Source: Acytostelium subglobosum LB1 (lineage: Eukaryota > Evosea > Eumycetozoa > Acytosteliales > Acytosteliaceae). From it: 64,000 nucleotides of DNA. Made by a program: the position numbers and the translations under genes. The notes beneath the pieces were generated by a model that saw only the letters and a program-made list of their open reading frames with translations, was not told where the DNA came from and ran no database searches. Shown here piece by piece: positions 1-64,000 of the stretch (position 1 is the first letter of the stretch; every line of letters begins with the position of its first letter). Location of the stretch: NCBI RefSeq assembly GCF_000787575.1, contig NW_012236531.1, positions 1,697,396 through 1,761,395 of the forward strand, given 5' to 3'.

Positions 1-2822
1 CCTGTGGAGTAGTGCATGTACGTCTTGAGCTTCTTGTCCTCCTCCTCACGTACCACCATGGCAATCTTGGCGTGAGTCTTTAGACCAACAATGCCGTAGA
101 TCACGTTACAACCCGCCTGTTGAAGCTGTTCTGCATACTTTTTGTTCTGTACCTCGTCTCCACTCGCCTTAAGATCCACAAGTACATGGACATCCTTGTC
201 GCGCGAAGCAGCTTCACACAGAGCTCCAATCAATTGTGAATTGGGGTTGGTCCTATAAATCGATATCTTTATAGTCTTTACATGTGGATCCTTCACTGAG
301 CTCTCAATGAAGAGTTGGACACTGGTATATGTGTGATTGAGTTAGTATGTTGGACAATCTATCAATAATTCAACCATGGACATACCTGCTATTGAAGCTG
401 ACGTAGGGTAGTTTGACCAGGAGGTCACCATTCCTTATTGTACTGAATATGTCTTGGGAAGTTAATCGATTGTGGGTGTGTGGTACCCATGGTTCAAACT
501 GTGAGTTGAGTGTGAGTACAAACGCCTATAAAATAATGGCCACATTGAATGAGTTAACATACTTTGAGATGGGGCAGGTCCACCTGGCACAACTCGAATA
601 GATCAGAGAGGCCAAGGAGACCATCGATGGTGAACAAGTCGCCCTCGTCCAGTTTTAGATGTGTGGATAAGGTGTCGATGATGTCCTTGGACATTGAGGC
701 TGAGACCTCAAGACGAACCATTGGCGCAAATTTGCATTTGTGGATCTCGGTCTCGATGTGCTCTCTCAGGTCTTTGGCCTTCTTTTCGTTCAGCTTCAGG
801 TCGTTATGACGCGTGACCCTGAACAGCGCCTGTTCCAATATCTTGGTGTTTGGGAACAGTGTGTCCAAGTTGGCCAGGATGATCTCTTCCATCGGTATAT
901 AACTATAGTTGGATCGTTGTGAGATAGGATAGAAGCGAGATAGTGTCTTGGGTACGGTGACACAACCGAATCTGGTGTCGCCATTTTCGAGCTTGAGACT
1001 GACGGCGATATTCAAACTGAGGTTGTTAAGATTGGGGAATGGATGTCCAGCATCAACCACCAGCGGTGTTATCAATGGGAACATTTGCAAGAAGTATTCA
1101 CTCAACTTCTGCTTCTCCTCGTTGTTCAAGTCATTGTATCTGTTAATTGATTGAGTTTGTTAGACCTCAAGTGACTTGGACAATGATCTGTGGTCTATGG
1201 GAAGCATACTTAAGAATGGATATATTGTTGGCAAGCTGGGGCAACAGGACATCATTGAACAGTTTGTAGGCGACGTTGATCAAGTCTCTAGTTGTACTAC
1301 GCACAATGGCGATGTAGCTATCCTCGGACTTCAATGACTTGCAAGTTGGGATGAAATCACTTCTCAGCTAGAATGACATGCGGCGTTAGGATGAATGAAT
1401 GAATGAGTGAAAGAATGAATGTAGACTCGATGGATACCTTTTGAGCTCGTTTGCAAAAGTACACGTCGATGTTTTGTAAGGCGATGGCCAAGAACCTGAT
1501 CCTTTCCAACTCTGGATGGGACTTGATGTGTGCCTCGTTCAGGATGCGGTTGAAGTAGATGAGCTCGGCCAACTCGCGACTGAACAATCTGCTGAGTTGG
1601 AGAATCTTGGGGTCCAAAGGGATGTCTTCCACTGGCATTAGCTGACCAGAGGAGGAGGAGGCCTGTTGATCTTCGTCTGTGACCTTGGACAGCTGTAGGC
1701 TGGAGATAATGTTGAACTTGTCGTTGGGCAATGGCGAGTTCTCAACCAGTTGTTGAGGACAAGAGATGAACAGTTGGTCGACATTGAACGATGAGGTCGA
1801 GGGGAAGGCCGACAGATGAGTCGTGCCGCCCGATGGGGTTGTCAACTGCGCGAAGGAGGAGACGACATCTCCATACAGTTTGAGAATGGGAGAGCCATAC
1901 GAGGGAACTACCAAGTAATCCTTGTGGCTTAACACTTGCAGATGGGCAGCTTCTGGGAGTTGGTTGCAGTTGGGCGGGGGGACGGAACTGGTATTTTTGG
2001 CGTTACTTGGCCCTTCATGATGGCACGTGCCTGGTCGAACTTTGCCAAGGTAACTTTCGGCAATCACCAGTCCAGGTAAGTTACCACTGACTCCGTTTCC
2101 CAGGGATGGAGGCACAGATGCAGGTGATTGCAAGACCTGCTGAGGGCAAGCCGGACCACCATTGACATTTGCTGTCTCATCCTCAAGCTCCAATTCAGAA
2201 ATTAAAATAGAACCTTAATAGGTGATGAAGAGAGAGAGTATTATAGTTGTTAGTCAATCAACACTATTGTATGTTCTTCCTTGTGTACCAACTTACTGCA
2301 AGAGTTCTTCAAATTGTTTTCATACTTTAGATCACCTTGTATCTTGGATAAAGGTATTTCTTCAAAATTATTCATAGAACCTATAAATATATATGATTAG
2401 GGAGAGTCTATTAGTACATATACATTGTAAAATGTTGAGGAGCCATCAATCTAATTTACTTACAATCGCTAGGACTCTGTTGAGGTACCAACGACGTCTT
2501 GTATTTACTCAATGATAAATCATCAATCATCGGATCAGCTGGAGCATCAGCATCATTACATATATGACTTCCCAATTGTGGTTGATCCCAGTGGCGAGGA
2601 ACAACCAGATCATCAATCATTTCATCGGACGAACGTACAAATGGTGGCTCAGAAAAATAGCTCATTGCTTCTTCATAATTACTATCTAATTCTAAGATTG
2701 AAGTATATATAACAAAGTAAGTGTATGTTAGTATTGTATGTATGTATGATTGATTGAATGATTGAGTATGTTGATTGATTGAGGGAGGACATACCACGAT
2801 GTTTTGCTTGTTCAGTTACCAT
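1..2822 (-). CDS. ppk1: Polyphosphate kinase 1 (PPK1), 3' end cut by window edge
   Basis: Makes inorganic polyphosphate from ATP; the family is bacterial, and dictyostelids carry a PPK1 with a long N-terminal extension. Exons read by eye on the minus strand: 2822-2795, 2691-2464, 2380-2297, 2213-1438, 1367-1210, 1139-563, 498-386 and 321-1, all joining in frame (about 760 residues so far). The start is the ATG at 2822 (MVTEQAKHR). The first ~290 residues are low-complexity, acidic and Pro/Ser-rich. The PPK core then begins with FSRELAELIYFNRILNEAH and continues through FRVTRHNDLKLNEKKAKDL and YVSFNSSVQLFIE. Both active-site histidines are visible, in GLKTHAK (the autophosphorylated position in bacterial PPK1) and YMHYSTG near the window edge. 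The C-terminal domain is missing. It is divergent from the FNIP gene starting at 3152. Confidence 0.93.
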
Positions 2823-3151
2823 TGTTCTAATACTAATCTTAAAGTTGTAAATTGTTATATGTATGTTATTATAGTTATAATTGTTGTGGGTATGTCTTGA
2901 GTCCTATGAATAGGGCGAACTTTACTAAAGTTAAGGTGAAGTCAAGAAGTGTTGAATTACCCACCACACTGTTTAATTAAAACAAATGTAATTGCCCCCT
3001 AAAAGGTGAATGTGTGAGTTGATCAAAGAAAGAGTAGAGAACACCACCACACGCAAATGTCTCTTCACCTACCCCCACCGGGATTCCACAGGGGAGACCA
3101 AGCAATGATCATATGTTCTTTTGATCAAAATATGAAGTTCATTCATTCAAG
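2823..3151. promoter_or_regulatory. Divergent promoter region of ppk1 and FNIP gene 1
   Basis: This 329-base AT-rich gap lies between two divergent start codons. It holds A/T runs and, at about 3060-3100, a C-rich patch (ctacccccacc, then a short G/C-rich inverted stretch) that stands out from the surroundings. C/A-rich boxes like this resemble the G-boxes of dictyostelid developmental promoters, but I infer that from composition only. No gene seen. Confidence 0.4.
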
Positions 3152-4846
3152 ATGGAGATACTACCACATACATTATTGAGAGAGATAGTATCACATTTGG
3201 ATAGAAACATTGATAGGTTGGTATTGTCGTTGGTGTGTAGACGGTTGTATGAACATCGATTCAAATATCTACACTTGAATGTTGAGCATAGACCCTTTGA
3301 AGAATACAAACATCTTCAATCATACCATCCACTCCTACTCAACATCACTCAATTGATGAAGAGAGTCTACATATTCACCAATGAACAGTTCAAAGATCGC
3401 AAAGGTTACGATGTATACCTCAATGTTGGTATGTATTTGATCAATCATTCAATCAACTACATTGACTGACCAATCAATCAATCATTAGATGGTATGGACA
3501 AGAATAGTTATAGTACATTGTGCGAACAGGTGTTGAGTATAGCTAGTATTGAATCTATTGTGTTTGAGGACTATCCTCTTAAACAGTTTGGTCATTCATT
3601 CTGGTTGGATATCAATGATATGTTGTTGGCGTTAAGTCAACGATCACATCCAAACAACAACAACAACAACCTTGGCGTCAGGGTATCATACAACAAAGTG
3701 TCTGATCCTGAGCGATTGCCATCAACACTACATCTATCACGAATGAGCATTCACTATGTTGAGAGCAACACATTCAGCTCTGATCATATACCAAGCACAT
3801 TGACTCATCTATCCATCAATGGTTTGATCAACAAACCGTTGGACTTTATCCTACCACAGTCGCTTAGGACCTTGGACCTTTCAGGAGCTTACAATTGGAA
3901 CCAACCAATGGCGCCAGGTGGTCTACCTGCACGTCTGGAGATTATCCGTTTTGGTCATTCATTCGATCAGCCTATCCAGAAAGGTGCCCTGCCCTCAACT
4001 ATCAAGGATGTCTCCTTTGGTGATATGTTTGATCAACCATTGAGTGGAGATAACTTACCACCTGCTCTTACTAAGCTCGGACTTGGCGAATGTTCATTCA
4101 GACATAGGCTCACCGGTTTGCCTGTTAGTCTGGTCGACTTGTCGTTGGGCGCCAACTACAATCATGTGATTGATCATCCCATGTTGGTTCACTTGGCCAC
4201 CAAGTTCTCCAAACCATCGTTGGACAATCTGGTCATGACATATCTAAAGGTGTTGCGATTTATGGTTGTGACAGTGGATACCCTTTCAAAGATCACCTCG
4301 GCTGCCTACCCATGCCTCGAGACTCTAACGACTACATCATTCAACGAGAATAGCAGCCTAGTTGATGTGATTGACCTCTCAAATCTACCATCAACACTTC
4401 TCAATGTTTATATAATGCCAAACATTGCGATCAAGTCCCTTCCAGATAGCGTGGAGAGTATTGTCATCAATGCATTGAGGTATCGCAAGTCAAAGTCTTC
4501 GCCAAGTAGACTGTGCCTCGATCGCATTCCATCTTCGACTAAATATCTCGACCTGAACATCCACGGTCAAAAGCTACATGATATAGTGCCAGTCTCATCA
4601 ACAACTTGGTGGCCACGTAGAGTATCGATCAGGACTGAAGCGATGGATCGTCAAGAGATCATTGATCTATTGGAGCATCAACTTCTAAACACCACGATCA
4701 TCCAACTGTCCATCTACCATCGACCCCAAATCAACCTTCTGCGAATATCACCAACCTTGTTCTTCAGGTACACAACAAACAGTCGAGTTAGTGGAAGTGG
4801 ATTCACAGATGTAGCAACTGTGATTGGATTGTTGACATCCACGTGA
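3152..4846 (+). CDS. F-box-like FNIP-repeat protein (FNIP gene 1)
   Basis: Two exons, 3152-3428 and 3489-4846, with a phase-1 intron, give 544 residues. Residues 1-45 (MEILPHTLLREIVSHLDRN..DRLVLSLVCRRLYEHRFKYL) look like an F-box, which in other proteins binds Skp1 in SCF ubiquitin ligases. The second exon carries FNIP repeats of about 22 residues, for example FDQPIQKGALPSTIKDVSFG followed by DMFDQPLSGDNLPPALTKLG. The tail LLRISPTLFFRY..GSGFTD matches the ends of the other copies. FNIP repeats are presumed substrate-binding; no function is established. It is tail to tail with FNIP gene 2 (53 bases between stops). The end, IGLLTST, has no CaaX box. Confidence 0.9.
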
Positions 4847-4899
4847 ATCAATGAATGAATGACGACACTCTTGTCGGCCTCATTGGAACACAGTGTTTA

Positions 4900-6596
4900 T
4901 TAATGTCCAATGTTCTTGATGAATTGAGCTCGACGAATGTTGTCAATAACGACGAACTCACATGTTGTAATGTCATTGTAATTGATACGAAGGAACACAG
5001 TCTCTGAGATACGAAGGAGCTTGAAACAATACTCTTTGTAGAATGTATGGCTCTCCAACTTTACGACGGACTTGGGTATCTGGTGAAGGAATTCATCAAC
5101 GTTGGTGCAATATGTTAGATTGAGTGATCGGAGTGTTGGAGGCAATGACTCTGGTTGGATATGGTAATGGAAGGCATGAATGTGTAGTGATGTTATGCTT
5201 GGTGGGAGGTCACCAGGTAGTATTGGGATGTTGTAATCAATGAGTGAGAGTGACAATAATGATGATGGCCATATTTGTGAAGACTCTAGAGTGAAAGTGT
5301 CCCTGGATCGTCCACAATTGATGAATAGGTTGTCCAATGGTGTATGAGCGAATGAAGTGATCGGTCCGTTTGGTGCAATGTGTAGAGATCGAAGTGTTGA
5401 GGGTAGCGTGCTAAGGTCATTCTCCTCCAGAGGTCGCGTCTCTTTGAACTTTTCAATCTTGAGTTCCTCGAGTGAAGGGAAGGAGTAAGAGATGATTGCC
5501 GCAAGACTAGAGTATGGCATCTCTGCGAATAATAGTTCCTTGAGGTGAGGAAATATGTTGGGTCGCGAGTAGAGGGTGGTGTCAGACATTCCTATCACAT
5601 GATTGTTATAGTTGGGCATTGACAGTTTTGTGACTGTTGTTGGGAGGTTGGGCAATGGGTGACGGTAGACTGAGCCTTGGAATACAAGTTGAAGTAGTGA
5701 TGGAGGTAGTGTATCACGATCCAGTGGATGATTAAATGCCATGTTTAACTCGAGTCGTGTGAGTGACTCTGGTAGATTGCTCCTGGATAATGGTTGATTA
5801 AAGTATTGGCCAAAGATGATTGTATCCAACTTTGACGGTAGGGTTCCTGGGGTAATTGGATGGTTCCATTTGGAGAGTCCGAGGTCCAATGTCTTTAGAC
5901 CAACTGGTAACACATTGTCCAGTCTACCTGTGATCACATCGCCGGCGATAGTCAAATGTACGAGTGTCTTTGGGAGCATATTTGGTGCCCATTGCCATCC
6001 AAGTGGCGAATGGATATCCAATGATTTCAAGGGTAGGTTTTTGAGGGCTGACGATGGTGATGGTTTCATTTCGAGTTGAACCTTTATATTGGTGATTGGC
6101 CTATCCTTATACAAATCAATTATCTCATTAACATCATCAATGATCGCTTCTTTACTAATCTTTATAAGTACATAATTGATGCTGTTCAATGACTTTAGAT
6201 CATTCTTCCAATTCTTATTTGTACCTATTGATGATAATGATGATCAAAATGTTAGTTTGTGTCTTGAATCACGTGACATCACAATAGATATGGCTTACAA
6301 ACATCATAATCTAGGTCAAAGTATTGTGCTTGGAATGAGGACTTTGTGTGGATAAAGACTGATTTTGGCTCTTTGTTGATTGATTGAATCAGTTGTTCAT
6401 ATGATCTCATTGATGTGTTGAGTTGGTGTTGTTGACTTGTTGACTTTTGGGCCATTCCTTTGCCAACAAAGTATAGATATGAAAGACGCCAATCAAACAA
6501 TCTCTTACAACACAATGACATCATCAAACGATCCAAGTCCTCATCTAAACAATCGACAAGTACTCTCAATACAGTAAGAGGTAGTATATCTAACAT
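4900..6596 (-). CDS. F-box-like FNIP-repeat protein (FNIP gene 2)
   Basis: Exons 6596-6299 and 6224-4900 join in phase 1 to 540 residues. The N-terminus reads MLDILPLTVLRVLVDCLDED, then DRLMMSLCCKRLFDWRLSYL, the DRL form of the F-box-like signature. Repeats such as WNHPITPGTLPSKLDTIIFG and YFNQPLSRSNLPESLTRLEL fill the middle. The C-terminal module is LLRISETVFLRINYNDITTC, ending in FIKNIGH. There is no CaaX motif. It converges on FNIP gene 1. The relic at 6664-7290 lies directly upstream on the same strand, so this pair may come from a tandem duplication. Confidence 0.9.
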
Positions 6597-6663
6597 TGTG
6601 TGTGTATCTGTATTTGTATCTGTATTTGTTCTGACGAGAATGAACCGTCAAAATTGAATCAAA

Positions 6664-7290
6664 TCAATCTTTCACAGGTCCATCTTGGAAGTTTCCAATT
6701 TCCGGATCGGGTGGCTGACTAACTAATGGTGCACAGTGACTTGCCAGGTGGTGATATCCAGATCTTTTCACCAAGTTGTTGAAGATATTCAGCGGTGACG
6801 TAACGTCTTGAAATATCAATGAAGCCAGATATTGATAAGTCTGACACATCTCCTCCTTTTCTGTCTCTTTCCAAAGAGTCTGGAAACAGATCACCAAGAA
6901 TACATGATCTGATTATCCTTGAGAAGGCGAGAATGATTGACTGAGGAAGGAGGGCGATCCTCAACTCTGTAACTCATGTTGGTATTCGACGAAGATTGTC
7001 AAACACATACTTTGTTTGATGGATTATTGATGATTCATATGAAGAGTGTACTAAATTGATTGATCGAATGGTATCTTGTAATCCAAATTGTTGCTGGTGT
7101 TGTAGAGATTCTGATGAAGCTTGAATTATTTCAATGATTGAGGTATATTGAACAATACGATTCCTATGCCAGCGATTTGATTGATGGTGGAATTGATGGG
7201 CCAAGTGGATACCGGTAATTCTTACTGAGTTTCATGAAGTTAAGGCTAAGTTCCTCAAGATCATTGGGTAGTCGAATTGGAATGTTAGAT
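6664..7290 (-). pseudogene. Degenerate FNIP-gene relic
   Basis: Fragments of the FNIP pattern occur in different frames of the minus strand without a continuous reading frame or an F-box exon. At about 7290-7190 a frame reads LPNDLEELSLNF..NYRYPLGPSIPPSIKSLA and then stops. Just downstream another frame reads IGIVLFNIPQSLK, and at about 6965-6890 come LLPQSIILAFS and LFPDSLE. These resemble LPxSLxxLxFG spacing. The stretch sits between two intact FNIP genes on the same strand, where a decayed tandem copy is expected. The 5' boundary is uncertain (it may extend to about 7430). It could instead be unrelated non-coding DNA with chance similarity. Confidence 0.5.
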
Positions 7291-7520
7291 GGCGGCAACA
7301 TTCTAAAGCCCTCTATCTCTATCTGTATCTGTATGAATGTAGAGTTGAGTTCCGAAGATATTTTGGTGAGAATTAATCAATGCATGGATGATTCCTCGAC
7401 CAATCACTCTTTATATGCCTTTGTGGACACTTAACGAGTTACTTGATGCCAAGGACATACATTCAATCAAAGAGAATGATATCATAGACTCATCATTACT
7501 CATACCCCTTTGCCACTACC

Positions 7521-9153
7521 TTACATAACAAGACAATTTATTGATTTCTTCTTCTTTAGAGGATCTAATTGTGTCTTTGATGGGATGATATCTTCGTTGT
7601 TGTAGCTGGAGATCCCCCATTTAGACATGTCCTCATCCAACTTGAGGTACAAAGTGTCTGTGAGTCTATAATATTGTAAACATACAACTCCATAAATATT
7701 GTAACTTAGTCGTACAATATTCAATGGTAGATTGGTTCTTGAAGGTAGTACCAATATATATCTAGTGCTTGAAATTGTCAATGATCTGATTGAACTTGGC
7801 AGCACTTTGATTACATCAATGTCATGATTGTAGCTTGCCAATGACAAATCTGTAACTGACGATGGTATGTCGCCTGGTTTGAAGAATCCTTGATACCCAT
7901 AAATATACAACTTGTTAACAGAGTGAGGTATCCAATTGCCAAGACTCTTTCGCTGCGGGAACATTGGTGACATATTGATTTGTAGGTGCTCGATATTCTG
8001 TGGCAGCTCGTATGGTCGAGCAAGTTCCAACAGAACATCTCGCAAAGTTGATGGAAGATGTTTGAATACAAGTGATTTTGGTTGATCTTGGAATGAGAAT
8101 ACAGATAGTTTGGTGAGCGAGGGGAATGATTGGGCTGTGATCCTGGCAATAACTTCGCTCCTCACATGAGGTAACAGCATGGTGGTCATGTTGATGAATG
8201 GTTGTGTTGTACAGAATCGTGGATTGATAGAGTTGATTATAATGGTGCGCAGAGATGTGCATGATATGAGTGAGTCATACTCGACACCAATGGATAGATG
8301 GGTGACTTGAGGCGGGAGGTCATATGGCAGTAGGTAATAATCTAGCATTATACTCTCTAGTCTAGGTGGTAGGGCACTAGGTGTGATAGGTTTGTTCCAG
8401 AAATTTGAATTGTTCTTGGACAGACATCTTAGTGTGTCGGGTAAGACATGATCCAGTGTACCATCAAAGTCACCAGTGATAATGAGTGATTCCAATCTCT
8501 CTGGAAGTGAGTTTGGTACGATTGTACTATGTGTCTCGTCAAATCCGACTGTTAGCTCATTAATTGGAGTGTCTGGCGGTGGTAGTCTACAAGCTGGTGC
8601 ATTATAAACGAACTTTAAATGACTTGCTCTTTCTGCCACCTCTTTCAAATCACTCCAGAACTTTGCTGTGAACTGATGTTCATCATCATCACTAAGCCAC
8701 ACTCTCTGAACCTGGCCTGCCCTGGTCATAAAGTCCTCCTTCCAACTATCGATCATACTTCCTTCTCCATCTCCTAATCAAGTATGTATTGTGTCAGTCA
8801 CGATCAACCAATCAACCAATCAATCAAAGGATGTACATACCAACAATGAAGTGCTTTTTGGGATCATAGATATCATCAATGGGCATTGCACTATATATTG
8901 TAGCAGTGTAGAGGATTGATTTGTTTATGACATCATCAAGTATTATCTGTTTATATGATTGTAGATGTAGTCTTGATGATCCATTTACAAGTCCATAATT
9001 TATATAATGCAACCATTGTTTATGATCAAAGCAAAGATACTTTAGTCTTTCACTAAACAATCGTTTACAAACCAATGTAAACCTTATTCTATCAAAATTA
9101 TCATCTATTAATGTAACTATATATTGTATTATCCTCAAAGGTAATGTATCCAT
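7521..9153 (-). CDS. F-box-like FNIP protein with CaaX box CLVM (FNIP gene 3)
   Basis: Exons 9153-8841 and 8773-7521 give 521 residues. The N-terminus is MDTLPLRIIQYIVTLIDDNF, then DRIRFTLVCKRLFSERLKYL, the DRI variant. FNIP repeats are recognisable but looser than in genes 1 and 2 (for example WNKPITPSALPPRLESIMLD). The tail is YRLTDTLYLKLDEDMSKWGI, then a lysine run and the terminus KKKKSINCLVM. C-L-V-M is a canonical CaaX box; a terminal Met favours farnesylation, and the preceding KKKK resembles the polybasic membrane signal of K-Ras. Membrane anchoring of an F-box-like protein is inference. Confidence 0.9.
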
Positions 9154-9250
9154 TATCTTTACAACTTGGAAAAGATTGGAAATGGTCCAATTTTTAAGTT
9201 TTGGACACTTCTGACACTTTCTTCGACTTCACTCATTCACTCCATCAATT

Positions 9251-10502
9251 ATGTCAACAACAGATAACAAGTATCTTTATAATCTTGTCAATCATAAGCT
9301 AACTAGTAACTTACTTGATTGTAAATGGATACCTAATAGTTGTAGAGTGATCACTGTTGGATACAGTGGAGCAAAGTCCAATCTAAAAGGTGACATTAGG
9401 ATATTCCATCTTGATGATGTTGATCCTACGACTCCATCCGCTGCACGTCTTACCCTGTCCAATCAAGTATGTGTATACATACTCAAAGATTGATCAATCA
9501 TATGTACATTATACATGACACTAACTCCTACACTCAAGGGTGAATCATCGTCCAAACTCAGGTGTTGCTCATTCATAAAGGATGAGCAGTTGGCACCATC
9601 AAGACATATGGCTGTTGGTGACTTTGCTGGCAACCTTTCAATTTGGGACATTGACAGATTGGATGTACCAATTAGATCGACAACAATGTCGACGACAGCG
9701 ACGACAACGACAACGACATCAGGTGGAAACATACAATCTCACAATAGTACTGTAAATGCAATTGATTGCTATCAATCATTGATAGCAACAGGTGGACGTG
9801 ATGGATATATTGCGATATGGGATTCAAGAGGACCTCTAAAGACTAGCACACATTCATTCTCACATCAAGTCGATGAGAAGAAGGACTGTTGGTCACTTCT
9901 AATACATGGAACAAACGTACTTGGTGGCTACGAGAATGGTGACCTAGACATCTTTGATCTGCGGACGAATAAGCGACTATCATCAATCAATATGAAATCA
10001 TCAGTATGATCAATCAATCAATCTCACCATTGGGTCATCCACTCACTCATTCACTCATTCATTCATCTACGACTAGGTCACGAGCATATCTTTGAACAAT
10101 CGGTTTGATTATGGAAGTATCATTGTTGGAGGAAATGAATCAACAATGACAACAATGTCATGGTCCAATCAATTATTCACTCAAGTCCATGAACAAAAGG
10201 TAATCCATCCCATCCATCAATGTTTGTACCTAACTAACATCCACTTTACCTACCCTTAGGGATTGAGCAAGTTCATTTGGTCAGCGAGATACTCACCGTT
10301 CAAGTCCAATGTATATTGTACATCAGATAGTGATGGCAATGTATCATTGTATGATGACAAAGTGCTGGTCGATAGGATCAAGATATGTGACTTCCCAGTT
10401 CTACACCTCGATTACAATCAACACAAAGAAGGACTAATGGCTGCCATCTCTCTAAACAGGAAGTTGTCAATAATAATATCACCATACGGTCAATCACTGT
10501 GA
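9251..10502 (+). CDS. wdr92: WDR92/Monad-like WD40 protein
   Basis: Four exons (9251-9466, 9539-10003, 10077-10199, 10260-10502) join in frame to 348 residues, close to the usual ~357 of WDR92. Family landmarks are LLDCKWIPNSCRVITVGYSG, MAVGDFAGNLSIWDIDRLDV, NAIDCYQSLIATGGRDGYIA, KKDCWSLLIHG, LGGYENGDLDIFDLR and the C-terminal PVLHLDYNQHKEGLMAAISL. In other eukaryotes WDR92 (DNAAF10) works with the R2TP/prefoldin-like HSP90 co-chaperone and is needed to assemble axonemal dynein arms. Dictyostelids have no cilia, so here a cytosolic chaperone role is more likely. Repeat 3 contains a low-complexity Thr insert. It ends 28 bases from the stop of the convergent FNIP gene 4. Confidence 0.85.
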
Positions 10503-10530
10503 TTGATTGATCAACCAACCCTTGGGTTTA

Positions 10531-12178
10531 TTAGGAAACACTGCACTTTGAAGGCTCTGTGGAAGTGGGGTCTGCTGGACCCTTGGTATGATTGATGATA
10601 CTGTCATAGATGGTGAAGCCACAATGTGATAGGTCATCATTGAGAAGGAGGAACAGTGTGTCTGTTAATCTATGTAGTCTGGCCAACATTCGTCCATTGA
10701 TGTCCAGAATGTTCAACTCTGTGATTGAGTTGGATGGTGGACGATGAAGTCGTAGTAATTCGCCAGAGATAGTCAACGATCTCAAGGAAGTTGGTAGATG
10801 TTTAAAGTTGATTGGCGCACCGCTATGATATGTCAATGATGTGACCGATGATGGTATATCACCAATCTGTTGAATCTCATCACATTGATTGATTGTCAAT
10901 GATGTGATTGAATCGGAAAGCCAATGTTTGTTCTTCTTCGAACCGAATCCAGGTAATGTACAAAGACTCAACTCCCTCAGTCCGGTGGGGAGTGTGAATG
11001 GTCTGGAGAACTGAAGACTCAGACTTTGGATCGACAATGGTAATGACATCAGATGGATCTTGTCCGCCTTGTCTGTGAATGATCGCACTTGTAGACATGT
11101 GAGCGATGGGAATGACGACCCTGTGATAGTCGCGATCACATTGCTCTGTACTCGTTTGAGGATCAACGTTTTGAGTGATTCATTGATTTGGCTAAAGACA
11201 GGGTTTGGAGACCGAATGATCAGTTTCTTGAGTGATGGAGGACTTGTGATCACGTGGTTGTACTCTGCGCCCAGTGATAGATGTGTGAGATTGTGAATAC
11301 ACTCGAGATCAAGATGATGGTTGTATTGCCTGCCAAGACTAAGTGATTCAAGACCTGAAGGGATGATTCCAGGGGTGATTGGTTGGTTCCATACGTCATC
11401 CATCGTCAACACTTTGAGCCCATCTGGCAACACTCCATCCAAAGTGCCCACAAAGTTGCCTTTGATGTTGAGCACCGTCAATGATATAGGTAGGTCCATT
11501 ATAGTTTGATTGAATGCGGTATGATCGGTTGACGCAACATCTCCATCAAACACTATTGTCAACTCTGTGAATGGTAGACGTGGAAGTGGTGCCATGTTAC
11601 GTCTATTCCATGACCTCTCATTATATGCCAACTGTACATTTGAACCTGATCGCGACAACTTCTCCATTAGAACACTCAGCTCTATCCAGAAGTATGAGCT
11701 GAATGGATAGTCTGACGGTGACATTATCTCAATGCGGCCAATCCTATCATGCATGGATAATATCTCATCTTGCCATATATCCTGCACTGATGTCATTGCT
11801 ACAACAGTCACACAATGTCAGGTCAGTCAGTCTATCAATCAAACGATCATTCAATCAATTATATTACATACACAGGAAGAAGCAATGATCGAATGAGTCG
11901 AGTGGTACAATGTGCATGGGAATAGTGATGAGTGCTGATTGATTCTTCTTGAGTGCGACATCATTGAATATAATCTGTTTGTAAGAGTTGAGATGTGATG
12001 CGATTGAAGTGCTGTTGTACTTTGTTCGTTGTAGAATGAACTGTTGAGTGTTGAAGCTTAAGTACTTCTCTCGCACTTCAAACAATCTCTTACATAACAA
12101 TGTTATCTTGATACGATCTGCATTGTTTGGTATCAATGATACAACCTGTCTAAGTAGAGAGTATGGCCAAATGTCCAT
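10531..12178 (-). CDS. F-box-like FNIP protein with CaaX box CSVS (FNIP gene 4)
   Basis: Exons 12178-11872 and 11798-10531 give 524 residues. The N-terminus is MDIWPYSLLRQVVSLIPNNA, then DRIKITLLCKRLFEVREKYL. Repeat examples are LPDGLKVLTMDDVWNQPITP and PSSVTSLTYHS. The tail reads LHRLTDTLFLLLNDDLSHCG and the protein ends EPSKCSVS. C-S-V-S fits a farnesylation-type CaaX box, though without the lysine run of gene 3. A C-rich element (caccccaccc, about 12300-12309) lies upstream and resembles a dictyostelid G-box. It is convergent with the WDR92-like gene. Confidence 0.9.
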
Positions 12179-12449
12179 CTTTCTCCTTTATCTATATCTG
12201 TTCTTTTTTTTGTCCAATGATTGGATTGAAAGATTCAAAGTGGACCAATCTGACTTGGAATGATTGATCAACATCCCTGGAATCTTTCCTTTGATCAGAC
12301 ACCCCACCCGATCCACACTTCCAATAGGCAACACGTTGCTCCTCGGTCCACTCACTTGTGATCATCAGTTATTCTCTTTTAGAACTTCAAATGATTATAT
12401 AATAATAACATTTTTATTCCTAATTTGGCGATGATTGATTATCGCCTTA

Positions 12450-14141
12450 TTAGGAAATGATACATTTCTTCCTTGATGATGATCGTGGTGGATTTTCTTC
12501 TATTGGATCGTTTTGTTGAATACGATTGCCTAGGTATCTATCGATCCGTGAGAGGATCGAATTGTAGGTCGTGAATCCACATTGTTTAAGATCACCAGTT
12601 ATACGAACAATGAATTGATCAAACGTCAATCGGTACATCTTGTAACTCTTGTTTGGTATTACTATCTCCAAGTACACGATTGACATTGGTGGTGGCATTG
12701 GGTTCAGTGCCTGTCCTCTAATTGTCAGGGATCTGATTGTAGGTGGCAATATCATGTAGTCTATAACAACAGACTCGAGATATGACAGATGAGTCAATGA
12801 TGCTGGGAGTGGTACTACACTGCGTAGGAAGTTCATGGCGAATGACCCTTCGATCGACAGTGATGTGATGGAGTTTGGAAGTCTTAGGCATCCATTATTA
12901 TGCATATCTGGCCTGAGTGTTAGATGCAACTTCTTCAGACCAATGGGCAAGACGAATGGTCTGTTGATCACTATCATTAGATCTTCGAGCGAGATGGGCA
13001 ATGTTCCTTGTGGTAGGTGGTCAATCCTATAGTCGTCCAAGAATGAGTGTACATGAAGTTGCGTGAGTGATGGGAATGTCTTGGATTTGATCCGACAAAG
13101 CACTTTGGTATAGACGGCAGTGAGTATCAAAGACTTTAACATAGAGTATGGCTGGTCAATGTTAAAGAGTGGGCTAGGTGCATCTAAAGACAGGTATTCA
13201 AGTGATGATTCAAATGGAATGATCTTGTTGAATGATTCTCCAAGTGATACACGTGTGACACTGTTACTGCACTCTAGATCATTGAGTGGATGATCGTAGC
13301 TACGACCTAGTTGTAGTGTCTCCAGTTTGGATGGTAGTATCCCATGTGTGATTGGATTGTTCCAATCAGATGTTTTGATTGATAGGTGTCTTAGACCATC
13401 GGGCAGTGTACCCTCCTCCAATGTACCATCGAAATAACCTTCAATTGTTAATGACGTTAACGTTTCAGGCAAACTATGTCTATTGATGTTTGAACGACGA
13501 TCATAACTGAATGTTATGGTCAAATCTGTAAAAGGTAGTGAAGAGGGCATTGGAAACATGTTCATCCAAACATTATATGACAATCCTATTGTTGTCATTT
13601 GTTGTTGCTCTTGTTGTTGTTGTTGTAACTTTATCAACAAGACCTCTCTCAAATCATTCCAGAACATTGGAGGCAGCATCTTTGCAACAGGTTGTATAGC
13701 AATATGACCAACATTAGGTATGGCCAATAAATAATCCTTCCAATCTCTCTCCATCTTTAATGACCACCAATCAGATATACCTAAATGTTATTGTTAATAA
13801 TCAATAACAATCAAACATTAGACATACTTACCTAGTGTAATACTATGATCGTATTGATCTGAAGCCAAACATGATGGTATCATTAGGGAGACTGATCGTT
13901 GTTTCCAAATGTTGATGTTGTTGGCATCATTGTTGATGATCTTCTCGTATGACTTTAAAGGAGTTGTGATATAAAGTTGATCACCAAATAGGTTTAGATT
14001 ATAAGGTGTTGAATCAAAGTGTAGATACCTATCACGTTGTTCAAACAATCTTTTACATAACAATGTAAACTTTATCTTATCCTCATTATCCACTATATAA
14101 TAAACTATTTCTTGTAATACTACATGTGGTAAATTATCCAT
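12450..14141 (-). CDS. F-box-like FNIP protein with CaaX box CIIS (FNIP gene 5)
   Basis: Exons 14141-13832 and 13780-12450 give 546 residues. I chose the ATG at 14141 (MDNLPHVVLQEIVYYIVDNE) because it aligns with the first residue of the sister genes; the open frame continues upstream without an ATG. The signature is DKIKFTLLCKRLFEQRDRYL. Repeats include LPDGLRHLSIKTSDWNNPIT and LPSKLETLQLG. A Gln run sits near the start of exon 2. The C-terminus SSSRKKCIIS joins a short basic patch to a CaaX box of the type found on farnesylated Ras proteins. Confidence 0.9.
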
Positions 14142-14386
14142 TGATTTTATAATTATCTCTTTGTTTGTGTATGTGTCGACATCACTTTGGGGGTTCACGC
14201 GACTGTTTGTGATTCGTTGTGCCCCTTCACAAAGGTCATGTACCACACTTGACCAATTCTTGTTTTGTTCTATCTCAGAGATATGTTTGATCTCGATCTA
14301 GGTCTGAAATTCATTCCCATTCTTTCAAGTAATACATCATAGTTATAAATATATATATATATGTGTTAGTTATATATTTATATAAT

Positions 14387-15720
14387 ATGTTACAAACGAA
14401 AAGACGATGGTTGTTATTATTAGTTGTAATTCTATGTTTTACTACAACTGCTATATATATAATTGTACAAAGAGAGTTATTAAGTAATAATATAAGTAGT
14501 AGTCATAGTAGTAATAGTAATACAAAGACAGAACATATACATAATCATCATCAACAACAACAATTACAACAACAAACTACATTCAATGTAGATAATGATT
14601 TACTAAATATTAACGTTAGCCAACATAAAGTATTAAGAAAGAAATCATTACAATGTAAACACTTCGATGTATTATATACATGGGTCAATGGAAGTGATCC
14701 ACAATGGATTAAAGAAAGGATGGCTACAGAAATGAGGTAGGTCACATTGCAAGCTATTCCCTCACTCAATCGCTAACATAATTAATCACCTAAGGCTTGG
14801 AATACCATATCAAGGTATATGGCGATATAGAGACGTGATGGGTTTAAAGTATTCATTGAGGAGTATTAAGAAACATTTGCCATGGGCCAGACGTATATTT
14901 GTAGTGACGGCACAACAGTATCCGACATGGTTCAATCAGACAATGGATGACTTTGATACTGGTGTCAAGTTCATCTTCCACGATCAATTATTCCACAACA
15001 AGAGTCATTTACCAACATACAGTTCATCCTCAATCGAAGCAAACTTTTGGAACTTACCAGATACCGTCTCTGATTGCTTCATATATCTAAACGATGATAT
15101 ATTCTTTTCATCAGACAGTATGTACATTATCGAGTTGGGTGAGCATGAGCATTCGTACTGATTGATTAATCAAATATGTAGTCAGACAGGATGACCTTTA
15201 TCGAATCGACACTGGACAAGCACTTCATTTCACAGGATGGAAGGCACCTGTTCGTTTGGAACTTCAACAGACAAATCCATATCATGCATCACATGCTTAC
15301 ACGAATGGATTGTTGGACAAGATGTGGGGAATAGAGACAAGAAACTACTTTGCTCATGGTGCATTATTGTTGAACAAACGTATCCTATCACTGATAAGGG
15401 ATACATTCAGCAAAGAGTTGGACAATGACAGTGCCTCACCATTCAGATCGAAATCAATGTTTGTTCTACAGTTTGTTTATGTTCACTTCGTATCGAGGTT
15501 CATCGAGTCGTACACTGGCCGTCAAGATTTCAACTATTATGGCGAGATTAGAGATTGGCCCAATCACATGGAACGACTGACCAAGGACATCATCCAGAAG
15601 CGACCAAAATGTGTCTGTCTCAATGATGGCCTACAAGAGAACTTCAATCAAACTGTGCTCACAACTCTCGAACACATGTTCGAGACACTATTTCCAGATA
15701 AACAAAGTTGGGAGATTTGA
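14387..15720 (+). CDS. Stealth-family (GNPTAB-like) sugar-phosphate transferase
   Basis: Exons 14387-14736, 14795-15117 and 15182-15720 give 403 residues. The start is the ATG at 14387. Residues 8-27 (WLLLLVVILCFTTTAIYIIV) form a signal anchor, followed by a Ser/Asn/Gln-rich stem, so this should be a type II Golgi or ER membrane protein. Conserved region 1 is at 93-107 (FDVLYTWVNGSDPQW). Conserved region 2 includes YSLRSIKKHLPWARRIFVVT, LPTYSSSSIEANFWNLPD and FIYLNDDIFF. Stealth proteins transfer hexose-1-phosphate (GlcNAc-1-phosphotransferase in animals, capsule enzymes in bacteria). Dictyostelid lysosomal enzymes carry phosphorylated glycans, so a role there is plausible but inferred. It ends 43 bases from the convergent FNIP gene 6. 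Confidence 0.85.
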
Positions 15721-15763
15721 TTGATCGATTGATTGATTGATCGATCGATTCTCTCTTATTTGA

Positions 15764-17533
15764 TTACAACAAATTATTTAATAATTTGTTTCCAGCCAAT
15801 GACTCGTGGACACGATCGATATTGATAAAGCCTGTACTCTGTAGATTTTGTTGGTAGTTGAAGAATAGAGTGTCTGATAGGCGTAGTAGATGTTGCATCT
15901 GATCCAAATAGTCGTTGATACCGACACTGAGTCGGCTCACTGTCTCAGGAAGTTGTCGAAGGAATTCAGAGTTGATCTCATGGCGATATCCTCGTAATAA
16001 TAATTTCCGCACAGACTTTGGAATGACCTCTGCTACATTGAGTCGATGTTCATATCCTTCCAATTGAAGCCTGGTCACCGACGACGGAATATCACCAACA
16101 TTAATTGGATTGTTGAGTGTGAGATAGAGACTGGTAACAGAGTCTGGTACCAAATTATTGGACAACTCATCGTAAACAATGTGATCATTTCTTGGCACAA
16201 AGCATATGAATAGCATTTCGATACCATGTGGAATGCCTGTGAGTGGTCGCTCAGTTTGAAGGTAAAGACGTCGGAGTGATGTGGGCAGTGCTGAGAGGTC
16301 AAGAGGTCCATCGCCAATGAATTGATCAATGTTGAGCTCGACCAAGTTGGGAAAGGCTGACGATGTGATGGCTGGCAGTGATGGAAGATCGGCAACAATC
16401 TCAATCTCTTGGAGATTGGTAAAGATATCCACATTGGAGCGGAACAATGGATAGCATTCGATATTGAGAAGTAATAATGATTGATGAGCAATGATTGGTT
16501 GAGTGTATGTTTGACTAAGTGTGAGCTCTGTGACTGTTGGAGGTAGACCAACAAGAGGAAGGTTGAAGGCTGATTCCCTCAAACCCAAACAAGTTAGAGT
16601 GGCCGGCAGTATGTCCTGATGAGTGTCCAAAGGTTGATCAAATGCGGATCCAAACACAAGTGTCATCAATGTCGCAGGGAGGACTCTTGGATTGATTGGT
16701 AGATTGAATGATGGACCAAACACCAATTGCTCCAGTTGTGATGGCAGTGTGTCGGGTCCTATCGGTTGATTCCATTGCTCGCACTGTCCAAGGTTCAAGC
16801 TCTTTAGTCCACTCGGGAGAACGCCGCCATCAAATGATCGGTCGTACACTCCTTGGATCTCCAGTGTGATCAATGATCGTGGAAGATAGCCTGGTGTGAT
16901 ATGGTCTGTGATCTTAAGATGCAGTTGTACCTCTGTCAATGGCAGATCAAACATTGGCAACGTTACTGTGAATGAACCAGAGTACAACAGTTTGGAGATT
17001 GATCTTGAGTTGGCCAACTCATTCAATAACTCTGGCATGTTCAATCGATTCCAAACATTGTGCACTGACATAATGCTACCATAGTCTCTGAACTTGACCT
17101 GATCAATGCTTGGTATCATCTCCACCTCTTGGCAAATCATTTCATAGCTCATCTTTGTCGCGCCTATCATATGAAGTCAGTACGAATGAATGAAGTATGA
17201 ATGAGCTAGCTAGACTAGACTAGAATACTTACTGAATGTGTAGTCATTGACCAAGTTGATTAGAGTATTGAATGAATGTATCAATACTGATTGCGACTTG
17301 TTGTTTAGATCGTCAATGATCATCTGTTTGTATGAGTTTAGACATATGTTATCATTGATATTGAGTAAACATCTATGTCTTAATGGTAGTTGCTTTGTAT
17401 TGAATCGTAGATAACTATGTCTCTTTTCAAACATCCATCTACATGTCATTGATAACAACAATCTATCAACATTATTATGTATACATTCTACTACTATATG
17501 TCTAAGTACTATTAATGGAAGTGTATCCAACAT
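15764..17533 (-). CDS. F-box-like FNIP-repeat protein (FNIP gene 6)
   Basis: Exons 17533-17233 and 17163-15764 give 566 residues. The N-terminus is MLDTLPLIVLRHIVVECIHN, then DRLLLSMTCRWMFEKRHSYL. The repeats are regular, for example LPSGLKSLNLGQCEQWNQPI, LPSQLEQLVFGPSFNLPINP and LPATLMTLVFGSAFDQPLDT. The C-terminal module is LLRLSDTLFFNYQQNLQSTG, ending NKLLNNLL, with no CaaX box. About 500 bases of non-coding DNA separate its start from the 3' end of the first Ras gene. Confidence 0.9.
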
Positions 17534-18020
17534 GTTGATTATTAATGTTATCTCTATCCTCTATCTCTAACTCTTTGTCATGACGACAGACACATTTGTG
17601 GCGAACCTGTCGTCGACGGAAACACATGAAAAGAGTGCCGCCAGTCATTGGCGAATGGGTGTGGTTGTGTCGCGCGAGGTCTACACTACTTTGAGTGAGA
17701 CTAATTGTTTATTGTTGTTGTTGTTGTTGTTGTTGAGGTTGTTGTTCTGTTGTACATAAGTCTAATAATAACACATGACTCCTTAAAGATACTAGGAGTT
17801 GAGGGTCGGATTGCAATGGAAGTTTGAATGATGGTGGAATGAAGGAAGGAAGGTGTGTCGTTTATACAATGTCTTGTAATCTCCTGTAAGGGCTGCGTGC
17901 ACACGCACTTCCAACACATTCGATCAATCATACATCAATCATTCATTCAATCATTCGCTCGCTCGCTCACTCACTGCACTACAGTGAAGGCTGGCTCCGT
18001 CTTGAGAATCGCGACTGTCT
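17534..18020. other. Gap between FNIP gene 6 and the first Ras gene
   Basis: This 487-base gap holds the upstream region of FNIP gene 6, with G/T-rich patches at 17630-17700 (gggtgtggttgtg) that in G-box terms are candidate promoter elements, and the 3' flank of the Ras gene with a gtt run at about 17710-17735. I see no gene; an open frame at 17701-17931 on the minus strand is low-complexity and unsupported. Confidence 0.4.
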
Positions 18021-18670
18021 TTAGAGAAGAGCACACTTGTTCATAAGGTTACCCTTCTTCTTCTTCTTGTCTGGCTTGGTGTCACCCTTGGTGTCCCTTC
18101 TAATCTCACGAACCAGCGAGTAGAATGACTCCTCAACATTGACACGAATCTTGGCTGATGTCTATGTTTGATTGATTGATTGATTGAATGTTAGTCGCTA
18201 CTTCATGTTTGATTGATTGATTGAATGAATAAACATACCTCGAGGAATGGACAACCGAATGACTTGGCAAGGTCTTGACCCTCGCCGGTGGTGACTTGAC
18301 GCTCACCCTCCAAGTCGCACTTGTTACCGACGACGATCATTGGCACCTTGTCCTTGTCCTTGACTCTGAGAATCTGCTCACGGAATGCAGCAATCTCATC
18401 GAATGATGATCGTGAGGTGATCGAGTAGACACAAAGGAATCCACCACCAGTTCTCATGTATTGATCACGCATGGCTGAGTACTCTTCTTGACCAGCAGTG
18501 TCGAGGATGTCCAACAAGCATGTCTCGTCATCGATGGTGACCTGCTTTCTGTACGAGTCCTCAATAGTGGGATCGTACTCATCAATGAAGTGATTCTGGA
18601 TCAACTGAATAGTCAACGCTGACTTGCCGACACCACCACCTCCAACAATTACCAACTTGTACTCTGTCAT
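18021..18670 (-). CDS. Ras GTPase, RasD/RasG type (copy 1)
   Basis: Exons 18670-18239 and 18161-18021 give 190 residues, the usual Ras length. The P-loop GGGGVGKS keeps the residues equivalent to Gly12 and Gly13. Switch I (YDPTIEDSY), DTAGQEEY with Gln61, NKCD and ETSAK are all intact. A lysine run (KKKKK) precedes the C-terminal CALL, a CaaX box whose final Leu favours geranylgeranylation. The only intron is after ..CPFLE, the same place as in copy 2. MRTGGGFLC has Gly where I recall Gln in RasD/RasG and Glu in human Ras. Two 17-bp direct repeats and a G/T-rich tract lie upstream. Confidence 0.95.
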
Positions 18671-18835
18671 CTTTTTAGTGATTGATTGAGATATAGATAT
18701 AGATATAGATACAGTTATAACTTTTCTAGATTATTTGATTGATTGATTAATGTTGATTGATTGAATGTGAATGATAGTGTTAGTGTTAGGGATGTGATCA
18801 ACTAACTAATTGATTGATTGATCGCTCGTTCGAGA

Positions 18836-18952
18836 TATGGATGGATGGCTTGGGTTGGCTTGGCTTGGTTGGGGGTTGGATGTGGTTGTTGGTGTTGTGT
18901 TGTATGTGTGTGTGTGTTGTGTTGTGTGTTGTGTTGTGTGAATGTCAATTGG
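18836..18952 (-). promoter_or_regulatory. C/A-rich tract upstream of ras copy 1
   Basis: On the Ras sense strand this reads as alternating ACAC runs followed by ccaacccccaacc-like elements, about 170-280 bases before the start codon. CA-rich G-boxes in front of Ras and other developmental genes of D. discoideum bind the factor GBF. The match here is compositional, not a proven site. Confidence 0.35.
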
Positions 18953-19040
18953 ATTCGATTCAGTCAAGATCAAGATCTGAGATATATGATAAAGATCTTC
19001 GTTTGACTGACTATGATGTGTAGTAGTCATATTATATTTT

Positions 19041-19110
19041 TATACATACAAGTAATTTTGTTTGTTTGATTGTTTGATTGCAAGTACTTGTTGTATACAT
19101 ACAAGTAATT
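19041..19110. repeat. 17-bp direct repeat, two copies
   Basis: The sequence tatacatacaagtaatt occurs at 19041-19057 and again at 19094-19110, each followed by ttg/gttg and a tttgattg stretch. The spacing is 53 bases. Its position about 370-440 bases upstream of the Ras start makes a paired regulatory site possible. Confidence 0.6.
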
Positions 19111-19435
19111 GTTGTTGTTTGATTGTTGTTGTTGATATTGTAGTGACACAGACAGTCTAGATTATAAATAATAAAATAAGCAACTATGTTTGATATTGGA
19201 TATTAATGAGTATACTCCACTCATTGGGTGTGTGTTAACCCAATTGGTTGGTATTTGGATCAAACAATGTTATTCAGTGAACACTTTTTGAGCATAATGG
19301 GGTGTTTTTTTCATCAACAGGTCCATCATCGATCACATTATCACCACACAATGCCAAATGAAAAAACACAACATCTATTTTTGGAATGAATAATTATCAT
19401 TCATTCATGAACAAGTAATAACTGATCATTATATT

Positions 19436-19467
19436 ATCTCTATCTATCTATCTATCTATCTATCTAT
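19436..19467. repeat. TATC microsatellite
   Basis: About seven uninterrupted tatc units in non-coding DNA between the first Ras gene and FNIP gene 7. Confidence 0.85.
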
Positions 19468-19645
19468 ATTTATTTAGAGATACTATTTGTTGTTGTTGAA
19501 CACTCTGTGTGTTCTCGTGCAACAATCAAGAGGAGTCTTGACGTTTAGGGTCCATACAACAATGCCAACAACATCAGGGGCAACCTGAAGACGATGCAGT
19601 CTCCAACATATTTGGCTTGCAAGCCACCTCATCAAGCCAATGACA

Positions 19646-19711
19646 TAGCTACACCTCGTCAAGCCAATGACACACAGGTAGCTGTGCCATTGGCCAGGTG
19701 GGGTGTAGCTA
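19646..19711. repeat. Imperfect inverted repeat (fold-back) with GCCAATG cores
   Basis: The left arm starts tagctacacc and contains gccaatg-cac. The right arm is its near complement, ending ggtgtagcta. The arms pair over 10 bases at the outer end and 7 at the inner core, with a mismatched stretch between. The half unit cctc(a/g)tcaagccaatgaca is also repeated directly just to the left (19627-19645), and a further gattggct lies to the right. This could be a hairpin RNA, a remnant of a small fold-back element or a regulatory palindrome. Confidence 0.55.
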
Positions 19712-20324
19712 GGTGATTGGCTGGGTAGAGAGCTACGACATCATCAAATGTAGGCGCGTCAAAAAAAAAGTAGCTTGTATCAGTGAAGTTCCTTAGTTTG
19801 ATTTATGGTTTGCAAAAGTTCTCCGGGATGGAGTTGTTTACGATTGAGAAAGAGACAAAGTGAGACAAAGAGAGAGGTGTCGATCACTTCTTCCATCAAC
19901 AATTACAACTTTGAGATTGAATCCGTCAAAAATACCACTCAATATCCAACGACACATTTCACAAGTTCAGGCAACTAACCGACAAGTTATGCATCCATTC
20001 CAGTCCAGAGATCAACAATAACATCTTTATCCACGCTGACAATCTCTCATCCTATTTCGCATCCATTCAAGTTGACAATTCACTCCAATCGCGCATCACA
20101 TCACTGGAGCTATTCCACTCAATCAATCATTAGCGGTTGAGTGGAACTATTCCAATCACATACACACACGCACACAACATTACTCAACCCATGGACTCGA
20201 TCAAGCCAAATCTAACCAGGATTTGGAAATTATTTGGTAAATCTCAAACGATCAATCAGTTCGTCAACTTGGATCAATCACCATCCAAACAGATAAACAA
20301 AGTAATAAACATATACGAATAGAT

Positions 20325-22000
20325 ATGGAGTCATTACCACTTACAGTACTTGGCAATATAGTTGATCAATTGGATGATAATACTGATCGTTTGATGTTGA
20401 CGTTGGTCTGTAAACGATACTTTGAACATCGTCATATATATCTAAACTTTATCACCGATGACTTTATCCAGTTCAAAATCACAAGATCTCTACAACAACA
20501 ACAACAAACATCAACATCATTAAAGTCGTACCAGTCAATCCTTGATCAAGACTCTGACAATCGACACAAATCAATCTATCTCTACACCAACTCGAGTGAC
20601 CTATGGAGGCAGCCAAGGGTATATGATGTAACCATCTTCATAGGTATGTCGTGTCGTTGTCATCACACACTCATTCAATCAAGTTACTAACTAACTCTTA
20701 TGAAGGGGACTCATTGACGAACCAGGATCAATGGCATCAGGATGTGATGAATGTACCTTTGATAAAGAGGTTAACGTTTGCCGATAGTTTGGAAAGTCCC
20801 TTGCACCAAACATTCTGGGATGGTGCATTGCCCTTCCTCAACAAGTTGCGGGCTAGTCATCCAAACATTGTTATCTCATACGTCATGTTATCAACTCCAC
20901 AACAAAGATCATTATGTCATGTGCCTTTGAATGGACTCAGTATCTACTTTAACCAAGATGAGGATTCTGCAGAGGACATCATTGATATCAATTCAGTTGT
21001 TGGCACATCATTCTTCCCCAAGACACTAGACACACTACTATTGTATAGTGATTATGCGATGCCCCTCGACAACTCCACAGACCTCTCTGGCCTCACTCAC
21101 CTCACTACTCTGTTTCTATCAAACATGTGCCATCCACTCAATGGAGACCGTCTGCCCCGCTCACTCACAGGTCTTGAGCTGAGCTCAAACTTTGACCAAC
21201 CCGTGACCAACCTGCCATCAGCACTCACCGACCTCACGGTCTACTCCTCACAGACATCCTCCATCGTACATCCACCAGCATTGAAGTATCTTTACCAATG
21301 CACGACCGCATCGAACTTGTCACAACACCTCTATCACAGTCTCACCGAACTTGTGCTCGGACTCATTGGCGAGGGTGATCTGAGCCACATCACATCGGAC
21401 AATTTGCCCGTGCTCAAGAAGCTTACATGCCAAGGATTCACAATGATGATGAACCTCGACCCTTTGGACCTGTCCACACTGCCCACCTCGCTCAAGTGGC
21501 TGAACATCACACCAAACAAACCGATCGAATCAGTGCCGTGTGGAGTCGAGAGCCTAAGAATATCGTTCACTCAATCAAACTTCCAGTTGCCAGACAATCT
21601 CTTCCAACAGCCATCCTCCATTCGTAAATTGCAACTCTTTGGCTATGAGCATCCTTTGAGGGCGGGTGAAGTGCCCGCCTCCACAAAGGTGCTGAAGCTG
21701 GTCACGTACTATCAGAGATTGGATGTTGCCAGGGTGTTGAATCCACAGACTGGACCACAACTGACAAAGTTGAAATGGGAAGGCTATGAAGATGTGGACG
21801 TACATAACTTTTTGATGGAGTTGCCCGAGTCACTGATCAGTTTGGAACTTGGCACAAAGATGATGAACCTAAGAAGAGTGTCCAATTCATTGTTCTTCCA
21901 CACCGACTACATCTTTACTCGATCTGGATTCATCACATTGGACACTGTCAAGTACATGCATTCTCCAAGATATTGTCCAGCGAGATACATCAATCAATGA
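20325..22000 (+). CDS. F-box-like FNIP-repeat protein (FNIP gene 7)
   Basis: Exons 20325-20643 and 20706-22000 give 537 residues. The N-terminus is MESLPLTVLGNIVDQLDDNT, then DRLMLTLVCKRYFEHRHIYL. The FNIP repeats are weaker than elsewhere (LPRSLTGLELSSNFDQPVTN, LPSALTDLTVY, LPTSLKWLNIT). The tail is LRRVSNSLFFHTDYIFTRSG, ending RYINQ. It is the only plus-strand gene between the two Ras copies, so the Ras duplication and this insertion or retention must be ordered relative to each other. Confidence 0.9.
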
Positions 22001-22203
22001 CACATGTACAGAGACTTGGAATAATCCCTTATTGGGTCCACATTATACAATACAACTACAACATTATTATTTGTTGTAATTGTTTATTAGAATAATGTAC
22101 ACGTCGATTGGAAGTGATCGATCAGTTGATGAGTGAGTGTGACAATCTTAAAGTCCAAACACATGATTGATCAATCCATTGATTGATTGATTGATTCATT
22201 GAC

Positions 22204-22868
22204 TTAGAGAAGGGTACACTTGGCCAAGTTCTTCTTCTTCTTCTTGTCTGGCTTGACGGTTCCCTTTGTTTCCTTTCTGATCTCACGGACCAACGAGTAG
22301 AATGACTCCTCAATGTTCACACGAATCCTGGCTGAGGTCTAAAAGATTGATTGGGAATGTGGTGGAATAGTTCCATAAGTGTGTGTTAGTTGGGGTGATC
22401 AGTCAATAATGAAGAGTGAGTCTCAAACAAACATACCTCGAGGAATGGACAACCGAATGACTTGGCAAGGTCTTGACCCTCGCCGGTGGTGACTTGACGC
22501 TCGCTCTCCAAATCACACTTGTTACCAATGATGATCATTGGCACCTTGTCCTTGTCCTTGACTCTGAGGATTTGCTCGCGGAAGGATGCAATCTCATCGA
22601 ATGATGATCGTGAGGTGATCGAGTAGACACAGAGGAATCCACCACCAGTTCTCATGTATTGATCACGCATGGCTGAGTACTCCTCTTGACCAGCAGTGTC
22701 GAGGATGTCCAACAAGCATGTCTCGTCATCGATAGTGGCTTGCTTCCTGTACGAGTCCTCAATAGTTGGATCGTACTCATCCATGAACAGATTCTGGATC
22801 AACTGAATAGTCAATGCTGACTTGCCGACACCACCACCTCCAACAATTACCAACTTGTACTCTGTCAT
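22204..22868 (-). CDS. Ras GTPase, RasD/RasG type (copy 2)
   Basis: Exons 22868-22437 and 22338-22204 give 188 residues, almost identical to copy 1. All G motifs are intact ([34 protein letters not shown]). Differences cluster beside switch [10 protein letters not shown] in place of NHFIDEYDP, and KQATIDD in place of KQVTIDD. These are residues 27, 29 and 45, which influence nucleotide and effector contacts in Ras. The tail is [13 protein letters not shown], again ending in Leu (geranylgeranyl type). The MRTGGGF change is shared with copy 1, which supports recent duplication. Confidence 0.95.
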
Positions 22869-23483
22869 CTTTGATTACTTTCTATTATTACTAGTTATTA
22901 TTATTATTATTATTATTTGTTTGATTGTTGTTGTTTGATTGACCCTTTAAATGACTTTGTCTTCTGACTTGTTTTCTGTTGCCCTGTTTTATTAATAGGG
23001 TTCAGGACCTTGAGCCCAAACTTTTCATCCAATGAGATTCACCGAACTTTTTTTGACCCTTTCGATGATCAAACAGATCAATCTAAAGTCTAAATTTGTA
23101 ATCTGATTAAAGATAGTATAGATCTAAACAAATATCTTTTAGATCATAATATTAATCATTGGTAAATACTTAAGGAGTAAAGGTTTATTTGAATATATTA
23201 AGAGGAAACCAACTACTAAGGATATTATTTAATTAAACAGTACATGATCATGAAGAGTAATGAGGATCTGATTTATGGATTTTACCTACATAGTCAGGAA
23301 AGATAATAATCAAATAAAATCTTATACACCTCCAGTGGAATAGAATAGAAGGTAGTCAGTGTGTGATTGATCATGTCAAAGACAATCTGGGAAACTCAAA
23401 GGTGTGTGGGAATTGATAAATATTTACACTCGTCTTTTGTTTCAAAACATATATTGATGAATAGATAGATAAGAATATATATA
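22869..23483. other. AT-rich gap between ras copy 2 and the TPR-like gene
   Basis: This 615-base divergent promoter region is strongly AT-rich, with tta/att runs beside the Ras start and T/A homopolymers elsewhere. I see no gene or RNA motif. Confidence 0.4.
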
Positions 23484-24391
23484 ATGATACAAGAAGAAGA
23501 CATTGACAAAGTCATTTGTGACAATAACGACAACAACAATGACAAATGTGAAGAAGAGGAAGACAAGCACCAAGCTGAAGATGACAACAACATCACAACA
23601 AACTCAATAGAGTACATGATGTTGTATAACAAGTACAATAATAATAGACATTCTCGTGATGTTGTTGAACTTGATCATACACAGATAGACAGTATCCAAT
23701 CACATTCACATACAAACTATACACCTGCTGCTACTCTGAATGAAGTCAATGGAGAAAAGAGACCAAGAACATTCATTCAAAAGATATTGTTCTATCAAAG
23801 GTGGCTGTCTACATTGATGTTGGTGCTGTTGGTGTTGGCAACTGTGAAGAACAAGGATAATAGAAACATTACAATCATGATGAACAATGCAAAGGACAGA
23901 CTAATGAATCATAATATGCGACTAAATCAAATGGTAGAAGAATACAATCATTACAACATGATTGGTGATGTAGAGAATACCCTTCAATCACTATACTCAC
24001 TCTTGAGAATAGCTCCCTACGACTGCAGTGCACGAATACGTATCGCACAGATACTCAATCAAGTATGTTGGTTGTTGAAGAATGAGCCATCATAGGCGTG
24101 TCAATACTGATCAATCATACATAGAATCGAAACAGTACAAACATAGTCAAGGCAGAATCAATGTATATCGATGCATTGAACTGTGAACGATGGTTAAACA
24201 TTGGATATATAACAGAGTTGTTGGATTTCTACATGTCACTGGATCGATACAACGAAGCAATCTCATTGTATTATCGTGCTATAGCAATGTTTGGTTTCGA
24301 CAATGATCAACTGAGAAAGACAAGACTACCAAATCTAGTCAAGCCAACACCAACATCACCAACAGGGCATATGCATGGTACTTTGGACTGA
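23484..24391 (+). CDS. TPR-like protein with one membrane segment
   Basis: Exons 23484-24062 and 24125-24391 give 281 residues. The first ~90 residues are acidic, Asn-rich and low-complexity. Residues about 108-122 (LSTLMLVLLVLATVK) form one hydrophobic helix, followed by two or three TPR-like helical pairs (VENTLQSLYSLLRIAPYDCS; LDFYMSLDRYNEAISLYYRA). The pattern of an acidic N-terminus, a single transmembrane helix and TPRs suggests a membrane-bound scaffold or chaperone adaptor. I do not recognise the family. The 3' end is uncertain because the last residues are low-complexity. Confidence 0.65.
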
Positions 24392-24774
24392 ACATCAACA
24401 TCATTTATTTATTGGACATCCAACTGGAGCCACTCAATCATTCATCATCTTCACATCTTTGTTGACAGACTTGATTCAACATCATGGACAGCAAAGTACC
24501 ATTCTCCAGCGATATCATCGCGACACACATGCCTACGAGGGAGTCACTTAGTTGAGACACACTCATCGTCAACTGTATAATTGAACAAAGACATCTAATG
24601 AATAGGACAGGCATTTACCCAGTCCATATACTACCCTGTATTCTCAATGGAATGTATCCAACAACTTGATGTCTGTGTCCACATCAGAGGTCGCAACTTT
24701 TATTAGAATGATCAAAGTCATTTGGTCATGTTTGTGTGGAACTTGATTAGGATTGAATGAGACCACCAATACAT
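24392..24774. other. Gap between TPR-like gene and CCCH-SAM gene A
   Basis: This 383-base convergent 3' region contains short open stretches (for example a 24-codon frame at 24484) with no recognisable feature. Nothing is called. Confidence 0.35.
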
Positions 24775-26695
24775 TTACTTGCCAATGTAGAGGCCTCCCA
24801 AGTTGTTCAAGACCTGGTTCAACTGATCTATTTTCTTGCTCGCCAATGTAGCCCTCTCCGACTCGAATGTCTTCTTCCTAAAGATTGTCGTCAGACCCAG
24901 GTCTGGATAGTCTGCCGGATCGATTTTATCCAATGTCCTTCCATCGATCTCTTGGATGGCAAACGCCTGGCTCACCACGGGCGGCATGCCAATCTCTGCC
25001 AACCAAACCATCACATCATAGGTGCTCCATTCAGAGTATGGCTTGGATGCTGATGAAGCCTGTAAAATTGGCGAAGAGACACCATTGGCAGCAGAGGGTG
25101 ATGGCTGTACAGCTGGTGGCATGTTGTCCATTCCGCCAGGTGCCTTGATCGGTGTGGCAAAGAGCTGCGACGTGCCAGGCAGAGGGGACATTGGCAACGC
25201 CGACTGTGGTGTAGTGCTGAACATTGAAAAGGATAGTAACTGATTGTTAACCTGTTGTGGCGTTGGTACAATGAAGCCAGGTGGTGGAGCACCAACTATT
25301 AGATTGCTATTTATGGGTACTGTGATGGTGTGCGGGATGGATGGAGTATGTTAGAATTCCTTGCCTTGATGATGATTGTACTGGTACTACTCACAATCTG
25401 TCGTCACTACTGATGCTGTTGTTGTTGCTGTTGTTGTTGGAAGAGGTGAGGGAATCTGATTCAGGGATTCCAAGGGACTGGGAGAACTTGTTTTGATAGG
25501 CTTTTCGACTGCAGCTGGTTGGGCATTGACATTGACATTGGCATCAGCTACCACTTCATTGACGACTGTCACTGGCTTGGGAGTGGCCGGAGTGACGGCC
25601 GCTGATGTTGTCGTTGTTGTGGTGGTTGTAGCGGTAGTTGTGGCGCTCGTTGGAGTCTTGGGAGCGACGCCAGAGTTTGATCCAGGTGGCTTTGACTCTG
25701 TATTCAATGCTTTTGGAAAGGATGTTAGGTTCCAAGCTCAAAATGAATGAATGAATGATCATAGTACTGATCGACCTTACAATCCGTCCTCAAAGTGAGC
25801 TTGGGTTTTGCTGATGAGGTTTCAGAGGCACTCTGACTCTTTGGGACATCTGTCAATTTGGTTGTCCAGCCCTTGGTGCTTCCATTGGGGGTGCTACTGC
25901 TGGTGCTGGTGCTGCTGGCGGCACTGCCTTTGCTTGGTGTGCCATTGCTAGTTGTGGCTGTTTTGGTACTAGCGGTTTTGGAGGTACTGCTCTTGCTTTT
26001 ACTCTCTGGTGCAGCTGGAGTGCCAATGTTAGACCATCACCATCGCCATCGTCTTTGTTATTATAATCATTATCACACACTTACTGTGAAGATAAGTGCA
26101 TTTATCTCCTCTTCCACAAGTTCCGTTCTTAAAGTATTCACATTCTTTGGTGAAGTGCAAGAATTCTTTTGATGTTGGTGTCGCTCCTGTTGTCAAGTTG
26201 GCAAGGCGCATAGCTTCTACCTCGTCAGCCGCTTCATCGGCTAACCATGGTGATGATGAAGCATCACTAGAGTGTTAATATTTGATCACTGAACATAGTC
26301 CTCTCTATCTCTCTCTCTTATCACTAACCAATCCATCCTACATACAGTGTCTAAATGCACATTTGTCACCTCCTACACACTTTCCTTTCTTCTTAAAGTT
26401 GGTGCACAGCGGGACATATTGGAAGAGACAGTCACAGAGATCTGTTTCCTCTTCAGGATGCAATGCTATACAATCAATGTAATATGTTAGTTTAGTTAGT
26501 TGTCCACTTTGTATGAATGATACGCGGCGCAGCGTACGTACGATGGGCAAAGTCACAGGAAGTATTGTTGCAAGTGCCTTTCTTATTGAAGTAGCACTCT
26601 ATACGTTGATGGCATGTTGTACAACAGAGGCCATCATGATCATCGTAGTAGTAGAAGGAACTCGAGTAGTCATTTTTGTTGCTACTCTTAACCAT
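24775..26695 (-). CDS. CCCH zinc-finger and SAM-domain protein (gene A)
   Basis: Six exons (26695-26542, 26465-26342, 26266-26085, 26014-25781, 25709-25395, 25319-24775) join in frame to 517 residues. Three CCCH fingers are visible: CYFNKKGTCNNTSCDFAH, CTNFKKKGKCVGGDKCAFRH and CEYFKNGTCGRGDKCTYLH. A Ser/Thr/Ala-rich linker follows and contains KGWTTKLTD. The C-terminus is a SAM domain (EWSTYDVMVWLAEIGMPPVV .. GRTLDKIDPADYPDLGLTT). CCCH fingers usually bind RNA; SAM domains form homo- or hetero-oligomers or bind RNA hairpins. A role as a self-associating RNA-binding protein is inferred. The donor after finger 2 (GTAGG) is less certain than the others. Confidence 0.85.
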
Positions 26696-27152
26696 TTTAG
26701 TATCGTTTTGTTTGGTTTGATTGAACTGATTGGATTGGTTTGATTGGATTGGTTGGGCTGTTGTTTGTTTGTATGTCCAATCAATCTCTCTTTGATTTGG
26801 TATTTAATATTGACTATATATTGTCTTCCCTTGATATAAATACAGTACAGATAATGTTGTACATATAATATATATTTACAAACTAACTCTCCTGTGATAT
26901 TTGTTTGATGTTTCTTTGTGTTTTTCATCAACACTTTGTTGGTGGGTGATGGGGCGGGTCTAATGCAATGCTTGATTGATTGATTGATGACCAATGAATG
27001 TTTGTGTGTGGGTCGATAAATTGATTGACTGATTGATTGACTGTCAACCTGTTTGTAATGTCGTGTGTATGAAGAGGAGTGCCCCATCGAGAGAGTTGTT
27101 GGATTAATTGGATTTATTTAGTGATGGGTGATTGATCATCAACATCAACATC
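26696..27152. other. Gap between CCCH-SAM genes A and B
   Basis: A 457-base region upstream of gene A and downstream of gene B, both on the minus strand. AT-rich with tggtttgattgg-type repeats next to the gene A start. No gene seen; a 162-residue open frame across 26599-27087 is antisense-like low complexity overlapping exon 1 of gene A. Confidence 0.4.
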
Positions 27153-29436
27153 CTATTTATCAATGCTGAGATTAAAGTCAGAGACAGCCTGGTTAAGTTG
27201 TTCAATCTTTTGACTGGCCAGTTGGCTGCGCTCAGCTTCAAACATCCTCCTTCTTCCAACTGTAGTCAAGCCAAGTTCAGCATAGTCTGCTGGATCGATG
27301 TGGTCCAAAGTCTTTCCATTGATCTCTTGGGTGGCGAATGCTTGACACACTGAATCTGGCATGCCAATTGCTGTGAGCCAAAGGACGACCTGTTGGGTCT
27401 TCCATTCCAAATATGAAGCCTGTTGGTTTCCAACAACGCCACCTTGTTGTCCATTCTGTTGGTTGACATTTGCTGAAGGTGGTGCGCAGTAGGATACAAC
27501 TTGGGGTGAAACTGGTTGAGCAGCTTGTTGTTGCTGTTGTTGTTGCTGTTGTTGCTGTTGCTGAGCGTACATTCCATTCATTTGAGCAAGGGAGATATTG
27601 TGCATGCCTGGATACATTCCCTGTAAATTCATGTTGTTCTGGAGCATTGACAATGGTGAAACAGGTTGTTGGATGCCATACATTCCTGGAAGCTGTTGTG
27701 CTTGATTGTAACTGAGAGCTTGATCAAGATAATTGAAATTATATCCAAGTTGTTCTGCGTAATTATTTTGGGGCGCTATATCAATTTAAGAGATGGTTAA
27801 TGGTTGGCATTCTTGTGCTGTTAGACTGCATTGGTACTTACAATCAGTCCTTGCTGGTGGCTGAGCTTGAGCTTGAGCCAGTGCTTGAGCCTGAGCCAGT
27901 GCTTGGGCTTGAGCTTGAGCCAGGGCTAGGGCTTGGGCTTGGGCTTGAGCTTGTGCTTGAGCTTGAGCCAGAGCTTGAGCTTGTTCTTTGGCCATTGCCT
28001 CAGCTTGAGCTTGGGCAAGAGCCTGTGCTTGTTCTTTGGCCAATGCCTCAGCTTGTGCTTGGGCAAGAGCTTGAGCTTGAGCTTGTTCTTTGGCCAGTGC
28101 CTCTGCCTTGGCTTTTACCTTGGCAGCTTCAGCCTGAGCTTTGGCGGCCTCTGCTTGAGCCTTGGCGGCCTCTGCTTGTACCTTGGCAGCCTCAGCCTGA
28201 GCTTGTTTAGCTTGAGCTTGGGTTTGTTTAACTTGAGCCTGAGTTTGTTTAACTGGAGCAACTTGAGCAACTGGAGCAACTGGAGCTGGTTCTGGTGTAG
28301 GAGGTCCCTTCAACAAATCAGGAAGTTTGGCAGTCCAACCCTTTGAATCAACTGAACTATCTGCACTCTTTGTTGCAACGACATTGTTGTTGTTGTTGTT
28401 GTTGTTGTTAACCTTGGGTGCAACGGCTGCTGCTGCTGCAGTTGTTGTAGAAGAAGCAGGAGCAGCAGAAACAGCTGTTGTAGTTGTTGAAGTTGAAGTT
28501 GAACCTGGACGCATTGGTACTTTGCCATGAGAATAAGTACAGTTGATGCCATTACCACAAGTACCAAGCTTATAATACTCGCACTCCTTTGTACGGAAAA
28601 GCTTAGCCTTCATTTCGGACTCTGCCTTCTTCTGGAGTTCAAGTATTTTAGCCTTATCATTCGGGTGACCTAAACAATGATGATGACCGTGAGTTAGAGT
28701 CGACTCGAATGAACTACTACCAATGAGTGAACACTTACAATGCAAATATGTACATGTATCTCCACGTTGACAGGCTTGTCCTTTCAACCAATCGAAGCAG
28801 GGCTTGGTATAGGGTCGGTATGTAGGTTTCTGTTTTGAATCATCGTCGCCACTGTTATTATCCTCATCATTAGAATCATCCCCAACCAGTTCATCTTCTT
28901 CATCATCATCTCCAACAACCATTCCATATTCAATCTCATCCTCTACTTCAAAGTCATCGTCATCATCTTCTATAGTTGCTATATTTGTAGGTTGTTTGTT
29001 AGTCTGATATTCATTCAATCAATTGATTGTAGTAGTAGTAGTAGTAATGGTACAACATACAGTGCCTATAAGTGCATTTACGACCATAGAAACAAACACC
29101 AAACTCCAATTGATTCTTGCACATCTCTGATTTAAACTTATCTTTAGCTGTAATGAGTGATTAAGTTCCAATTAGTCTTTGTTTTGAGCTCCCAATGCCT
29201 GCATCTGCATCCACTCTTCTTACTTACTGCGTTTCTTTGAACTATCCTCAATGACTGTTGTTGCTGTTTCATTCATTCATTCATTCATTAGTGTCAGTAA
29301 AGGTACATGTAATATTGTATTACTACCACTTACAATGTTTAAACGGACAAGAATCGCCATTCTTACAAGAGCCACTCATATTGAACAAACATTCTTTCTT
29401 CTTGAAGTTGCTACTATTTACATTGCTGCTAACCAT
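27153..29436 (-). CDS. CCCH zinc-finger and SAM-domain protein (gene B)
   Basis: Six exons (29436-29334, 29263-29228, 29147-29061, 28978-28739, 28669-27842, 27775-27153) give 638 residues. Four CCCH fingers are present: [19 protein letters not shown], then [39 protein letters not shown] and [19 protein letters not shown]. An acidic stretch precedes finger 3. KGWTAKLPD matches the linker of gene A. A long Ala/Gln/Lys-rich repeat (about 28260-27850) and a Gln run lead to the C-terminal SAM ([20 protein letters not shown] .. [16 protein letters not shown]). The intron at 28738-28670 is 69 nt and free of in-frame stops, so retention would add 23 residues between fingers 3 and 4. Confidence 0.87.
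27850..28260 (-). repeat. Coding minisatellite, Ala/Gln-rich, in gene B
   Basis: Imperfect tandem units coding AKAQAEA and AQAQALAQ occupy about 410 bases. The pattern predicts a long charged helix in place of a folded domain. Such tracts expand and contract by slippage and are poor guides to homology. Confidence 0.8.
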
Positions 29437-30084
29437 TTTTAAAAAAAGTAATTAATTAAAGTTATTGATATAATTATTTATATCAATATAAACTGTCTCT
29501 CTATCTCCTAAATGAAAATATCTATTTATTTATATATATAAATATTATCTGTATGTATTTATAATAAGTGTAGTAATAAACAGAAGAGTAAAGAATCGTG
29601 AATGGATGATATCTCCAACATTGTGCGCTCTTTTTTTGATTGTTTTTGTGTTGGATTGTCAATTGTTTTCTGTTTTTGGTTGAACTCAACTCATCGTTTA
29701 ATGGGAATGTACTTCAACCAATCAATCATCAAATTCATTTAAATTAAATAATATTTAAATAAACAAGTAGAAGGAATAATAATAAGTAGTGCTAGTGTTG
29801 TTGGATCAGTATATTACACATACATTCGTAACGTCAATCATTTGATTGACTCTCTCATTTGTTTGTTCGTGGTTGAGTGTGAACACAGAGACAAAAACAG
29901 ACAACACACTTACATCAACGTTTGTCCTTAAGGACAAACGTGTGTGAGTCAAGATAATCCTCTCTCTTCAACAACAGCAACACAAACAGAATAGTAATAA
30001 TATTATTATTATTATTATATAGATATATTTAAACATATAGATAATAGATTAGTTTCGTTAATTGGTGAATCTTTTATATTTAGA
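29437..30084. promoter_or_regulatory. Bidirectional promoter of CCCH-SAM genes B and C
   Basis: This 648-base AT-rich gap separates the divergent starts of genes B (29436) and C (30085). Gene-proximal parts are nearly pure A/T. The centre contains a perfect 24-bp palindrome, given separately. No coding feature seen. Confidence 0.55.
29918..29941. promoter_or_regulatory. Perfect 24-bp palindrome in the B/C divergent promoter
   Basis: The half site acgtttgtcctt is followed immediately by its exact complement, with no spacer. It lies 144 bases from the start of gene C and about 480 from that of gene B. The flanks are CA-rich on the left and GT-rich on the right, extending the symmetry loosely. 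It could bind a dimeric transcription factor or form a cruciform. I do not know a matching factor. Confidence 0.85.
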
Positions 30085-30550
30085 ATGAGGTGGGATGACA
30101 AAGACGATGAGCTAAAGAACAAAGTCACATCCACAACACTGAACGACAACAACGACAACAACAACAACAACAAGATGTTGTTGGAGCAACAACAACAACA
30201 ACAACAACAACAACAAGTCGACAAAGCCATGAACAATCTATCACTTCACAATAATAACAACAACATTGACATTGATGATGATGATAGTGATAGCAGCGAC
30301 AGTGGAAGTTATGAAGTGGGTGGTGAACATGTTGGTGCCAACGGTAGATCATCGGCCAAGGTCAAACAAGGATACATAAACTACTGCAAGAAGAGAGAAT
30401 GCCATTTCTTTAAGAAGGGTAGTTGTGCCAATGGAGATGCCTGTTTGTTTAAACATTGTAAGTAAATTGATCATCGATAATCATCCAATGGTCTTATGTA
30501 GTGACTAACCCACGATCGATCGATTGCACCTAGCTGCCAAACCTACCAAG

Positions 30551-30612
<62 letters not shown>

Positions 30613-31794
30613 GGCAACACCTACAACACATAAAACACCAACAACAACATCAACTACATCAGCAGCAGCAAGTGAGGCCTCAAAAGAAATCAAAAGCAGC
30701 AGTAGTAACATAATCAGTCACCCAACAACTTCAACTACAACTACGACTACGTCCACCACCTCCACCGCCCCTGTTATTCGAGGCGGTCGCAACAGTGTGT
30801 CGGACAGTGGCAGAAAATCAAAGAAGACTCCAAAGCTTCCGAGCACCACCGTATGTGAGTATTGGTTGAACAACAAGTTCTGTCTGAAGGGTGACACATG
30901 TTCATTCCTCCACACAAGTATGTTACCCGTGACACGGGTTTCGCTTGTCGGGATTATAGATAATCGACGGTAACTAACAACCCTTAAACGACCTTTAGTG
31001 AGTACTGGCCTTGACAATGGTACCAACAATAACAATAGCAAGGTTGTTGAAGAGGAAGATGATATGGCAAAGTTCTTTACAAAGGAATGCGAGTTCTTCA
31101 AGAAGGGCAACTGCTCAAGAGGCTACAACTGCACCTTTGTTCACGGTAAGTGCTTGGCAGATAATAATGACGGTAATCAATCAATCATTTAACCAACACG
31201 TAACACTCTTAGCAATCAATGACGATACACCAGTGTCGGTAACAGCGCCAGTCGTTGTGACCACCGTCAGTCGTGGAACTTCCAATACACCCAAGCAACA
31301 AACTTCACCAATCAATCATCCAGCACCAATCAATAATCCAGCACCACTTAATAGTCCTGCGCCACTTAATAATCCTGCGCCACTCAGTCCACAATCCAAC
31401 CAGCCTGCACCATCCAATCAACCACAGCAACAACAACAACCTACAGTAGCATCAAAACAAACACAGAAGGAATGCGATTTTTGGTTAAGAGGTGACTGTT
31501 TCCATGGCGCTGCCTGTATATTTAAGCACAGCGCCAGACCGATGGATCACACTGATCCAAGATTCAATCAATTAACCAAGGTGTGCAACTTCTGGAGGAC
31601 AAACACCTGTTCACAGGGCAAGGACTGTCCCTTTATCCATGGTACGTCAACATGTTTGATTGATTGATTGATCGATTCAACCATTACTTACTCCAGTCTT
31701 GATCAATATCATCACAGAGAAAGCATCTTCGGGTCCAAATCTAGCCCCCGCATCTGTTCCAGCTCCTGCTCCAGTTCAAGCTCCAGCACAAGCT

Positions 31795-31844
<50 letters not shown>

Positions 31845-33253
31845 AACTCAAGCATCAGCTCCAGCTCCAACTCAAGGCTTGGCACATGTACCAGCTAGTA
31901 CACCACATGCACCTAAAGCAGCAGCAGAGGAATCAGTGGCTATCCCACCACCAACATCATCAACAACTCAAAGCTCAACTGCCACTACCGCACCTACAAC
32001 TACATCCACATCCAGTACTAGTTCAACAAGCACAACAACTACCAACTCAAGTCCACCAAAGTTCTCTACCGAGAAGAAATCAACAAAGCCAACAAAGCCA
32101 GCAAAGGAAGGTGAGTATCACATCCATATGGATGTTGGAGATTGAAAGTCACCAAGTGAGCTGGCGCTAATACAAAACGAATTACCAATCAAGCAGCTGA
32201 AGAGTCCACTAAGAAGGGAGCCAAGAAGCAAGCAAAGGAATGCGAGTTCTACAAGAAAGGAAAGTGCGCCTATGGTAGTAAGTGCATCTTTGTACACAGT
32301 AAGTTATCAATGGATCAATGAATGTATGAATGAGCACTCTATTAACAACGACAACAACAACAACTATAGCAAATACTACTACTTCTACAACTACAACTAC
32401 AGGTACAAACGCAGCTGATGAGACGAGTGCACAACCTATTGCAACACCAACAAGAAGGGGTAGGGCTCAAGAATCAACAAAGACAGCTGTTTCGGCATCA
32501 AAGACCAAGGTCAACAAGAACGCGGATGTCGATTCAACACCAAAAAGTAACACTGCCGCCAAGCCTCTGGTGAATCAAGCAGTAGAGGAACCAAATCCCA
32601 CTCCTTACAAACCACCAATGAAGGTGGAGGCAGCACCACCTGTTGCCAAGGCACCAACCCCAGCAGCAGTCCCAGCACCAGCCCCTGCTCAAGCACCAGC
32701 ACCAGCAGCAGTACCAGCGCCAGCACCTGCTCAAGTACCAGCACCTGCTCAAGTACCAACGCTAGTTCAAGTACAAGCACCAGCTCGAGTACCAGCACCA
32801 GCAACTCAAGCACCAGCACCAGCTCAATCACCAGCACCAGTTCTTGCTGCTCCAGCACAAACACACGCTCCGGCGCCATCGCCAGCACCAGCACCAATTC
32901 ATGCACCAGCACCTTCAACAGCCGCATCAACACCAGCATCAACACCTAATCAAACACATCCATCACCACCACAGCTTGTACTCTCATCGTCGACATCGTA
33001 CTTGTCCACACCTCCATTTGAGTGGACGATTAGAATGGTTGCCGACTGGCTCGAATCAATTGACATGCCACTAGAGGTCAGACAGGCATTCATGGACAAT
33101 GAGATCAGTGGCAAGACTCTATTCCACATCGATCAGGTCGACTACAAAGATCTTCTATTGCTAACAGTTGGCAGAAGGAAGACCTTTGAAAGTGGACGAA
33201 CACATCTAGTCATGCTATCACAGATGGCCGCCTCCACCTCGTCACCATCATGA
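30085..33253 (+). CDS. CCCH zinc-finger and SAM-domain protein (gene C), six fingers
   Basis: Seven exons (30085-30457, 30534-30917, 30999-31145, 31213-31641, 31697-32110, 32194-32298, 32370-33253) join in frame to 911 residues. The six CCCH fingers are CHFFKKGSCANGDACLFKH, CEYWLNNKFCLKGDTCSFLH, CEFFKKGNCSRGYNCTFVH, CDFWLRGDCFHGAACIFKH, CNFWRTNTCSQGKDCPFIH and CEFYKKGKCAYGSKCIFVH. Linkers are poly-Gln, a poly-Ala run of about 20 and Pro/Ala repeats. The SAM domain is C-terminal (MVADWLESIDMPLEVRQAFM .. LFHIDQVDYKDLLLLT). Every intron that follows a finger is phase 1, just after its last His. The acceptor of exon 5 could also be 31717, in the same frame. Confidence 0.87.
30549..30612 (+). repeat. 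Coding AGC/GCA trinucleotide repeat (poly-Ala) in gene C
   Basis: About 21 uninterrupted GCA codons produce an alanine run between fingers 1 and 2. The same triplet read in another frame would give glutamine, the more usual dictyostelid homopolymer. Confidence 0.85.
31755..31880 (+). repeat. Coding Pro-Ala minisatellite in gene C (first of two)
   Basis: Repeated ccagctccagca units code PAPAPAPA. A second, more degenerate block of the same kind lies at about 32650-32910 before the SAM domain. Both are likely extended, disordered spacers. Confidence 0.8.
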
Positions 33254-33374
33254 TCAGGGATCACTCCAGCCAACCAGCATTTGTGACGAATAAACCTCCA
33301 TAAAGACAGACTCCTTTTGTCAAAGCATTCATTATTAGTTCTTGTACTTGTACAAATAACTACCATCAATAATA

Positions 33375-34999
33375 ATGGAGTCACTTCAACATACATTACT
33401 TAGATATATTCTATCATACTTGCCATCAAACACTGATCGATTGATGTTGACATTGGTCTCCAAACGAATGTATGAACAACGTCATAAATACCTTCACTTT
33501 GCTTTGGAACACATAACAAGAGACATAAGAACACATACATCATTGAAGTCCTACAAAGAAATACTCCTTAACAATCAACAACATGGACACAAAGGTATCA
33601 AAGTAGCAGTATACACTAATAGTCTATTAAACAGATCTGATTATGATCGTACATTCCTCATCGGTATGTTCATTCATTCATTTATTCAACAGTAATGCTT
33701 GTCTAACAACATACTAAATAGAGACTGGAGCGGAAGCAAATAGATCATGGATAGATGATATATTGAAGATGAAATTTGGAGACGTTGTTGTTGATTGATA
33801 ACTCTGCGAGGAGTTTTGATATATTGTTCTGGTCAATGATCAATGAGTCATTGATTGATAGACTGCAAGACAACGTTATTGTGTCATTCACAGTCAATTT
33901 TCCAGGTTATTGGTCACCATTACAACATGTCAACATTACAAAGTTGAACCTTACGTCAGTGTTTGCTATTGACATCCCTTTGAATGCCATTCCATTGACA
34001 CTTACAGACTTGAGTGTTACTGGTCCAGATTTTATATTTGATGGACGACTGCCTCATGGCCTGCGAATACTTAACCTCAGAAACTGTGATTATAACAACC
34101 GGGAGTTCTTTCCAGGTACCTTGCCCTCCACACTCTGTGAACTATACCTTGGTTCAGGCTACTATGAACTGCTGGATAACAAAGTGTTGCCACATTCACT
34201 CACATTGTTAAGCATACCTAGTCCTCATTATGGTCACAACTTGGATACCCTCCCGACTAGTCTCACAGACTTGCATATTCACTCGTACCATGGCCAGGCG
34301 ATACAACTCAGATCATTGACGCGATTATCCATCTCTGTTGTAGTTTGTCCACTCAACACCTCCGTACCATTCACGAATCTAAAGAGTCTGGTCATTGGTC
34401 GATGTGACGTACCGATAATCCCTTCAATCACACAGACATCCTTTCCAGCACTGGTCCAACTGAGCATCCAGAACTTCCCGGATGTCATTTCGAAACATGA
34501 CTTCTTGGGATTCACACCAACAGTGACCGATCTCAACCTTGACCTCTGCCATCCAACAATGATACCAGAGGGAGTGGAACTGTTGCGTATAAGATGTAGA
34601 CGTAACTTTAACCTGTTGATTGGATCACTTCCCTCGACTTTGCATACAGTCCACCTAATCGGATACAAATATCCTTTGACTCAACAAGATATACCATCAT
34701 CTGTTACAGAGTTGAACCTTGTTGACTCGAAGCATTGGCCATCACCATCTATATTGCCAGTGACATTGCATTCATTGCATCTGGCATCTGGTCATCCACA
34801 AAACTATCATCTTGGAGCATTGCCTTTATCAATATGGATGATAAGCATATTGATACATGCACAATACTACTTCACTAGACATGGACGACTTCAACTCCGT
34901 CGTATATCCTCAACAATATTCTTTATGCAATCTGAAGATATGTTACGTTGTGGATTCGTCACTGCTGATAAGTTTCAATCAGTCATCAACAAGTATTAG
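33375..34999 (+). pseudogene. F-box-like FNIP gene with one frame break (FNIP gene 8)
   Basis: Exon 1 (33375-33663) is normal: MESLQHTLLRYILSYLPSNT, then DRLMLTLVSKRMYEQRHKYL. After a standard phase-1 intron, exon 2 starts at 33722 (ETGAEANRSWIDDILKMKFG) but hits TGA near 33795. The FNIP part continues in the +1 frame (NSARSFDILFWSMINESLID onward) to 34999 with good repeats and the usual tail (LRRISSTIFFMQSEDMLRCG). No alternative acceptor I tried restores the frame. One extra base (or two missing) in the gttgttgttgattgat stretch explains it. The locus is either a very young pseudogene or carries a sequence error. Confidence 0.75.
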
Positions 35000-36538
<1,539 letters not shown>

Positions 36539-36676
36539 ACACCCCCAATAAATCAATTACAGAGTCTATCTCTTTATCACCCTTATCAAACATCAATCAG
36601 ATTGATAATATTTCTCTCGTCGACTTCAACAACTTTATTTCTTTTTTCTTTACCTGACTCAGTTGTATACATACAA

Positions 36677-38335
36677 ATGGAATCATTACCAATAACAATA
36701 TTACAACGTATAATATCATATGTAGAGGATAACTTTGATAGACTGGTACTGTCTTTGGTCTGCAAGCGATGGTTTGAACACAGAGACAAGTATCTATACT
36801 TTGACACTACTCACTTGCCAACATACGATGCATTCAACAAGTACATGGACAAACAATGTTATCTCAGATCATACCTGGACATCATTCGCAATGACATCAA
36901 CAACAAAGGACAGACAATACTTGTACACAAACAAGTACCTGACAACACTGAGATGTACATCTATGATCGAAGTATCTTCATTGGTAAGCATATACATTTA
37001 CATTGTCTGTCATGAACATGTTACTGACACCAGCTTACCTAAACAGAGCCATCGAGGAGTTGGAGACAAGATATACTACAACTACAATGCATTGTCAAGA
37101 GCATAACATTTGAAGAAACTCGAGACTCGCTGTTTGATGGAGTATTCTGGTCTGAGCTTGACTCATTCGTCAAGGAGCTTCATCATGTTCATCCAAACTG
37201 TTTGATCAATCTACACTTGGAATCAGTGCCCGAGATCAATATACATCAACTTCCATTGAGCAATCTAAAGGTCAAAGCAAGTACCAATTGGCAGATCAAC
37301 AAGGACATGCTCCCAGCATCACTCACCAGCTTAACAATCATGGGTGAGAGGTTCCAAAGTAATCTCAATCATGTACTACCGGAAAGTCTAAAGATGCTAC
37401 GTATAAACGATGCATTCAATTGGAATCTACCGATAGAGTCTGGTGGTCTGCCATCGCAACTAGAGCGCATTAACTTTGGTGGCACGTTCAACCATCCTCT
37501 GGCAGGCGTACTTCCACAATCAATCAACAGACTGAAACTCGAGTATTCCAGGTTTGATCATGACTTGGTAAACATGCCATCAAACCTCACAAGACTATCG
37601 TTGCACTGTGTGCAACCCTTTGCCAGGAGGATTGACTTGCCCAACTTGCAACGCCTCAAAATCTCTCAAGTCTCTCAACCATTCACCAACGTATTCCCGC
37701 AACTTAAGATATTGTCCATAGGCAAGATTCAAACAACATTGTTGACATCGCACATCACAGATCAAAACTTCCCTCGTCTATACAGGCTCCACGTCAACAA
37801 TATACTTGACCAGGCTGGACAGCCCAAGACGGATCTCAATCTCTCAAGGCTTCCAACTACCTTGAGAAAGTTGAGAATAATATTCGCACAACCAATCTCA
37901 GCATTTCCAATTGGTCTGGAGAGTTTGAAGATGGAGTACTCTGGTCTATTCAGGTTGCATCCAGGGCTGTTACCAACCACGATCCGGACATTGGACATTA
38001 GGTCATACCAAACACAATTGGAGGAGGGTTGCATCCCTCAATCAATCAGGTCGATAAGCATCGATGGCAGACATCTTGGACAGTTGGTTGGTGATCATGT
38101 TGCTCCACTTCCATCACTACGTAAACTCACATTGAAAATAATCTATCGCAAGAGCATTATCAAACAGTTAGCAACACCATTGATACGCATTGTTGACTCT
38201 GAATATATAGAGTATACACTTCGACGTATCTCTCCGGACATATTCATCTATGTCTCGTTCAACATGACAAGATGTGGCTTCATCAATATCAATAACCTGT
38301 CCACTGTGATTGGAGCTATGGACGATGATAGTTAA
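36677..38335 (+). CDS. F-box-like FNIP-repeat protein (FNIP gene 9)
   Basis: Exons 36677-36983 and 37047-38335 give 531 residues. I chose the ATG at 36677 (MESLPITILQRIISYVEDNF, then DRLVLSLVCKRWFEHRDKYL); an upstream in-frame ATG at 36602 would add a hydrophobic 25-residue leader not seen in sister genes. Repeats include LPESLKMLRINDAFNWNLPI and LPSQLERINFGGTFNHPLAG. The tail is LRRISPDIFIYVSFNMTRCG, ending GAMDDDS. The stop lies 6 bases from that of the convergent FNIP gene 10. Confidence 0.9.
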
Positions 38336-38341
38336 CTAGTT

Positions 38342-40108
38342 TTATTCGTTGACATTAAAGCCAAAGAGTTGGCCAAGCTGATCGTCTCGGAGGAATCCAC
38401 ATTGAACAAGTTCATCGGTCCACTTGAAGTGGAGTGTAGGGGACAGTCGACGGAGATTACACTTGGAGTTAAGGATTGTTATGCTCAAATCCACGATGGA
38501 CTTTGGCAGAGCTTGTATTTGCTGGAGACCGACAGTGCTACGATGTTGGAACCGTTCCAATAACTCTAGTGAACGAAGTGATGTTGGTAATACGGTGGTA
38601 TCCATATTATACCGATCGATTTTCAATGATGTCACTGATTGAGGTAGGATACCTTGTTCAAATGGACTTTCGTAGCCTTTTAAAACAAGTGTGTCTATCG
38701 ATGATGGAAGTTGACCCATCTTGAATCTGATTGATGGATTGTTAATCCTTATGGTCAAATGTTTGATACCATGTCTAATTGATTTGAGTGGCCTGGTGAG
38801 TGGTATAGCAAGGAAGCAGAGTGACGATGGCAGTGTGGACAGGTCATGTTGATAAGTGACCAATTTGTTTAGCAAGTGTAATCTCCCGATTTCCAAATGT
38901 AAAAGGTTTGGAAAGTTGACTGAGTTGATGATCGATAGTGTACTGGACAAGATATTATGAATGTTGAGTCGTTGTAAATGATCAAATATGATCTTGTTAC
39001 TAAACTGCATGCGTTCAGACCACGTCTCCAATATTTGTAACGGTTGATGTTCGATTATATGAGTGTATGACTTGCCGATGACCATTTTGACCAATGAGGA
39101 TGGAAGTGTCGGTAGCGGTTGGTCGTATGGAATGTCAAATATCAACTCAGTTAGAGATTCTGGAAGTTGATGGCTCTCTATCTTTTGATTAAAGTCACTG
39201 CCAAGAGTGATATGGCGTAGACTCTTTGGCAGATTGTCCAATGGTTGATTAAAGTTTCGACCAAGCTCTATAGAGAGCAGTGACAATGGCAATGAGCCTG
39301 GAAGGAAGGGTTTGTTGTAAGACATTCCAAACCGGATACTTTCCAACTTGGGAGGCAGTGACCCGGGTGTGATGGAATGATCCCATAGGCTAGCCGATGA
39401 AAGGTTGAGGTATAGTAGACTGGTAGGCAGTACATCATTGGCTATTGGACAGTCGAAAAAATGACCATCAATCGATAGTTTGGTCAATGTGATGGGGAAG
39501 AATGATGAGTGGAGTTGAGAACCAGCAATTTGTTCCTGGAAGCAGATAGCCGTGACTGATTCAAGTGGGCGACAACACTCAGATATTGGTATTGGCTTAT
39601 TTGTTCTGATTGCTGTTTTGGTTCTTCTTGATGATAAATGTACAACAATCTTGTTGATAATAGACCAGTGTGATTCAACAAATGGATGCTTAGCAGAGTC
39701 CTGGAACTCTAAAAATGATATAGTCGGTATCCCATCTAGACATTGTATCAATGTATCCAAGTTATCTTCTATATTGTTTGTTAGTTTGTGCATTCTGGTC
39801 ATTCATTCATTCCATTTCATACCAATGTAATATGTATGATCCCAATATGAAGATTGAGAGGTGATTGTATTATTTGTACTAATTAATACAGACTGATGGA
39901 CATCTCTTTGTATTAGATGTATGTATGATGGTAGTTGTCTACCATCTGTATATCGATTGCTGTGCAACACTGACAAGTTATTGAAATGTAACCAACTCGA
40001 TCGTTGATTATACAAACGATTACATGTCAATGATAACATCAGTCGATCAACATTGTCCAAGTTGGTTACAATTAGTTTGAGTAAAGTGTATTGTAATGAC
40101 TCCAACAT
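38342..40108 (-). CDS. F-box-like FNIP-repeat protein (FNIP gene 10)
   Basis: Exons 40108-39823 and 39768-38342 give 570 residues, the longest FNIP protein here. The N-terminus is MLESLQYTLLKLIVTNLDNV, then DRLMLSLTCNRLYNQRSSWL; the usual CKR is CNR. Repeats are very regular (LPPKLESIRFGMSYNKPFLP, LPLSLLSIELGRNFNQPLDN, LPKSLRHITLGSDFNQKIES). The tail LRRLSPTLHFKWTDELVQCG leads to LFGFNVNE. No CaaX box. The intron is only 54 nt. Confidence 0.9.
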
Positions 40109-40240
40109 CCTTTACTTCTTCGCCTTATGTATTTGTGTGTATGGTAGTTTGGTTGATCATGTGATCAAAACTGGACACTGAAATGATCAGATCAATCAGA
40201 GATCGACGAAACCAGAACAAGATAAATAATAATAATTATA

Positions 40241-41903
40241 ATGTTAGATACAATACAACTTACAATACTTCAACATATTATATCATTCTTGGTTGATAAT
40301 GCTGATCGAGTGATGGTAACATTAGTGTGTAAACGAATGTTTGATCAGAGACATAGATACCTACACTTCAACACCAATACAATGTTATATAATCAATTGA
40401 TAGAGTCAATTCGAGATGGTAACATCAACTTAAACTCATACAAGGATATAATACATAGAGATATACTCTACAAATCAATACAAGTTGTACTCACTGCTCA
40501 ATATGATGAAAAGCAAGCGGAAGGCTCGGACCTGAGAATAGACATTGGAAGTATGATCATACTTCAAACATGTTGCCTACGGTACTTACTAACCTCTTAC
40601 TTGCTTTATTACTACTCTAGATAACAAATGTTGGAATGGTTGGAAGCATAGACTACCAACTCCCACAAACATTAATGAGGTCAGGATTGAGTATTTCAAC
40701 GGGTCATCGTTAGAGACACTTTGGGAACAATCTTTGAAGCCATTCATGGATGAGTTGTCTGCCAATGGATCATCACCAAAGATATCAGTCGTCAATGATA
40801 TAACCCCAATGGGATTTGTACCAGAGCCTTATGTTTACTTCACAACAGACTACTACTGGCCATCATTTCAAGCATTCACTCCATCCACTTTTGCAACAAG
40901 CTCAATGGTCGAGTTAGAGATTGATGGTTCAACCTGCCCATTGAAGGGCAGACAGCCTCTGTTCAATTCACTTCCAAACACGCTTCAAAATCTTTCAATA
41001 CAAGGAAGATGGAGGAATCAACCTCAAACGGTCAATCTCCCCGACGGTCTCACAGACCTGTCGTTGGGAAGGTTTGACCCTCCGTTGCAATTGAACAAAC
41101 TACCATCATCACTCACATACCTCGATCTATCAAGACCTTTGGGCCATCCTCTTCCCAAACTACCTGATAGCCTTACCCACTTAATATCTTGTGGAAATAC
41201 GTGGATCACAGAGGCACCCGCATTGAAGATGTTGGATTTAATGGAATCACCAACTCCATTCATACCAAACTCCCACTTTAAATGTCTGGACTCACTCGAA
41301 CTCGATAAAGTGAATCACATTGGTATGATATTAAGCATTACTCCCAACTCTTTTCCAATGTTGCGTAAACTTAATTACGTGGAGACAATTACCAAAGGTG
41401 TACTCGATCTCACTGGACTACCTCCAACAATCAAGACACTCAGGCTGGGAATTTGTCGAGCATTTGGAACCATTCCCAATGGTATCGTTAAACTGTTCAT
41501 CAACAACAATTTTGAAATACCTGATCGATTCAGACTGCTACCAGGACAGCTACCAGGTACATTACAAACACTTGGACTTGTAAAATACCAACAACAATTT
41601 GAGTCTGGTATATTTCCAGACTCTCTCACTTCACTAGTTTTGGATGATTATGATTTCAAGTTGAATGACAAACTGTTGCCATCATCATTGCGAGCACTCG
41701 AATGGAATGGTGGAGGCATTAGGAGCAAAAGAAGATTCCTCCAGCGTCTACCAAAATCAATAGTTGACCTATCCATCAATCACTTATATCTTATCTGTCT
41801 CCCAAACTCAATCTTCTTTCGAAAGGATTACAATCTTTCCAAGTGTGGATTCTTCAATGTTGACCAATATTTCGAAAACATAATAATAAGAGATAAATCA
41901 TAG
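40241..41903 (+). CDS. F-box-like FNIP-repeat protein (FNIP gene 11)
   Basis: Exons 40241-40550 and 40621-41903 give 530 residues. The N-terminus is MLDTIQLTILQHIISFLVDN, then DRVMVTLVCKRMFDQRHRYL. The FNIP repeats are less regular, mostly LPxxLxxLxL units (LPNTLQNLSIQGRWRNQPQT; LPSSLTYLDLSRPLGHPLPK). The end CLPNSIFFRKDYNLSKCGFF corresponds to the common tail. One base separates its stop codon from the stop of FNIP gene 12 on the other strand, so the two transcripts must overlap at their 3' ends. Confidence 0.9.
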
Positions 41904-41904
41904 G

Positions 41905-43600
41905 TTACATTGTGATACATTTTGAAGTCTTTGTTCGGTGCTTCTTGACTAAGTCCCCATTGATGGTATTGCTAAAGGAACTGTGACCACTGGTTGCACG
42001 ATCAATGAACTCTTCGAGATCTGGACGGGAAATGTCCAGAATACCACTCTTCTCAAGAGTATTTGTGAGTCGCAGGAACACCGTGTCTGAGAGTCTGTAC
42101 AACTTGAATGTCACTGCGATACTAGGCATGGTGATGGACACCTCGGTGATTGTTATAGGTAGTTTTCTGAGCTCTCTTGCAATGAATGGACAATGTTGGT
42201 CGGCCTTTTGGAATCTTCGAACGGTAAACCATAATGTTCGAAGTGATGATGGTAGCATATTGTGGTCAAGCTCCAGGGTATGCTTACGAAGGTACAGTGA
42301 GGTGACAGATTGTGGTATGTCGCCCAATTGGAATGGTATGGCATAGCCCTCCAATGTGAGATTGGTTATCGAGTCTGGAAGTAGTCCACTTCTAAGTGGT
42401 TGACAGTTGGTGGCCGCTTCAAGATTGACACGTAGTGTGTCCAAACCCACGGGCAAGGCAGATGGCATATTGTTCAGTCCAACATCCAAATGTCTCAAAG
42501 AAGGTGGTAGGGTTGATAGGTCCATTGGGGCTGGCGGCTGATCAACCAATTGATTGATTGTGAGCCTATTCAGTACTGGGAAGACTGTACCATTGATCTT
42601 TGATAACACCTGGCTTGTAACACCCTCGAACAGAAGTGTTGTGAGTAGAGGGTAAGGTGAGGTTGAGAATCTTGGCTTGACTGACTCGATCGATAGTGAA
42701 TGAAGTGATGGACATTCGATCACCTTTTCATATGAGCCTCCAAGTGCGAGATTGGTGACACTGCTGGGCAGACCATCCAGAGATTGATTGAATGAATATC
42801 CAAACTGGATTGATTCGATGCCAGGTGGCAATGTGTCTGGTGGTATCTCTCGGTTCCAGGAGGCGGCAGATCGCAAGTTCAACTTCTTGAGACCAGCGGG
42901 AAGGATGTCGAGTGTTCCATCAAAGGGACCGGACAGAGTGAGATTGGTCAGTGAGTCGGGCAGGCTGGATTGACCAATCGTATTGATATCTGAATGGTAG
43001 AATACGATGCTAAGAGTTTTGAATGGACAGTCTGACAATGGTAGTCTTATTGGGGGTATATTCAAGTATGTCATATTCACTGATCTACTGGCCAGATGTG
43101 CCATCAACTCCTTCAAATCAGACCAAAACAACGGATTGTTTGATCGTTGTGCAGTATCAAACATTGACAATGACTCCAAGTTTTGTATCCTCATCACTTC
43201 TTGTTTCCATTCCCTTCCAGCCTCCTCACCTATTCAAACATGTATAATGTTGGGTTAGTGATTGATTGAGTTTGAGATGAAGGAATATGCATGCATGCGT
43301 ACCAACATAGAATGAATGATCGAAACGATTTGATGCATCGAATCCAGGTGATTCAAAGTGTAGTAGGACAGTGTGTTTCTTTATGTTGAACAGGTCATTG
43401 TGGATGACACTTCGATATGACTTTAGATTGAGATTGTCAAAGTTGTAATTTAGTTCAGGCAAGCATGCCTCATCAAAGTTACAATACTTTTCACGTTGAT
43501 CATACAATCTTTTACATAACAATGTCAACCTTATCCTATCCTCATTGCCAGGTAACAATGATACAATCTCTTTAAGTATTACATGTGGTAGTGTGTCCAT
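41905..43600 (-). CDS. F-box-like FNIP protein with CaaX box CITM (FNIP gene 12)
   Basis: Exons 43600-43303 and 43229-41905 give 540 residues. The N-terminus is MDTLPHVILKEIVSLLPGNE, then DRIRLTLLCKRLYDQREKYC, again the DRI variant. Repeats include LPDSLTNLTLSGPFDGTLDI and LPPGIESIQFGYSFNQSLDG. The tail is LYRLSDTVFLRLTNTLEKSG and the protein ends KKHRTKTSKCITM: basic residues, then C-I-T-M, a CaaX box with Met last (farnesyl type). It is the fourth CaaX member and lies about 28 kb from the other three. Confidence 0.9.
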
Positions 43601-43779
43601 ATCTCTCTATCTCTATCTCTTTGTCTTTTTCTGAAGTGTGCGAATGAAGTCGAAAGTAAAGTGTTTTGTCTTTTAGTTTCAAACAAGGTGGGAAATGTGA
43701 TTATTTGAATGGTCTAACCCTTTTGATGACTTCATTATTAATTCAATTAATTATCTACACACAAACAAATACAAATACA

Positions 43780-46042
43780 ATGACAGATAATAATAATATA
43801 CTTCAATTTAAAGAGTTTAGTGGATTTGTTAATATATCATTCTGGCATGAGTTGTCTCAGAAGAAGTTGGATGTATTCAAGTTGAGTGATGCACCTGTAC
43901 CAATCAATGCATACTATACTTATGCCACAGCTGCTCAATTGGACCCTTTCTTAAACTTGGAGTATAACTCATTCCTACCATACAACAACAGCAGCAGCAA
44001 TGTAGCTGAAGACTCTGCTCCTTCATTCAGAGTGCCACCAAAGTCGATCGTTGTAGGTGGTACACTCTACAACTATAACACCAAGGAGGACTTTAAAGCT
44101 GCTCCCAAGGTCAAACTATTTGAGGACACTGCAAAGGCTGTATGTACATCAATCATTGTGACCTATCTCTGACTGTCCTTCTGACTGACACATAACATCA
44201 TTCAATCAGATCTGGGATGACATTATGAGTGGCGAAGCAGAGCGTGATCCATTGAGATTGAACAGGTACTTGTTGTTGACCTTTGCAGATATCAAGAATC
44301 ATACATTCTATTATATGTTTGGTATACCTGCTCTGTCATTCACTACACCAATCACTGTGAGCAAGTGCGAGCCAATCACACAGTTGCTGAATGAGGAGCA
44401 GATCAAGTCACTCAAGAGTCAGGCACCATATCAACCATTCTTTTTGCTTCAAGCCAATAGTGCTGATGTCAAGCTCGGACAGCTATCTCAGTGGAATGAG
44501 TTCTATGGCACAACAACATCAACACCGATTGTTGGCTTCTGCGACCCTTGCAACCTTGCTTCCAACCCCGGATGGCCTCTTAGGAACTTGCTCTACATGC
44601 TGGCCGTTCGTCACAATGTGAAGGAGGTTACCGTCGTCTGTCTACGTGACACCAAGTCATCGATCGATACCTCCATCGTACTCACCGTATCACTACCCGA
44701 GCAATCCAAGGAGTGGAGTGGCAAGTCGGTCGGTTGGGAGAAGGACACCAATGGAAAGATCCTTCCAAGATCAGTTTCACTTGCATCCACAATGGATCCA
44801 CTCAAGTATGTCAATCAATCAGTCAATCAATCACATGATCTATGTAACTAACTCATCATTCAATCATTAGGTTGGCCACACAATCAGTCGATCTCAATCT
44901 GAAGCTCATGAGATGGAGAATCCTCCCAGCACTGAACCTCGAGTTGATCCAGAACACCAAGTGTCTACTCCTTGGTGCTGGTACACTTGGTTGCAATGTT
45001 GCCAGATGTCTAATGGTAACATTACTCTTATACACTCATACTCACATGCCATACTAACGATACCAAACATAGTCATGGGGCGTTAGGAATATAACCTTTG
45101 TTGACAGTGGAAAGGTATCTTATAGCAATCCAGTGAGACAGACATTGTTCACATTCAATGATTGTATCGCACCAAAGGGCAAGGACAAGGCTTTGGCTGC
45201 GGCAGAGTCACTCAAATTGATCTTCCCCGCGATGAACTCCAAGGGTGTGATCATGTCAATCCCCATGCCCGGCCATTCAGTACCCGAGAATGTCACTGAT
45301 CAGGTGCGAGCAGCATACGACACACTGGTCGAGTTGGTTGAGCAGCACGATGTCATCTTCCTTCTCACCGATTCTCGTGAGTCTCGTTGGCTACCAACAC
45401 TACTTGGTCGTGCCAACAACAAGTTGGTCATCAACTCTGCCCTTGGATTTGACAGCTTCCTTGTCGGACGTCATGGTGTGAGGACTCCACATCCTGATGA
45501 GTCACCAAGCAACGAAGGTGCTGACTTGGGTTGTTACTTCTGTAACGATGTCATTGCTCCATCAGACGTATGTTATAATGTTTAGACCAAGTAAAATCAT
45601 ACTAACAATGCATGCCTTGAATAGACCTTGAAGGACAGAACATTGGGATCAACAATGTACAGTGACTAGACCAGGTCTCTCATTTATGGCCTCATCGATT
45701 GCAGTTGAACTTATGGTGTCTACACTTCACCATGGCCTTCAAGGACGTGCACCAGCAGAGATCAACACCGATCTTAGCAGTGGCGCATCAACACCATTGG
45801 GCATTCTCCCACATCAACTGCGTGGCTACCTCTCACACTTCCAGACACTACCATTGTGGAGCAACCCGTACAAGAACTGCACTGGATGCTCACAGCCACT
45901 GTTGGAGCAACTTGAGAAGCGTGGCTTTGACTTTGTTCTCGAGGTACTGAACGACTCTTCATGTCTGGTGAAGTATGCAGGCATTGATGGACTAGAGAGT
46001 GAAGTATCAATCGAATGGGACGAAGACCTCAGCGATGAGTAG
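43780..46042 (+). CDS. atg7: ATG7, E1-like enzyme of autophagy (one frame break near active site)
   Basis: Activates the ubiquitin-like proteins ATG8 and ATG12 and hands them to ATG3 and ATG10. Exons 43780-44139, 44210-44805, 44871-45015, 45073-45567 and 45625-46042 would give about 670 residues. Seen: N-terminal ATG7 domain ([20 protein letters not shown]), nucleotide-binding [37 protein letters not shown], and the catalytic Cys in [10 protein letters not shown]. The frame breaks in exon 5: TLKDRTL and [10 protein letters not shown] are in different frames, joined across ttgggatc, where one G fewer would restore the family pattern TLDQQC. This is a homopolymer position, so a sequence error is more likely than loss of ATG7. 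The rest looks fully conserved. Confidence 0.93.
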
Positions 46043-46092
46043 GCGGCCACTAGTCCAGTCCATGTGTAATACAATACATTCAATCATAACCT

Positions 46093-46753
46093 TTATCTAC
46101 TTATTAGTTCCAGATCAGGATATTCTTTTGAGATGTCAATGACATCACCGTTTGAACCAGCACTGCCCCATTGTGCTGTGGACAGTGTCTCAAAGGAGGG
46201 ACGATAACGAAGGTCACATTCGATACTTGGAGACAGATGCTTGACTGTTCTAAAGTGTTTGGGGTCGATTGTTCCATAGACTATCAGTGTATCCATTGTC
46301 TTTTTGTACATGTGTAGATAGCGATGAGTGAAGCTTCTGAGTTCAGTTGATGTAAGGAAGAGTGTGACAAAGTCATCTCTACTCCTTGGAGGTATAGTTT
46401 GAAATAATGCTATCGATATCTTGTGAGTGATTGACATGACATCATTCATTGTCAACGACTCTTTGGCCACTCCAACATCAATGATTCCTCGATCAATCAG
46501 TAAATCAATGAATAGTTTAGAGTCCAACAATAAGAACCTAAATAACTTGTAATAGGATAATGATGAATCACTAGAGATGATGATGGATTGAATGAGTTAG
46601 TTGGTCATGCGAAAGTGTCATTCAATGATTGGAATATTACTCTGGTACAATGTCGAGTGCAGTAAGACCCTTGGAGTTCTTTTGCAAGTATATCTCCAAG
46701 GACTTTAATACAGAGTAGTGATTATAACTATCTTTGATAAATCTACCAGACAT
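46093..46753 (-). CDS. Small uncharacterised protein, possible ankyrin fragment
   Basis: Exons 46753-46641 and 46537-46093 join in frame to 185 residues. The N-terminus (SYNHYSVLKSLEIYLQKNSK, GLTALDIVPE) has a faint ankyrin-repeat look; the remainder has no motif I recognise. It lies between ATG7 (stop 50 bases away, convergent) and the ATG11/FIP200 gene (same strand). A further 5' exon cannot be excluded. No function is proposed. Confidence 0.5.
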
Positions 46754-46909
46754 CTCATAAATGTGATTGAAATTGATCGAATCAATTGTTGTTGATGAGT
46801 TGAAGGACAATCAAAGTTTGCAAACTCATTACACCCATCATCAAACAACCAAAAAAGGAAAGAGATAATATAATAATATATACAAAATGAACAAATGTAC
46901 TGTGGAAGT

Positions 46910-49900
46910 TTATGCCAACTTGGCAACTATTAACTCATGGAATACTGTTCCAACGGGAAGTTCAAACATGTTTCCTGCTTCGGCCTTGTGTTCGTTAACT
47001 TCAATGATCGATCCAATGATTATCGCCTTCTTTGATCTAATTATGATTGGTACAATATTGTTAGTTGTGATTGACATATATGTTTGAATGGACCAACCAA
47101 TCAACTTACACTTCATCCATGAACGAATCGAAGCAATCAGGTGACAGGTAGTATCGTGGACATTTCTTGTTGATGGCCTCATAGACACCTTTCTTGACAT
47201 ATGAAAACACTGCCAATCTGCTGTGCTGGAAGTTGGATAGTTGGGCAGTCTCCTCATTCTCTCTAGAGTTGATGAATTCCTCCAACAATTGACGATGTAT
47301 CTTCTCGGTCAGCTTCTGCTCACTGAGAGAGAGCTGCTCCAAGGACTTCTCCATTGATAGGTAGCTGTCCTTGAACTGTCTGAGCTTGCCCATCACAGCC
47401 TGCTGTGATACCTGGTCCATTGGAACGTCGAATATCTCCTTGACACGCTGCACTAGGTTGGAGGCCTCCTGCAGCTCCACGGACAAGCTCGACACCTGTT
47501 GCTCCTTCTTGTCCATCTGTGTGAGTGAGTTGGCATAGTTGATGTTGGACATGTCCAGCTGCTTCTTGAGATAGGCGATCTTCTCCTCGTTGAGTGTCAG
47601 CTTCTCCTTGCACTGCTCGAGCTCCTCGTTCAACTTCTCGATGCTATCCAGTAGTTGATCGTTTGTCTCGGAGTTTGATATCTCGATTGATCTAAGCTTC
47701 TTTGATAGCTCATCGGTGCTGACCAATGCGCTGTCCAGTGTGTGCTCCTTGTCCTTCAACTTCTTCTCCATGTCTGCGCACCTCTTCTTGAGCTCCTTCT
47801 CATCGTGCTCCATCTTGTCCACTCTCTCATAACTGTGGTTGAGTGCATTGATTGTTTCCTCGTTGGACGCCTTGAGACTGGCGATCTCCTTCCTCTGCTT
47901 CTCGACACTTTGCTCCAGTGTATCCTTGGTCTTTGTCAACTCTTCGATTTGCTTGTCGCCGTCTGATCTCTTCTTTAACAACTCGCTATTCGTTCTCTGT
48001 AGGTCATTGTTGCCCTTCTCCAGCTTGAAACACTCTTGCTCCTTCTCCTTGAGGATGGTGTTGAGTGACTGAATCTGATTGAGTAGGTCCTCCTTCTCCT
48101 TCCTGGCGCCCTCCTGCTGCTCCTTGACCTGTGTCTCCAACTGTGCCAGTCTTTCGGTCTGAACGATGATGACCGAGTTTGATTCCTGTAGGTCTTGCCT
48201 CAGACCATTGAAGCTCTTGTCCTTGGCCATTGTGTCCTCCTCGACATCCTTGATCAGGTCTTGAATGCGCGCCTCCAATCTCTTGATCGACTCCTCATTG
48301 TCGCGAAGCTGTAGCTCTGAACGATTCAACACCTCATCCTTCTGTTTGGAATCATTCGTGAGGTCAGCCAACTGCTCCTTGAGTATACCAATGATGGTAT
48401 CCTTTGATTCAACATCGCCATTCTTTGCATTGCTCTGTTGTCTCAACATATCAAACTCGATACTGAACTGAGCCAGTTGATCCTTGAGTTTGGCAATTTG
48501 ATCATCCTTCTCAGTCACCTCTTTCTCGTGTTGGCTCGACTCTACCTCCCACTTCTTTGAGTCGTCGGCTCTCCTCTTTGATTGTCTGTCCACCTCATTC
48601 CTCAACACCTCCAGCTCCACCTGTAGCTTCTTGATCATCGCCTCATTGCTCTCCACTGTCTTTTGAAGCTCACCAATCTGTGCCTCTTTGGCTTTGATCT
48701 CGTACTGTCTTGATTGAGCCTCGCCCTTGACATCATTGAGCTTCTTCTCCAGCTCAGACATGTCGCCAGTCAGGACACTGACCCTTCTCTCCAACGCCTG
48801 CTTGTCCTGCTCGAGCGTGGCCAGCTTGCGATTGGTATCGGTCACCAATGACTTGGACTCGGACAGTTCATTCTCCAACCTGGCCTTGGTCTCTTGTGTC
48901 TGGTCCAAAAGCTTGGACTTCTCATCGAGCTCGGTGTTCATCTGCAACTTGGACTCGATGATCGAGCTGTTTGATATCTGAATGAACTCCTCGTGTCTGG
49001 CGATCTGCTCCTTGAGGTCGTTGATCTCGCTGCACAGCTCCATCTTCTCTCTGACTACATCGGCCAACTCCATTCGCAGTGCAGACATCTCTGTGAAGCT
49101 TTGATTGTCCTTTTTGCCACTCTCGCTCTGTAACTGCTCCACTCGATCTCTATACTGCTCCAGACTCTTTAGGTTCTTTGCATTCTCAGTCTCCAACTCT
49201 TGAAGCTTTGTGTTGAGCTGTGCTTCATGCGCCTGCAACGACTCCATGCTCTTCTGGTTGGACTGGTTGTCCTGCAAGAGTGTGGCAATCTCCTGCTCCT
49301 TCTCCTTCAGCTCCCTCTTGAGACCATCGATCAATGAATTCCTTGTCGTACTCTGTGTGATACTCTCGCTCTGCACCACCTTTGACTTCTCCAACAGATC
49401 CTTGTATCGATCCTCTGCACGTGATGCCATCAAGAATGTCGATTGTAACTTTGCCTCCAAGTTCTCAATCTTCTCCTTCTGCTGTAGCTCCATCAGCTTT
49501 GAGTTCTCCATCGATGAGATCATGCTGGCACGATCATCACCTGGTTGCTTCTTCTTGAATGATTGAAGCTGTGGGTCATATCCATCGACCATTGTGAACT
49601 CATCCTCATCGTTACCCTTGAGTAGGTTATCGTAGATTGGTGCCAGGTTGTTGTCAAAGGGTGGAAGGTGAAGTTGGAATTGAGGCAGTTGCTCCTTTAG
49701 AGAGTTGAATACACCAGGTGGCAAGAACTGGAACACTCGCTCGATGAACTTTTGTCGCTTCTGATTCTCATTGTCTCTAATGTCATTGAGTGATTGGATG
49801 AATCTGCTCAGATTGGCATTGACTGTGTTGCCAAATCGTCGCCTCCTCGATGTCTCGCTGAGGGCATCCTCGTATGCCGCGGGCATGTTGTGGATGCACT

Positions 49901-51598
49901 CCAGCTGGAAGAAGTTTGATGTTTGTTTGGCGATGGCTTCGTTCCAGACCGAAAGATTGTTGAATATCTGTCGCATGTCTGATTGAAGCTTGGAGATGGT
50001 ACGTAGCTCTGCAAAGACGTATTGATTGGAATAGTTCTTGGCCTTGGAGAATTGAACCAGTGTGGACATCAAAGTCTCTGCGTTTCGAAGTGATATCGAG
50101 AAGTTTGCCTCTTGTGTCTGTTTGATCTCAGAGAATGACATTACAATGGTTGATAGTTGATTGGGATCCTTTGAGTTCCTTGCTGTCTCCAATGCCTTCT
50201 TAATCTTCTCAGAGTCTAGAATTGGTTATGATATGTTAGATTGATTGATTGGACTGATCATTGAGTGAACATACTCGACACTGCTGTTTGATGAAGTACT
50301 TGGAACTGCTTGGTATGCTCTCGAGATATTGATAGTCTTTCGTTCAACTCTTGGAAACTAATGGATGATGATGATGTTAGTACATCACATTGTGTTTGTT
50401 CTGAGGTTACTTACTTGATCTCCACAGTCTTCCTGAGAGAATGCTCAATTGAATCTTTGATTGCATCGATCTGACTGCCAAGCTCCATCACTCTGCTCTT
50501 TAGTATATCATACTCTCGTCTACATTGTTCGCTCCATTTCCTGATCTCCACCTCTGGAACACAATCTAGCAGTGTGACCCTTGTTGATGTTCTAAGTGCA
50601 TCGTGCAACTTGATCTGCTTTAGCTGTTTATGATTGATTAATGTCAGTATCCAGAGTCAAGAGGACACCATCAAGTATCAACATTGTCTAAACATACTCT
50701 GTACAAATCCGAATCGAATGATCGTAGCAGTGATTCAAAGTGTGGCGATTGCTTCCTAAATACTGTGATAAAGGTGTTGTAATGATGGAATAGTTTGCTA
50801 ATGTAAATCCATGTGAATTGTTGGTTAGTTTGATTCACTCATTCATTCATCACTTGAACAATAAATATACCTTTTGTAATCATCCAGACTACTCAACGCA
50901 GTAGCGATTGACTTCTTCTGGATGTTGATCTCGTTTAGAGAGTCTAGACACTGGAGTACCTTGTTCTCAAAGATGTCCTTGAGATATTGTGTACCAACAA
51001 CATGATTGTTGAGATAAAAGTCCAATGTGAACAGCTTGTTCAAAGGATTCAATGATGCCTCCAACTCCTTTAAGTTCTTTGGTGTTGGTAGTCTAGGGAC
51101 TGATGCCAAGGAGGTGATGGTGAGTATAAAGTATTGATTGATTGACATGAGTACTCATGAACAACAACATACTTTGGAAATCTACTATTGAGAGGTTGAC
51201 CTCTTCGGGTATGTAACTATGACTATCCAATATCTTCTTGTTATAAAGGTATATCTCTGTATCTTTCTGTTTGTTGGTTTGATTGTGTCTAGTCAGTAGA
51301 TGCACCAACAACAGTCAATCATTCAGTTGACTTACAACTATACCATAGTGTTCCAATGTATTGTTTGAACTCAAGTTTGTAGAGTCTACCAATAGTATCT
51401 GTTCATTCTGTGTCAAACCTGTTACAGAGGTTAAAGAATCCTTTATATTGCCAACACTATTATCATTTATTGTGGTATTATGATGTCAATATCCATTCAA
51501 TCATTCAACAACAAGGACAAAACATACAGGACTGAAGAGTTTACAGGTATTTCATATAGTGATCCTGTATCAGATCTCAATATCTTTAAATTAAACAT
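46910..51598 (-). CDS. ATG11/FIP200-type autophagy scaffold
   Basis: Nine exons (51598-51528, 51456-51336, 51266-51173, 51099-50871, 50797-50698, 50623-50415, 50357-50275, 50215-47110, 47036-46910) join in frame to 1379 residues. The N-terminus is ubiquitin-like (MFNLKILRSDTGSLYEIPVN .. LTSVTGLTQNEQILLV), as in FIP200/RB1CC1. A helical region follows, then about 800 residues of coiled coil. The last two exons carry the claw domain (KCPRYYLSPDCFDSFMDEV, KKAIIIGSIIEVNEHKAEAG, NMFELPVGTVFHELIV), which in animals binds cargo receptors. The protein is the platform of the ATG1/ULK1 kinase complex. Small 5' exons are my reading by eye; the exon sizes keep frame throughout. Confidence 0.85.
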
Positions 51599-52183
51599 GT
51601 TTCTATATGTATTTGTATTTGTATATATATCTAAGATAAGTGTGTGTATGTATGTACAAAGGAAGATGGACGACAATCTCAAAGTGGTAGTAGTAGTTGA
51701 CTTCTTGGTCCAAGTTGATACAACTTAGAAACCTGAGGGTTGACAAGATGAATAATGAAGTGAACATCCCCCATCTCTCACTTTACACACACGCTGCGTA
51801 GAAAAAACTGAGAACTAGATGATTCATAGTCAGAGTGACTGTTTCAATTTATTGACATAACCAGCAATGATATTTATATATATATATTTAAATCTACGTA
51901 ATATATACTACGACCGAATGTTTATGATTATGAATATGAGACAAGTTGCTGTTGATCAATAAACTGTCAAAGAATGAAATTCAAAGATCTGGAAGTTAGC
52001 TTTTTAATTTATTTTGATTGATTTTCAAATGTTTTTCGGTTGCCCATTATCGATCGAACGTGGGTTTTGCAAGGCCTTGTCACAGGGGAGTAAATCAGAC
52101 GATTGCCTAAAGAGTTACACACACTCATTCTAGGTTGGACATAAACTACAACAACAACAAACACATACACAAACACACACAAG

Positions 52184-52327
52184 ATGGTCACAACTTCAGT
52201 GACGAAACAGGGTTCGACAACAATGGCCTCCAATGGAAATCAAACAGGCCCAACAGCATCAGCTGGTTCCCAATTGCATGACCAAACCCACACGTTTACC
52301 AACCACGTGTTACACGGTACAGAGTGA
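52184..52327 (+). CDS. Possible small protein, 47 residues
   Basis: An ATG in good context (aagATGg) after a CA-rich leader opens a 47-codon frame, MVTTSVTKQGSTTMASNGNQ onward, rich in Thr, Ser, Gln and His, ending TEstop at a sequence that also reads as a splice donor (agagtgagt). The GC is higher than the flanks, which suggests coding. It might be the first exon of a gene continuing downstream; the hydrophobic stretch at 52698 (VEWAIFTPIIVPVVLLFGIL) is a candidate later exon, but I could not join them in frame. Confidence 0.25.
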   Translation: MVTTSVTKQGSTTMASNGNQTGPTASAGSQLHDQTHTFTNHVLHGTE

Positions 52328-52697
52328 GTCCATCACCACATTTCATCATCTTGTAATCAATACCATACCTGGGTATCATCGTACTTCTACTACTATAATT
52401 ACACACACATCTCGTTTGGAGGTTTGTTGGTGTTGTCTCTGAAAGACATTGGGATGGGAACAGCAGTCAGTAAGCCAGTCAGTCCCACCCTCTAAATAAT
52501 CATTAATGATTAATGACCAAACATTCATCACCGAACAAACAAACCAACCAACCAATCAGTCAGCCAAAACAATCATATTACAACTACAACAACAAACAAT
52601 CTAATCTCTCTCTTTAAAGATAATATATATAATATACATACTTCGCGCCAACACAATTTAAAATATACATATACAGCACACTCATCGAGATAATCAA

Positions 52698-52880
52698 ATG
52701 TATGTAGAATGGGCAATATTCACACCGATTATAGTGCCTGTTGTCTTGTTGTTTGGAATCCTTGTTCACACTTTTATGTGTATATATATGTACACACGAT
52801 CACAATCGTCTGTTCATACCACCTTCAATCAAACACACACACACATCAAACTATCCATCCATCCATCCATACCACTTTAG
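52698..52880 (+). CDS. Possible small membrane protein or exon
   Basis: An open frame of 60 codons starts MYVEWAIFTPIIVPVVLLFG and forms one clear membrane-spanning helix, then becomes low-complexity Thr/His. The hydrophobic helix with flanking Glu-Trp and Met-Cys-Ile looks protein-like. The rest may be untranslated. No relative recognised. Confidence 0.2.
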   Translation: MYVEWAIFTPIIVPVVLLFGILVHTFMCIYMYTRSQSSVHTTFNQTHTHIKLSIHPSIPL

Positions 52881-53157
52881 TAGTAGTGCGAGCCAAACCA
52901 CCAACCAGCCAACAACCACAGACGATTGAGAAGTTGTTGACTTGGAAGAGATGGCACTTCACCACATTTATCCACTTTTAAGTCATTATCCACTGAATTC
53001 TGATCCTTAGTAATTCGATTGTTGTTATAATATTATTATTCACTCATATATACACATACATAAAAATAATACATACAAGAGATAATTTATTATTATTATT
53101 TATTATTATTATTATTAATTATATTAACTTATAATTCAATATTATTACCTTAGGAGT

Positions 53158-54833
53158 ATGATTAAAGGAATAAAGGGAGGATTCTCCCATGCCAAGAAGG
53201 ACAAGATCAAGATACAATATGACATTGAGTTCCAATCATTGTCCAATCTTCCAAATGATTTCAATGGACATTCTCTAAGCATCAAATGGGAGCGTGGAAA
53301 GAACAAAGGTGAAACAAAGGAATGCAAAATACAAAAGCCAAAGACAACAACAACAACATCCAACCACCACAACAATGACCATCTCAAACCAACCGCTGAC
53401 AATGCACTGGTACCAATTGGAAAGAATGATTCCATGTCAAAGAAACAATCAAAGCTTCTAATTGGCAGTCGTTTGGCAGACACTGCCATGGTTGGAGGAG
53501 ACTGCTCTGCAATTATCAATGAGCATCTATCATTCAAGATCACACTCTTCTCTGATACCCAAGTATCAAAGGACAACTCATTGACACCAAACTATGAACA
53601 AAAGTTAATGACTTTATCTATATTAATCGTAAGTTAGAGGACACGTCAGTTCCACAATATGGTATCCAATGTCTAACCTGCTACTTTCAGGACAACACAA
53701 CAAGGAGTACCACATTGGTAGACCTTTCAATGCACTCGGAGAACAATGGATCTTCTCCAATCAATATACCTTTCCCATCTTCATCATCACTTCAACCAAC
53801 CTTAAATGTAAGTTCCCAATGGAAGAATGTCCATTCCATCCATTACTAACTTATTCCATTTCAATCATACTAGTTAACAATCAAGACCAACTACTTAAAG
53901 TACAACGAAAAGAAGATCATAAAGACAAGTCCTCCAGATAGTGCCAGCATGACCACTCCACACAAACTGAATGGAGCCAACAACTTGAGAGAGATAGAGG
54001 GCAAGGTATACTTGATTGGTGGCACCACCAGTGAGAGTGACCCACCATCAGAGTCAATCACAAGATCAAACAGCTGGGATGAAGAGACCGACTACACATT
54101 CCAAAACAACAAGGACACCTTCCTCAGGACCACTGTCGAGAACAAGGAGCTGAGCGAGCGATTGCAAGTGGCAGAGAAGTCAGTCGAGGAGTTCAGAGCC
54201 ACCATGGAGTCAAAGGACAGGTCAATCAAAGAGCTCACCAGCAATGTTGAGGTGTGCCATGCCAGAGTTATGGAGTATGAGGAGCAAATTCATCGTGTCC
54301 AAGTACTGCATGACCGCATTCTGAAGGAGTTGAACAAGGAACGTGCCGACTTCCTCAACTACAAGCAGTTGGTCGCCAGTGGAAAGAGGCCAGAGTCGCC
54401 AGGTGAGGAGTCTTCCAGCAGCAGTGGCGCCGGAGCAGCAAAGAGTACAGAGCTTCTGGCGTTGGAGCAACTGAATGACAAGCTCAAGGTGCAGCTACAG
54501 ACGATGGAGGAGGCTTGGAAGGAGGAGAAGGGTGCACTGGAGGAGAGCAACGACAAGCTGACCAAGCTGTTCCAGGAGAGCAAGGAGAAGGCATCGTCAC
54601 TGAGGACGGCACTTGAGAAGGAGTTGGCCAAGAGCAATGCCAGTGACATCAAAGAGAGTGAACTACGCAAACGTATCACACAGGAGCATGCACAGGAGCA
54701 ACATGCCAAACAGATCCAACAGCAACCCTCAACGACCCAAGAGAAAGTACGTGCCATCCTTATGAAGCCACTAGTAGCATGGTTCATCACAGTATTGATG
54801 ATCATGTATCTGATATTCGGTGATTCATGTTAG
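53158..54833 (+). CDS. NT-C2 domain, coiled-coil, tail-anchored protein
   Basis: Exons 53158-53628, 53691-53807 and 53874-54833 give 515 residues. The N-terminus (KIQYDIEFQSLSNLPNDF .. LSIKWERGKNKGETKECKI) matches the NT-C2 domain of EEIG1/EHBP1-type proteins, which link membranes to actin or Rab GTPases. A coiled coil covers about residues 240-460 (ENKELSERLQVAEKSVEEFR; LNDKLKVQLQTMEEAWKEEK). The last ~22 residues (LVAWFITVLMIMYLIFGDSC) form a C-terminal membrane anchor, so the protein probably sits on an organelle facing the cytosol. Partner unknown. Confidence 0.8.
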
Positions 54834-55091
54834 AATGAATGAATGGATGTGGTTCCAACTTCACTTTGGCGGTCTTTTGTCTTGCTTCTTCATCTGTGTT
54901 GTGTGAACAACACGTATCAAACCCATAAACATTGAGTTTTGACACTCATTTCTAGGTAGTCGATGGTTTTGAAATTGATTTTGTGTCATTGTTTACAATT
55001 CTTACAAACTTATAACTTATCTTATTCAATATGATTATGTGTTGAGGGAACACACATATTAATATATATATATATATATCAGATTATTATA

Positions 55092-58000
55092 ATGCAAAGA
55101 TCAAGTGACAAATCAATGTTAAACAAAAGTGTCAATAGGACAAATAGTATAGGTGGCAACATCAATAATAGTAGTAATAGTGTAAATAGACAGATATTCC
55201 TCAATCAAAAGTTCCACTTCCTCGAACGATTCGCCACAGACAACCCAACCAAATGTTCACAACTTACCAACAAGATCATTGCTGCTGGTGGCAAGCGTGA
55301 CTTGAATGAGTCTGAGTGTATTGTAGTGTTGGATGAGTTCTTCAATGTATGTAGCATATCATCATCGTCATGGTGTTCCTACTTACTTACCAAGACACAC
55401 ATATAGGAAGAGTATAATCAAAGAAGGAAACAGGGTGTACCAATGATTGGAATACCTTACTTGGAGGAGTGCCTGTCAAAGGGCACACCAATCGATATTG
55501 GTAAGGTAGCAAACACACCATTGTACACCAATTGTCTTGAAGGACAGGTCATATGTATCAATGATCAAAAGGACCATCGAAACGAACTCAAACAGCGTGT
55601 GGAGGCAATGAATGGAACATGTACATTTTCACTCGACAACACCGTCACTCATCTCCTCACTTCAAACCTTTATTCCAAGAAGTCTGTCGTATGTATCAGA
55701 GTATGAGCTTGTGAGGGACAGAGTGACTTACCTTACACAATCACATAGGCCGCAAGACAGAGTAGTATATACATTCAATTCGCCACTGTTGAATGGTTAC
55801 GCGAATGCTGGAGAGAGAAAACAATGGTTAATCCAATGCCATTCAATAAGCCAGTGTTTCGTGGATGTACGATATGTCCGACGGGCTTCTCACAGGAGGA
55901 GAAGAGAGGGATAGAGAAGTCCATCGTCGAAAATGGTGGCCAATATACAGCAACACTGGACAAGTCCTGTTCACATCTGCTGGCCAAGGAGCAGTCTGGG
56001 ATGAAGTTTGACAAGGCACGCGAATGGAGTCTCTTCATTGTCCCCAAGGCATGGCTTGATGAGTCGATAACCAATGGAATCCAGAACGAAAGAGACTATG
56101 TGGTCGACGTGATTTCAAAGAGCTTGACATCACCCGCCTCTCAGGGGTCACTCATCAATCCAATCAACAGCTACATCCCCACGCCTCTGCCATCCACCGC
56201 AGAGAGAGCTGCGGCAGTCTTGACACCCAGCTTCAATCAGCAGACGCCACAACATCATCTTCAGCAGCAGAAGCAACAATATCAAAGCACCCCTCCACCG
56301 GTGGGCGATGAGGACATTGAGATGGGAGGTGAGGAGCCCAACCTGTTCCGTTCAAAGCACTTTACAGTGGTTGGCTTTGAAGATGCCACAGAAAGAAGAT
56401 TCATCATTGATACAGTGTCGCGCTATGCCACCTTTATCGACGACCAATCACTCCCGGTCAATCTGTTGGCAGACCCATCACTTAGGATACACTTTGTATT
56501 CGTGCCTCATGCCACCAAGGTGGAGAAGTCGCTTCTGCCAGTGTCGGCGCAGGTCGTGTCGGTTGACTGGTTCGACGCTTGTCTCCGAGAGAACAAGATC
56601 CTCGACCCCTCATCATGCGTCTACTACCGGCCATTTATTCGTTTAGGAGTCTTTAAGGGATTACGAATAGTGGCCACAGGCTTCTCAGATAAGGAAACGG
56701 ACAACCTGCGAATGACATCCAAGCTCCTCAAGGCCAGGTTCACAATGTTGGTCAAAGGAGCTACTACACATCTTGTGGTGGCGACACCCGTCGATCCAAA
56801 CAACCAAGAGTTGGCCAAAGCATTGCAACTGAACGCTGAGCGACCAAACAGACTGATTCATCTGGTCACTGCACAATGGGTATACGAGTCAGCAAAGAGT
56901 GGAGAGATAATCAACGAGTCATACTTTGCCGTTAACTGTAAGTATCATTTCCACACCCCTCATGACGTTGGGGAGCCCAGGTACTAACCATCCTTGTCAT
57001 GATGTTCCAGTGGCACCTCTTGTGGCTGCACAAAAGATAGTTCCAATTATACAACCACAACAACAACATGCACGACAACCGCGCCAACGAAAACAACAAC
57101 AACAACACCAACAACACCATGTAAACAACAAAAACAACAACAACAACAACAACACATCTACAGTACTCAAAGGAAAGAGGATATTCATCTCTTCAAAATA
57201 TATAACAGAGGACAGACTCAAGTATAGCAGTTGGATCAAGGAGCTTGGAGGGGAGACTGCCGACACATTCTTTGAGTCGATCACACATTACATGGGCGAC
57301 GAATCAAACTACTTGGAGACACAAAAGTTCATCGACTCTACCTTTGTCAAGGTCACATCAAAGTGGCTCGAGAAGTGTTGGGTCGGCAACAAACTGTGCA
57401 GTGAGGATGACTTCCAACCAATCGACGCCACCGAGCATACCAATCGTGACGATCCAGTGGTGCTCCAGGTCATCGCCAGGACACCCTCACAACTCTTTAG
57501 TGGCACTCCAGCCATCAAGACAGAACCCAATGAACCACAGCACAGCGATGTCAAGGTCGAGAAGGCCCAGACCGCAAACGACGACAATGTGGTGAAGAAG
57601 GAGAAGGAGAACGAAGAGGTGGCAAAGGTAAAGGAGGAAGACACCTCTGACCTCATGCTTGAGGACAGCAGTGGAGATGAGAAGGAAGGTGCTGCACAGA
57701 AACCCTCCTCCAAGCTGGATCTTTTGTTCAAAGCCCTCGATAACTTGCCCGAGCAAACGAATCACAAGAACAACGGTTACGCCCTCCCAGTGGCGGGCAC
57801 CGCCAAGCGGAAGCCAATCCAAGCAATCACCAGTATCATTCCAAAATCAAAGCCTGGTCTAGATCTTTTACAATTCCAATCTGTAAGTTAGCCATGATCA
57901 TTGGATCAAAGACGCACCATTCTCATTCTTTTATCACCAACAACAGCAAGAGGATGCAGACGACGACGAGGATAATAGTGGTGACGAGGAAGATATACTG

Positions 58001-58765
58001 TCTCAGAGAGTGACCTACGGAGAGGGATCAGAGCAGATCAAACGAATGAAGCTGATGCAGTCCAAGCCATTCTTTAGTCACAAGAACTCTACAACCTCAT
58101 CCTACCTGAGCAAGAAAGACTCTGATCAACAGATGCTACTGGATATTTTGAAGAAAGGTCATCCCGTCAACGCTAAACCAGAGCTGCCACAGTTCTATCT
58201 ATTGTCTGGCTTTGAAGATTCCAACCGTCCCTCTGAGGATCTGATGAACTCATTCTCTCGAATCACTGGCATACAACGACAGCCAGAACCCGAATTTGTT
58301 CCTGGCAAGACGACTCACATCATTGTTCAGCAACCAAAGAAGTCTGAAAAGTATCTATGTGGATGCGCTGCAGGCTGTTGGCTTGTGTCACGCGACTACG
58401 TGGATGCCGTACAGAGACAGGGCACGCCACTCGATGAGGCACCCTTTGAGTGGAGTCAACAGCCATCAGAGGAGAGTGCCATTGCAAACTCATCCAAGCT
58501 GTGTCGCGAGGCTGTGCAACGATTAGGACGACCTCTCTTCTCCAAGGTGGTGATCGTCGTGGAGAAGAAGATGAACATTTGGTACAACATCCTCAAGTGT
58601 GGCGGTGCCACCGCCTACTACGACACCGATCCCAAAGTAACAGGAGTGACACACAAACTCTGCACCAAGGTTCCAGACAGGATGGCGCCCGAACTCAAGT
58701 ATGTGACAACGAACGATCTCCTGCATCAATACATCAAGTTTGGAAAACACTTGGTTCCACAATAA
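55092..58765 (+). CDS. Multi-BRCT protein, TopBP1/Dpb11-like
   Basis: Exons 55092-55346, 55407-55688, 55749-56937, 57011-57882 and 57947-58765 give 1138 residues. About seven BRCT domains can be read: LYTNCLEGQVICIND; FRGCTICPTGFSQEEKRGIE; FRSKHFTVVGFED; FKGLRIVATGFSDKETDNLR; LKGKRIFISSKYITEDRLKY; and a C-terminal pair starting QFYLLSGFED and LGRPLFSKVVIVVEKKMNIW. The second strongly resembles the first BRCT of TopBP1 (ICxTGFSxEE). TopBP1/Dpb11/Rad4 proteins bind phosphorylated partners to start DNA replication and activate the ATR checkpoint. Poly-Gln and poly-Asn tracts interrupt the linkers at about 57050-57150. Confidence 0.82.
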
Positions 58766-58825
58766 ATTAATAACATGTTTGTTTGTTGTTTGTTGGATAG
58801 TATCAATGACAATGTATTATGTGTT

Positions 58826-60550
58826 TTAATATTCGTTGGCTTGGTCAATCAATTCCAGGATGGTGTCTAACTTTATAAAGCCACATGATGATATCTGTGG
58901 TTGATGCTTATCCATGCGCTTAAAGTATATTGTGTCAGAGATGCGTAGCAGTCTGAAATACAATTGATCGATCATTAGTTTGAGGCTAACCAATGAGGTT
59001 GGTAATTGACGAAGGATTTGCTTCACCTCACACGAATCACTATTGGTCAAGTATAAAGTGTGTAGAGATGGTGGCAGCACTGATGAGGGTAGTCGGTGTT
59101 GGTACTCATTCAGTCTCAGCGATGTGACAGAGTGTGGAATCTGACCAACTTCCAAGGGGAAGTTGTAGCCATAAAGTTGAAAAGTACGTATCGATGTTGG
59201 AAGCATTCCCCTGGTCAGTGTCAGGTTGTGGCAATATAGGACAAGATGCTCCACACCAGATGAGAAGTTTGTTAGTGATCCACATCGAGGAAGGGAGAGC
59301 CTTTTGAGAGTCATTGGCATCCTGGAAAGATCCAACGAGGATGGAATGTCTGTGAACATCTTGAAGTTTAACTCCACGAGTTGTGGAAATGATGTTTGGG
59401 TGATTTTGGAAACAATACTCGATGGTATTGACCAAAAGGTTAGCTTATTAAGATGGGCATATATGACATTTGATGATGAGGGGAAATGATTGATCGCGTG
59501 ATCAAATGAACCAATGTAGAGACTACTTAGTGTTCTGGGCCAGATAACATTTTCATGTTCAGTCAGCTTACTGATCGATAGGTCCAAGAGGCTGGATGGC
59601 AAGTTGGACAGTGACTGATTGCCTCCAGCATATGGCAGGTTTATGCTACGAATTGTCTGTGGGAGTGCCTGTCCATCTACCACTTGACTAAAGTATCTTC
59701 CGAATGCAACCGTTCTGAGGGATGGTGGCAACGAGCCTTTGGTGATTGGTTGGTTGAAGGTGTTGCTGAAAAACAAGTGCTGGAGTTGTGATGGCAAAGA
59801 CCCGACACCTATGGGTTGGTCCAATGAGTGTGCCTGGCTAAGATCCAGTATCTTGAGTCCATCAGGAAGAACATTGTCAAGAGAGCTGTTTAGTTTCCCT
59901 TGGATTCGGAGACATGTCAGCGTCGATGGGAAGTTGACTTTGCTCGGTGTCCATGATCCCATGTGGCCGTTGATCAAGGTGTTCAATGGTATTTTACTAA
60001 GGTCCAATGTGCTAATGTTACAATTCGATGAGAAGAATATATCCTTAATGTTCATTGAAGTGATGTGCGCAAAGAATGCCTCCAAACTGTTCCAAAACAC
60101 CTGATCGAATGGGTGTTGGTGACTATCAATGAACTTGATACATGCAATGTTTGGGAGTCTCATTATATCCTCTATCCATCCCATATCTATGTCTGAGTGT
60201 GTCCCTTTTGTAAGTAATTGGACTCTTTCCTCATCTGTTTGATATGATCACTCCATACCTATGTTGTAGTGTCGATCAGAACCTCGTGCACTAGATGGAT
60301 CGCCAGAGTATACAACTATTGAGTGTTTCTTGTTCTGAATGTCATTGTGTATGATCTCGCGGTAGGAACGCATGCCAATACTCTCTTCTTTGTACGAGTG
60401 GAGTAGAGGTAGTGTATCGGTATCGAACTGTAGATACTTTGTTCTGTGTTCAAACAACCTTTTGCACAATAGAGTCAACATCAACCTGTCTACATTGTCC
60501 TCAAAGTTCAAAACTATATGTCTGAGTATGGTAAATGGTAAAAGTTCCAT
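58826..60550 (-). CDS. F-box-like FNIP-repeat protein (FNIP gene 13)
   Basis: Exons 60550-60259 and 60186-58826 give 550 residues. The N-terminus is MELLPFTILRHIVLNFEDNV, then DRLMLTLLCKRLFEHRTKYL. Repeats include LPDGLKILDLSQAHSLDQPI, LPSQLQHLFFSNTFNQPITK and LPPSLRTVAFGRYFSQVVDG. The tail LLRISDTIYFKRMDKHQPQI leads to SCGF and ends LIDQANEY, without a CaaX box. It is convergent with the BRCT gene (60 bases between stops). This isolated copy, 15 kb from the nearest FNIP gene, keeps the same intron. Confidence 0.9.
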
Positions 60551-60976
60551 TGTTATGTTTGTAGTTGTATTATGTTGTTGTGTAGTGATACAGATGTTGT
60601 AAAGACAATGAACAATAAAAGCCCCAAACGATAGTGGTCCAGATATTTATTTTGATCATCATTCCTCCAAAAAGTGGAATTTATGGTGACAAAGGGAAAA
60701 GTCAATGGAATCTAATCCAATTGGACACGATCAATCAATTTAATTGATTAACAAGCCATCTTGGCAGCGAGGAGATTGATAAGGGCAATGATAAGCAGAA
60801 GGTACAGTTGCCATAGATGTGACATCCTACGTTCTCGATCACTGGTCTAATGGCGGTGAGAGTGTCGTTTCGAAATGGCGGACAATGGCTGAGGTTATAA
60901 AGTTTGAATTTATTGTTACTGTTGTTGTGGTCTACTTCTGTCTCTATCTCTATCTGTTTGTTATCTATCTATCCAT
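60551..60976. other. Gap between FNIP gene 13 and the LrrB-like gene
   Basis: This 426-base gap contains one GC-richer island at 60748-60850, annotated separately as a possible small peptide gene. The remainder is AT-rich, with T/G-rich sequence at the LrrB-like 3' end. Confidence 0.4.
60748..60825 (-). CDS. Possible 25-residue hydrophobic peptide
   Basis: A minus-strand ATG at 60825 opens MSHLWQLYLLLIIALINLLA, then AKMAC and TAA. Nearly the whole peptide is one hydrophobic helix, and the sequence is richer in G/C than its surroundings, as coding DNA is here. The size and shape recall single-helix micropeptides that regulate membrane complexes. A chance frame of this length is common, so the compositional island is the main support. 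Confidence 0.3.
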   Translation of the reverse strand: MSHLWQLYLLLIIALINLLAAKMAC

Positions 60977-63606
60977 CTATATGTTGTTGACGTTATTGTT
61001 GTTGTTGTTATCATCTCGTATTTTGATCTTTAACTTCAATGCATGATAGTTATCTCTTGTGACTGGATATGAAAGTTTGCCTTTGTTGAGCTTGTACAGT
61101 TGTGCCAGTGTAGAGTAGACACCCTTCCTAGAGATACTCTGCTTGGTGTTGTGCAGTAGAGAGACCACTGGATGGACATCCCTGGCACCCCACAATGGCA
61201 CCAGATCGTGGATGTCCTGGAAACGCTCACCTATCAGACTGCTTCGTTCGCTAAGATCCTTTAGGATGACCTCATAGTGTGGACTGTTGGCCAGTGCCCA
61301 TGAGCAGAACTCAAACAGTGTCGGTATCACCAGACCACATCCCTTCCTTCTTGGACGGTAGCGGTAGTTGTAGTCGTAGATGTTGGAGTGCGTCATTGAG
61401 TTGCTGCCATTGTTGATCTGGAAGTTGAACAGCGACTCCTCCTCCATGACCTCGTCGCGCGACTCCTCCTGGTTGCCGAGGCCGCCATTGACGAATCTAT
61501 AGCCAAAGTGGACGCGGTGTATCATGCGGTGGACAATCTCGTTGACGCCGTCGCGCTGTGTGATGTACGCCAGGAATATCGAGTTGGGCACATAGTAGTT
61601 GAGGTAGAACAGGAAGCTGCCTGGCGTGTTGAAGCATCGCAGTCTCTTCTCGGCGCTCGCTTTCATCAGGTAGCCGTGGAAGTAGGGCAGCTGCTGGAAC
61701 GACACGTTGTGAATGTTGGTGTTGGACAGGTGCATTGGACGTTCGATTTCGATCGGGTGCGATATGCCCAGCAGCTCACACTTTCGCTTCAATGTGTCTT
61801 CCAGCAGTCCTATCAGTGTTCTTTCGATGTTGGTATGTACAAGGTTGATTATATTCCTGCTTTTATACAGTTGATTGGAGATGTCTATAAAGTCCAATGT
61901 CCTATTCACCCTTATGGCCTCTGACAATGCCACAAGTCCTTCCTTTCCAATGAAGTTATTGGATAATGATAAATATTTCAATGTCCTATAATGTAGTTAT
62001 GTTGTTAGTTTGGTTGTTCGAGGTAGAGACTGGGACAGGCGATGTATGCTTACCTGTTTGACTTCAATGCATAGGCTATTGCTTTGGCACCAGTGTCTGT
62101 GATTTCGTTGATGCTTAGATTGAGAAGAGTGAGTGACTTGTTCTTCAATAGCATGTTGGCAAGTGCACTGGCCTCTTGATCACCAATGTTTGGTGTGAAG
62201 CTCATTCGAAGGTAACCCTCATATCCATTGATATGAAGTGAGTGAATGATACCATTGTTCTGAAGACTCTGTGCAATTAGCGACAATGAGTTTCCATTCA
62301 AAGGTAATATCTCTGGTGCTGTATATTCTTCATCACAATATCTGATTGGCATGCGAGTCATCAAAGGTTAGTCATCATCACAATACACATAACTTGAATG
62401 AGTGTCCTACATACTTAACATAAGTCCTCTTCTCGCATCGATTAACGTTCTCATTGGCATTCTCTCCAATGATACGTAGACTCCACATCAACTCTAAAAG
62501 ATTTGAATCGTTGCTGTATAGTCTCTCAATGATTCGACCGACAACTTCACTGTTGGTCTTGGCATTGGATGACTTGGTGATGGAGGCCGTCGAGGAATTG
62601 ACCGTGATGGGCAGGTCGAGGTAGTCGCAACCTTCGACCAACGACTGCAGAGTCCAATGTCTGTCGGTGGGACTGGTTGGATTCTGTTTCAGTGAGTATC
62701 CAGGACATAGACCATAGATCAGATTGTGTCCAATCTCACCGCCCTGAGTCTTCACCCAGGACATTGCGTAACTACCTGGCTGTGAGCTAGGTCTTATCAA
62801 GAATGTGCCCTGTGCGCGCGCGTGTGTGTGTAAGTGGACATTGCGTTGTTTGTCCCTTCCTTCACGTGCTCCCTGCCTGCCTGCCTATGAGGTGCTTACA
62901 ATTGGTTTGGAGGTTAACAATGCGATTGAAACATCACGGGTGGCCTCTTTGTGGAACCATGATTGGTCGAGATCCTCAGACTTCATGTTGAACTCTATTC
63001 TACCTAGGTTCTGTTGATTGGTCATATGATTGGGTCTATTGTTTAGATAGATCTTGGCCATTGAGTAATAACTATCCTCATTGTTTGATGGTGATCCACT
63101 CTGACTACTTGATTCTAATGTTATGGTTGAATGAATGAATGAATGAATGAATGAATGAATGATGTTAGCATGCACCTCACTTCAACAACATTAACATATA
63201 TGTATGTATACATACTTGGTGAACTTGTCATTCTATCTGATGGACCACCACCGCCACCGCCAGATGTAGACAGACCTGTAACGCCATTGTTTGAACCAGT
63301 AGAGGTGGTCAATCCAGATGAACCACTGCTACTGTCAGAGTTGGTAGAGTTGGTAGAGTTGGCCAAATCGAATGATGTCATGTTGTTGTTGTTATTATTG
63401 AACCGACTTGTCGTAGTAGGTGTCAAAGTACCTGTTGCTGTTGTAGTACTTGTTGTTGATGTTGTTGAAGTTGTAGATGTTGTTGTTGTTGTTATTGTTG
63501 GTGTAGTTGGTGTAGTTGGTGCGTCGTCCGCTCCAGGTATATAATCGTATGATGCTAGAGGTGATGATGATGATGTTGTTGAAGTAACCTGAGGATTGAT
63601 GTTCAT
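60977..63606 (-). CDS. lrrB: LRR protein with two SH2-type domains (LrrB-like)
   Basis: Exons 63606-63216, 63114-62900, 62809-62415, 62341-62054 and 61985-60977 give 765 residues. I chose the ATG at 63606 (MNINPQVTSTTSSSSPLASY); upstream sequence lacks an in-frame ATG. A Thr/Ser/Asn-rich region precedes SH2 domain 1 (WFHKEATRDVSIALLTSKPI, then GTFLIRPSSQPGSYAMSWVK), which keeps the phosphotyrosine-binding Arg of the FLVR motif. RI-type leucine-rich repeats follow (SLTLLNLSINEITDTGAKAI, TLKYLSLSNNFIGKEGLVAL). A second SH2-like domain starts LPYFHGYLMKASAEKRLRCF but has GSFLFYLN where the Arg should be. D. discoideum LrrB is known to combine LRRs with SH2. Assignment as the orthologue is likely, not proven. 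Confidence 0.8.
63128..63162. repeat. TGAA microsatellite in the first lrrB intron
   Basis: About nine tgaa units inside the intron spanning 63115-63215. Four-base repeats (tgaa, tgat, atca) recur in many introns of the window in both orientations. Confidence 0.8.
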
Positions 63607-64000
63607 CCTCCCAAACGACCACTGGTCTATGACTGACTGATTGCACAGCAGAATACTATTACTAAAGTTTGTTTGATTGATTAAATATATAACTCTATTT
63701 GTGTCTTTGCTTTTTGCTTTGCTTTGTTTGTTGTTGAACAGCCTCCTCCTCAACGATGTAATAATGGGTGAGTGGATGGTGTTGACACCCGTTGTCTTTA
63801 GCTAAAACAACAAGGAAAAAGAAAAGAATGAAGATGTATTTGTGTTTATGTTTATGTGTATCTGTTTGTGTGTATGAGTATGATGATGTTTGAGCTGTGT
63901 TTGAAATTGAAAGGTGCTCAGTACTTTGAAAAGAAGACGATGTTTTTTGGTGTTTTGCAAACAAATAATAAAAATAAAGTTTGATGATGACGTATTATTA
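63607..64000. promoter_or_regulatory. 5' flank of the LrrB-like gene
   Basis: On the minus strand this contains long ACA-rich leader sequence (63840-63900), a T-rich stretch ending ttttag at about 63804 that could be an intron acceptor in the 5' leader, and further open but low-complexity sequence. I see no separate gene. Confidence 0.35.

What the first reader, a model, noticed from the sequence alone, without database searches (positions are those of the whole stretch)
7521..43600. Four F-box-like FNIP proteins end in CaaX prenylation boxes
FNIP genes 3, 4, 5 and 12 end CLVM, CSVS, CIIS and CITM; the other nine do not have a Cys four from the end. Three of the four have basic residues just before (KKKK, RKK, KKHR). 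A chance Cys at that exact position four times, each with aliphatic or small residues between and Met or Ser last, is unlikely. Vertebrate FBXL2 is a known precedent: an F-box/LRR protein carrying a CaaX box that places an SCF ligase on membranes. Here a comparable membrane-anchored F-box set may have arisen independently on FNIP scaffolds.
Basis: partly seen in the sequence, partly recalled or inferred. Interest (0 to 1): 0.8.

Follow-up and report, generated by a model that had tools for sequence, protein, structure and literature searches.

The report
Membrane-tagged F-box FNIP protein family
A social-amoeba genome carries a family of putative ubiquitin-ligase adaptor proteins that end in a conserved lipid-attachment signal, which suggests that they work on a membrane, as the animal protein FBXL2 does, but on a different repeat scaffold.

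Summary
Confirmed, and broader than reported. The four window FNIP genes end CLVM, CSVS, CIIS and CITM; the other nine lack Cys at -4. All 13 have an upstream F-box-like exon.

The four are one clade (97/93), so not four independent accidents. The rest of the genome gave eight more: 12 of 108 sampled FNIP-type C-termini have Cys at -4, against 0-4 at each of 14 other offsets, and all 12 read as orthodox CaaX. Eleven form one clade; none of the 40 CaaX-less rows in the tree falls inside, also with tails cut off (99/99). The twelfth (CVLM) looks like a separate gain, though one clade is not rejected (p-AU 0.18).

The clade's tails share little else; one has a long insertion yet keeps CSIM in frame. 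FTase-beta, GGTase-I-beta and PTAR1-like genes are present.

Best reading: membrane-tethered, mostly farnesylated SCF substrate receptors, working like FBXL2 on another LRR type. Prenylation, Skp1 binding and location are untested; F-box scores of all 12 CaaX members are below Pfam cut-offs; other dictyostelid genomes could not be searched. New variant of a known kind.

The parts
7521..9153 (-). FNIP gene 3 (W3): F-box-like exon 1 8839-9153, intron about 67 nt in the model, FNIP exon 2 ending at 7521; ends KKKKSINCLVM
7524..7535 (-). CaaX box CLVM, stop TAA 7521-7523
10531..12178 (-). FNIP gene 4 (W4): F-box-like exon 1 11873-12178, exon 2 to 10531; ends PSKCSVS
10534..10545 (-). CaaX box CSVS, stop TAA
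12450..14141 (-). FNIP gene 5 (W5): F-box-like exon 1 13830-14141, exon 2 to 12450; ends SRKKCIIS
12453..12464 (-). CaaX box CIIS, stop TAA
41905..43600 (-). FNIP gene 12 (W12): exon 1 43301-43600 (F-box, 20.4 bits against a Pfam cut-off of 20.5), exon 2 to 41905; ends KTSKCITM. Predicted repeat solenoid; residues 399-429 of exon 2 with pLDDT under 50
41908..41919 (-). CaaX box CITM, stop TAA
6719..7081 (-). Decayed C-terminal remnant of a CaaX-type FNIP gene (54% identity to the CTIL paralogue, one internal TGA), still ending GKSLCTIS
18021..18670 (-). Ras gene inside the FNIP cluster, ends [15 protein letters not shown]: in-window example of a CaaX protein with a polybasic tail
22204..22868 (-). 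Second Ras gene inside the cluster, ends [13 protein letters not shown]

Best explanation
A subfamily of F-box/FNIP proteins carries a working CaaX box. Seen in the sequence: F-box-like N-terminus, FNIP leucine-rich-repeat solenoid, a lengthened tail (predicted disordered in the one protein modelled; net positive in 9 of 12), then C-a-a-X-stop. By the tree, 11 of the 12 found descend from one ancestor and all 11 keep the box. Inferred: the Cys is prenylated, mostly with farnesyl (X = M in 8, S in 2, A in 1; X = L in 1, which suggests geranylgeranyl there; the letter rule is recalled), trimmed and methylated; the lipid plus basic or extra-Cys residues anchor the protein on a cytosol-facing membrane; the F-box recruits Skp1/Cul1, so that the solenoid presents membrane-associated substrates to an SCF ubiquitin ligase.
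For: Observation. F-box-like exon 1 in all 13 window genes; in L014 (C47:938k), C55:1586k and L037 the F-box-like part, FNIP region and CaaX are in one open frame. Enrichment at offset -4 alone, and with permitted letters: a2 is V, I, L or T and X is M, S, A or L in 12 of 12. Clade of 11 at 98/97 with tails and 99/99 without. In the alignment of the four window proteins Cys426 is the only invariant column after Gly384; right-aligned tails of the 11 are uniform at -4 and restricted at -2 and -1, with no other of the last 20 positions shared by more than 6 of 11. L017 has a long Thr/Ala-rich insertion in its tail (open frame 554 aa against 464 in two relatives of 51-56% identity) yet ends CSIM in frame. 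Tails longer than in CaaX-less FNIPs (26-90 against a median of 17 residues, 10 of 12 and 39 of 96 measurable, p 5e-6) and more basic (mean net charge about +2 against -0.2, p 0.0015). FTase-beta (E 9e-81), GGTase-I-beta (2.5e-66) and PTAR1-like (3e-27) genes are in the genome; two Ras genes in the window end CALL and CTLL. In print: predicted receptor domains of Dictyostelium Skp1 interactors include the FNIP subclass (passages of PMC9485057).
Against: No biochemical datum for this species. F-box matches of the CaaX members are all under the Pfam cut-offs (0 of 12 pass; L011 has none at all), the PDB profile hits are weak (E 0.086 and 0.98), and Foldseek with the low-confidence exon 1 model gave nothing. 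Tails of W4, L037 and L011 have net charge -1, -1 and 0, so a basic second signal is not universal, and tail lengths overlap those of CaaX-less genes. The p values treat related rows as independent. The tree holds 52 rows only; the C-terminal ends fetched alone could not be placed in it. Other dictyostelid genomes could not be examined, so the age of the trait is unknown.
Confidence: 0.75

Rival explanations
1. The CaaX-like ends are a chance letter pattern, copied into several genes by duplication, without function.
For: Three of the four window genes are near neighbours on one strand and all four are one clade; 11 of 12 in the genome sample are one clade.
Against: Pairwise identities of the 12 have a median of 31% and run from 24 to 39% apart from the closest three at 51-56%, with about ten substitutions per average column summed over the clade (my sum of branch lengths), and the tail around the box is scrambled, yet Cys is kept in 11 of 11 with permitted a2 and X. 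One tail with a long insertion keeps frame and box. An apparently separate gain (CVLM) exists elsewhere in the family.
Confidence: 0.07
2. The proteins are prenylated membrane proteins, but the N-terminal domain no longer binds Skp1, so they are membrane-bound repeat adaptors rather than ligase receptors.
For: F-box scores of the 12 CaaX members are sub-threshold, and one has no match.
Against: Exon 1 of the four window members aligns throughout with that of siblings that pass the cut-offs (W9, W1); a profile of the 13 exons hits only TIR1 and COI1 in the PDB, at the F-box, though weakly (E 0.086 and 0.98); FNIP proteins are among Skp1 interactors of Dictyostelium in print.
Confidence: 0.13
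3. The CaaX tails were picked up by recombination from the Ras genes that lie inside the same cluster.
For: Two Ras genes with KKKKK...CALL and KKKKK...CTLL lie within the cluster.
Against: The Ras boxes end in Leu, the FNIP boxes in Met, Ser or Ala in 11 of 12; I saw no shared tail sequence beyond basic residues by eye; CaaX clade members also lie on other contigs (C38, C43, C47). No formal alignment of Ras and FNIP tails was run.
Confidence: 0.04

Closest known systems
FBXL2 (vertebrate F-box/LRR protein, CVIL)
   Same: F-box, LRR-type solenoid, then CaaX; in print the box is needed for geranylgeranylation, membrane location, substrate binding and engagement of neddylated CUL1 (passages of PMC5627969; PMC9141697).
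   Different: The repeats here are FNIP type: no other Pfam family at E up to 1 in the eight exon 2 proteins scanned, and CroV FNIP proteins are the best Foldseek matches of gene 12. X is Met/Ser/Ala in 11 of 12, not Leu. A multi-gene family in one genome.
Dictyostelid F-box/FNIP proteins without CaaX
   Same: Same two-exon architecture and family; nine in the window. The family is known to be expanded: an orthologue group described as B-box zinc finger and FNIP proteins has 381 members in Acytostelium subglobosum and 241 in D. discoideum (passages of PMC4334915).
   Different: No CaaX; on average a shorter and less basic tail.
F-box/FNIP proteins of Mimivirus relatives
   Same: Five papers hold FNIP, F-box and Mimivirus together (search listing); that the two domains occur in one viral protein is recalled.
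   Different: CaaX status not tested: one viral scan with a window FNIP found no relative.
Legionella AnkB
   Same: F-box protein anchored to a vacuole membrane by host farnesylation of a CaaX box (abstract of PMC5506055).
   Different: Injected bacterial protein with ankyrin repeats (recalled); homology was not tested.

Membership tests
FNIP repeat proteins (PF05725) | FNIP repeats over the curated score | tested here: met
   8 of 8 exon 2 proteins scanned pass, the four CaaX ones of the window at 65-99 bits against 21; five window FNIPs and the eight CaaX genes elsewhere were not scanned. Fold of gene 12: CroV588 on top, E 4e-10, TM 0.34-0.43 of the query.
F-box proteins | F-box domain over the curated score | tested here: inconclusive
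   0 of 12 CaaX members pass; 11 of 12 have an F-box model among sub-threshold matches. Of 4 CaaX-less siblings scanned, 2 pass and 1 has no match.
F-box proteins | Binding to Skp1 | not testable with these tools
   Needs protein work; FNIP proteins occur among Skp1 interactors in Dictyostelium (passages of PMC9485057).
CaaX prenylation substrates | Cys four from the end, permissive a2, accepted X | tested here: met
   12 of 12. Which letters are accepted is established knowledge, recalled; no predictor was run.
CaaX prenylation substrates | Exposed flexible tail | tested here: met
   Gene 12 residues 399-429 pLDDT under 50; one protein only, from an alignment of four sequences.
CaaX prenylation substrates | Isoprenoid attached in vivo | not testable with these tools
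   No wet work.
FBXL2 orthologue group | Same LRR class as FBXL2 | tested here: not met
   Only FNIP repeats in the four CaaX exon 2 proteins scanned; best fold matches are CroV FNIP proteins. That FBXL2 has ordinary LRRs is from print and recall; no direct alignment with FBXL2 was made. It may work like FBXL2; it is not filed as one.

The most novel reading that the evidence does not exclude
Social amoebae evolved, independently of animals, a diversified set of lipid-anchored SCF receptors whose fast-changing FNIP solenoids survey a membrane, for instance the plasma membrane or the cytosolic face of phagosomes, and mark what they bind with ubiquitin: a membrane-based recognition or surveillance system, the host-side mirror of the farnesylated F-box effector of Legionella.
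Probability: 0.12. Interest if true: 0.85.

Novelty: new variant of a known kind. Interest (0 to 1): 0.6.

Why it matters
FNIP proteins are a large, expanded gene family in social amoebae (206-381 members of the orthologue group in three of the four species tabulated in PMC4334915, 55 in the fourth), and roles are known for few of them (recalled). A C-terminal signal that marks one clade and predicts both lipid and location makes part of the family directly testable. It would be convergence on the FBXL2 design, a membrane-tethered SCF receptor, on a different LRR scaffold and probably with a different lipid.

Tried and rejected
Rejected: the count 'four independent chance events' (one clade). 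Rejected: gene models from single ORFs alone (an F-box-like exon lies upstream). Tail borrowed from the neighbouring Ras genes: X differs, no similarity by eye, no formal test. The AU test did not reject one clade for all 12 CaaX rows (p 0.18), so the second origin (L037) is likely, not shown. Foldseek with the F-box exon model gave nothing useful (mean pLDDT 62). A viral scan with FNIP gene 10 gave no relative. Papers: 'FNIP repeat' with 'CaaX' 0 papers; 'FNIP', 'Dictyostelium', 'farnesyl' one mTOR review (listing); 'Dictyostelium', 'prenylated', 'CaaX', 'F-box' two papers, on Legionella effectors and on ARF GTPases (listing). The statement that no CaaX-FNIP report was found rests on these three searches of open-licence PMC papers.

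Limits of the counts. The 108 C-termini are not a random sample: 60 loci came from searches with CaaX FNIPs, 8 from the Pfam search, the window gave 13 genes, and 43 C-terminal ends were fetched by place, 2 of these 43 being duplicates. ORFs under 150 aa, over E 1e-5 or under 60 bits, open at the locus edge, or with N near the end were left out before the count of 108. Seven of the 108 were then dropped by my judgement for the count of 101 (F-box exon-like ORFs and short or edge fragments in L001, L015, L023, L024 twice, L028 twice; none has Cys at -4). Some kept rows are short or may be pseudogenes. Only 150 of 3777 candidates were scored, and not every place listed was followed to its end, so more CaaX FNIPs, or CaaX-less members of the clade, may exist. 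The tree of 52 rows took only the window models and closed ORFs of at least 235 aa scoring at least 140 bits (CaaX rows at any score). The tail-length comparison used only rows in which the module could be located (10 of 12 and 39 of 96); the charge comparison 12 and 79.
Full report
Observation. The four C-termini are as stated: CLVM, CSVS, CIIS, CITM on the FNIP ORFs at 7521-8756, 10531-11796, 12450-13754 and 41905-43194, all on the minus strand. The other nine FNIP ORFs lack Cys at -4. The ORFs are second exons: each of the 13 genes has a first exon of about 280-320 nt upstream that aligns across all 13 and looks like an F-box. Gene 8 has stop codons near the junction in my reading and may be broken or hold another intron.

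F-box. Of the eight first-exon proteins scanned (genes 3, 4, 5, 12, 13, 9, 7, 1), genes 9 and 1 pass a curated F-box cut-off; gene 12 reaches 20.4 bits against 20.5; gene 7 is below; genes 3, 4 and 5 are weaker still (E 0.055-0.088); gene 13 has no match. The eight CaaX members outside the window are below the cut-offs, seven with an F-box model listed and one (L011) with none. A profile of the 13 exons finds only TIR1 and COI1 in the PDB at E up to 1, at E 0.086 and 0.98; the TIR1 alignment shown lies at its N-terminal F-box. The F-box is therefore inferred by family resemblance, not by a passing score. Foldseek with a low-confidence model of the exon (mean pLDDT 62) gave nothing.

FNIP part. 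All eight exon 2 proteins scanned match FNIP and nothing else at E up to 1. The model of gene 12 exon 2 (mean pLDDT 75) matches CroV588 and another CroV FNIP structure best, with modest TM-scores (0.30-0.43 of the query). Residues 399-429, which end in the CaaX box, are predicted disordered.

Chance or not. In the window the four CaaX genes are one clade at 97/93, with 32-38% pairwise identity by BLAST. They are thus one ancestral event. The window lies in a 30.7 Mb genome of 56 contigs. The loci returned for gene 12 hold eight more FNIP genes with Cys at -4: CNIM (L011), CTIL and CTTM (L012 and its neighbour), CIIA (L013), CLLM (L014), CSIM (L017), CNTM (L020), CVLM (L037). Searches with gene 4 and with three of the new genes added no further intact one among the places that I followed. 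None of 40 further ends fetched from places, nor three from the later searches, has Cys at -4. In total Cys at -4 occurs in 12 of 108 distinct FNIP-type C-termini; at the 14 other offsets from -1 to -15 it occurs 0 to 4 times. After dropping 7 rows by judgement: 12 of 101. The composition of the tails predicts 0.26-0.29 CaaX ends. These rows are related and leaning towards the CaaX genes, so the binomial value is not a probability of the whole.

One clade. In a tree of 52 FNIP rows, 11 of 12 CaaX rows form one clade with none of the 40 CaaX-less rows inside (98/97). With the tails cut off before alignment, so that the box itself cannot pull rows together, the clade stays (99/99; the bootstrap there had not fully settled). 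L037 groups with a CaaX-less gene (99/77, 100/92), which indicates a second gain; the AU test does not reject one clade of 12 (p 0.18). The search with L012's gene lists the other clade members before any CaaX-less gene; some CaaX-less genes rank above some clade members. Those that rank high there and were put into the tree (for instance L016, L054, gene 10) fall outside the clade. Whether the clade has been found in full is therefore open.

Selection. Pairwise identities of the 12 CaaX rows have a median of 31%, and run from 24 to 39% apart from L012, L017 and L020 at 51-56%. Right-aligned, the 11 tails share Cys at -4 in all, V/I/L/T at -2 in all, and M/S/A/L at -1 in all; no other of the last 20 positions has one residue in more than 6 of 11. 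In the alignment of the four window proteins Cys426 is the only invariant column after Gly384. The stop directly follows X in all, with three kinds of stop codon, and Cys is encoded by TGT or TGC. L017 has a long Thr/Ala-rich insertion before the box, while L012 and L020 have short tails; all three keep a box. A decayed C-terminal remnant in the window at about 6719-7081 still ends CTIS. CaaX tails are on average longer and more basic than those of CaaX-less FNIPs, resembling the hypervariable tail of Ras (comparison recalled); W4, L037 and L011 are not net basic. L017 (KCCSIM) and L020 (RCVCNTM) have a second Cys next to the box; Ykt6 with CCAIM is doubly prenylated in print (passages of PMC9141697).

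Machinery. The genome search shows three loci of the prenyltransferase beta type and three of the alpha type. One beta locus is closest to FTase beta (E 9e-81), one to GGTase-I beta (2.5e-66), and one alpha locus to PTAR1 (3e-27, with RabGGTase alpha at 2e-13, with a protein that I joined from two open frames). The third beta locus and the other two alpha loci were read but not searched. Two Ras genes within the FNIP cluster end CALL and CTLL after KKKKK.

Mechanism. I infer farnesylation for the M, S and A ends and geranylgeranylation for CTIL, then membrane attachment, with the F-box linking to Skp1/Cul1. In FBXL2 the CaaX Cys is needed for membrane fractionation, substrate binding and engagement of neddylated CUL1 (passages of PMC5627969), and FBXL2 is prenylated by GGTase-III, whose alpha subunit is PTAR1 (passages of PMC9141697). 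FNIP proteins are among Skp1 interactors in Dictyostelium (passages of PMC9485057), and chtB, a gene with an effect on social behaviour in D. discoideum, encodes a protein with an FNIP repeat (passages of PMC3559258). None of this shows prenylation of the present proteins.

Known or new. F-box/FNIP proteins are known; CaaX F-box proteins are known (FBXL2; Legionella AnkB, abstract of PMC5506055). The combination was not found in three paper searches, which cover open-licence PMC papers only. I file it as a new variant of a known kind.

Species. Genome size and base composition (window 41.8% G+C) resemble Acytostelium subglobosum (31 Mbp, 55% A+T, 381 members of the group that holds FNIP proteins; passages of PMC4334915). 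This was not established here.

Limits. No other dictyostelid genome, no cDNA, no expression data. The sample of C-termini leans towards relatives of the CaaX clade. Prenylation predictors were not run.

Noticed in passing
window 18021-18670 and 22204-22868 (-): Two very similar Ras genes, each apparently with an intron, are embedded in the FNIP cluster; they end CALL and CTLL after KKKKK.
   Followed up: partly
window 6719-7081 (-): Remnant of a CaaX FNIP gene with an internal TGA, 54% identical to the C-terminal part of the CTIL paralogue on the same contig, still ending CTIS.
   Followed up: partly
window 33375-34999 (+): FNIP gene 8: stop codons between the F-box-like exon and the FNIP frame; broken or with a further intron.
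   Followed up: no
window 35393-36538 (+): Polyubiquitin gene (five units plus a final Gln) lies within the F-box/FNIP cluster; its antisense strand is open for 297 codons.
   Followed up: no
L017 and L020 (C43:423.7k and 426.3k): Second Cys beside the CaaX box (KCCSIM, RCVCNTM), as in doubly prenylated Ykt6 or palmitoylated Ras (recalled).
   Followed up: no
L037 (C19:175.4k): FNIP gene outside the main CaaX clade ending CVLM: probable second gain of a CaaX box; its F-box-like part and FNIP region are one open frame.
   Followed up: partly
L116 (C47:178.1k): PTAR1-like gene (alpha subunit of GGTase-III, the FBXL2 prenylating enzyme) in an amoeba; the review passage read describes PTAR1 as conserved from fruit fly to mammals.
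   Followed up: partly
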